Shown: one piece after another, positions 1 through 32,164 of the stretch | Numbering within the stretch: the first letter of the stretch is position 1 | How the letters are laid out: every line of letters starts with the position of its first letter | Source of the DNA: Balneolia bacterium | GTDB lineage: Bacteria > Bacteroidota > Rhodothermia > Balneolales > Cyclonatronaceae | Direction of reading: 5' to 3' | DNA length: 32,164 nt | NCBI GenBank assembly: GCA_003555145.1 | Contig: PWID01000292.1 | Span: 1 to 32,164 of the forward strand | Position numbers and translations under genes: made by a program | Notes under the pieces: generated by a model | What the model was told of the DNA's origin: nothing | What the model saw: only the letters and a program-made list of their open reading frames with translations | The model's database searches: none

Positions 1-534
1 GGCCGCATGGAGTCTGCACAGATTCCGGCAGGCATGACAGTTGATGTAGTAATGACTTACGATTTTGCCAACGGTAATCTCACCCAGCTGCTAAATACTC
101 CGATGGGATCTCAGGCCATTAAGCTGGAAAACGGTCGTGCATTTGTAGAAGCGGGTGGACAGCAGCAAGACTTGCCCGGCAACTTTGCTGAAAACTTAAA
201 GAATCTTCTCGATCGTCATTATGCCAGTATCGCCATGAAAGCAGGAGATGTGAAGGCTGAATACATGGGAATGCAGAGCAAGAATGGAAATGAGTACGCC
301 GTTGTGATGCTTACCGATATGGAAGTTAAGCTCTGGCTAAACCCTGAAACCAGTCTTCCTGCGATGATTACCTACGATGAGTTTAATCCGGAGGCTGGTG
401 GCGATGTGGAAGTTGTTTCCACATACGAAAACTGGAACGAGAAAGACGGTGTGAAGTCATCATGGCTGCAGCGTCAGGAAATGGACGGGACTGAAGTTAG
501 TAAGTTTGAGTTTTCCACTCATTCCGTTAACTAA
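1..534 (+). CDS. C-terminal part of a LolA-like / possible M16 peptidase-associated protein (5' end outside window)
   Basis: The reading frame is open to the left edge, so this is the 3' end of a longer gene; the ATG at position 7 need not be the true start. The visible part (about 177 residues) is rich in short beta-strand-like stretches, such as AEYMGMQSKNGNEYAVVML followed by LWLNPETSLPAMITYDE and STYENWNEKDGVKSSWL. This pattern resembles LolA/outer-membrane-lipoprotein-sorting-like domains, in which a residue change or lipid load is read out by an open beta-barrel. Similar domains occur at the C-terminus of some Bacteroidota M16 (insulinase-type) zinc peptidases, but the peptidase part would lie outside the window, so that link is only inference. 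The gene ends 20 bases before a strong terminator. Confidence 0.45.
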   Translation, partial: GRMESAQIPAGMTVDVVMTYDFANGNLTQLLNTPMGSQAIKLENGRAFVEAGGQQQDLPGNFAENLKNLLDRHYASIAMKAGDVKAEYMGMQSKNGNEYAVVMLTDMEVKLWLNPETSLPAMITYDEFNPEAGGDVEVVSTYENWNEKDGVKSSWLQRQEMDGTEVSKFEFSTHSVN

Positions 535-554
535 GCAGTTTTCTTTTAAGCTAT

Positions 555-597
555 TAAAAAAGGGTGATGCGGTCTGAGACTGCATCACCCTTTTTTT
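555..597. terminator. Bidirectional intrinsic terminator
   Basis: A GC-rich stem (AGGGTGATGC at 561-570 pairing with GCATCACCCT at 582-591) with a loop of about 11 bases is flanked by an A-run on the left and a T-run (to 597) on the right. It lies between two convergent genes and can serve both: the plus-strand partial gene ending at 534 and fbp, whose stop on the minus strand is at 615. Confidence 0.9.
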
Positions 598-614
598 GTT
601 AATTCTTTTTCAGT

Positions 615-2576
615 TTACTCCATCTCTTTAATTGAACCGTTTCTATAAGCTTCCAATAGCGCATTCAGATCATCAATCTGCCGCTGTATTTCACGGCCGT
701 CATCTGTATCACATACCCTTATTCGTTTTTGGTTGTGCTCCAGAATCTGAGTTGATGAATGAATATCAAGGCCTTCTTCTATAGCCCGCTGAGTTGATTC
801 AAACGCCTGATGCGCGGCCAGCAGAAGGCCATAAGAATTAAAAATGAGCGTATACCCCGCAATCCCGGTCTGCGACTGATAAGCCTTGGCAAATCCCCCA
901 TCAATTACAAGGAGTTTTCCACCGGCCTTAAGCGGGCTCTCCCCTTTTTTTACCTTAACCGGAACGTGGCCGTTTATAATATGCCCTTCTGCGGGATTCA
1001 GCCCGAATGCTTTCATAATTTCTTCAGCAATACTCTTTTTTGTGCGAAAATTGTAATAGGGATTCATTTCCTCTTTGTGCGTGCTTTTATCTTCGATAAA
1101 ATACCTCTCGAAAGTGGCCATCTTGGATTTGCCAAAAAGTGGTGAATTAGCGCCGCTCCACAGATACCACATGGTATCCTGTCCGTATTGCTTTTTCTCA
1201 AGATTATCTTTGTTGAAGTACCCCTGTCTTGCAAGCCTTTCGAGCCGGTCCATAAACGCCCTTGGATCGTGATCCTGACCATCAAGGCGAAAATGCATCA
1301 GCTTGCCATCCGGGGTCATTGGTATGCAGCCATGGTAAAGCAGGTTTCCATTATAAGCCAGGTACATACTTCCCTTCGAGAATAGAAATCTCACATGTGT
1401 TTGCAGTTTTTCACTGTTTTTGAATGAAAGACAAATTTTTTCCATAACCAAAGCCTCTTGTTCTGAAAGCTCGTATGGATTAGCCGGATCTATTGTAGGC
1501 AGGTTTTTATCGATAAGAGGATAACGTTTATCCTCTATTCTCACCTCTCCTTTTTCCAAATTTATCGACTGAAGCTGCAGGCGGTCTTTCATCTTAAACT
1601 GAGGCCTGCGCTTCACAATCTGCCCTTCCAGCTTCAACTGTATGATGGTTATTGCTTTATGCATTCGCGCCATTAATTGCTGCTCGTTTTCGGTAAAGTT
1701 CTCTGAATCTTTAGGCCGAAACTGCACGCAGGGATCATCACCATATACGTCTACTGCTAGCGATATAAGGGGAAGCATGCTGATTGCATAGCCGTTTTCG
1801 AGAGTTTGCATATTAGCATATCGTAGCGAAACGCGAATTACATTGGCGATACAGGCCTCACTACCGGCTGCAGCGCCCATCCAAACGATATCGTGATTCC
1901 CCCATTGGAAATCCACGGCATGGTAATTAATGAGCTTATCCATGATGAGGTGTGCACCGGGGCCGCGATCATAGACATCACCAATTACGTGTAGCCTTGC
2001 TATGGTTAGCCTCTGAATGAGCTTTGCTAGTGAAGAAATAAATGCGTGTCCCCTCCCTGTTTTTATGATGGCATCAATGATACTTGCATAATAATGCTGA
2101 CGATTTTCAATGCTTTCCTGTTCGTGCAGTAATTCTTCGATAATGTAGCTGAAATCTTTTGGAAGCGCCTTTCGAACCCTGTTACGGGTATATTTTGAGG
2201 AGTACACGCGGCACAGTTTGATAAGTTGAAATAAAGTATCTCTGTACCATCGGGCATGGTCGTCGGTCTGTTTTAATGCTAAAGGTATTTTTTGCTCAGG
2301 ATAATAGATTACAGTCGCTAAATCCTGTTTTTCTATATCTGAAAGGCTATCCTTAAAAATTTCTTCAATACGCCGTTTTATAGAACCCGAACCGTTTCGC
2401 AAAACGTGAAGAAAAGCTTCGTCAGCACCGTGAATATCAGAAATAAAATGTTCTGTACCTTTGGGCAACTCCATAATTGCACTTAAGTTAATTATTTCTG
2501 TAGAGGCTGTACGTATGGAGGGGTACTGTTTAGATAATAGCTGTAGATATTCCAGGTCGGATCGGGAACTTGTCAT
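615..2576 (-). CDS. fbp: Fructose-1,6-bisphosphatase, class III
   Basis: Hydrolyses fructose-1,6-bisphosphate to fructose-6-phosphate in gluconeogenesis, in the cytoplasm. It belongs to the metallophosphatase-type class III family (about 640-670 residues; here 653). Calcineurin-like metal motifs are in order: FISDIHG near residue 44-50, IGDVYDRGPG near 198-207, and QWGNHD near 224-229. The frame stays open upstream to an ATG at 2843, but I chose the ATG at 2576 (MTSSRSDLEYLQLLSKQYP) because family homology starts there and the 89-residue extension would run antisense into the start of the divergent gene at 2773. The 3' end faces the bidirectional terminator at 555-597. It is a housekeeping gene with no evident link to the EPS locus, although fructose-6-phosphate is a precursor of nucleotide sugars. 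Confidence 0.93.
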   Translation of the reverse strand: MTSSRSDLEYLQLLSKQYPSIRTASTEIINLSAIMELPKGTEHFISDIHGADEAFLHVLRNGSGSIKRRIEEIFKDSLSDIEKQDLATVIYYPEQKIPLALKQTDDHARWYRDTLFQLIKLCRVYSSKYTRNRVRKALPKDFSYIIEELLHEQESIENRQHYYASIIDAIIKTGRGHAFISSLAKLIQRLTIARLHVIGDVYDRGPGAHLIMDKLINYHAVDFQWGNHDIVWMGAAAGSEACIANVIRVSLRYANMQTLENGYAISMLPLISLAVDVYGDDPCVQFRPKDSENFTENEQQLMARMHKAITIIQLKLEGQIVKRRPQFKMKDRLQLQSINLEKGEVRIEDKRYPLIDKNLPTIDPANPYELSEQEALVMEKICLSFKNSEKLQTHVRFLFSKGSMYLAYNGNLLYHGCIPMTPDGKLMHFRLDGQDHDPRAFMDRLERLARQGYFNKDNLEKKQYGQDTMWYLWSGANSPLFGKSKMATFERYFIEDKSTHKEEMNPYYNFRTKKSIAEEIMKAFGLNPAEGHIINGHVPVKVKKGESPLKAGGKLLVIDGGFAKAYQSQTGIAGYTLIFNSYGLLLAAHQAFESTQRAIEEGLDIHSSTQILEHNQKRIRVCDTDDGREIQRQIDDLNALLEAYRNGSIKEME

Positions 2577-2772
2577 GAATGGTATTTCGTATTGGTCAGT
2601 TAGATTATAAGACGACTTGATTGGTATTTTAGAGCCGTTCTTAAACATTATAGGCGAAATGAAGGAAATTGCCAAAACATGCTTCACTTTCAAACTAGCT
2701 TCATCAACAGAGCTTATTTTAGGAATACTACAGGCAAGTCTGTAAGATATTTTACCCAATAAATTATTAGCT

Positions 2773-3267
2773 ATGAGTAATAAATCTGTATTATTTGAAG
2801 AATTCGATAAAATAATTACCCGCCTGATGGCGAAATACGGCATACCTTTATTGCGCTACAGTATCGGGTTTATATTCGTATGGTTTGGAGCACTTAAATA
2901 CATTCCCGGGCTGAGCCCTGCCCAGGAATTGGCAACATCTACTATAGAGCTTCTTACTTTGGGTATGCTATCCTTACAGCTTTCTTTAATACTTTTGGCT
3001 ACACTGGAAGTAGCAATTGGTCTGCTCTTGATATCAGGGCGGTTTTTAAGACTAACGATATTTTTGCTTCTCTTCCAAATGGCCGGAACAATGTCCCCAA
3101 TAGTCTTATTCCCGGATTTAGTATTCACTCAGTTTCCTTACGCCCTTACTATGGAAGGTCAGTATATTTTCAAAAACTTTGTAGTAATAAGTGCAGCTTT
3201 GGTAATTGGCGCAACAGCACGAGGCGGTATTCTCGAGGCTGAACCTAAAAAGAACAGAAGACAATAG
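2773..3267 (+). CDS. DoxX/DUF417-like small integral membrane protein
   Basis: A 164-residue protein with about four hydrophobic segments (roughly residues 25-45, 58-80, 88-110 and 142-158). After the first helix comes the motif GFIFVWFGALKYIP, and near the C-terminus YIFKNFVVISAALVIG. Both patterns are typical of the DoxX/DUF417 (YkgB-like) superfamily of four-helix membrane proteins. The molecular function of most members is unknown; some are tied to redox or stress physiology. The gene is divergent from fbp (196 bases between the chosen starts) and convergent with adenine deaminase, with only 16 bases between stops and no obvious terminator. Family assignment is fairly safe; function is not assignable. 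Confidence 0.75.
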   Translation: MSNKSVLFEEFDKIITRLMAKYGIPLLRYSIGFIFVWFGALKYIPGLSPAQELATSTIELLTLGMLSLQLSLILLATLEVAIGLLLISGRFLRLTIFLLLFQMAGTMSPIVLFPDLVFTQFPYALTMEGQYIFKNFVVISAALVIGATARGGILEAEPKKNRRQ

Positions 3268-3283
3268 ATTGAGGAATGATGTG

Positions 3284-4903
3284 CTACAGCTCCACAAATG
3301 TGAAGTTTTCCCCATCAAAAAGACCTTTGTCACTGAGTTTTAAGGTTGGAATTACCAATAATGCCATAAACGAAATGAGCATGAAGGGAGCTTTAAGAGT
3401 ACTTCCCATTTTGATAGCCATCTGACTAAGATGCTCATAAGTCTTGCCTACGTCTTCGCCGCTCTTGTTGCTCATGATTCCAGCTACAGGCAGCGGCAGG
3501 ATGCGGGAATCTTTTCCATTTACGGCAGCCAGCCCGCCACCTTCGTCCATTATTTTATTTACGGCAGATACTATTGCCTCATCCGAATCTCCTACAGCAA
3601 TAATGTTGTGGCAATCATGCCCCACTGATGAGGCTATAGCTCCGTTTCGGATTCCAAAACCTTTAATAAATGCAACAGCTGGATCTGCTTTCGTATACCT
3701 GTTAACAACAACCATCTTGAGCACGTCTTCTTCCGGACGACTGAGCAGGTCTCCTTCGCCGTTTCTGCGAAGTTTATACATGCTTCTCCTGGTAATCAAC
3801 TCTCCATCTATAGCCTGAATTACAGGCGTCATCAGATTATCAGAAAAAACCTTAATATCATCTGCAGCAATGTGATAAGACGTAAAGTTGTTAATGATTC
3901 GAGCTGTACTGGTTTCAAAGTTAACTTCTCCTGACTGAAAAACACAATTGCCATCAATCCATGTTTCAACGATATTTAAATCAGTGAGATTATCAGTAAC
4001 AATAAAGTCTGCCGGATCCCCGGTTTGGAGTAACCCCACCGGCAAACCATAATGCTCTACAGGATTGACCGATGCAGCTGACAGAACATCGAATATATTA
4101 TAACCCAAAGCCAGGCTACGCTTCACAAGTTCGTTTATGTGCCCCAGAAGCAATTCGTCGGGGTGTTTATCGTCCGAAGACAGCATGAGCTTATCTGCAT
4201 GGGTTTCGAAAAGTGTGTGGAGTGCATCATAGTTTCTAGCTGCGCTTCCCTCCCTTATCTGTATTTTCATACCGCTGTTAAGCTTATCAAGAGCTTCTTC
4301 TTTACTAAAACACTCATGGTCTGTACTGATTCCAGCCTGAGCATATTGTTTCGCCTGTGCGGCCCGAATACCCGGAGCGTGTCCATCAACAGGTTTTCCG
4401 GAACGAACTGCAGCTTCTATCTTTGCTTTAACGTTGGGATCTCCCTGTAAGACACCAGGCCAGTTCATCATTTCTGCCAAGTAATAAATATCAGCTCTTT
4501 GCAGAAGTTTTTCTACATCTTCTACGGTAATTTCTGCTCCGGCTGTTTCAAAGGGAGTGGCAGGTACGCAGGATGGTGCTCCAAAACAAAACTTGAGGGG
4601 GACTCTGTTGCCATCCTCAATCATATATTCCACGCCCTTCATGCCGCATACGTTAGCAATTTCGTGAGGGTCTGATACGGTAGCAACTGTTCCGTGTTTC
4701 ACAGCAAGGCGGGCGAACTGAGATGGAACCAGCATAGAGCTCTCAATATGAATGTGAGCATCTACAAAACCGGGCATTATATATTGTTCAGGCACATTTT
4801 CATCTTCTGTTATTTCAGAGATAACGCCGTTCTTTATAGAGATTATTCCTTTATAGAATCGTCGGTTTTTAACGTCTGTAATTATACCTGATACTGTATG
4901 CAT
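3284..4903 (-). CDS. ade: Adenine deaminase
   Basis: Converts adenine to hypoxanthine and ammonia in purine salvage; a cytoplasmic metal-dependent amidohydrolase. At 539 residues it is within the usual family range. Visible motifs: MPGFVDAHIHIESSML (43-58, metal-binding HxH), GTVATVSDPHEIANVCG (71-87), PVDGHAPG (171-178), GISTDHE (191-197), LSSDDKHPDEL (241-251) and the C-terminal VGHDCHNIIAVG segment typical of bacterial adenine deaminases. The ATG at 4903 opens directly into the N-terminal beta-sandwich segment (SGIITDVKNRRF) and is preceded by an 88-base gap to the Hpt gene on the same strand. It is probably independent housekeeping rather than part of the EPS function. Confidence 0.95.
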   Translation of the reverse strand: MHTVSGIITDVKNRRFYKGIISIKNGVISEITEDENVPEQYIMPGFVDAHIHIESSMLVPSQFARLAVKHGTVATVSDPHEIANVCGMKGVEYMIEDGNRVPLKFCFGAPSCVPATPFETAGAEITVEDVEKLLQRADIYYLAEMMNWPGVLQGDPNVKAKIEAAVRSGKPVDGHAPGIRAAQAKQYAQAGISTDHECFSKEEALDKLNSGMKIQIREGSAARNYDALHTLFETHADKLMLSSDDKHPDELLLGHINELVKRSLALGYNIFDVLSAASVNPVEHYGLPVGLLQTGDPADFIVTDNLTDLNIVETWIDGNCVFQSGEVNFETSTARIINNFTSYHIAADDIKVFSDNLMTPVIQAIDGELITRRSMYKLRRNGEGDLLSRPEEDVLKMVVVNRYTKADPAVAFIKGFGIRNGAIASSVGHDCHNIIAVGDSDEAIVSAVNKIMDEGGGLAAVNGKDSRILPLPVAGIMSNKSGEDVGKTYEHLSQMAIKMGSTLKAPFMLISFMALLVIPTLKLSDKGLFDGENFTFVEL

Positions 4904-4991
4904 GTGCCTTTATTTTGCCAGTTAAGTGAATGCCCTTGATGGGAGGCAAAATATAGCACCTTCAGATAAGAATGCCTTAAGTAAATATGAA

Positions 4992-5372
4992 TCAGGGAGC
5001 CAGTTCAGATTCAAGATAGGCTTTTTCCGCACGGTTTAAGGCATCTTCGAGTTGATCCGGGTTAGTTGTGAAGGCATCGTAGAACCCTGCCCCCGAATTA
5101 AGAGCATATCTGGACTCTTTTTCCATTATTTGGGAACAATCAGAAAGTTGTTCAAAACTAAGCATTTGGGCAAGCCCCTTGATACTATGCGCTGTATCGT
5201 GTATAGTGCTCAATTCACGTTTGTACCACGCTTCATTAAGAACTTTCAGTCGTTCTCTGAGGGTAGGTATCGATTTTTTGAGAACTTCACGAATAAACAC
5301 AATATCATTATCTATTCTCTTCTTGAGTGATTGTGCGTCAAAATCCATTGATGTACTTTTCCCGGAGGTCAT
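4992..5372 (-). CDS. Stand-alone Hpt (histidine phosphotransfer) domain protein
   Basis: A 126-residue, largely helical protein. The segment TAHSIKGLAQML (60-71) matches the Hpt signature H-x-[LIV]-K-G-x-[AS], with His62 as the predicted phospho-acceptor. Hpt proteins pass phosphate between receiver domains in multi-step phosphorelays. No histidine kinase or receiver protein is encoded in the window, so its partners must lie elsewhere. It sits 83 bases downstream of, and on the same strand as, the WecG/TagA-type glycosyltransferase, so it may be carried on that transcript (see the sigma-54-type promoter at 6274-6289). A second in-frame ATG (5348, Met9) is possible. Family assignment is good; a role in EPS control is inferred from position only. 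Confidence 0.8.
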   Translation of the reverse strand: MTSGKSTSMDFDAQSLKKRIDNDIVFIREVLKKSIPTLRERLKVLNEAWYKRELSTIHDTAHSIKGLAQMLSFEQLSDCSQIMEKESRYALNSGAGFYDAFTTNPDQLEDALNRAEKAYLESELAP

Positions 5373-5455
5373 TTTAGTGCTTTGTCAAAATACTCACTGT
5401 TCAATAAAGTGAAAAGTACTAAAGCCAGAGGACAGAATTAATAAAATAGTTGGCC

Positions 5456-6232
5456 TTACGCTTTTTGATTCGCCTGAAGTTCCGAGCGGAGTAGCAATAC
5501 ATTCATCGCAAATAACGGAAGTTTCATCATTCGGCGCCACCTTGACGGTTGAAGCCACAGTCTGTAAAGCCATTCCAGACCGGTTTTCCGAAATGCCAGT
5601 GGTGCTCTTTTAACAGTACCTGCTATAAAATCGAAACTACCGCCAATGCCGATAATTACCCTGCAACTTGAAAACTGAGAAAGGTTTCTATAAATCCACT
5701 TTTCCTGAGCCGGAGCACCCAGCGCAACAAATATTACGGCTGCAGACTTAAGCTGTGCCTGAGTTTCTTCAGGCAGGTCCTGGAAAGCCATTCCTCGTTC
5801 TTCGGGAGAAAACGTGCCTGAAATATGGAGGTTATTAATTCGCTGCTTAAGTAGATTAGCAGCTTTCGATGCAACCCCGGGCGCGGCTCCGTAAAAAAAG
5901 ACACTTTTGTTATTAACTGCACTCAGTTTGCAAATCTGTTCCAGGGAATCCGAGCCCGTTATACGGTCGACCTGTTTTTTATAGATATGTTTAACGGCCC
6001 AGCTTATTCCCACTCCGTCGGCAGTATTAATGTGTGAGTGATTTAAAATATGCCTGAATTCATCATCATAGATAGAATGAGTGGCAATTTCCGGATTTAC
6101 AGTTATTACAAAAAGCGGTTCAGTAACCTTGCCAGAATCTTTCAGTTTTTCATTAATCGCAAAGTAGAAATCATCTTTTGAATGAGATGAAATTGGTACC
6201 CCTAATATATTGTAGCTGTAGTGCTTTGGCAT
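5456..6232 (-). CDS. WecG/TagA/CpsF-family (GT26) glycosyltransferase
   Basis: A 258-residue enzyme, the usual length for GT26. Motifs in order: FVITVNPEIATHS (41-53), HINTADGVGISWA (67-79, containing the Asp72 that corresponds to the proposed catalytic Asp of TagA), VFFYGAAPGVASKAA (111-125), VALGAPAQEKWI (169-180), IGIGGSFDFIAG (194-205), and the basic C-terminal appendage KRAPLAFRKTGLEWLYRL with PSRWRRM that places the enzyme at the membrane. Known members add the second sugar (e.g. ManNAc or ManNAcA) to undecaprenyl-PP-GlcNAc, which fits the WecA-like initiating transferase at 27870-29804. It is preceded by a full-consensus sigma-54-type promoter 31 bases upstream. The exact donor sugar cannot be read from the sequence. 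Confidence 0.92.
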   Translation of the reverse strand: MPKHYSYNILGVPISSHSKDDFYFAINEKLKDSGKVTEPLFVITVNPEIATHSIYDDEFRHILNHSHINTADGVGISWAVKHIYKKQVDRITGSDSLEQICKLSAVNNKSVFFYGAAPGVASKAANLLKQRINNLHISGTFSPEERGMAFQDLPEETQAQLKSAAVIFVALGAPAQEKWIYRNLSQFSSCRVIIGIGGSFDFIAGTVKRAPLAFRKTGLEWLYRLWLQPSRWRRMMKLPLFAMNVLLLRSELQANQKA

Positions 6233-6273
6233 AATATAAGTAATGCAGGAAAAGTGCAGTCGAGCAAGAGCAC

Positions 6274-6289
6274 TGCAAAACGTGTGCCA
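6274..6289 (-). promoter_or_regulatory. Sigma-54 (RpoN)-type -24/-12 promoter, P1
   Basis: On the minus strand the sequence reads TGGCAC-ACGTT-TTGCA: the -24 GG is at 6288-6287 and the -12 GC at 6276-6275, exactly 12 bases apart as in the RpoN consensus TGGCAC-N5-TTGCA. The predicted transcript start is about 6263, 31 bases before the ATG of the WecG-like gene at 6232. The match is complete; in vivo use is inferred. Confidence 0.8.
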
Positions 6290-6309
6290 TAAGCATGTAT
6301 AATATTCAA

Positions 6310-6324
6310 AACAGGTTCCCTGTT
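6310..6324. promoter_or_regulatory. Perfect 6-3-6 palindrome upstream of P1
   Basis: AACAGG-TTC-CCTGTT lies in the 156-base gap between the formyltransferase stop and the WecG-like start, centred about 54 bases upstream of the predicted P1 transcript start. It has no T-tract, so it looks more like a protein-binding site than a terminator. The binding protein is unknown, and no copy was seen by eye at the other sigma-54-type promoters. Confidence 0.4.
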
Positions 6325-6388
6325 CGAATAAGAATCATTAATTGAGTTAAAACGAAAACCGGATACTATGTACCTGTAACAATTCTAC

Positions 6389-7336
6389 CTACTCCTGGCA
6401 TGCCCCTGAATCAAAGCGTTTGCCATTAAGTTTCGAAATCTCTTCTTCTGAAAGCTTTCTGGAATTACTGCGCATATCTGTGAGTATGAGGTCGTGGTCT
6501 CCTGTTGCTACGAGAACTCTGCCTTCACTTATTCTAATACTTCCCGGTAAACCTGTTGAGGATTCCGATGTCATTACGCTCTTAGATACAGCATATCTTT
6601 CTCCACCAATATAACTGTAAGGTGTTCCCCATGGAGAAGCAAAGGGCGCATAGTTAGAAGCCCGGATTAACGCATCGGTCTCCGCTGCCGATGCTGTCCA
6701 GTTAATTTCACCGTTTAATGGCACACTATGCTTTTTGTAGTAACTTCTGTTTTCTAAATTCTGAATCCGCCCTTCAGGAATTTGATTCTTAAGCGCATCA
6801 TCAAGAAGGTTGGAAATCATCTCTATACCAGTTTTAGCACATTTTAAACTCACCGATAAACCTGTATCAGTTGCTTCTGCAGGGATACTTCTTTCATAAA
6901 TCACATTGCCCGTATCAACTCCAGCTTCAATCCGGTGTAAAGATACACCGTGTGCTTGTTCGCGGTTGTAGATTGACCAGCTAGGAGTATTTAAACCTGC
7001 ATATTCGGGTAAGAGACCCGGGTGCAAATTATAGGCACCCATTTTGGGGGCAGTTACTACTTCTGGATGGATAAGATATAATGAATGAACATTAAGCAGG
7101 ATGTCGATTTTTTGCTTAAGCATCCACTTGGCAAATTCCGGCTTTTTAACATTTTCAGCTGGGAATACAATACATCCAAAACGTTTTGCCAGGGTATGAA
7201 CCGGCCCCGCTGTATGTTCGTCGCCCGTTCCGGTAAGTACCGCCTTGAGTTTAAACTCTTCTTTTCGACTTTGGATTAGCTTTAGTGTTTGAAGACCGGC
7301 AGACTCTTCTGCTGCAAGCAGGACATTCAAGGCCAT
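6389..7336 (-). CDS. Sugar N-formyltransferase-like protein (Fmt/ArnA-N fold)
   Basis: A 315-residue formyltransferase. The N-terminal catalytic domain (1-190) has the family triad: Asn103 and His105 in AYNLHPGLLPEYAGL (101-115) and Asp141 in HRIEAGVDTGNVIY (134-147). The C-terminal domain resembles the Fmt/ArnA OB-fold region: LNGEINW followed by ASNYAPFASPWGTPYSYIGG parallels the I-[DN]-W and PxPGAxSY signatures of enzymes that formylate amino sugars. It would transfer formyl from N10-formyl-tetrahydrofolate to an amine. Because of the EPS setting, an amino-sugar (UDP- or dTDP-linked) acceptor is most likely; an aminoacyl-carrier acceptor from the adjacent cassette is the alternative. True methionyl-tRNA formyltransferase is less likely here. 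It is divergent from the cassette (344-base gap). Confidence 0.8.
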   Translation of the reverse strand: MALNVLLAAEESAGLQTLKLIQSRKEEFKLKAVLTGTGDEHTAGPVHTLAKRFGCIVFPAENVKKPEFAKWMLKQKIDILLNVHSLYLIHPEVVTAPKMGAYNLHPGLLPEYAGLNTPSWSIYNREQAHGVSLHRIEAGVDTGNVIYERSIPAEATDTGLSVSLKCAKTGIEMISNLLDDALKNQIPEGRIQNLENRSYYKKHSVPLNGEINWTASAAETDALIRASNYAPFASPWGTPYSYIGGERYAVSKSVMTSESSTGLPGSIRISEGRVLVATGDHDLILTDMRSNSRKLSEEEISKLNGKRFDSGACQE

Positions 7337-7680
7337 ACAGTTATAAAGTATTTATTGATATTTGATTGAAAACTGATGTAATTTACAGTGTGAAAAATTG
7401 ATACACTGTGTCAGCAGTGTACGGTGTACATACTGCAGAAAATTAATGCATACAAACAGATTAAGAATATGCAGGATAAATACTAAAAATAATACTGCTT
7501 GTTATCCTTTTCAGCCAGAGTTGGTTTTTTTTAATGTAAAAGTTTCATGATTGGCATATCTCTTGCACTCTCGTTAATATCGTTACATCTTTAGGAAGAC
7601 GCCGTTACATATTTTACAGATTCTACACACTGAACTTTCAATTAAAAGTTGGGTGACATTAAAGTTCGCACTCATTTAAT
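7337..7680. promoter_or_regulatory. Divergent intergenic region with clustered inverted and direct repeats
   Basis: These 344 bases hold no convincing gene. Contents from left to right: CAGTGT (7386-7391), ACACTG (7403-7408) and CAGTGT (7415-7420), giving two overlapping inverted repeats; a GTAC-rich stretch (7418-7430); an RpoN-type promoter (7551-7567); then in the predicted leader an 8-base direct repeat CGTTACAT (7581-7588 and 7603-7610, 22 bases apart), and GAACTTT (7632-7638), which can pair with AAAGTT at 7645-7650 or with AAAGTTC at 7661-7667. The inverted repeats lie about 160-190 bases upstream of the predicted start, where enhancer-binding activators of sigma-54 usually bind. Confidence 0.5.
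7551..7567 (+). promoter_or_regulatory. Sigma-54 (RpoN)-type -24/-12 promoter, P2
   Basis: TTGGCAT-ATCTC-TTGCA: the -24 GG is at 7553-7554 and the -12 GC at 7565-7566, with correct 12-base spacing. The predicted transcript start is about 7578, giving a leader of about 100 bases before the ATG at 7681. It would drive the four-gene monooxygenase/adenylation/ACP/GNAT cassette. Confidence 0.8.
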
Positions 7681-8700
7681 ATGATGAACATAAACCTATT
7701 TACCACTACCCCGCAATCAGTTGACTTTGAAGGACCTGACTTTCTGAACGAATTAAAGAAGATTGCCAGGTTAAGTGAAAAGCATGGTTTCAGAGGTACA
7801 TTAATCTACAGTGATAACAGACTGGCTGATCCCTGGACACAGGCTGCACTAATAATGAATGAAACCAAAACACTGCTGCCCATGGTTGCGCTTCAGCCGG
7901 TGTACATGCATCCTTATACCGTCGCTAAGAAAATTGCAACTCTTGCCTTATTGTATAACCGTCCGGTAGCTATGAACCTGATTGCCGGGGGCTTTATCAA
8001 CGACCTTAAAGCTCTTAATGATAACACTCCACACGATAAGCGATACGACCGCCTTTGTGAGTACACGGAAATTATTCAAAAGCTTCTCACCTCCTCTCGC
8101 CCTGTTTCTTATGATGGGGAGTTCTATACAATTAAAAACCTGAAGCTTCAACCTGAATTGCCTTCAAATCTTCTTCCTGAATATTATCTTTCGGGCTCAT
8201 CTGAAGCAGCTAAGGATACTGCAGCAAGATTAAATGCAACACTTATTGAATACCCCCAGCCTCCACAGGCTTATGCAGGCGAGAATGGTGAAAACGCGCG
8301 CAAGTTGGTAGGTATTCGTGTCGGCGTGTTGGCTCGAAAGAACCACAAAGAAGCCTGGGACCTTGCCCGCGAACGTTTTCCTAATACACGTGAAGGTCAG
8401 CTATCTCATATACTGGCTACAAAGGTTTCAGATTCAGAGTGGCATAAGACTCTCTCCACGCAGGAGGCCGGAGAAGAGCAGGAGGAACGCGAACCTGTTT
8501 ACTGGATGGGACCGTTCAAACACTATCAAACATTTTGTCCATATTTAGTTGGCGATTTAGATGAGGTTGCATCAGAGATTCGCAATTACATAGAAAAAGG
8601 TTGTTCACTATGTGTACTGGATATACCAGTTAGTGAAGATGAGCTGAAATTTACTGCCGAGGCATTTAAAAGAGCTAATGAAATGGCTTTTGCAAAATGA
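7681..8700 (+). CDS. LLM-class flavin-dependent monooxygenase (SsuD/natural-product type)
   Basis: A 339-residue bacterial-luciferase-fold protein. Signatures: an N-terminal strand with FTTTPQSVDF, a substrate/flavin-side segment RPVAMNLIAGGF (94-105), the block HDKRYDRLCEYTEIIQKLL (118-136) followed by YDGEFYTIKNL (144-154), and EYYLSGSSEAAKDTAARL (167-184), all typical of SsuD-like FMNH2-dependent monooxygenases. Members take reduced flavin from a separate reductase and insert one oxygen atom; relatives are embedded in nonribosomal peptide clusters. The next gene overlaps its stop by 4 bases (ATGA), so the two are translationally coupled and probably act on the same intermediate. No flavin reductase is encoded in the window. 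Desulfonation cannot be excluded, but the neighbours favour oxidation of an activated amino acid or related group. Confidence 0.85.
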   Translation: MMNINLFTTTPQSVDFEGPDFLNELKKIARLSEKHGFRGTLIYSDNRLADPWTQAALIMNETKTLLPMVALQPVYMHPYTVAKKIATLALLYNRPVAMNLIAGGFINDLKALNDNTPHDKRYDRLCEYTEIIQKLLTSSRPVSYDGEFYTIKNLKLQPELPSNLLPEYYLSGSSEAAKDTAARLNATLIEYPQPPQAYAGENGENARKLVGIRVGVLARKNHKEAWDLARERFPNTREGQLSHILATKVSDSEWHKTLSTQEAGEEQEEREPVYWMGPFKHYQTFCPYLVGDLDEVASEIRNYIEKGCSLCVLDIPVSEDELKFTAEAFKRANEMAFAK

Positions 8701-10298
8701 TGATTTACGATTATTCGCGTCTTCAAGCTGAGAAAAGGCCCGATGCGCCTGCTATTACAATGGGTAACAAATCTGTTACTTACAGAGAACTTGAAAAAAA
8801 GAGCAACCAGTTCGCTGAATTACTCATACAAAATGGTCTTAAACCGGGAGACCGTGTTTGTCTTTATGCTGAAAAACGTCCTGCCACCATTATAGCAATG
8901 CTTGGGGTTATGAAAGCAGGTGGAGCTTATGTGCCCCTGGACATTAACAGCCCGGCCGAACGAATTGTGCGAATGATTCTTTCAGCATATCCTGCGTTTT
9001 TACTTATAGATGATGCTTCTATAGCAACATACCCTGATTTAGTATCCACAGACAGCTCTGTCTCCAGGATACCGTTGATCTGGTGGTCAGAAAGTGTTTC
9101 ACGGCAAAACCTATCCAATGTATCATTTTCACTTAGTGATTTAGCAGAAGTAAAGAATATACCCCACGTAGTTGTAAGGGATGCTGAATCAACTGCCCAC
9201 ATATTGTTTACCTCCGGATCAACAGGTTTACCTAAAGGAGTGGTAATTAAGCATATCAATGTAACAGCTTTTGTTAACTGGGCCGTATCCTATTTTAACA
9301 TGAAGCCTGGTGAGCGGAATTCCGGCCACTCTCCCCTGCACTTCGATTTGTCTACCTACGATATTTATGGAACATTCGCTGCAGGCGGTGAGCTGTTCCC
9401 TGTTCCGGTAGATATGAGCGTCCATCCGGCCAAGCTCGTTTCATTTATAAAGGATAATAATCTTGATCAGTGGTTTTCTGTACCATCAGCGCTTAACTAT
9501 CTGGCACGTTTCAAAGCCATACCAAAAGAAGGCTTTCCGCAGCTAAAACGGCTAATCTGGTGTGGTGAAGTGTTCCCGTTGCCAGGGTTACAGTATTGGA
9601 TGGAAAACCTGCCGAAGGTGCAGTTCACAAACCTTTACGGGCCCACTGAAGCCACAATTGCAAGCAGTTACCACACGCTTTCAGAAATTCCTGAAAAAGA
9701 CATTCCTATTGGTATGGCTTGCGATAAAGAGGCATTACTTGTACTTGACGAAAATCTGAAACCCGTTCTTGATGGCGTAAAGGGGCATCTGTATATATCA
9801 GGAGCTGGATTAAGCCCCGGTTACTGGGTTAGTCCGAATCCTGAGGTAAATCACACCTTACCGACATCTCCTTTCAGGAGTTTTATACATGAAAATGGAG
9901 ATACAGAACGTATATATAAAACCGGAGATCTTGCATCAGTTGGTAAAAACAGCCTTGTATACTTTCATGGCAGAGCTGATTACCAAATAAAAAGCAGAGG
10001 ATATCGTATTGAATTAGGTGAAATTGAAGCAGCACTTGGCACAAGCCAAATCTTGCGTGAATTTGCCGTAGTACCCGTTGAAAAAGGTGGATTTGAGGGT
10101 ACATCAATTGGTTGTGCTTTTGTGTTATCTGATACTGCTGATACGAATACTCGACCGGAACCTAAGCTAAAAAAAACACTACAACAGCTTGTTCCTCCGT
10201 ATATGATTCCTCATTTTTGGAGAGCGTATGATAAGCTTCCAAGAAACGCCAATGGTAAAATTGACCGAAGAAAGATTTCTGATCATTTCGAAAATTAG
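8697..10298 (+). CDS. Stand-alone amino-acid adenylation enzyme (NRPS A-domain type)
   Basis: 533 residues covering a complete adenylation domain and nothing else. Core motifs: A3 FTSGSTGLPKG (171-181), A4 HFDLSTYDIYG (215-225), A5 NLYGPTEAT (312-320), A7 YKTGDL (407-412), A8 GRADYQIKSRGYRIELGE (425-442) and A10 NANGKID with Lys521. Asp217 aligns with GrsA Asp235, the residue that holds the alpha-amino group, so an amino-acid substrate is likely. By hand alignment the ten-residue specificity code is D-L-Y-S-I-C-L-I-A-K. The first three positions recall glycine/cysteine-type codes, but the whole does not match a code I know. It would form aminoacyl-AMP and load the ACP at 10339-10599. It overlaps the monooxygenase gene by ATGA; Met2 (8700) is an alternative start. 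Confidence 0.92.
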   Translation: MMIYDYSRLQAEKRPDAPAITMGNKSVTYRELEKKSNQFAELLIQNGLKPGDRVCLYAEKRPATIIAMLGVMKAGGAYVPLDINSPAERIVRMILSAYPAFLLIDDASIATYPDLVSTDSSVSRIPLIWWSESVSRQNLSNVSFSLSDLAEVKNIPHVVVRDAESTAHILFTSGSTGLPKGVVIKHINVTAFVNWAVSYFNMKPGERNSGHSPLHFDLSTYDIYGTFAAGGELFPVPVDMSVHPAKLVSFIKDNNLDQWFSVPSALNYLARFKAIPKEGFPQLKRLIWCGEVFPLPGLQYWMENLPKVQFTNLYGPTEATIASSYHTLSEIPEKDIPIGMACDKEALLVLDENLKPVLDGVKGHLYISGAGLSPGYWVSPNPEVNHTLPTSPFRSFIHENGDTERIYKTGDLASVGKNSLVYFHGRADYQIKSRGYRIELGEIEAALGTSQILREFAVVPVEKGGFEGTSIGCAFVLSDTADTNTRPEPKLKKTLQQLVPPYMIPHFWRAYDKLPRNANGKIDRRKISDHFEN

Positions 10299-10338
10299 CA
10301 TCAAAAAGAATAATCTAAAATGAAACTGTTCTGATAAA

Positions 10339-10599
10339 ATGGCAAACGCTACATCTAAACAAGATTCAGTCGAAACACGTGTGCATATGGTTCTTTGCGA
10401 CTTGTTGTTAATGGATGCCCTGGATCCCGATGTTGATCTTTTCGAAGAGGGATATCTGGATTCTATGGCTCTTGTAAACCTGATGATGGCACTCGAACAA
10501 GAATTCGGAATTGTAATCGCACCTGAAGATCTTGATATGGAAGACTACCGAAACCCTGAACGCATTAAGGCAATGATAAGCCGTATGCAGGCGGTTTAA
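10339..10599 (+). CDS. Acyl/peptidyl carrier protein
   Basis: An 86-residue acidic helical protein. The sequence EEGYLDSMALVNLMMAL (36-52) contains the D-S-[ML] phosphopantetheine site, with Ser42 predicted to carry the arm. The second conserved block, EFGIVIAPEDLDMEDYRN, is the usual helix II-III region. It lies 40 bases after the adenylation gene and 20 bases before the GNAT gene, so it is the presumed acceptor of the activated amino acid. It is not next to fatty-acid synthesis genes, which argues against its being the housekeeping AcpP. A phosphopantetheinyl transferase must come from elsewhere in the genome. Confidence 0.92.
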   Translation: MANATSKQDSVETRVHMVLCDLLLMDALDPDVDLFEEGYLDSMALVNLMMALEQEFGIVIAPEDLDMEDYRNPERIKAMISRMQAV

Positions 10600-10619
10600 G
10601 GTTAATACTTTATTCTCTT

Positions 10620-11738
10620 ATGAAAATAACTGATACTGAAAAAGATAACGCAGTTAAGCGAAAATTCTCAATACGGGCTTTTACTCCTGATGATATTGAG
10701 GCAGTCGTTGATATGTCGCGCATCCATTTTCCTCAGTGCTCCCTGGTTTCTCCCGGCTATTTGTATGAAACAATTGATGAACTGTATTTCAAGGAGACGT
10801 TAAAGATAGAGGGCATCAACAGCCTTGTTTCTGTTGATGAAAACGAGGTTATAAATGGGTTTCTAGGAGTAACACCAAAACCCTATTTATATCAGGGTGA
10901 GAAGGTGCTTGGTGCTTTATGCAATCACCTTATGGCATCTGATGAAGCGCGTGCTGCGCTTGTGCCGATGAGACTGCTGCAGGAGTTTTTATCAGGACCT
11001 CAGGTGTTTTCTTTTGCGGACGGGTCAGTAGAATCTACAAGGCTTTTATGGAAGCGACTAGGAGGTGAGCCATCTTACAGTAACAGCGTTTATTATAAAG
11101 TGCCACTCCGCCCTATGTCTTTTGGTACCCGACCTTTCCAGAGTCACTTGCCATCATCACTTAGGAGTTCAATTAAAAAAATAAGCTACGGTGCAGACTT
11201 TCTTTTTGGTGTTGCGCGCCTGCCCTTATCCTACAGGATCCGACCGGATTTAACGCTTAAACCGATTGAAACGGACGGAATTTTAACAGGTTTAGCCAGA
11301 GTGTGGAAATATTTTAAACTCATTCCGGATATTTCGAAAAAAGAGCTAAGTAAACTGTTCGAGCTCTTAGACAAAGACCCAAGAAACGGAAATCTTCATA
11401 AAATTGGCATCTGGAATAAGCGGGAAGTACTCATTGGCTGGTTTATCTACTACTCGTCTAAGGGCGGCGTTTGTGAGGTTATGCAGGCTGTTTCTCTTCC
11501 TGGCAAAGAAGCAGAGTTGTTTGAATCAATAACATGGCATGCCTTTTCCGAAGGCGGAACAGAGCTTTCCGGTCGGGCGCTTCCATCGCAAATAGGCACG
11601 CCATTTACTACGAAATCATTCAGTATGCCTGGCCGGATGTGGACACTTTTTCATAGTAAGAACGATGAAATCTGTAGAGCATTACAATCCGACGGAGCTT
11701 TCTTAACCCGTATTGAAGGTGATTTGTGGCTCATATAG
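10620..11738 (+). CDS. GNAT-superfamily acyltransferase, last gene of the carrier-protein cassette
   Basis: 372 residues. The N-terminal part (about 15-170) looks like a GNAT fold: FSIRAFTPDDIEAVVDMSRIHF at the start, then a central strand region around NEVINGFLGVTPKPYLYQG and VLGALCNHLMASDEARAA. The C-terminal half (about 220-365) could be a second, degenerate GNAT-like lobe (LIGWFIYYSSKGGVCEVMQA). Such double-lobed proteins occur in EPS loci with stand-alone ligases and carrier proteins. The most economical role is transfer of the (oxidised) aminoacyl group from the ACP to an amine or hydroxyl of a sugar; this is inference from gene order. The first 10 residues are weakly conserved-looking, so the start is likely but not certain. 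The gene ends before a strong terminator. Confidence 0.7.
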   Translation: MKITDTEKDNAVKRKFSIRAFTPDDIEAVVDMSRIHFPQCSLVSPGYLYETIDELYFKETLKIEGINSLVSVDENEVINGFLGVTPKPYLYQGEKVLGALCNHLMASDEARAALVPMRLLQEFLSGPQVFSFADGSVESTRLLWKRLGGEPSYSNSVYYKVPLRPMSFGTRPFQSHLPSSLRSSIKKISYGADFLFGVARLPLSYRIRPDLTLKPIETDGILTGLARVWKYFKLIPDISKKELSKLFELLDKDPRNGNLHKIGIWNKREVLIGWFIYYSSKGGVCEVMQAVSLPGKEAELFESITWHAFSEGGTELSGRALPSQIGTPFTTKSFSMPGRMWTLFHSKNDEICRALQSDGAFLTRIEGDLWLI

Positions 11739-11762
11739 TAAGCCTTTATGCTTATATAAACG

Positions 11763-11795
11763 AAAAAGCCTGATTAATTAAATCAGGCTTTTTTT
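11763..11795. terminator. Bidirectional intrinsic terminator between convergent operons
   Basis: AAAAAGCCTGATT (11763-11775) pairs with AATCAGGCTTTTT (11781-11793 onward) around a 5-base loop, with T-runs on both strands. It separates the plus-strand cassette (ending 11738) from the minus-strand GT2 operon (ending 11820). Confidence 0.92.
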
Positions 11796-11819
11796 ATAAA
11801 TAGTATTTTTAATAACTGA

Positions 11820-13034
11820 TTACTTAGAGTCTCGCTCTGTCCGAACCCAGTCTACTTCCCGCCCCTTACGCCAGGTATTCAAATAGAGCCGCAGTTTCCA
11901 AAATACGTACTTAGGTAAATGCAGTAACGACTTATACAACTCTTTGTCTGCTCCTCCGATGTACAGGCAAAGAAAGACGTAGAAGAATCCTACGAACCCG
12001 AGCATCAACCACAGAAAGGCAAGGATGGGAGAAAGGAATCCCAGTAATGCCAGAACTGCAGAAAGTATAATCATCACAAGCGTAATGGCCATCATATTAA
12101 CAAAAGGTGGTGTTATCAGATCCAGGAATGTATCAAGTCTGGACAGTGATCTTTTTACGAGGGCATCCTTCAAAAAAGAACCTGCGTAAGTTCGTATGAT
12201 TTGGAAACGGCCAATTTCCCATCTCGAACGCTGTGACTCTGCATTACTGGCTTTTACTGGCATTTGGGCCCATACGGTAGCCTCAGGAGCAAAATCAATA
12301 CTTTCTCCGGCTTGTATTAGAATAAGACCATACTCAACGTCTTCAGTTAAAGACCAGGCCTTCCACGGGGTCTTTCTCAAAACATCCGCGTGAAAACACA
12401 TGCCGTTACCACGAAGCCCCATATTAAACCCCAGTGCTTTTCGGCCAAGCGGCTTCACGTAATTATACATCATAAATCCGATTCGGGTGGCCTCAATACT
12501 CCAGTTACCAGGTTGTCGCAACACCAGGTCCGAGCTTTGTATTACACGGCTTCCATTATCCAGATAATGATTAAGCACCTCCAGATAATTGCCTGACGCA
12601 AGACTGTCGGAATCGATTACAATAAAAGCATCATAGTCAGATTGATTATTTATGATGCTTTCAGCCATAATGGTGTCGAAAGCCCATCTAAGAGCATGGC
12701 CTTTACCCTTCTTTGTTTCATGGGTACGTTCCAGAACCCTGGCCCCCAGTCTTGATGCAATCTCGGCAGTCTTATCGGTACAGTTATCGGCAATTACAAA
12801 AACATCATACAACTTCCTGGGATATACCAAGCCTGAAAGACTGTAAATAGTCTTTGCGATCATCTTCTCCTCGTTGTGCGCAGGCACAACTATGGCAAAC
12901 CTACGCTTTGTGCTGCTATTAAATTCTGTTTTTTTCTTAGCACCTAACGCGATTACCGCAAGAATAAACTGGTAGCCTAAAAGCAAAAAGAAAACGCTGA
13001 AAAGCAGAGCAAAAATGGTGTTGGCGAAGATCAT
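11820..13034 (-). CDS. Membrane GT2 glycosyltransferase with QxxRW motif
   Basis: 404 residues: N-terminal membrane helix (about 5-31), cytoplasmic GT-A domain, and two or three C-terminal helices (about 312-360). GT2 motifs: IVVPAHNEEKMI (48-59), VIADNCTDKTAEIA (80-93), DSD at 141-143 (donor/metal site), TEDVEYG (230-236, catalytic-base region) and QRSRW (268-272). The QxxRW pattern is a mark of processive beta-glycan synthases such as cellulose, chitin and hyaluronan synthases, although non-processive members also carry it. Its start codon overlaps the stop of the GH9 gene (ATGA), so synthase and glycanase are coupled. Donor sugar and linkage cannot be read directly. Confidence 0.9.
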   Translation of the reverse strand: MIFANTIFALLFSVFFLLLGYQFILAVIALGAKKKTEFNSSTKRRFAIVVPAHNEEKMIAKTIYSLSGLVYPRKLYDVFVIADNCTDKTAEIASRLGARVLERTHETKKGKGHALRWAFDTIMAESIINNQSDYDAFIVIDSDSLASGNYLEVLNHYLDNGSRVIQSSDLVLRQPGNWSIEATRIGFMMYNYVKPLGRKALGFNMGLRGNGMCFHADVLRKTPWKAWSLTEDVEYGLILIQAGESIDFAPEATVWAQMPVKASNAESQRSRWEIGRFQIIRTYAGSFLKDALVKRSLSRLDTFLDLITPPFVNMMAITLVMIILSAVLALLGFLSPILAFLWLMLGFVGFFYVFLCLYIGGADKELYKSLLHLPKYVFWKLRLYLNTWRKGREVDWVRTERDSK

Positions 13035-14758
13035 AAGTTTTCTTGTACGCTGTATGGTTGTGTATAATCTGATAGTGAACTTAATACCCAGGCCAGCATG
13101 GCAGTAAAATTTATGGCTGGTTCGCTCACAAAATAGTTTCTGAAAGCATCTTCAAAGTTTTTCGCAGGGTACTTGGATAACTCTTTATTATTAAGAAAAA
13201 CGTAATTGTTTGGACCGCCCACAAGCATGCCCGGTACAGGATTATCGAAATTCCCTACTTTTGATAATTGGTGATATGGATGTTGTACAGCCAGATGCCC
13301 CACCCCTGTTATTTGAGATAGATTTAGAGGATTTCTGCCCATTACGAAATGAAGCTGATCTAGTGCTGCTTCTCTGTACTCTGCATTACCTGTAATCTTC
13401 CATGCCTGTACCAGATCGTGAGCATAAGCCAACCCCACACTATTCGAGCCCCAGTAATATTCTGTATGCTTTAGCAGGTTATCGTAGTTATTGCGATCAC
13501 GTGTATCAAGTAAACCATCGGCATGGCGTATCAGTGCATTTTTAATGTCTTCTTTGCTTTGGGTAAACAGACTGCCCGTATCGCTGAAGTAAAAAGCATG
13601 GAGCGCAAGACTGTGTGCATTTCTCCAGCTGATTGGCTGTAAGGGGCGTATTTGGATCTTGTTATAATTGCCTATAAAATAATCCATAAACGAACGGTCA
13701 GAAGTGAGGTTGTACAGCTCTACTGCTGCCCACAATCGCTCGTCGTTGTCGTTTGTATCTCCATATTCACCTCCGGATACGTCAGGCGGGTTTTTAAATC
13801 CGCCAAGAGGAAGGTTCATAGGGTTAAGGATAAGGTAGTTCCATGCAAGAAGTGCGGCATTTTCGAGCTCGCCGGCAAAAACCGGATTATACGGATACAT
13901 AATTCGGGCACCAATGGCAGCTGTAGCGGCAAAGGAGGCTGTAGCTGCGGTGCTCGGTTCAAACAGATACCGTACAGAAGGATCCGTATGGGGCAAATAT
14001 TCTCCTATCCATCGCTTTTGGGATACTTTGTGGAATAGTGCACCATCGCTGCGCTGCATACTTAACAGCCAGCGCAAGGCCCAGCTTATTTCGTCCAGTA
14101 CATCCGGAATACCATTGCCTGATTCCGGTATACCAAGCTGCCCGTCTGTAAATCTATCTGGATTTTCATCATACATATAAAGCAAGAGCGAGGCGCTCAA
14201 AGTGGTGTTAACCGTGAACTTATTGTAATCTCCCGCATCGTGCCAACCGCCGGTAACATTAATATTAACTGAGGGATTATGATAAAACGGAGCGTCGTCG
14301 AGATGGCAGATTTCATAACTCCACTCTTCACCTAAATCCACACTTACCCCGCACCGATGGTAATAATAGCTGCGGATAACTGTATCAAGAGCCTCTGAAT
14401 ATATATTTTCGCCAATAGTAAACGGAGATGACTTCACCTGATGGTTATCCTGCATTCTTAGAAAAAATGTCCCTGTCAGACCTGCATCAGAGAAGTTTAT
14501 AAGGCCTATCAAATCGCCACTTGCAGGATCTGGTTCCCGAAATGCGCGTATGGTATCGGCAAAGACTACTTCACCCTGGTCTGCACTAACTAGCTGGAAG
14601 ACAGAGCCGGTCTCAGGACTATTTACGAGATAGGCTTTTTTAGGGGCACCGGTTTCATAACCGGTTTGGTTAACGGCTATAAAGGTCTTGTACTCATCCT
14701 TTGAGCAGGAAAAAAGTACAAACAGGAGCGAAACGAGTATGAGTAAGTGATGTTTCAT
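13031..14758 (-). CDS. Glycoside hydrolase family 9 lipoprotein (endoglucanase-like)
   Basis: 575 residues with a lipoprotein signal peptide (hydrophobic 4-16, lipobox LFSC with Cys18). Residues about 25-115 form the Ig-like N-terminal domain common in bacterial GH9 (FIAVNQTGYETGAPKKAYLV); the catalytic (alpha/alpha)6 barrel follows. Key residues: Asp174 and Asp177 in TGGWHDAGDYNKF (169-181, nucleophile/base), HPYHQ at 493-497 (equivalent to the conserved His motif), and Glu546 in VSEPAINF (general acid). Known GH9 enzymes mainly cleave beta-1,4-glucans by inversion. Within an EPS operon, and overlapping a QxxRW-type GT2, it is more likely to trim the nascent or exported polymer than to feed the cell. 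It starts 38 bases after the GT4 gene. Confidence 0.93.
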   Translation of the reverse strand: MKHHLLILVSLLFVLFSCSKDEYKTFIAVNQTGYETGAPKKAYLVNSPETGSVFQLVSADQGEVVFADTIRAFREPDPASGDLIGLINFSDAGLTGTFFLRMQDNHQVKSSPFTIGENIYSEALDTVIRSYYYHRCGVSVDLGEEWSYEICHLDDAPFYHNPSVNINVTGGWHDAGDYNKFTVNTTLSASLLLYMYDENPDRFTDGQLGIPESGNGIPDVLDEISWALRWLLSMQRSDGALFHKVSQKRWIGEYLPHTDPSVRYLFEPSTAATASFAATAAIGARIMYPYNPVFAGELENAALLAWNYLILNPMNLPLGGFKNPPDVSGGEYGDTNDNDERLWAAVELYNLTSDRSFMDYFIGNYNKIQIRPLQPISWRNAHSLALHAFYFSDTGSLFTQSKEDIKNALIRHADGLLDTRDRNNYDNLLKHTEYYWGSNSVGLAYAHDLVQAWKITGNAEYREAALDQLHFVMGRNPLNLSQITGVGHLAVQHPYHQLSKVGNFDNPVPGMLVGGPNNYVFLNNKELSKYPAKNFEDAFRNYFVSEPAINFTAMLAWVLSSLSDYTQPYSVQENL

Positions 14759-14768
14759 TACAACTAAT

Positions 14769-14787
14769 TGTGCTTTTGATTAGCACA
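14769..14787. repeat. Short inverted repeat in the GT4-GH9 gap
   Basis: TGTGCT (14769-14774) and AGCACA (14782-14787) with a 7-base spacer lie just before the GH9 start codon. No T-tract follows, so this is not a standard terminator. It could fold in the mRNA just upstream of the GH9 start, but it is short and may be chance. Confidence 0.3.
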
Positions 14788-14796
14788 GTGCAGGCC

Positions 14797-15933
14797 TCAG
14801 ACAGCTTTTGCAGTTTTTATTTTACGAGAAGAAACCGATACATCAGATTTACCATTGTTTTCATTGATGGAAGCTTCAACCTCTTTACGGATACTTTCAG
14901 CAAATTGCTCCATATTATGATAAGTGTCGATATACTCCTGGGCTTTTCGCCCCATTTTCAAACAACGTTCAGGGTCGTTCCATAAGTCGGTAATTGCTTT
15001 TCTCATCGCTTCAGGATCTCCCTGAGGGATCATAATTCCAGTAACTCCATCCTGTATTACATCAATCTGACCTTCAACCCGGGTACAAATGACCGGTTTT
15101 CCCATCGACATGGATTCAAGTATCGCGGTAAGACCGTTATCAGAGTCGGTCGGAATCAAAGATACCACGGTAAAGCGGCTTCGTGCGTACAATTCACGAA
15201 GTTCGAAAAGCGACTTTTTGCCAACGTCTACATTATCCGGAAGATCGCTTATTGTATACAGGCTTTTTACCGTATCAAAAAGTTCCCCCCTGGAATGGCC
15301 GGTGGCTATATGCAGAGGAATATCAAGTGGCCGCATAGCCTCAACCAGAGTCGGGTAATCCCTGGCTTCCATACCGACTGCGCAAATCATATCACTTTTG
15401 TCTGAATCCAGTTTCCAGAATTTCTGATCCGTGCCTCTTTTAATAAGAATAATTCGGTTTGGGTCGATACCAAGCTCGTTAATTGCGATCTCCCGCTGCT
15501 TGGAAGACCAGATTAGAAATCTGCTTATGGTATCCTTCGTCTTTCTGAGAAACCACATTTTCTGTCGCGTTTTTTTCGCATCAACTGAAGTTATCCTCGA
15601 TATTATTAGGCTATGTGGTTTATTAATGCGAAGCATTTTCATTAAATAAGCCAAAGGCAGTCCTACTTTTTCCGATTGAGAAAGAATTGCATCATAACGG
15701 CTTTGAATAAACAGTGCCTCAATTATCTGGGCATAATGTATGGGAATCATATTATACAGCCACCTCCGTAATGCAGGTGGATTATCCGCTAGATAGCGTT
15801 CATCCAAAAGCTCAGCGTTTACGGCATCTTCAAGAAGTGACCACCGGGGCACCTTTCTTTCAGCTTCCAACCGTCTTATTTCTTCATCTGACGGTTTATT
15901 TATTCCTTTAGATATTATGTAAAGTGTTTTCAT
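14797..15933 (-). CDS. GT4-type (GT-B fold) glycosyltransferase
   Basis: 378 residues, cytoplasmic. The C-terminal half has the GT4 donor-binding features: a strand with ICAVGMEARDYPTLVEAM, then RFTVVSLIPTDSDNGLTAILESMSMGKPVICT, which includes the E-x7-E-like pattern ending before GKPVI, and the trailing EGQIDVIQDGVTGIMIPQGD, typical of retaining GT-B enzymes using nucleotide-sugar donors. The N-terminal half is less conserved, as expected for the acceptor domain. The C-terminal tail (last ~25 residues) is Ser/Lys-rich and probably disordered. It is second in the deacetylase-GT4-GH9-GT2 operon. The donor is unknown. Confidence 0.88.
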   Translation of the reverse strand: MKTLYIISKGINKPSDEEIRRLEAERKVPRWSLLEDAVNAELLDERYLADNPPALRRWLYNMIPIHYAQIIEALFIQSRYDAILSQSEKVGLPLAYLMKMLRINKPHSLIISRITSVDAKKTRQKMWFLRKTKDTISRFLIWSSKQREIAINELGIDPNRIILIKRGTDQKFWKLDSDKSDMICAVGMEARDYPTLVEAMRPLDIPLHIATGHSRGELFDTVKSLYTISDLPDNVDVGKKSLFELRELYARSRFTVVSLIPTDSDNGLTAILESMSMGKPVICTRVEGQIDVIQDGVTGIMIPQGDPEAMRKAITDLWNDPERCLKMGRKAQEYIDTYHNMEQFAESIRKEVEASINENNGKSDVSVSSRKIKTAKAV

Positions 15934-15947
15934 GTACCTTTATAATT

Positions 15948-15960
15948 CCGGAATATCCGG
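15948..15960. repeat. Palindrome CCGGA-ATA-TCCGG in the deacetylase-GT4 gap
   Basis: A perfect 5-3-5 palindrome sits in the 51-base gap upstream of the GT4 start. Its loop is only 3 bases and no T-tract follows, so it may be a small mRNA hairpin or a protein-binding site. Confidence 0.35.
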
Positions 15961-15984
15961 TGGTTTACAGTCCAGGTGAAAAGT

Positions 15985-16809
15985 TTAGCTTACTTCTGTT
16001 ATCATTCTTTTATTGACGTGCCGTTCTGGTAAAACCTGTTTTTTTTTAAGAGTATGGTAACTCCATTCGAGATACTGATATGGTGTTAACAGCTTTATAA
16101 GAAACTTATACAGAGGAGTGCGTTGGTCTACGGCAAGTCTTCTGAAATCAAGAACAGATTCATCAAATCGAGGTGAGCCACTATATACGCCGCAAGCATA
16201 GGCAAAACCAGCTTTTTCGACTATAGATTGAACGCGTTTGTCTACGGCACCGTAGGGATACGCAAAAGAGTAGACCTCTTCATTTAAGACTTCCTCAATT
16301 TGCTGCTTTGAGCATTTAATCTGGTAAGACGCCTCATCGAGATTTAAATCAAGAAGGTTCTCGTGGCTCATGGTATGCGCACCAATTTCAAAACCAAGCT
16401 TTCTTAGTTCTCTAAGCTGATTATCATCCATCAGCTCATACGTTTCGCAATCATGCTGTTTTTGATCCCATGAGGCTCTGCGAATACTACGATCGCCCAT
16501 CGCAAACACCACGCCTCGCATATTATGGTTAATCATTATTGGCACGGCTTTTTCATAAGTATCCAGGTACCCATCGTCGAAAGTTATTATAATGGGTTTT
16601 GCAGGTAGAGAAAGCTTTCCTTCACGATAAAGCTTATAATCTATAAACGTAATAGGTGTGTAGCCAAACCATTCAATAATCTGCATTTGACTGCGAAAAT
16701 CGTCGGTTGTTACATAATGCATTTGTACAGGGTCATTCGGGGCTGAGTCGATAACTCTGTGATACATCAGAACTTTGATCTCGGGTCTTTTTTTCGATTC
16801 CTTCTTCAT
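15985..16809 (-). CDS. Polysaccharide deacetylase (NodB homology, CE4)
   Basis: 274 residues counted from the ATG at 16809. A longer frame starting with TTG at 16839 exists, but it begins within a few bases of the predicted transcript start, so the ATG is preferred. NodB motifs: IITFDDGYLDTY (74-85; metal-binding Asp79), GAHTMSHENL (143-152; His145 and His149), and SFAYPYGAVDKRV (181-193). It removes N- or O-acetyl groups from a polymer or precursor. No signal peptide or membrane helix is visible, unlike periplasmic PgaB-type enzymes, which suggests a cytoplasmic substrate such as a lipid-linked or nucleotide sugar; this point is inference. It is first gene of its operon, with candidate promoter P3 in front. 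Confidence 0.9.
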   Translation of the reverse strand: MKKESKKRPEIKVLMYHRVIDSAPNDPVQMHYVTTDDFRSQMQIIEWFGYTPITFIDYKLYREGKLSLPAKPIIITFDDGYLDTYEKAVPIMINHNMRGVVFAMGDRSIRRASWDQKQHDCETYELMDDNQLRELRKLGFEIGAHTMSHENLLDLNLDEASYQIKCSKQQIEEVLNEEVYSFAYPYGAVDKRVQSIVEKAGFAYACGVYSGSPRFDESVLDFRRLAVDQRTPLYKFLIKLLTPYQYLEWSYHTLKKKQVLPERHVNKRMITEVS

Positions 16810-16853
16810 CTGATGACTCTTTAATGGGTAGTGGTGCAATCTTCTATACTATT

Positions 16854-16870
16854 TACAATAAACATGCCAA
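16854..16870 (-). promoter_or_regulatory. Candidate sigma-54-type promoter P3 (imperfect -12)
   Basis: Minus strand TTGGCAT-GTTTA-TTGTA: a good -24 element with correct 12-base spacing, but GT instead of GC at -12. The predicted start of about 16843 lies 34 bases before the deacetylase ATG at 16809, the same geometry as P1 and P4. A 5-6-5 inverted repeat (GTAAG 16952-16956, CTTAC 16962-16966) sits about 115 bases upstream of the predicted start and could be an activator site. Confidence 0.45.
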
Positions 16871-17017
16871 CAATGGTATTTGAGAGTTATACATTCTTCA
16901 TGTTTGTTAAACCCCTTTCCAAAGTCTTTAATTGGTTGTTTTGGGTTTAATGTAAGATGCGACTTACGCAGAGATATTAATCATGATAAATAACATGTGT
17001 AATAATGATACAAGTGG

Positions 17018-18316
17018 TTATTTGTCATCATATACTTTTTCTTTTAGTCGCTGCGCTCTGAACTTCGCATATGAAACCGGCATCTTGAGCAGGCCGTGGT
17101 TTATGTATTGAACCTGCATAAGCTGAAATTCTTTATTTGTATGTTTATACAAAAAAGATAACATTCGGGTCGCACTCTTAAGGGGTTCCAACTTCTTTTT
17201 TACTTTATAATGCTCACTAATTAAAACACTGTAATTTGAGAATGCTTTATCCGTAAAATCAAATTTATAGGATTCTGCTCCACGCAAAAGTTCTACCCTG
17301 CTAACACCCTGCTTAATACCATCTTCGATCAGGTCGAGTAAAAGCGCTATACCCGGGCGATATTTTGATGACGGTGATGAATCGCTAAAGCCGCTGATGT
17401 AATCATAATAGCGGTTATTATACTTTATTAGCATACGGGAGGCACAAACGCCATTATCATCGACTGCATGTTTGAGCCACAAAGACTTATTATCAAATGC
17501 ATCAAAAACAATTTTACTGAAGAATGCTACGAAACGCTTATCAAAGAATACGCCCGTGTAACCAAGCATATTCCAGCGCGATTGATGCAGCTCAATTATA
17601 TGATTTATGGCTTTTTCAACGCCATCCCGGCTTGTTACTTCAGTAATTTGGTAACCGTTTTCAGTTTCTGGTTTTTGTGCTTTCAGACACTGTCTTAAAC
17701 GACGCCTTACGCTTCCAGAATCTTTATTTTTAATAAAAGAAGCTAGGTCACTTTCCCCTTCAAGTACTATGTAAGGGCATGTGTCTGATTTTTCGACATT
17801 AACGCTTCTGTTCAGAGAATTGAATCTGGGGAATAAGTGATTATAGATGAAGCTCTCCCCGCTTACGTTTACAAGGTAAAGCTTATAATCTGCAAACGTA
17901 TCCTCATCCATTAGTTGGAAAAAGAAATCTGCCACTTTCTCTTCAAATCCGGGCTTTACAAGTATATCCAGAAAATCATTATAACCGTAAGAATCGGAAA
18001 AGCCCAAAGACTCGTTTCTGTTTCCACCGCTACCTAAAAGCTGAATCCTCTTTTGAGTCTCTTTACCAAGAAGGCTACTTTTACCTGTAAAGAAAGGAAA
18101 GATAGCCACCATTTCATTATTTTCGTAAACGCAATGAATGAACAATTTACGATTAGGATTGTCGCCAAATATATCCCACCAGCTACATATCCAGCTGTAA
18201 GACATAAATACAGTTTGATTCGACTCTGATGCAAGGGTTTCCCAATCTTTTTGCAAACTCAAAAAGGAAGATTTGTCTCTGAAAACTTTAACAGTCAGGT
18301 TGTTTATGGATCTCAT
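17018..18316 (-). CDS. BioF2/CelD-like GNAT acyltransferase (Acetyltransf_6 type)
   Basis: 432 residues, cytoplasmic, no signal peptide. The N-terminal motif LQKDWETLASESNQTVFMSY with SWICSWWDIFG (about 20-52) is the hallmark opening of the CelD/BcsL and FemAB-like acetyltransferases. The central block around SVRRRLRQCLKAQK and the C-terminal GNAT lobe (HQSRWNMLGYTGVF, then YYDYISGFSDSSPSSKYRPG and VSRVELLRGAESYKFDF) follow the same family. Related proteins occur in cellulose and EPS loci and in XrtA-linked EPS loci, and probably acylate sugar amines or hydroxyls. It is last in the Wzz-to-GNAT operon, 35 bases after the GT4 gene. The acyl donor is unknown. Confidence 0.85.
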   Translation of the reverse strand: MRSINNLTVKVFRDKSSFLSLQKDWETLASESNQTVFMSYSWICSWWDIFGDNPNRKLFIHCVYENNEMVAIFPFFTGKSSLLGKETQKRIQLLGSGGNRNESLGFSDSYGYNDFLDILVKPGFEEKVADFFFQLMDEDTFADYKLYLVNVSGESFIYNHLFPRFNSLNRSVNVEKSDTCPYIVLEGESDLASFIKNKDSGSVRRRLRQCLKAQKPETENGYQITEVTSRDGVEKAINHIIELHQSRWNMLGYTGVFFDKRFVAFFSKIVFDAFDNKSLWLKHAVDDNGVCASRMLIKYNNRYYDYISGFSDSSPSSKYRPGIALLLDLIEDGIKQGVSRVELLRGAESYKFDFTDKAFSNYSVLISEHYKVKKKLEPLKSATRMLSFLYKHTNKEFQLMQVQYINHGLLKMPVSYAKFRAQRLKEKVYDDK

Positions 18317-18351
18317 GATTGGTTTTGGTGCTTTAAAATGAGCAGGTCCTG

Positions 18352-19599
18352 CTAAGCGGTTGCAGGTTCTGAAGAAGAATGTGAAGATGTTTTTAGACTA
18401 TTTTCCGAAAACATATGCGATATACATGTATCGATTTCTTTGCAGACGCTTTGCCAATCGTATTTTTCATGAACTAGTTTATGCCCGTTTTCGCTAAGTT
18501 TTGACCTTAGTTCATGGTTTTCAAATAGCCTCATTACCGCATCGGCAAAAGCTTTGGGATCGTCTTCAATAAGGATATTCTTTTCTCTGGTTACATCAAT
18601 ACCTTCACAGCCAATGGAAGTTGATACAACCGGCTTTTTCATAGCAAGAGCTTCCATTACCTTAAGTCGTGTACCACTTCCCATACGCAGTGGCACCACA
18701 TAAACGGATGCTGCATTTATATAGGGCCTTGTGTCTTCTACGAACCCCGTAATTATTACATTTTCAGATGCCTGGCTGGTAATAAACTCAGGGGTATTTT
18801 TACCCACAATGGTAATGGTACAATCCGGATACTTTTTTAATACATGGGGGAATACTTCTTCCAGAAAAAACTGAATCCCATCATAATTTGGCACATATCC
18901 CATCATTCCGACAAAAACCAGAGAATGTGGGTGTTGTATATTCTCGTCAGGCGAAAAAAAAGTGGTATCTACTCCATTAGGGACAAGATATTTAGGTACG
19001 CCGGGGACAGTTATCTCTAACTCGTCGATATCCAGATTACTTGTTACAAGCAGAGCGTTCTGCTGTCTGAGAGCTTCCGTTTCTTCTTTAAAAAAGATAT
19101 CAGCCTGCTTTTTATAAAACCACCTTTTGAGAAGACCGGATACCTGCGTCATTCTGCGGAAGTTATCGTACTCAACATTATGGCAATTTATAATGCTTTT
19201 TACGCTGTATTTGGACGTATACATTCCAATTACCGGGAATTCACTTATCACAAGATCAAATTGTTCTTTTTTGAACAAATTATCGATTATTCGTTCGAAT
19301 TCGACCGATTGGGTTAAAAGCCTCCAGGCGCTTGTATTTGTAAGCACAGATTTTAGCTTAACGATTTCCCTTGAAAGTCCTTCATTTACATGATTATGAA
19401 AGTATGATTTACCTTTCAGTTGGGGGAATTCCTGTATGAGCATCTCTTCCTGCTCTTTTGTTCCGAAACCTGCTACAGTAACATCATAATTATTTAGCAG
19501 ATGCTGTAAAACATGATAAATCCTTAATGCTCCACCAAAATCTGGTTGTACCGGATTGTACGGTACAAGGTGCAAAACTTTCAAGTTAGAGTGTCTCAT
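18352..19599 (-). CDS. GT4-family glycosyltransferase (EPS type)
   Basis: 415 residues, GT-B fold. N-terminal lobe: VLHLVPYNPVQPDFGG (8-23, glycine-rich loop) and SIINCHNVEYDNFRRM (135-150). C-terminal lobe: LVFVGMMGYVPNYDGIQFFL (227-246) and VPLRMGSGTRLKVMEALAM (302-320) with KKPVVST after it, the nucleotide-sugar binding region. This architecture (MxYxPNxD... and GSGTRLKVxEALAM) is the one seen in the sugar transferases of XrtA/PEP-CTERM-type EPS loci and many capsule loci. Its ATG overlaps the flippase stop by 4 bases (ATGA), implying coupled translation. The last ~20 residues are Ser-rich and probably disordered. Confidence 0.9.
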   Translation of the reverse strand: MRHSNLKVLHLVPYNPVQPDFGGALRIYHVLQHLLNNYDVTVAGFGTKEQEEMLIQEFPQLKGKSYFHNHVNEGLSREIVKLKSVLTNTSAWRLLTQSVEFERIIDNLFKKEQFDLVISEFPVIGMYTSKYSVKSIINCHNVEYDNFRRMTQVSGLLKRWFYKKQADIFFKEETEALRQQNALLVTSNLDIDELEITVPGVPKYLVPNGVDTTFFSPDENIQHPHSLVFVGMMGYVPNYDGIQFFLEEVFPHVLKKYPDCTITIVGKNTPEFITSQASENVIITGFVEDTRPYINAASVYVVPLRMGSGTRLKVMEALAMKKPVVSTSIGCEGIDVTREKNILIEDDPKAFADAVMRLFENHELRSKLSENGHKLVHEKYDWQSVCKEIDTCISHMFSENSLKTSSHSSSEPATA

Positions 19600-21098
19600 T
19601 TCTTTAGATGTAAGGTGATTTTTTTCAGTCCGTTGCGTATTTGATCGCTGATTAGTTTTTCTTCCTCAGGTTTGAACGTTTTAATTATGTAGAGAGCTAT
19701 CAGATAAACAATACCCGCAATTAGCAGATTAATAATCCAGTACAGTCCGGTCTGGATTAATAATAATACCGGCAATACCATGATTACAGTTGCCAGCAAT
19801 GGTTTGGCTATGTAGGAGAGCTTAAATCCGGAAAAATAGGTGCCGGGCAAAATCCAAATAGCACAGACCATAACAAAGGTCTCCGTTATTAATGTTGCGA
19901 TTGCGGCGCCAATTCCACCATTCATGTAAACATCCTGAGTATATGGTATTAGTATAATGTTGGAGATGATATTCACGAATATTGCCAATAAGCCTACTAT
20001 TGCCCAAGCATTTTGTTTGTTAGCAGCACCCATAATTGCGCTACCCAAAATTATATCGATATAGATTATCGGTATGCTTAAAGCAAATATTTGCAGTATT
20101 AAAACGGAAGCGCTGTATTCTTCCAACCCCATAAAGAAGTGGATTATATTTTCGGAAAAAAGAAATATTACGGCGGCTGTTGGAATTCCCAGTATTAACA
20201 TCAGTCTAATACTTTCCTGAAGAGTAGATTCAAGAATCCCTTTTTTGTCGTTCCAGAGCTTGGAAAATACTGGAAAAACTGCTGTTCTGTAAAGTAGTGG
20301 CAGTACCATTACTATATCGAAAAAGCGATAAGCACCACCGTACCAGCCTGTAACTTCGGTTGAAGTCATAGATGCGAGCATGAGTGCATCGATTCGATAA
20401 TAAATCACAGAAAAAAGTGAGAACAAAAAGTAAGGCATGCCTGAGTGTAACAGCCCGAATATTTGCTTATCGAACGTGTAGCTAATCTTTACATATCTGC
20501 GCGAATACCAAAAGACTACTAAAAGATTAAGAAATGCACCAATAGTAATAATAATGGCCATCGTGGTAGAATCGGCTCCATATAACAATGCCATTACAGA
20601 TACAGCTGCTACAAACACGCGTTCGGTTATGGTGCCAAGCGATGGATACTCCATTTTCTCTATACCCTGGAAAAAGGCGGAAAATGCAGTTGTGCTACCT
20701 TCCCAAAGTTTTGCTATTGCAAGAATGAGTATGAGAAGATTAACATGATCAGAATATCCCAATAAATCAGAGAACAAAAGGATAGCACCTATAGAGAGTA
20801 GCCATAAACCAATGCGAAGCAGTATGTAACTGCTCATTATCTTAGAACCGACTTTAACAGATCTGGAAACTTCTTTAGGAATAAGATAATTACCGCCAAA
20901 ATCAATCAGAAGGCCAAGTATCATCTTTACACTAAGCGCAAGGTATAGCCTCCCAAAGTCTTCGCTTCCAAGGTATCTGGGAAGAAAGTAAAGAAGTATG
21001 AATCCTGCAATCCAGCCAACAATCTGAGCAGCAAACATAACCGAAAAGTTACGAGCCACTTTTTTGCCAATGGATTTTTTTGTGTCCTCTGGGGCCAT
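19596..21098 (-). CDS. Wzx-like polysaccharide flippase (MOP/MATE superfamily)
   Basis: 500 residues with about 12-14 membrane helices. The N-terminus (KKVARNFSVMFAAQIVGWI, then RYLGSEDFGRLYLALSV) is the standard start of the polysaccharide-biosynthesis MOP flippases: an amphipathic helix followed by the YLG-x-[ED]-x-[FY]-G motif. It should move the lipid-PP-linked repeat across the inner membrane. It starts one base after the stop of the Wzy-like gene and overlaps the GT4 gene by ATGA, so the three are tightly coupled. Wzx and Wzy side by side indicate a Wzx/Wzy-dependent pathway rather than an ABC-transporter route. Confidence 0.92.
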   Translation of the reverse strand: MAPEDTKKSIGKKVARNFSVMFAAQIVGWIAGFILLYFLPRYLGSEDFGRLYLALSVKMILGLLIDFGGNYLIPKEVSRSVKVGSKIMSSYILLRIGLWLLSIGAILLFSDLLGYSDHVNLLILILAIAKLWEGSTTAFSAFFQGIEKMEYPSLGTITERVFVAAVSVMALLYGADSTTMAIIITIGAFLNLLVVFWYSRRYVKISYTFDKQIFGLLHSGMPYFLFSLFSVIYYRIDALMLASMTSTEVTGWYGGAYRFFDIVMVLPLLYRTAVFPVFSKLWNDKKGILESTLQESIRLMLILGIPTAAVIFLFSENIIHFFMGLEEYSASVLILQIFALSIPIIYIDIILGSAIMGAANKQNAWAIVGLLAIFVNIISNIILIPYTQDVYMNGGIGAAIATLITETFVMVCAIWILPGTYFSGFKLSYIAKPLLATVIMVLPVLLLIQTGLYWIINLLIAGIVYLIALYIIKTFKPEEEKLISDQIRNGLKKITLHLKK

Positions 21099-21099
21099 T

Positions 21100-22665
21100 T
21101 TATTTTTGCCCGTCTTCTCCAGGGGGGGGAGTCAGATCGTCTTCTTTTTCTTCTTCCCTGCTTATTTTTTCGATAACCGGCAGCATTCCCATAAGGCACC
21201 CCAGATAAAACATATTACGGGAGTAAGTAAGCTGCAGATCAAAAAAAGACACCACCATTTGGTTTATAACTGCAATAGTAATAACTGCGGTAATGGCTTT
21301 TAACCAGGGATCTTCCAGACGCATGAATACTTTGGTTGATTTCGCTACAAACGAATTAAAGAAAAACCAGAAAATGAAGAATCCTACAGCGCCGGTCTTC
21401 ACTATAACCCAATAAATCTGATTATGTGGTATATAGTCCATCAGAGGAAATGCAATGTTTACCAGAGGTATGGGCTGTTCATATACATTTCCGAAACCTA
21501 CCCCAAGAACAGGATTATTCAGAGCTGTTTGAGCAAGGTTATAGTTTTCGTTTTCACGGTAAAGATTAGAAGAATAATCTCTGTAATTTTCGGTCTTATC
21601 GGCTTGACCTATACCGGATTTGAATTTCTGCACTGGCCCGCCTATGGGGTTAGAAGAATTCCAGAATGCAGCACCGTATATAATAAGACCAATCATGATT
21701 GGTATAAAATAGTGCATGAATACTAACCTTTTGGCCATTGGGAGCAGAATGATAAAGGCGCCAATAGAAACAAAAAGTGATCCAAATGTAGCGCGCCGTT
21801 GGGCAACAAGAAACCCAACAAGAATGGGAAGCAACATAACCAGCAAAAAAATACGCTGCTTGGTATTCACTTTATATGAAATGAATACCATAAGTAGTAT
21901 AAACAGCGTAACCATAAAAACAGCATCTTCGTGGTTGGTTAATACCTGGAAACCACCGGTAGAAAATCCCATGCCCACAAATCGGCTGACTCCCTGTAGT
22001 GCTTTAAACGTAATACCTATTATAAATATCCAAAAAAGCGTGTGGAGTTGTTTTTTTGTGTCCAGGAGCTGTGGCACGATAATGAACATGATACACAGGT
22101 AAAACAGTGCCCGTACTTCCCATAGCGCAACCATAAAATCTCCCCCCCTGCTTATTCCATAGCCAAAGAATCCTACAAGACTGGCCATAAATAACAAAAA
22201 AGGAAAGGGTACTGAAATTGGCTTATACTTGAAGTCCTTGAGGAAAGAGGCGTGAAGTAGCAGACCCGAGCACAAAAAGAAAAGGTGCAGTTCGGCCATA
22301 TTCATAAATCCTGTATGAAAATACGGAATATAAGGTACCTCCTTCAGATTGCTGAAAAAACGAACTTCGAAGGTCCAAGGGGCAAAACCGGGTATGGCAT
22401 ACTGCTCGAAAAGCATTACAGTAGCCATAAGCAGATAAAGACTATATACAGGCTTAATAGCACTTATAAGTAAAACAGTTGTCATATACATGAGGGCAGA
22501 TACCAGAGCGATATTACCATCAAAAACGTACAATCCACCGAATAAAAGCAACGAGAAACCGAGCAAAACCAGCAGCACGGGCGAACTCTCTCTGTCGAGG
22601 CCGAAAATACTAAGAAACGAATCTGTTCCTGAGTGTGTGTAAGATTGAGATTTAACTGAACTCAT
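21100..22665 (-). CDS. Wzy/O-antigen-ligase-like membrane protein (polymerase candidate)
   Basis: 521 residues from the ATG at 22665, with about 10-12 membrane helices. A longer start at 22698 would overlap the upstream 54-codon gene by 20 bases, so 22665 is preferred. The large loop near the C-terminus carries NPVLGVGFGNVYEQP and DYIPHNQIYWVIVKTGAVGF, matching the Wzy_C/O-antigen-ligase pattern of a Gly-rich stretch, then P-H-N-x-[LIV], then a G-x-x-G helix. It would polymerise flipped repeat units on the periplasmic face. It holds two long G-runs (8 G at 21122-21129 and 7 G at 22142-22148 on the coding strand), sites where slippage could occur. Confidence 0.88.
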   Translation of the reverse strand: MSSVKSQSYTHSGTDSFLSIFGLDRESSPVLLVLLGFSLLLFGGLYVFDGNIALVSALMYMTTVLLISAIKPVYSLYLLMATVMLFEQYAIPGFAPWTFEVRFFSNLKEVPYIPYFHTGFMNMAELHLFFLCSGLLLHASFLKDFKYKPISVPFPFLLFMASLVGFFGYGISRGGDFMVALWEVRALFYLCIMFIIVPQLLDTKKQLHTLFWIFIIGITFKALQGVSRFVGMGFSTGGFQVLTNHEDAVFMVTLFILLMVFISYKVNTKQRIFLLVMLLPILVGFLVAQRRATFGSLFVSIGAFIILLPMAKRLVFMHYFIPIMIGLIIYGAAFWNSSNPIGGPVQKFKSGIGQADKTENYRDYSSNLYRENENYNLAQTALNNPVLGVGFGNVYEQPIPLVNIAFPLMDYIPHNQIYWVIVKTGAVGFFIFWFFFNSFVAKSTKVFMRLEDPWLKAITAVITIAVINQMVVSFFDLQLTYSRNMFYLGCLMGMLPVIEKISREEEKEDDLTPPPGEDGQK

Positions 22666-22678
22666 TTTATATAGAAAC

Positions 22679-22843
22679 CTATGGTTCCGGCACTTCAATT
22701 GTACCCATCATGTACAGCAGATAAACCACCATTATTGCAGAAACAGAAGCTGTGAGCATATAGGGTACTTTATCGTTCTTGGTGAACTTTGATCCCCAAA
22801 TAACCAGGAAATGCAGTATTACCAGACCGAACAGGATTTTCAT
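22679..22843 (-). CDS. 54-residue two-helix membrane protein, not in known families I recognise
   Basis: A small frame running from the ATG at 22843 to a TAG at 22681-22679. Its start overlaps the stop of the CpsD-like gene (ATGA), and it ends 13 bases before the Wzy-like start. The product begins MKILFGLVILHFLVIWGSKF (helix 1, about 3-18), has a short polar loop TKNDKVPY, then a second helix of about residues 28-46 (MLTASVSAIMVVYLLYMMG) and a short acidic tail (GTIEVPEP). The ATGA overlap, continuous frame and two clean hydrophobic segments argue that it is a real gene. Placement between the length-control ATPase and the polymerase suggests a small partner of the polymerase or Wzz complex; that role is inference. 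I do not recognise a family. Confidence 0.7.
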   Translation of the reverse strand: MKILFGLVILHFLVIWGSKFTKNDKVPYMLTASVSAIMVVYLLYMMGTIEVPEP

Positions 22844-23559
22844 GACTTTTCCACTTTGTTAAAAACATAGCCGAGAAACTGTTTCTCTTCTATATGTTTA
22901 AAAACTTTCTCGAGCTCTCCTTTCTTGGTTTTATTAGCATTAACTACACTAATAAGGCCGTCAATTTCATTTATGAAGTGAACCGGAAAATCTTCAATCG
23001 GCAGAATGGAACACATATCTACAATTACGAAATCAAACTCATGTTTCACGGTATTTAGAATTTGTCGAAGAACAAGTGTGTGTTCTATACCGGGTTTGAG
23101 CCTGTGTACGTCGCCAATTGGCAATAAGTATAGATTTTCAAATGAAGTGGGTACCACACGAATTTTCTCGTTGCATAACGCTTCGGCAAGACCAGGTGAA
23201 GATTCAGCACCAAATACATGGTGTAAACTTGGCCGCTGAAAGTTCATATCTATAATTAGAGTCCTCTGTTGGTAGCCACTTGCTAGCGAAACGGCCATAT
23301 TGGCCGCAACAACGGTTTTACCGTCTGCTGGCCTTGCGCTCGTTATACCTACAGTTAGCTTGGAGTCTCCAAATGCTTTAGCTAGTCGCGAAAAATTAAA
23401 ACTGTTGTAATGCTTCCACTGGATAATGTCTTTATCCGGTTTTTGCAACACTTCAGCAGAAACCAATACGGGTAACAAGCCTCCGTTTTTCTTCAGAGAC
23501 TTGTGGTCTTTTTGAATAATTGATGTGTTGGATTGCTGCTTCACTTCCTGTGAATTCAT
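22840..23559 (-). CDS. CpsD/Etk-like BY-kinase-type ATPase without a tyrosine tail
   Basis: 239 residues. Walker A: TSARPADGKTVVAANMAV (73-90); Walker A': LIIDMNFQRPSLHHVFG (101-117), where the family usually has LIIDxDxRRP; Walker B: FVIVDM (177-182). These place it with the cytoplasmic ATPase part of bacterial tyrosine kinases that act with Wzz-type proteins in EPS length control. It ends FLGYVFNKVEKS with no cluster of tyrosines, so classic C-terminal autophosphorylation is unlikely. The Wzz-like protein immediately upstream would be its membrane activator, the split two-protein arrangement. Residues 1-45 are a linker of unknown role. Confidence 0.88.
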   Translation of the reverse strand: MNSQEVKQQSNTSIIQKDHKSLKKNGGLLPVLVSAEVLQKPDKDIIQWKHYNSFNFSRLAKAFGDSKLTVGITSARPADGKTVVAANMAVSLASGYQQRTLIIDMNFQRPSLHHVFGAESSPGLAEALCNEKIRVVPTSFENLYLLPIGDVHRLKPGIEHTLVLRQILNTVKHEFDFVIVDMCSILPIEDFPVHFINEIDGLISVVNANKTKKGELEKVFKHIEEKQFLGYVFNKVEKS

Positions 23560-23592
23560 ACAAAGAACTCCGGTTATACCTGTCTGTTTGTT

Positions 23593-24915
23593 TTATGATA
23601 AATAGGCTATGATTGGCTTTGGATACGGCAAATCGGCTTCTTTGCGAATAGTAGTATCCATTACTTCTGCCAGCGACACAAGTCCAACGCCCATTATCAT
23701 ACCTAGTATTAAGCCAATACCAACTATTAATGTACGGTTAGGTGATGTCGGTCTTTCCGGTACATAAGGAGCATCGAGTACCATAAATTGTTCACTGCCT
23801 CTGCGACCAATGTCGCGAGACATTTTAGCCTGTTCAAGTTTTACTTTCATGTCGTTATACAGGCCTTCGTATATCCTGTAGGCAGATTCAGATGAGCCAG
23901 CCTGTTGGCTTGCCACATAAAAACGCTGTATATCTGTAACTACACGGCCACGCTGCTGAGAGAGCTCTGCACGTCTTGTTTCAAGTGAAGAAATTCTGGA
24001 GTCAATAGCAGGCGGGATCCGGTTAACGAGCTGTTGTATTTGCACAGCCATCGACCGGACACGCGGGAAGTTTTCAGTAAACTGCTGTTGAAGAGTATCA
24101 TATTCGTTAATTAATTCTGATAGCTCCGGGCCAAATGGCGTGTCTTCAACCGGAAGTCTGTACAGATAGCGGATTCCATCTGGAGACATTGCCTCTTCTT
24201 TATAATTCTCTATCGCTGTTATCATGTCTTCATATTGATATATTTCCCATTCGATACTTTCGAGCTGGTTTTCAATATTCTGAAGACGTGTCTGCATTGC
24301 AGCAGCATCAGAAGGCAAATCCTGCAGACGTGTAGAAGTTTGATCGGTTTGCTGAGAACGGAGTTCATTTACGGTTTGCTCAAGCTGTTCCAGCTGATTA
24401 CTGAAAAACGTAACCGTTTCTTCATTGGCTCGGTTCTCCAGCCTTAGCCTCGAAGTAATAAAATGGTTGGCCAGAATAGCTGTACCATCACGGGCTCTTT
24501 CCGGGTTCGTATCCTGATAAGTTATTTCAAAAGAATCGGAAGCCCTTGAAGTCGTACGAATATTTTTCCTGAGAGAAGCGATGAGCATCTGCTTTTCTGA
24601 TTCTGTTCTCAGCTGACGGTCTAAGCCAAGGCTATCGATAAGAATCTCCATGGCTGAACGGCTGTAAATAATCTCGTTAAAAGAGTTCAGCCTGTCTTCA
24701 TTAGCTCTTGATATAGCCATATCATACATCATGAGCGGGTTCAGAGTCTCGTCTTTAAGTACTAAAATAGACGTGGATGACTCATATTTGGGTTCGATAT
24801 AATGAAGTGCGACTAAAGCCGCGCCTACAAAGAATACAGGTGTTATTATTAGGAGAAGCCATCTTCTGCGGACAACATCCTTTATATTTTGTACAACTTC
24901 TTTTATGTCGTGCAT
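23593..24915 (-). CDS. Wzz/GumC-like chain-length regulator (PCP family)
   Basis: 440 residues from the ATG at 24915. The frame is open to 24981, but candidate promoter P4 (24958-24974) would lie inside that extension, so the shorter form (MHDIKEVVQNIKDVVRRR) is chosen. Layout: helix 1 about 20-40, a large periplasmic domain with long coiled-coil stretches (about 145-350: the ENYKEEAM region, then ELINEYDTLQQQFTENFPRV), then the proline-rich motif PYVPERPTSPNR and helix 2 (LIVGIGLILGMIMGVGLVSL), ending in a short cytoplasmic tail. This is the polysaccharide co-polymerase fold that sets polymer length. Its partner ATPase is the next gene. Confidence 0.9.
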   Translation of the reverse strand: MHDIKEVVQNIKDVVRRRWLLLIITPVFFVGAALVALHYIEPKYESSTSILVLKDETLNPLMMYDMAISRANEDRLNSFNEIIYSRSAMEILIDSLGLDRQLRTESEKQMLIASLRKNIRTTSRASDSFEITYQDTNPERARDGTAILANHFITSRLRLENRANEETVTFFSNQLEQLEQTVNELRSQQTDQTSTRLQDLPSDAAAMQTRLQNIENQLESIEWEIYQYEDMITAIENYKEEAMSPDGIRYLYRLPVEDTPFGPELSELINEYDTLQQQFTENFPRVRSMAVQIQQLVNRIPPAIDSRISSLETRRAELSQQRGRVVTDIQRFYVASQQAGSSESAYRIYEGLYNDMKVKLEQAKMSRDIGRRGSEQFMVLDAPYVPERPTSPNRTLIVGIGLILGMIMGVGLVSLAEVMDTTIRKEADLPYPKPIIAYLS

Positions 24916-24957
24916 GGTGCAAGTGTATTTATGTGAATCACGTTTGATAGAATTCCT

Positions 24958-24974
24958 AACAATTGCCATGCCAA
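24958..24974 (-). promoter_or_regulatory. Candidate sigma-54-type promoter P4 (imperfect -12)
   Basis: Minus strand TTGGCAT-GGCAA-TTGTT: full -24 element, 12-base spacing, GT in place of GC at -12. The predicted start of about 24947 lies 32 bases before the Wzz-like ATG at 24915. Confidence 0.45.
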
Positions 24975-25318
24975 ATCGCATGATACTCGCAATTATTACA
25001 TTAGACCATCATAATAAAGGTCTTTAGAGTATCTGAAAGCCATATTCTTCGGTTCGCGTTGTCATTAATATTGTGCCTGAGAACTAATATTGATTCAGAA
25101 TTACACATTATCTCATTGCTTATGTAAAGAAGCTACTCATTGTACTGCATAATCAGGCAATTAAAAGCTAAAGAAACCTTAATTAATGTATCTATGCCTA
25201 GATTAAACAACTACTTATAATTGTTTTGAATTAATTATAATTTAGATTGGCACATTTATTGACAAGCTATCTTCAGCACCTTCAAAATGATTTGAATAAA
25301 CTAATTATACACGACCCA
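24975..25318. promoter_or_regulatory. Divergent intergenic region between the Wzz and Wza operons
   Basis: About 340 AT-rich bases with no supported gene. They hold P5 (25247-25263) toward the Wza side, and P4 adjoins on the Wzz side. Also seen: AGACC (25003-25007) pairing with GGTCT (25019-25023), and TGCCTGA (25074-25080) with its inverse TCAGGCA (25153-25159), 72 bases apart. Either could be an activator site, but both are short. Confidence 0.45.
25247..25263 (+). promoter_or_regulatory. Candidate sigma-54-type promoter P5 (imperfect -12)
   Basis: TTGGCAC-ATTTA-TTGAC: the -24 element is perfect (GG at 25249-25250) and the spacing is 12, but GA replaces GC at -12. The predicted start of about 25274 lies 45 bases before the Wza-like ATG at 25319. 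A longer Wza reading frame from a TTG at 25247 begins inside this element and is therefore not favoured. Confidence 0.5.
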
Positions 25319-26053
25319 ATGAGAACGATTAAATCGTTACAAGCCATGTGCACCCTTTTGCTGGTGGCAGGTTATCTATTATCTGGCTGCTCATCCAGCA
25401 GCAGTGTTACCGGAAGCCAACAATTAAATCCTCAGATGCAGGCTCAGGCTGCTTCTAATGCAACAGCAGACCGTACTGCTGATATATCTACATACAGGAT
25501 ACGCCCCGGAGATGAAATTGAAGTCCTTGTTTGGGAACAGCCAAACTTTAATGTTTTAACCACTGTCTCCAGCACAGGAAGAATCGCTGTTCCGCTGGTT
25601 GGTGAAATGCGTATTGCCGGTCTTACTCAGGAAGAGTTCGAAACTGAGCTTACCAGACGGCTATCAGATTATATTCGTGATGATATTAATCTCACTATAT
25701 CAATCAGAAATACAGAAAGCTTGATGGTCTCTGTGTTTGGGATGGTTAATCGTCCGGATAACTATCCTGTTGTAGACGAAATCTCAATATTCCGATTATT
25801 ATCTACAGCTGGTGGTCCTACCGAAACAGCCAATATGAGAAAAGTACATCTATACAGACAATCTGGTGTACAAGACTCCGCCATTCTCGATTTAACCGAA
25901 TACCTGGATAGCGGACTTATGGATGATCCCGCAATTCTTGTACGCCAGGGCGACATCATATATATACCTCGTAAAGATAACGCCGTTCGTGAAATGTCTG
26001 AATTCCTGCGTGATGTAGTAGTTCTGTTCGGAATCTTTAGAATATTTAACTAG
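25319..26053 (+). CDS. Wza-like polysaccharide export lipoprotein
   Basis: 244 residues. The signal peptide (hydrophobic 11-21) ends in a lipobox LLSGC with Cys24, followed by a Ser-rich linker; this makes the ATG at 25319 the natural start. The polysaccharide export domain is at about 52-125 (YRIRPGDEIEVLVWEQP, then GRIAVPLVGEM and LTQEEFETELTRRLSDYI). One SLBB-type domain follows (VFGMVNRPDNYPV, then FRLLSTAGGPTETANM). The C-terminus is a short hydrophobic helix (RDVVVLFGIFRIFN) that may insert in the outer membrane. It is shorter than E. coli Wza (379 residues), with one SLBB repeat instead of two. It is first gene of the plus-strand operon. Confidence 0.92.
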   Translation: MRTIKSLQAMCTLLLVAGYLLSGCSSSSSVTGSQQLNPQMQAQAASNATADRTADISTYRIRPGDEIEVLVWEQPNFNVLTTVSSTGRIAVPLVGEMRIAGLTQEEFETELTRRLSDYIRDDINLTISIRNTESLMVSVFGMVNRPDNYPVVDEISIFRLLSTAGGPTETANMRKVHLYRQSGVQDSAILDLTEYLDSGLMDDPAILVRQGDIIYIPRKDNAVREMSEFLRDVVVLFGIFRIFN

Positions 26054-26064
26054 TGAGCAGATTT

Positions 26065-27012
26065 ATGCGCTTCATACTATATATAATACCTGCTTTGTTG
26101 CTCTTGTTTTCTGCAGAGGTTGCTTTATCCCAAGACGAAGAAGATTCAGTTTTTAAAACCAGGCTGATTGTTCAGAACACAGATACTCGTTCACTCTCCC
26201 TGGGAAACTCAACCTTAGCAGATACATACTTTACAGACGCTTTTGGCATTAATCCCGCAATTATTGGATTCGATGGACAGGGCAACTGGATTTATGGTTC
26301 ATTAAATCAGGACTGGAATACAAATATTCTGCAGGCTACCCTGTCGTTACCCCGCGTTTCCTTTGGGGCTCATTCTTTCAGCACCAGAATTAGCGCAGTT
26401 AACAGAGGGCCTGCCTCTATAAGAATTGGTGACACTCCAGACTTTAATCCTACCTATACACTCATACAAGGTAGTCTTGCGTATGCATTCAGAATTCATG
26501 AACATGTTTCTCTGGGATTACTGCAAAACCTGACCTACACAGATCATTTCAGCGATAACAGGATTACTTACGGTGCAGATCTGGGACTACTTTACTCACC
26601 GGACGGTGCAGTCTCTTACGCTATTTCTTTCAGAGGTTTAGGCCAGGATGTTACGGTTTTTAATGACGGTTCTGGAGAAGAGCTGCAATACGATTTAATG
26701 AGACAGGTTCTTGAAATTGGAGCAACTCTCCGATATCCGGAATATGAAAAACGTCATTTTCTTTCATTCTCTCTTTCAAATGAAAAAAGATTCGGAGAAG
26801 ATGGTATGTGGTATAAAGGAGGCCTTGAAGTTCTGCCTGTTTCATTTTTGGCACTCCGTACAGGTATCATGCTCCAGACTGAAGAAAGAAAGCTTGTGCC
26901 ACGATTCGGTATAGGAGCTTACGTTTCATTCTTAAGGTTTGATTATTCAATTGGACCTAACGAACTGAATGGCGTAAGGTTTCATCAATTTGGACTTTCA
27001 TTGCAATTATAA
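26065..27012 (+). CDS. PorV/FadL-like outer-membrane beta-barrel protein
   Basis: 315 residues from the ATG at 26065; a GTG at 26053 that overlaps the Wza stop by one base is the alternative start and would add four residues. The signal peptide is at about 1-22 (LYIIPALLLLFSAEVALS). The mature part begins with TRSLSLGNSTLADTYFTDAF followed by GINPAIIGF, the SxxxGxxxA...NPA opening of PorV/UPF0164-type barrels. Alternating strand patterns continue to a C-terminal strand ending FGLSLQL, typical of barrel insertion signals. Its place directly after Wza suggests an accessory outer-membrane component of EPS export or anchoring; this is inferred. I do not recognise it as a named EPS protein. Confidence 0.75.
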   Translation: MRFILYIIPALLLLFSAEVALSQDEEDSVFKTRLIVQNTDTRSLSLGNSTLADTYFTDAFGINPAIIGFDGQGNWIYGSLNQDWNTNILQATLSLPRVSFGAHSFSTRISAVNRGPASIRIGDTPDFNPTYTLIQGSLAYAFRIHEHVSLGLLQNLTYTDHFSDNRITYGADLGLLYSPDGAVSYAISFRGLGQDVTVFNDGSGEELQYDLMRQVLEIGATLRYPEYEKRHFLSFSLSNEKRFGEDGMWYKGGLEVLPVSFLALRTGIMLQTEERKLVPRFGIGAYVSFLRFDYSIGPNELNGVRFHQFGLSLQL

Positions 27013-27014
27013 TT

Positions 27015-27836
27015 ATGGAATATCTTTCACTAACCGGCAACAAAAACAATGGTATCTCATCTGGCCTTGCGCATAGCTCAAGTGTGTTGATGCAGGATAT
27101 TTACGAAAAAACGCTCACCGTTGCGAAGCTTGAAAAACATGTGATGCTGATTGGCGAAATGGGTGTTGGGAAAAAGCACGTTGCCCGTTTCATCCATAAT
27201 GAAGGAAGCCGCAAGGATGAGCCTTTCCATTCCTTTTATTGTGTAGATGTGGATGAAGCCCAGTTTAAGGACGCTTTTTGCGAACATGTTTTCATCGAAG
27301 GAAATCACATTAACTTAAAATACGATTTACTTGAAAAATCGAGTAAAGGCGTTTTGTTCATCGATCAGTTTGGTGAACTCGATATAAGTATGATGTATAG
27401 CGTTCTGGATTCTTATCGCATTGGCTGCCATCAGCTTTTCCGATATAATACCAGCGCAGCTCCCCGTCTCATTATTTCAATTAGCCAGGAGTCTTACAAA
27501 AAACTTATCGGGACAGAAGTCTGGGATTATATTCTTCAGACACTCAACCCAATATCAATAATGTTACCTCCGCTACGTGAAAGAAAAGAAGACATTTTCT
27601 ACTTAATAAACGATTTCATATCCGAAATCAGTCAAACAGAAGCAACTTGGGAGAATCTGAATATTTCAGATGAAGCCATGAACAAGTGTATGGCTTACAC
27701 TTGGCCAGGCAATATCCGCCAGCTAAAAAATGCGCTTACTCAAGGAGCAGTACTGTCTTGTGGTAAAACCATTCAAAGCCACCACCTACCCTTTTCTATG
27801 AACTGGAAACTTCCGTATCGCTCAGATTCTGAGTAA
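27015..27836 (+). CDS. Degenerate sigma-54-type AAA+ domain protein (predicted pseudo-activator)
   Basis: 273 residues forming an NtrC-like AAA+ module only, with no receiver domain before it and no helix-turn-helix after it. Retained: Walker A GEMGVGKKHVARFIH (47-61), the LPPLRERKEDI block (184-194), and WPGNIRQLKNAL (230-241, sensor II). Lost or changed: the GAFTGA loop that touches sigma-54 is absent (the region reads EHVFIEGNHIN, 90-100); Walker B is FIDQF (115-119), with Gln118 in place of the catalytic Glu; and the usual FR-x-DL-x-x-RLN arginine-finger segment reads VWDYILQTLN. It probably binds nucleotide but should neither hydrolyse it efficiently nor activate sigma-54. It lies 2 bases after the barrel gene, inside the export operon. 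Confidence 0.85.
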   Translation: MEYLSLTGNKNNGISSGLAHSSSVLMQDIYEKTLTVAKLEKHVMLIGEMGVGKKHVARFIHNEGSRKDEPFHSFYCVDVDEAQFKDAFCEHVFIEGNHINLKYDLLEKSSKGVLFIDQFGELDISMMYSVLDSYRIGCHQLFRYNTSAAPRLIISISQESYKKLIGTEVWDYILQTLNPISIMLPPLRERKEDIFYLINDFISEISQTEATWENLNISDEAMNKCMAYTWPGNIRQLKNALTQGAVLSCGKTIQSHHLPFSMNWKLPYRSDSE

Positions 27837-27869
27837 TCATAAGCGCTCGTACCGTTTGCACTTACAGCC

Positions 27870-29804
27870 ATGTTAATCACATATATTTACGCTTTCCTCA
27901 TCCCTCTGTTGTTAGCTCTGCTAATAACACCATGGGTAATTCGGTTTGCTTTTAAAATCGGGGCCACCGATACGCCAGACGAGCGTAAAGTTCATACCAA
28001 AGTTATGCCTAGAATTGGCGGGCTGGCTGTATTTATTAGTATGGCTCTTTCAATACCGCTTTCTATCGTATTGTTTCCGGAATTACTGGAAGAGATGCTT
28101 TTAAATCTAAATAAAACAGCACTGCTTGGATTTAGCTTTATAGTAATATTTGCACTTGGATTTTGGGATGATTTAAAGAGTCTTACACCGGAGGTTAAGT
28201 TCGGGGTACAGTTTGCAGTCGCCGCTTTAATATATTTTGCCGGATTTAAGATCTCCATGATTACCCATCCTTTTGGAGACGGACTATTGGATTTGGGAGT
28301 AATAGATTTCCCTCTTACCCTTCTTTGGATTGTAGGTGTTACCAACGCATTTAATCTAATTGATGGCCTGGATGGCCTCGCAGCAGGAGTGGCAGCTATA
28401 GCCTGTCTGTCAATTTTTACTGTATCGGCCTTTGCCGGGCAGGTCTGGCCAGCCGTTATGGCACTAATATTAGCAGGCGCACTAATAGGATTTTTACGCT
28501 ACAACTTTAATCCTGCAAAAATATTCCTGGGCGATTCCGGCAGCTTGTTTATTGGCTTTGCTCTTGCCTTGCTCTCGATACAAAGCACTACAAAAATTAC
28601 TACTGGCTTTGCCCTGCTCTTTCCCCTTCTTGTTCTTGCTTTGCCCATCACGGACACGTTAATCTCAATGACTAGAAGGTTTCTTGGTAGTTATCTCGAG
28701 CGCAATCCGGCTAAGGATGAATCTATACTCAAGAAGTTACATATAATGTTTCGTCCGGATCGCTCACATATCCACCATCAGCTTATTTCTTTAGGTCTTA
28801 CTCATAGAAATGCTGTTTTATGCCTGTACGGGGTTTCTGTTCTCTTCGCTCTTTGCGCATTTGCACTTTCTCTGGTAATGAGTAAGGAAGGTCTTTTTGC
28901 GGTCGCTGCCCTTGCAGGTATAAGCTTGTTTATTGGAATTAAAAAGCTGAGTTATCATGAGATTGCTATTTTCAATAACGGGTTGATGGTACCTCTTTAC
29001 GAACGTTGGATTATCAACCGTTCTGTGTATCTCTATCTGGCAGATTTATTCTTCATTGCAGCAGCCGGCTTAATAAGCTATTCGCTCATCAGTACAATAA
29101 GCCCCGGAATGGATGTATTCATACAAAATGAAATTATCTTGATGCTACTACTTGCCGGACAGCTGGTGGCATTCTGGGTTCTGGGTTTATATAAAGAAGA
29201 CATCAGGCAATTTGGTATTGGAAATGCTCTTCATATTTTAAGTGCTGTAGCATATGCAATAGCTTTATCAGGTGTTATTATCTATTTCTCAGGTTATACG
29301 AACCTGCCTATTCTGTTTGTATTTTTGGTTCTGAATTTCTACGTACTGTTGAGCTTTGTACTGGGATTTCGCGTTATGTACCGGGCTTTACGTTTTTGGT
29401 TTAACCGTGAAAAGAAAACTGGGGAAAGAGTACTGATTTACGGAGCTAATGATAATGGTCTGATGCTTTTAAATAAGCTGAACCATTCACCCGAAATGCA
29501 GATGAAAATTATTGGCTTTCTCGAAGACGATGAAAAGTTGGAAGGGAAACTAATTAACGGCTACCCCATTTTAGGAAATCATTGGAAGCTTACTAAAACA
29601 CTTGAGAAGCAGAATATAGACTCCATTCTTATTTGTAAAGATGAAATAAAATCTGAAGACTTAAACAGGATTAAGGATATTGCATACAGCAAAGGTGTGC
29701 AGGTAAAATGGCTTCATGTAAGCGTTGAAAGTATTTTTAAACTACCTCAACAAAATGCCAATATGTGGCCTGTTTCTTCCGAATCAGTTGTTTCATCTAA
29801 TTAA
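27870..29804 (+). CDS. WecA/MraY-type phosphoglycosyl transferase fused to a FlaA1-like membrane/Rossmann module
   Basis: 644 residues, against about 350-370 for ordinary WecA. Part 1 (1-360) is a complete polyprenyl-phosphate sugar-1-phosphate transferase: DTPDERKVHTKVMPRIGG (34-51), FWDDLKS (98-104, Asp pair), NAFNLIDGLDGLAAG (159-173), FLGDSGSLFIG (219-229) and RPDRSHIHHQL (295-305). Part 2 has four further helices (about 388-410, 420-440, 455-475, 478-500), then a Rossmann/CoA-binding-like domain starting VLIYGANDNGLMLLNKL (521-537). This resembles the N-terminal half of WbaP/WcaJ or FlaA1-type proteins, but their catalytic C-terminal domains are missing. Part 1 should start the lipid-linked repeat; part 2 may bind nucleotide or nucleotide-sugar and regulate it (inference). 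Confidence 0.92.
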   Translation: MLITYIYAFLIPLLLALLITPWVIRFAFKIGATDTPDERKVHTKVMPRIGGLAVFISMALSIPLSIVLFPELLEEMLLNLNKTALLGFSFIVIFALGFWDDLKSLTPEVKFGVQFAVAALIYFAGFKISMITHPFGDGLLDLGVIDFPLTLLWIVGVTNAFNLIDGLDGLAAGVAAIACLSIFTVSAFAGQVWPAVMALILAGALIGFLRYNFNPAKIFLGDSGSLFIGFALALLSIQSTTKITTGFALLFPLLVLALPITDTLISMTRRFLGSYLERNPAKDESILKKLHIMFRPDRSHIHHQLISLGLTHRNAVLCLYGVSVLFALCAFALSLVMSKEGLFAVAALAGISLFIGIKKLSYHEIAIFNNGLMVPLYERWIINRSVYLYLADLFFIAAAGLISYSLISTISPGMDVFIQNEIILMLLLAGQLVAFWVLGLYKEDIRQFGIGNALHILSAVAYAIALSGVIIYFSGYTNLPILFVFLVLNFYVLLSFVLGFRVMYRALRFWFNREKKTGERVLIYGANDNGLMLLNKLNHSPEMQMKIIGFLEDDEKLEGKLINGYPILGNHWKLTKTLEKQNIDSILICKDEIKSEDLNRIKDIAYSKGVQVKWLHVSVESIFKLPQQNANMWPVSSESVVSSN

Positions 29805-29843
29805 GGTTCTGAACACAACACGTAAATAACAGCATTATAGTAA

Positions 29844-30545
29844 ATGAGAAAATTAAAAAGTGCTTTAAGTTTAATGGCCAATGGCAATATTTCGGAACTA
29901 ATTGGCGAATTAAGAAAAAGGCTCAATTCAACTTCACATTACTTTGGCCTGCGTCGGGATCTGAAGATTCCTTTCGATAATCCTGATGCCAAAATACCTG
30001 TTACTGTAAGAGAGTTGAATTCCGAAGATCTCAAGTATCTTTTGGACGCACAATTTCGAAAAGAAGACCCACGCCTGGCGGAATACCAGCAGGCAATCGT
30101 AAATTCCGGTTTAAAAACAGCTTATGTTGCCACTAATGAGCATGATATTGCCGCTTATATGCAGTTTCTGATTAAGCCTGATCAGAATGAACTGATACAA
30201 AAACATTTTAAAGGCATTTTCCCGTTACTCAAAGATGATGAAGGGTTACTTGAAGGAGCCTTTATGAATCCCGAATTCAGAGGGCAAAGAATAATGCCTG
30301 CGGCTATGGCCAGAATAGCAGAAAAAGCTACTGAACTAGGCCTGAAAAGCGCCATCACATTTGTTGATGTTACTAATATCCCATCACTAAAAGGTTGTCA
30401 CCGGGCTGGTTTTTCGCCTTATGTACTTAGAGTTGATCGCTGGTATATGTTTAAACGCAGCGTCACTTACAGGCCAGTTGAAAAACAATTACTCGACGAG
30501 TACGAACAAAATATTGGTATTAGCCGTGAAACGGTAAATGCCTGA
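29844..30545 (+). CDS. GNAT-family N-acetyltransferase
   Basis: 233 residues. The first 45 form a basic helical leader (MRKLKSALSLMANGNISEL, then GLRRDLKIPF) seen in acetyltransferases of polysaccharide loci. The GNAT fold follows from about 52: VTVRELNSEDLKYLLDAQ, AYMQFLI (beta4 region), and acetyl-CoA-binding motif A as EFRGQRIMPAAMARIAEKA (about 148-166), then DVTNIPSLKGCHRAGFSPY (the N-x-x-S-x-x-x-x-x-x-x-G-F signature). It should acetylate an amine on an EPS precursor. It lies 39 bases after the initiating transferase and 29 before the GH5 gene. Confidence 0.85.
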   Translation: MRKLKSALSLMANGNISELIGELRKRLNSTSHYFGLRRDLKIPFDNPDAKIPVTVRELNSEDLKYLLDAQFRKEDPRLAEYQQAIVNSGLKTAYVATNEHDIAAYMQFLIKPDQNELIQKHFKGIFPLLKDDEGLLEGAFMNPEFRGQRIMPAAMARIAEKATELGLKSAITFVDVTNIPSLKGCHRAGFSPYVLRVDRWYMFKRSVTYRPVEKQLLDEYEQNIGISRETVNA

Positions 30546-30574
30546 ATCAGCAATCCCAAATACTTCATCACTGT

Positions 30575-31837
30575 ATGTTACCTGTACCCTTAAGAACCCT
30601 GGCTTTCTCTTTAATAACGCTAATTACTATTTTCTTTTTGGGAGTTGCGCTTCTAATAGCTGATTCATCTCAAAAAACAGAAAAATCAGCTGGCATTGAA
30701 ATTCCCGACGACTTTGTGCAAGTCGAAGGTACTAACTTCATGCTTAATGGAGAAAGATTCAGGTTCGTTGGCACAAATGCATACTATCTTCCAAACTTTC
30801 AGAAGCTAAATGAAAGCGTTGTACAGCGAGCGTTTGATGTATTTGAAGATTCTGAAATCAAAGTTATTAGAATGTGGGCATTTTATGATGGATACGATTG
30901 TGGGTATAGCCAAAATGATCCAAATGAAAGTGTAATCCAAACTGCACCAGGGATTTATGATGAACAAGCGCTGAGATATCTCGACCAGGTTATTGCAGAA
31001 GGCAAAAGACGAGGAATTCGTTTTATACTACCATTTGTAAACTATTGGGATGAGCTGGGAGGTATTTGCCAGTATAATACATGGGCCGGAGCTGAGTCGC
31101 CATCCCGGAATATGATGTTCTTCATTGAAAACGAGGATACACAAAAGTGGTTTCGGGATTACATTGAAATGCTCCTTAACAGAGTAAATACAGTTACCGG
31201 TGTGGCTTATAAAGACGAACCGGCCATAATGTCCTGGCAAATAATGAATGAAGGTCGCAACTCTGGTCAGAACCCTAGAGTTCTTCGGGACTGGTATGCT
31301 GAAATGGCTGATTTTATAAAAAACATTGCTCCGTACCAGCTTTTGGGTACTGGTGAAGAAGGGTTTGATGAAGGCACACCGGCTGTTTACTCCCGGAATA
31401 AGTATTCTAATACCTATGCCCTGCGTGCTAACGAAGGAACCAGTTACATAATGAATACCTCTATTTCTGGTATAGATTACGGTAATGCTCACTGGTATTC
31501 ACCCGATTTTGGTTTTGGACACGACGCTAACGAAGCTAGTATTATTGCTCAAAGTGCATGGCTGGATGATCATCAACGAATCGCTGCCTCCGCAGGTAAA
31601 CCTTTTATATTGGGTGAATACGGTTTTCCGGGTTGGGGAGATGAACGTGTCATTAAAAAATACGATGCCTTATGGACCAAAGCAGAAGAGATTGATTTAG
31701 ATGGCTCACTGCTTTGGCAATTAACAGCAGACTATGTGAAATGTTACGAGTTTGGTGGAAATATCTGCTGGCCTGGTGCTCGCGAAGATAAACAACTGTA
31801 TGAAATGTTTGTTCGTCATATTAGACAGATGCAATAA
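30575..31837 (+). CDS. Glycoside hydrolase family 5 (beta-mannanase/GH5_7-like), membrane-anchored or secreted
   Basis: 420 residues. The N-terminal hydrophobic segment (about 8-29) is a signal anchor or signal peptide. The catalytic (beta/alpha)8 barrel begins FMLNGERFRFVGTNAYYLP (55-73). Key positions: IRMWAFYDG (98-106), the acid/base Glu226 in MSWQIMNEGRN (219-229), NAHWYSP (304-310) and the nucleophile Glu348 in FILGEYGFPGWG (344-355). The order and spacing match clan GH-A family 5, closest in feel to endo-beta-1,4-mannanases (subfamily 7), which cleave beta-mannosidic bonds by retention. In this setting it probably trims the locus's own polymer. It is last in its operon, followed by a terminator. 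Confidence 0.9.
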   Translation: MLPVPLRTLAFSLITLITIFFLGVALLIADSSQKTEKSAGIEIPDDFVQVEGTNFMLNGERFRFVGTNAYYLPNFQKLNESVVQRAFDVFEDSEIKVIRMWAFYDGYDCGYSQNDPNESVIQTAPGIYDEQALRYLDQVIAEGKRRGIRFILPFVNYWDELGGICQYNTWAGAESPSRNMMFFIENEDTQKWFRDYIEMLLNRVNTVTGVAYKDEPAIMSWQIMNEGRNSGQNPRVLRDWYAEMADFIKNIAPYQLLGTGEEGFDEGTPAVYSRNKYSNTYALRANEGTSYIMNTSISGIDYGNAHWYSPDFGFGHDANEASIIAQSAWLDDHQRIAASAGKPFILGEYGFPGWGDERVIKKYDALWTKAEEIDLDGSLLWQLTADYVKCYEFGGNICWPGAREDKQLYEMFVRHIRQMQ

Positions 31838-31874
31838 AATAGTAAGGTAAAATCCTTTCAAAGAATAATATCTT

Positions 31875-31906
31875 AAGCCGCCCTTTCATAGGAGCGGCTT
31901 TTTTTT
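31875..31906 (+). terminator. Intrinsic terminator of the export operon
   Basis: AAGCCGC (31875-31881) pairs with GCGGCTT (31894-31900) around a 12-base loop, followed by a T-run through 31906. It lies 38 bases after the GH5 stop. Confidence 0.88.
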
Positions 31907-32164
31907 GTTGTAAGATATTATTATTAAAATAAATTAATATTAATTAGGCTTTATTATTCAGAATCAATGAGTTAGGATAAATTATTGAACAAATATTAAG
32001 ATTTCTTAAGGAAATGATTGGGTATAGCCGTAATTTCATGGGTAGTAAGTCTAAGTTGCAAAATTCTTAGAAAACGTTGCAGAAATCCAAGTCTCTCAAA
32101 ACCTTCATACTTTGTGAAGTGCAAGTTAGTGAAGTCGTTACGATGTAAAGTTTTGTGTAATAAA
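31907..32164. other. AT-rich intergenic tail without a recognised gene
   Basis: From the GH5 stop at 31837 to the window end there are 327 bases with no supported gene. Beyond the terminator the stretch is AT-rich; I saw no RpoN-type element, tRNA or good start codon context in it. A 5-base inverted repeat (CTTCA at about 32103, TGAAG at about 32115) is too short to interpret. It may be the upstream region of a gene beyond the window. Confidence 0.5.

Follow-up and report, generated by a model that had tools for sequence, protein, structure and literature searches.

What drives the expression of an EPS locus whose genes are distributed over several transcription units? The question is raised by the window (i.e., the whole stretch of DNA analyzed, 32,164 nt from a Balneolia bacterium), for which an earlier note, having recognized a TGGCAY-N5-TTG element in front of five EPS transcription units, proposed shared control by RpoN (sigma-54). 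Control of the bacterial surface by sigma-54 is a well-established theme, and Proteobacteria are known to have sigma-54 combined with an enhancer box close to EPS genes; a literature search returned nothing on RpoN in Balneolota and, by title, nothing related on EPS in Balneolales. The analysis presented here indicates that the five sites are likely to be real sigma-54 promoters forming a local EPS regulon of five units, whose probable activator would be a complete bEBP encoded on contig C208.

The EPS genes and their sigma-54-type sites

The EPS genes of the window are the following:

5456..6232, minus strand: WecB/TagA/CpsF-family glycosyltransferase (TIGR00696 above cut-off)
7681..11738, plus strand: luciferase-like monooxygenase, amino-acid adenylation protein, ACP and GNAT-like genes (family matches except for the last gene)
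11820..16809, minus strand: deacetylase, GT4, GH9-like and GT2 genes (ORFs and family models)
17018..24915, minus strand: FemAB/GNAT-like, GT, Wzx, Wzy, tyrosine kinase and Wzz genes (ORFs and family models)
25319..31837, plus strand: Wza, PorQ-like, pseudo-bEBP, WecA/PGPT fusion, acetyltransferase and GH5-like genes (ORFs and family models)

The gene that matches no family, at the end of the 7681..11738 cassette, is one which we take to be GNAT-like, and the last gene of 25319..31837, devoid of NCBIfam matches, is presumably GH5-like. An identity as XrtA/PEP-CTERM EPS locus (the label "XrtA-linked") was rejected: all matches of XrtA-associated models at the locus are under their cut-offs, and the only exosortase-family match is on another contig, C238.

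Exact matches to TGGCAYNNNNNTTG occur in the window at 6276-6289(-), 7552-7565(+), 16856-16869(-), 24960-24973(-) and 25248-25261(+) and nowhere else, while shuffled windows contain on average 0.78 TGGCAY-N5-TTG matches and none of 100 shuffles reaches five. The predicted sigma-54 sites, identified by pattern match, and the relatives having an orthologous site are:

6274..6289, minus strand: -24/-12 site of the WecG/TagA-type glycosyltransferase gene (G003, G001)
7552..7567, plus strand: site of the luciferase-like/adenylation/ACP/GNAT-like cassette (G003, G052, G001)
16854..16869, minus strand: site of the deacetylase-GT4-GH9-GT2 operon (G003, G052, G001, G057, G094)
24958..24973, minus strand: site of the wzz-tyrK-wzy-wzx-stp1-femAB operon (G003, G052, G001, G002, G057 and others)
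25248..25263, plus strand: site of the wza-porQlike-pseudoEBP-wecA/PGPT-acetylT-GH5 operon (conserved, including in the distant G055, G019 and G073)

By comparison with TGGCAC-N5-TTGC, the -24 element and the fixed spacing are present at all five sites and the C of the -12 element at two of them; indeed, the first two sites (wecG and the luciferase-like cassette) have a -12 TTGCA, the remaining three TTGT, TTGT and TTGA, respectively. Setting +1 at 12 nt after the -12 base and counting by hand, the predicted transcription start precedes the start codon by 31 (wecG), 34 (deacetylase), 32 (wzz), 45 (wza) and ~103 nt (luciferase-like cassette). The wza-operon site is the best-scoring one of the window when the matrix is built from relatives only. 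The window scan found no TGGCAY-N5-TTG site upstream of fbp, the DoxX-like gene or ade, nor upstream of the formyltransferase gene (6389-7336). On all these points (the five sites, their -12 sequences and identical spacing, starts 31-45 bases before the ATG at four of them, and the three genes without a site) the reading of the earlier note was borne out, whereas the claim of shared RpoN control would apply to the five transcription units and not to formyltransferase, fbp, doxX and ade; since the formyltransferase gene has no site, "whole locus" was slightly too wide.

Position and conservation of the sites

In the whole genome (3.117 Mb) the pattern occurs 52 times, exactly as often as its reversed control, a rate with which the earlier estimate of about one match per 130 kb per strand roughly agrees. 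What differs is the location of the matches: with genes called by a simple codon-score script, which places the wza start too late, 9 of the 52 are in promoter position as opposed to 1 of 52 for the control (Fisher p=0.016), so that the predicted enrichment upstream of genes was found, five of these nine falling inside this window. Beyond it, the promoter-position excess is not significant (4/47 vs 1/52, p=0.19). Occurrence at equal frequency inside coding regions, named beforehand as an argument against the sites, received a mixed answer, 33 of the 52 matches being coding compared with 47 of the 52 control matches. From the whole-genome rate 0.54 matches are expected per window, and the Poisson probability of five or more is 2.4e-4, a value obtained after the fact because the pattern had been picked by looking. 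The stricter TGGCAYN5TTGCW occurs five times in the genome and five times in the control; therefore, the sequence alone is not specific and it is position and conservation that decide.

Each of the five sites has an orthologous counterpart in G003, and many of them have one in more distant relatives too. Sixteen EPS loci from additional relatives (265 kb), which are non-independent samples, contain 37 matches, 30 in promoter position, 5 in other non-coding positions and 2 coding, the reversed control yielding 2 matches, both coding. The sites are therefore what a sigma-54 promoter should be in this respect, namely non-coding and conserved in position before genes. Furthermore, the base following TTG in 61 sites of the relatives is T in 54% and C in 29% of the cases, so that the non-canonical -12 element looks like a trait of the clade, and preferences extend outside the pattern, with T before TGG (82%) and A after the sixth base (70%). 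As judged from these sequence comparisons, the RpoN reading of the five sites is strongly supported.

Upstream activator sites and a complete bEBP

A 17-bp, partly palindromic element, GTATCA-N3-TTACACA, precedes most sites by ~95-170 bp, is frequently accompanied by another copy at a distance of 30-34 bp, and is a probable upstream activator site (UAS) of the kind looked for at a sigma-54 promoter. De novo EM yielded a log-likelihood of 119 (61-66 for three shuffled sets), and a palindromic model, from which six wzz/wza-partner regions were left out as shared, one of 69 (31-41 for four shuffled sets). A fixed matrix finds a UAS at p<=0.05 in 22 of the 28 promoters scored in the 16 further loci, and 26 of the 28 best matches lie at -170..-95; two of the 30 promoter-position sites had been dropped for too short an upstream stretch. 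The second copy at 30-34 bp is found in 9 of 14 regions, against a mean of 0.51 and a maximum of 4 in 200 shuffles (divergent neighbors merged and 6 of 41 regions lacking a UAS of 7 bits dropped). A hand-made consensus, TGTGTA-N7-TACACA, performed less well (16/28 vs a shuffle mean of 3.3 and maximum of 8) and was abandoned for the EM motif. The predicted elements of the window are:

6373..6393, plus strand: UAS of wecG (15.4 bits, 104 bp upstream of the site)
7387..7407, minus strand: UAS of the luciferase-like cassette (17.3 bits, 165 bp upstream)
16994..17014, minus strand: UAS of the deacetylase operon (22.0 bits, 145 bp upstream)
25089..25109, plus strand: UAS common to the divergently oriented promoters of wzz, whose site is at 136 bp, and wza, whose site is at 159 bp (16.7 bits)
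25121..25141, plus strand: weaker second UAS copy (6.0 bits, 32 bp from the first)

The deacetylase-operon element is the only exact TGTGTAA-N3-TGATAC of the genome; UAS-like sequences with up to two mismatches are common and not specific (58 vs 44 for the control, genome-wide). A matrix trained without this genome and G003 scores its sites weakly (p 0.05-0.26), one trained on these two gives p<=0.05 at 9 of 18 others, and in G027 none of five promoters has a UAS at p<=0.05.

The check for RpoN and full activators called for by the earlier note gave a positive result. RpoN is encoded in the genome (G000:C140, PF04552 E=3e-54, 524-aa frame), as it is in 28 of 30 genomes, this one included, and there are three strong bEBPs, on C280, C22 and C208, GAFTGA being read by script in the first and the last. 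The C208 protein (2227-3216, minus strand) is encoded on the adjoining contig, positions 31765..32164 at the right end of the window overlapping C208:1-400 with a few differences and the gene order being the same in G003. It is a complete bEBP, having GAFTGA, Walker A and B, R-fingers and HTH (PF00158, PF02954), and consists of the AAA+ domain and a Fis-type HTH with no receiver or other sensor domain; it scores below the cut-offs of both the PrsR model TIGR02915 (292.5 vs 502.6 bits) and the PspF model TIGR02974 (267.5 vs 443.55 bits).

This complete bEBP, located at the end of the same locus, is the most likely activator of the five promoters. We infer that these are used by sigma-54 and that the bEBP binds the predicted UAS; bound to the paired 17-bp elements ~95-170 bp upstream, it would loop the DNA and open the promoters via ATP hydrolysis. 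Because sites, likely activator, probable UAS and pseudo-bEBP are co-conserved in relatives, most of the EPS locus is probably switched on by a single regulatory circuit. Lacking a sensor domain, the activator must be controlled in trans.

The pseudo-bEBP and the comparison with known systems

The best candidate for such control would be a paralogue of the complete bEBP encoded within the wza operon:

27015..27836, plus strand: pseudo-bEBP, Sigma54_activat-family AAA+ domain that lacks GAFTGA, the Walker B Glu, the R-fingers and an HTH (model and fold search)

It is the surprising part of the system, its role being deduced. Of 128 genomes of the order, 26 encode the pseudo-bEBP; GAFTGA, the Walker B Glu and both R-finger positions are lost in all 26 aligned proteins, with Glu-to-Gln in 19, whereas the Walker A Lys is kept in 25. 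Close orthologues have no HTH and therefore cannot bind DNA by that route. VpsR structures are among its fold matches; against genome contigs of named organisms, its alignment retrieved only ordinary bEBPs (~26-33% identity). Its dN relative to G003 (0.114) is within the range of the neighboring genes, dN/dS being precluded by saturation of dS. A complete bEBP is in the same stretch or contig (here, the adjoining contig) in 18 of the 26 carriers, and the two genes co-occur (22/4/6/96; Fisher p=1.5e-15 without correction for kinship); the complete bEBP was not found in four pseudo-bEBP genomes (G002, G090, G091, G103), whose assemblies are 62-98% complete.

The pseudo-bEBP could enter the activator ring and damp its activity, generating a negative feedback. 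Its part as a damping regulator, the last step taken by itself, is proposed tentatively, and equally provisional is the picture of a two-protein AAA+ device in which a sensorless, PspF-like activator would be joined in the ring by a dead paralogue, encoded by the regulon and acting as a dominant-negative or threshold subunit. A protein so acting would keep Walker A and be without hydrolysis, arginine fingers, sigma-54 contact loop and DNA binding. In the part of the literature covered by a search, no bEBP system with ring poisoning as negative feedback was found. Alternatively, the pseudo-bEBP may have been recruited from a bEBP into the machinery of EPS assembly or export, where it would bind nucleotides without regulating the complete bEBP, as the loss of the DNA-binding domain in close orthologues and the position of the gene between those of PorQ-like and WecA/PGPT, a neighborhood kept in many genomes, would suggest; this is somewhat less likely, since in seven genomes (G054, G064, G059, G068, G061, G066, G065) PorQ-like, Wza and WecA neighbors were not detected and yet the pseudo-bEBP gene, with a sigma-54 site immediately in front of it, is near that of the complete bEBP.

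Less probable still is that another bEBP drives the promoters, the one of the locus controlling something else. The strong receiver-domain bEBP of C280, which is NtrX/NtrC/PEP_resp_reg-like over its full length, and the strong bEBP of C22 would be available, and the relatives G054, G061 and G068 have the locus-type bEBP in two copies, one of them remote from EPS genes and sites; on the other hand, the C208-type bEBP is located in the EPS locus and co-occurs with pseudo-bEBP and sites, and the four other promoter-position sites of the genome lack the local UAS (best score, 2.4 bits), as expected if these answer to other bEBPs. Finally, that the matches are due to chance or to another conserved non-coding element, the operons having housekeeping promoters, is hardly credible in spite of the parity with the mirror pattern genome-wide, the three non-canonical -12 elements and the choice of the pattern after looking, given the 30 promoter-position matches as opposed to none for the control in the 16 further loci, the flanking preferences and the paired UAS at bEBP-like distances.

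Sigma-54 promoters activated by the complete bEBP of the locus being the preferred reading, what precedents does the circuit have? PspF is a bEBP consisting of AAA+ domain and Fis HTH only, hence controlled in trans, and is restrained by PspA, a protein that does not belong to the AAA+ class; the C208 bEBP has the same composition, whereas its candidate partner, unlike PspA, is AAA+. The conserved dead paralogue offers a concrete proposal for how a sensorless bEBP could be restrained and, if this is true, would be a natural dominant-negative, giving negative feedback by ring poisoning. The Walker B variant E108Q of PspF, a laboratory mutant bearing the same Glu-to-Gln substitution as most pseudo-bEBPs, is described as still fully remodeling RNAP-sigma-54 (PMC4132715), and the pseudo-bEBP differs from it by the missing GAFTGA contact loop. 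Loss of GAFTGA is shared with the bEBP homologues TyrR, DhaR, HupR and VpsR, the last of which controls polysaccharide production (Francke 2011, PMC3162934); compared with the accounts given there, the pseudo-bEBP has an intact paralogue next to it, within a sigma-54 locus, and its close orthologues are additionally without HTH.

A close parallel is the PrsK/PrsR-PEP-CTERM box of Proteobacteria, the only group in which its authors reported the motifs (Haft 2006, PMC1569441). There, too, a sigma-54 motif and an upstream 17-nt activator motif (3' end TTTACA) precede EPS-linked genes and a Fis-type bEBP is usually encoded near the EPS genes. However, PrsR, as described, contains a receiver domain and has a kinase, its targets being the genes of PEP-CTERM proteins and its mean spacer 63 nt, whereas here the activator has no receiver domain, the putative targets are the EPS operons themselves, the spacer is longer, the upstream motif is often paired and a pseudo-bEBP is added; a complete circuit of promoters, paired UAS and local activator can be read, as a prediction, outside the PrsR system.

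Promoter-position matches and their recurrence in relatives

The five TGGCAY-N5-TTG matches claimed for the window by the earlier note, in front of the wecG, luciferase-like cassette, deacetylase, wzz and wza transcription units, are real and are the only ones present there, the expectation per window at the genome-wide rate being 0.54. By itself the pattern is not specific, since throughout the genome it occurs exactly as often as its reversed control (52 vs 52). The surroundings of all 52 real and 52 control matches were classified with one simple gene-calling script, promoter position meaning that a gene on the same strand begins within 300 bp. Promoter positions hold 9 real matches and 1 control match, other non-coding DNA 10 and 4. 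As to the earlier note's proviso that the pattern should not be equally frequent inside genes, the outcome is mixed, with 33/52 real matches coding as compared with 47/52 for the control. The window supplies 5 of the genome's 9 promoter-position matches, and beyond it the promoter excess (4/47 vs 1/52 for the control) is not significant. RpoN, on which the claim depended, is encoded in 28 of the 30 genomes searched, this one included.

Sigma-54 sites precede the same operons again across the EPS loci of nine relatives. All five are kept in G003; G001 has five (wecG, luciferase-like cassette, deacetylase, wzz, wza), G052 those of wza, wzz, deacetylase and cassette, G057 three and G002 two; the wza site is kept in the distant G055, G019 and G027, and G054, with a different locus, has one in front of the activator-like gene called pseudo-bEBP below. 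In these nine loci the reversed control is never in promoter position and a looser control (C2) is twice. Sixteen loci of further relatives (265,343 bases), chosen solely for carrying the pseudo-bEBP, contain 37 matches, 30 in promoter position, 5 in other non-coding DNA and 2 coding; the reversed control occurs there twice, both times in coding DNA. The window's five sites rank first to fifth under a matrix made from 61 relatives' sites, a ranking to which the flanks alone contribute information, since selecting sites by the pattern fixes its letters. As T is commoner than C at -12 in these 61 sites (54% and 29%), the window's TTGT appears to be a habit of the clade, not a sign of decay.

The cassette and its site are conserved in G003, G052 and G001. 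This cassette (7681-11738), lying within the EPS locus beside a formyltransferase gene (6389-7336), encodes a luciferase-like monooxygenase, an amino-acid adenylation protein, an ACP and a GNAT-like protein, and suggests that the polymer may be decorated in an unusual way, with acyl groups or amino acids. A small Hpt-domain protein, a possible signalling input, is encoded at 4992-5372, adjoining the WecG-like gene.

A predicted upstream activator site

Expectation maximization on 22 upstream regions, shared ones left out, yielded a motif with partial palindromic symmetry, TGTGTAA-N3-TGATAC / GTATCA-N3-TTACACA, whose likelihood clearly exceeds that of shuffles. Upstream of the window's sites this predicted activator site (UAS) lies at distances of 104, 165, 145 and 159/136 bp, a single copy being common to the divergent wzz and wza promoters. 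A matrix trained without the own genome and G003 scores the own sites weakly (p 0.05-0.26) and gives p 0.002 to 0.03 at 4/5 sites of G003; training on these two genomes only recovers the same motif, with p≤0.05 at 9/18 other promoters. In the 16 further loci, a partial hold-out with many members from genera used in training, a fixed matrix gives p≤0.05 at 22/28 promoters and a best match between -170 and -95 at 26/28; in the distant G055, G019 and G027, p≤0.05 is reached at 2/8. Among the 14 regions having any second copy of at least 4 bits, this copy is 30-34 bp away in 9 (shuffled mean 0.51, maximum 4 in 200 runs). Both features of the predicted UAS, a distance of 95-170 bp and a spacing of some three helical turns between paired copies, fit an enhancer of sigma-54 activators (bEBPs) as known for that family. 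UAS matches of at least 15 bits number four in the window and one in 322 kb taken from elsewhere in the own genome, a comparison that is partly circular, own sites being in the matrix.

Elsewhere, TGGCATCAATATTGT precedes a gene that we take to be of FkbH/HAD type in the own genome (L141:1501-3012, G000:C348) and in G052 (L311:6112), the two proteins being 68% identical, and TGGCACTATGTTTGCC lies 30 bp ahead of the start of a gene (L139:1501-1970, G000:C332) presumably encoding a small heat-shock, Hsp20-like protein, possibly a separate sigma-54 target. A local UAS is absent at the TGGCATCAATATTGT site in both genomes and at the TGGCACTATGTTTGCC site. In G052 a sigma-54 site and, at -121, a 17.8-bit UAS lie ahead of a gene (L050:4201) whose N-terminus resembles that of GlmS, glucosamine-fructose-6-phosphate aminotransferase; its membership would link sugar-precursor supply to the regulon.

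A complete bEBP and a pseudo-bEBP

27015-27836, plus strand: pseudo-bEBP, in the wza operon
C208:2227-3216, minus strand: complete bEBP, on the own contig adjoining the window's right end

Since the final 400 bases of the window match the beginning of C208 apart from a few differences, a 77-mer being common to both, and since G003 has the same order, the EPS locus runs on into that contig. The few differences are as expected from a strain mixture in a mixed-sample assembly. On C208 a second GH5-like gene is followed by the complete bEBP; the GH5-like genes form a tandem pair (30575-31837 and C208:624-2165, L066).

The complete bEBP has GAFTGA, Walker B DE, R-fingers and a Fis HTH; no receiver domain was found in it. 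It occurs in the genomes of 22 of the 26 pseudo-bEBP carriers (E≤1e-85), on the same stretch or contig in 18 (in the own genome, on the adjoining contig). Six bEBP-bearing genomes have no listed pseudo-bEBP; two of them, G016 and G109, carry a divergent AAA+ protein beside a WecA/PGPT gene, in G016 between this and a PorQ-like gene, in G109 truncated where the contig ends. At G054:C23, G061:C18 and G068:C2 (L319-L321), away from EPS genes, the complete bEBP has a second copy, which shares about 61-64% identity with the C208 protein; within the 20 kb read there, TGGCAY-N5-TTG does not occur in non-coding DNA.

The pseudo-bEBP belongs to the Sigma54_activat family (PF00158), and its predicted model (mean pLDDT 77) best matches bEBP AAA+ domains, FlrC and NtrC1 first. 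All 26 aligned orthologues have lost the GAFTGA loop, both R-finger positions and the catalytic Glu of Walker B, which reads DQ in 19/26; the Walker A lysine is retained in 25/26. Close orthologues stop ahead of the HTH; in three distant orthologues that were inspected (G055, G019, G027) the C-terminus is longer and shows HTH-like remnants. Its dN against G003 (0.114) falls inside the range of neighbouring genes (0.03-0.31), which argues against decay. Being encoded in the wza operon, the pseudo-bEBP is inside the regulon, and in G054, G064, G059, G068, G061, G066 and G065 a sigma-54 site immediately precedes it. It may act as a ring-poisoning feedback subunit; work on PspF E108Q indicates that a subunit with a Glu-to-Gln Walker B can still form rings (PMC4132715).

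Relation to known systems

EPS genes are an expected sigma-54 theme according to Francke 2011 (PMC3162934), and a sigma-54 regulon survey names EPS-type COGs, in Myxococcia among others, 'balneol' and 'rhodotherm' being absent from it (PMC12316311). The C208 bEBP does not qualify as a PrsR member. The nearest architecture is that of Haft 2006 (PMC1569441), a 17-nt box ending TTTACA plus a sigma-54 motif, described there from Proteobacteria only; one gene of this architecture is reported to be RpoN-dependent, with a mapped start (PMC9850573). The control of the EPS locus is of a kind already known, and its parts make a new variant.

Follow-up and report, generated by a model that had tools for sequence, protein, structure and literature searches.

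A conserved four-gene carrier-protein cassette with a proposed role in exopolysaccharide decoration in Balneolales

Introduction

The genes that activate amino acids and place them on bacterial surface glycans are often unclear. Chemically, amino acids on a surface glycan are known, as in C. difficile flagellin, where a taurine-Ala-Gly cap is carried on Fuc3N (PMC5207245). The stretch of DNA analysed here (32,164 nucleotides of a Balneolia bacterium, contig PWID01000292.1; hereafter the window) raises the question of what an amino-acid-activating carrier-protein system does inside an exopolysaccharide (EPS) locus. A previous reading of the letters and open reading frames (the sequence-only reading) had proposed a miniature nonribosomal pathway that decorates the EPS.

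Cassette layout and surrounding locus

Four forward-strand genes lie in one run within the EPS locus, at the coordinates originally assigned: an LLM-class flavin monooxygenase of SsuD/MsuD fold (LLM; 7681..8700), a stand-alone, DltA/AlmE-like amino-acid adenylation protein (A-protein; 8697..10298), a DltC-like carrier protein (ACP; 10339..10599) and a tandem-GNAT acyltransferase (GNATx; 10620..11738). The LLM stop and the A-protein start overlap by ATGA and the carrier protein has 86 residues, both as first read. The single terminator described after the cassette was found as an intrinsic terminator with a 13-bp stem (11763..11793), but it is symmetric and thus bidirectional, serving the convergent GT2 gene as well. 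All four proteins look soluble, which would make them amenable to in vitro work.

Condensation, thioesterase and ketosynthase domains were absent from the window proteins scanned, in line with the sequence-only reading, and a modular NRPS was rejected on the missing condensation and thioesterase domains.

Upstream, on the reverse strand, lie a sugar N-formyltransferase-like gene of ArnA-N type (FormylT; 6389..7336), which most relatives also have as the divergent neighbour of the cassette, and a conserved neighbour encoding a WecG/TagA/CpsF glycosyltransferase (5456..6232). Downstream, the EPS core (11820..24981, reverse strand) comprises GT2, GH9, GT1, a PgaB-like deacetylase, a FemAB-type GNAT (17018-18316), GT1, Wzx, Wzy, a ParA-like ATPase and an XrtA-like Wzz. 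It is followed by an export and initiation half (25247..31837, forward strand) with a Wza-like protein, a beta-barrel-like outer membrane protein (weak match), a sigma54-type AAA protein, a WecA-like GT4 fusion, a GNAT and GH5. No DegT sugar aminotransferase was found in the window locus, and the genome yielded weak DegT-family matches only.

Conservation across genomes

The A-protein gene adjoins the LLM gene in all 16 Balneolales genomes that have the cassette LLM (16/16). The ACP gene comes next in 15/15 assessable genomes and the acyltransferase gene next in 14/14, so that the four genes are kept in order, and not separated, in the relatives, an outcome in favour of the sequence-only reading, which had named separation in most relatives as a refutation. 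This order is constant over four families of Balneolales and the 4-base LLM/A-protein overlap recurs in 12 of the 16 genomes, for which reasons chance adjacency was rejected. In these relatives the cassette is flanked by glycan genes (FormylT, WecG, hexapeptide transferase, DegT, GH9/GT2). One homologous EPS locus (L113) has no cassette and holds a DegT/FemAB/hexapeptide/short AMP-binding set between the deacetylase and GH9, which fits the cassette being an exchangeable decoration module of the EPS locus.

Outside the order, LLM, A-protein and ACP recur without GNATx in Nitrospira defluvii and in an ANGP1 bacterium; in N. defluvii they are followed by methyltransferase, PglD-like, FemAB GNAT, GNAT and DegT aminotransferase genes. 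A scan of plasmids with the A-protein gave NRPS- and DltA-like matches only (about 34% identity or less), and one of the matches opened is a DltA-like ligase paired with an ACP, with an NRPS nearby.

Adenylation protein and carrier protein

The A-protein matches PF00501 (E = 6.5e-73) and scores above the cut-off of the amino-acid adenylation model TIGR01733 (332 against 317 bits), but stays below those of the DltA equivalog TIGR01734 (302.5 against 559.85 bits) and of ligase_PEP_1 (209 against 592 bits). Its pocket residues were mapped on EntF, a procedure that recovered the known EntF code (DVWHFSLVDK) as a control. The pocket reads DLYFICLIAK, with Phe at position 278, and Asp217 falls at the position of GrsA Asp235, as had been suggested. 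Pocket identity is highest to AlmE (4oxi; 7/10), followed by DltA (5/10), PltF (4/10) and EntF (3/10). We take PDB entry 4oxi to be AlmE in a structure with glycine; its title in the PDB table is 'Enterobactin synthetase component F-related protein'. These residues point strongly to a small amino acid as the substrate for adenylation, of which glycine would be the most likely.

The ACP matches PF00550 (E = 5.9e-12) and carries, by alignment, the phosphopantetheine site LDS42M. It scores below both DltC equivalogs (TIGR01688, 42 bits, cut-off 52.35; NF003464, 47.9 bits, cut-off 68). PPTases are encoded in the genome.

Flavin monooxygenase

The LLM protein matches PF00296 (E = 2.8e-36), and Foldseek of its AlphaFold model confirmed the TIM-barrel LLM fold (TM 0.81 to MsuD), SsuD/MsuD being the closest solved structures. 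The description as SsuD-like holds for the fold but not for the sulfonate site: of the SsuD sulfonate-site residues, C54, H228, R297 and Y331 are L, G, Y and P in the window, R226 alone is kept, and the same four are substituted in every cassette LLM. With an SsuD equivalog score of 106 bits against a cut-off of 518, the cassette LLM is, judged by its sequence, not an SsuD, and SsuD-type sulfonate metabolism was rejected on the lost active-site residues. The natural-product LLM domain TIGR04020 is absent from its 14 NCBIfam matches at 1e-3.

Relatives outside the order (Tritonibacter, Rhizobium, Gemmobacter, Streptomyces) lie in natural-product-like clusters. Those at 43-45% identity adjoin AMP-ligase and PPTase genes, accompanied in different clusters by genes for a PCP, an acyl-CoA dehydrogenase, a P450 or a halogenase, and the Streptomyces relative (36%) adjoins an NRPS. 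The alphaproteobacterial relatives have nearly the same active-site substitutions as the cassette LLM. In the LLM tree, whose base is open and whose branches are long and which was used only for this separation, the carrier-associated LLMs stand apart from the SsuD group. No flavin reductase gene lies within the cassette; one is present elsewhere in the genome.

Tandem GNAT

The window GNATx by itself has no sequence match in Pfam, NCBIfam or PDB. AlphaFold predicts it (pLDDT 88) to be a tandem GNAT, for which Foldseek returned N-myristoyltransferases (NMTs) and Eis-like GNATs (E ~1e-13, TM ~0.55; 13-16% identity to NMTs), so the earlier 'GNAT-like' holds for the fold and is refined to the NMT/Eis-type tandem architecture. 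With a GNATx profile, NMTs were the sole PDB sequence matches (E ~0.01), and among 17 GNATx members no Pfam GNAT model exceeded threshold (best, Acetyltransf_9, E 0.021). Remote homologues elsewhere occupy AsnB-ACP-ligase-NadE groups, adjoin ligase_PEP_1-like genes at two loci (L023, L053) or, in one case, lie in a glycan cluster without a ligase. GNATx offers a bacterial NMT-like transferase family, ACP-linked in at least two phyla (that of the window and Alphaproteobacteria). It has the tandem-GNAT architecture of eukaryotic NMT and of Eis, but its donor is presumably an ACP thioester, where that of NMT is myristoyl-CoA.

Comparison with known systems

In AlmEFG, which glycylates lipid A in Vibrio cholerae, a stand-alone A-domain, a carrier and a transferase act together to attach an amino acid to a glycolipid of the envelope (PMC12930378, PMC3783018). 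The cassette has the same three kinds of component and shares 7 of 10 pocket residues with AlmE, but AlmG, whose target is lipid A, belongs to the LPLAT-type acyltransferases, whereas the acyltransferase of the cassette is a tandem GNAT encoded within an EPS locus, and Alm has no LLM monooxygenase. DltA and DltC are among the best named families for the A-protein and the ACP. Both proteins nevertheless fall below the equivalog cut-offs and DltD was not found in the genome (B. subtilis and L. lactis controls were positive), so a true Dlt system was rejected; MBOAT was also absent from the window proteins scanned. To our knowledge, teichoic acid is not expected in this Gram-negative phylum.

In the butirosin side-chain pathway (BtrI/J/K/O/V/H), an ACP-borne amino acid is reportedly transferred to an aminoglycoside. 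BtrJ is not known as an NRPS-type A-domain, in contrast to the TIGR01733 ligase of the cassette. BtrO is an LLM-superfamily enzyme that hydroxylates the ACP-bound amino acid (PMC2922099). The cassette likewise encodes an LLM together with an ACP and may carry out a comparable step on the carrier, BtrO being likened here by description and not by sequence. BtrH is another kind of transferase, and its acceptor is an antibiotic, where that of the cassette would be the precursor of a polymer. The carrier-protein LLM clusters of Alphaproteobacteria and Streptomyces share the LLM and its AMP-ligase and PCP/PPTase neighbours, but have a small-molecule context and lack GNATx and glycan genes. XrtA/exosortase EPS modules likewise combine an adenylating ligase with an ACP, and the window Wzz is XrtA-like; it nevertheless scores below the XrtA-type cut-off (167 against 279 bits), as does the A-protein below that of ligase_PEP_1.

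Literature searches on LLM, carrier protein and EPS and on ACP-dependent O-antigen aminoacylation gave no description of the gene set, and the text of an E. coli O-antigen survey does not mention such genes. The view that no described system has exactly these genes was borne out to that extent, but since AlmEFG, Dlt and butirosin BtrI/J/O/H are known, each half of the cassette has precedent and the kind of machine is not without it. Of these precedents, AlmEFG and butirosin BtrI/O/H had been overlooked in the sequence-only reading.

Discussion

The proposed miniature nonribosomal pathway was retained in part, as a conserved, polysaccharide-linked set for amino acid activation, carrier loading, putative oxidation and transfer, its A-domain now refined to a DltA/AlmE-like one with a putative glycine-type pocket. 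We consider it probable that the four genes encode a miniature pathway on a carrier protein, in which an amino-acid-derived acyl group is made and joined to a precursor of the EPS of the surrounding locus. The substrate that the A-protein would activate and load on holo-ACP is a very small amino acid, glycine being the likeliest. The LLM would oxidise the ACP-bound acyl group with FMNH2 from a reductase encoded elsewhere, and GNATx would take this group off the pantetheine thioester and pass it to an amine, which probably belongs to an amino sugar linked to a nucleotide or a lipid on the cytoplasmic side. Overall, this would combine an AlmEFG/Dlt-like arrangement (A-domain, carrier and transferase on an envelope glycan) with a butirosin-like LLM step on the carrier and another transferase class. 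More tentatively, and with somewhat less than even confidence, the cassette may stand beside Dlt and Alm as a third class of surface aminoacylation that depends on a carrier protein, in which LLM-oxidised glycyl-ACP (e.g. N-hydroxyglycyl or glyoxylyl) is passed by GNATx to an EPS amino sugar.

The resemblance of the A-protein and ACP to DltA/DltC and AlmE, and the GNATx homologues that accompany ACP-ligase pairs without LLM, would also suit an oxidation-free, Dlt/Alm-like system in which plain glycine or alanine is put on the polymer by the A-protein, ACP and GNATx, with the sugar or the finished amide as the target of the LLM. We regard this as unlikely, as the LLM gene overlaps the A-protein gene in most relatives and remains with A-protein and ACP where GNATx is missing, and its nearest outside relatives are carrier-protein-associated.

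The LLM relatives found with halogenase, P450 or NRPS genes make it conceivable that the product is a diffusible small molecule (a signal, an antibiotic or something siderophore-like), the genes being merely located in the EPS locus. This is less likely still, given the glycan genes next to the cassette in the Balneolales relatives, where exporter, C or TE genes were not found to accompany it, and the other decoration set in the cassette-free L113 locus. An N-formyl(oxidised)glycyl group, formed if the adjacent FormylT acted on the carrier-bound amino acid (cf. LgrA F-domain), draws some support from the divergent position of FormylT in most relatives but appears very improbable: in NCBIfam this protein matches ArnA and further sugar formyltransferases best, its gene is on the opposite strand, and in G143 (L019) a hexapeptide transferase takes its place. 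A sulfur-scavenging alkanesulfonate monooxygenase beside unrelated genes can practically be dismissed, since despite the SsuD/MsuD fold the four site residues are changed and the score is far below cut-off, and no ssuABC neighbours were found.

The cassette offers a compact four-gene marker set for amino acid decoration of surface glycans and would link nonribosomal on-carrier chemistry with exopolysaccharide assembly. If the third-class reading is true, the product would be a glycan substituent so far undescribed.

Gene content and conservation of the cassette

All four ORFs of the cassette were found at the positions assigned to them by the sequence-only reading. The gene of the luciferase-like flavin monooxygenase (LLM; 7681-8700, Bac_luciferase 2.8e-36 in Pfam/NCBIfam) overlaps by ATGA that of the stand-alone adenylation protein (A-protein; 8697-10298, AMP-binding 6.5e-73, TIGR01733 332 bits against a cut-off of 317). 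The carrier protein (ACP; 10339-10599, PP-binding 5.9e-12, LDS42M site) and a tandem-GNAT acyltransferase (GNATx; 10620-11738) follow, the latter with no match in Pfam, NCBIfam or PDB sequences. A terminator at 11763-11793 (13-bp stem, T-runs on both strands), common to a convergent glycosyltransferase gene, closes the run. A PPTase and a flavin reductase are encoded in the same genome.

GNATx was present in 10 of 395 genomes sampled from the phylum; within the order, 16 of 129 genomes had the LLM. Relatives with names were Balneolia/Balneolaceae MAGs. The A-protein gene lay directly 3' of the LLM gene in 16/16 fetched regions, followed by the ACP in 15/15 and GNATx in 14/14 assessable regions, as two contigs run out before the end of the cassette. 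LLM and A-protein genes overlapped by four bases in 12 of the 16 and by one base in three, with a 4-base gap in one. The four genes were uninterrupted in 10/14; genomes G429, G465, G466 and G470 carried an extra GNAT-type gene, either FemAB-type between ACP and GNATx (G429, G470) or a PseH-like GNAT of 172-177 aa between A-protein and ACP (G465, G466, G470). A decayed copy in G336 (L052:3663-6919) retained an LLM remnant of 128 aa and an A-domain with Gly at the Asp235 equivalent, and no ACP was found in it.

Nitrospira defluvii has the LLM, A-protein and ACP genes in the same order and no GNATx, as does an ANGP1 bacterium. The Nitrospira run continued with a methyltransferase, PglD-like hexapeptide transferase, FemAB GNAT, GNAT and DegT aminotransferase. 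The ANGP1 A-domain gene is broken into two overlapping frames (L036:1610-3222), possibly by a frameshift or assembly error.

Exopolysaccharide locus

Upstream and divergent from the cassette lie WecG and an ArnA-like formyltransferase; downstream are GT2, GH9, GT1, a PgaB-like deacetylase, FemAB-type GNAT, GT1, Wzx and Wzy, and further an ATPase, XrtA-like Wzz, Wza, WecA-like GT4 and GH5. In most relatives the divergent flank holds WecG, formyltransferase and a hexapeptide transferase (DapD/WbbJ/NeuD-like matches), and DegT and a FemAB-type GNAT are often found 3' of the cassette. No strong DegT aminotransferase match was detected in the window's genome (94% complete).

The homologous stretch of G061 (locus L113; Wzx, GT1, deacetylase, GH9, GT2) lacks the cassette and carries, between deacetylase and GH9 (L113:4392-9112), DegT, a FemAB GNAT and a hexapeptide protein, together with an AMP-binding protein of 389 aa. 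We therefore read the two gene sets as a probable exchangeable decoration module. Two cassette-free genomes of the same genus also lacked the GH9 gene.

The two cellulase-type hydrolases within the locus (GH9 and GH5; 13031-14758 and 30575-31837) suggest a beta-glucan-like backbone or its trimming. At 27870-29804 a CoA_binding_3/EPS_sugtrans N-terminal domain is fused to the WecA-like GT4, an unusual union of two initiating-transferase types. Within this Balneolales genome, window positions 615-2843 encode a Firmicute-type fructose-1,6-bisphosphatase (FBPase_2, 985 bits).

Monooxygenase

The LLM AlphaFold model (pLDDT 83) matched MsuD, SfnG and SsuD best in Foldseek (TM up to 0.81). Among SsuD residues C54, R226, H228, R297 and Y331, which form the sulfonate site, R226 alone is kept; in every cassette LLM the remaining four have been exchanged. 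In a tree whose base is partly open, the LLM stands apart from SsuD. The nearest relatives outside these clusters (43-45%) occur in plasmid clusters of Tritonibacter, Rhizobium and Gemmobacter with AMP-ligases, a PPTase and variously a carrier protein, acyl-CoA dehydrogenase, P450 or halogenase. In Streptomyces, a relative at 36% adjoins an NRPS. Together, the replaced residues, the separation from SsuD and these gene contexts point to a carrier-bound substrate. A precedent is BtrO of butirosin, which belongs to the same superfamily and hydroxylates the side chain of an amino acid (PMC2922099); PKS/NRPS lines employ other LLMs (PMC8739492).

Three clusters on alphaproteobacterial plasmids (L091:1664-16910, L092:7964-15029, L093:450-6292) combine an LLM and a PPTase with one or more AMP-ligases and, variously, a carrier protein, P450, halogenase or acyl-CoA dehydrogenase; they have the appearance of carrier-protein natural-product clusters not yet described, perhaps of pyrrolyl type.

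Adenylation pocket

Pocket codes were read by mapping on EntF, whose known code DVWHFSLVDK was returned as a control. The window's pocket is D-L-Y-F-I-C-L-I-A-K, with F in place of Y in most orthologues. The best solved relatives, for the pocket region only, were DltA (D-Ala), the L-prolyl-carrier ligase 6o6e, presumably PltF, and 4oxi, taken here as AlmE with glycyl-AMP, an identity absent from the table entry. Agreement was 7/10 with AlmE (DLHLFCLIAK), 5/10 with DltA (DLMTLCTVAK), 4/10 with PltF (DLLYLALVCK) and 3/10 with EntF; the Nitrospira pocket matched AlmE at 8/10. These matches, highest for AlmE, argue for a very small amino acid as substrate, with glycine as the leading candidate. 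Alanine may also serve, because AlmE can mis-activate D-Ala (PMC12930378). The A-protein itself was ruled out as a DltA (302 of 560 bits).

Transferase family

The GNATx model (pLDDT 88, pTM 0.85) matched N-myristoyltransferases (NMT) and Eis-like GNATs in Foldseek (E about 1e-13, TM about 0.55), and a 17-member profile matched only N-myristoyltransferases in the PDB (E about 0.01). These NMTs are eukaryotic, and the family (A5) may comprise bacterial relatives of NMT. Of the 17 aligned proteins, 15 stop flush behind a GDLW or equivalent motif, an end presumably resembling the catalytic C-terminus of NMT.

Remote homologues (about 26%) accompany AsnB, ACP, adenylating ligase and NadE-like genes on Nitratireductor, Mesorhizobium and Sinorhizobium plasmids, those of two distant members of the window's phylum adjoin ACP and ligase_PEP_1-like genes, and a further one belongs to a glycan cluster that has no ligase. 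By gene context, the family is therefore tied to carrier proteins and glycans independently of the cassette. GNATx also matched Ensifer. GNATx, AsnB, ACP, a ligase_PEP_1-like ligase and a NadE-like protein form a recurring uncharacterised group (L023:4516-10456, L053:3663-9540, L095:11944-17884, L096:12016-18066, L102:5917-12021) in alphaproteobacterial plasmids and distant members of the window's phylum.

Comparison with known systems and proposed function

No description of the gene set was found in the open-access literature searched. The cassette is set apart from Dlt by scores below the cut-offs and by the lack of DltD, from Alm by transferase class and from modular NRPS by its domains, and its LLM differs from SsuD in the residues described. 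By analogy, it would act in the manner of AlmEFG or Dlt and add a step of the butirosin kind. The sequences establish the composition of the cassette and its conservation, the type of pocket, the loss of the sulfonate site, the transferase fold and the presence of a PPTase and a flavin reductase in the genome; the cassette is real, conserved and under-described. The A-protein would load glycine onto the ACP, the acyl group would be oxidised on the carrier and transferred to an amino sugar, and the EPS would be affected by this action.
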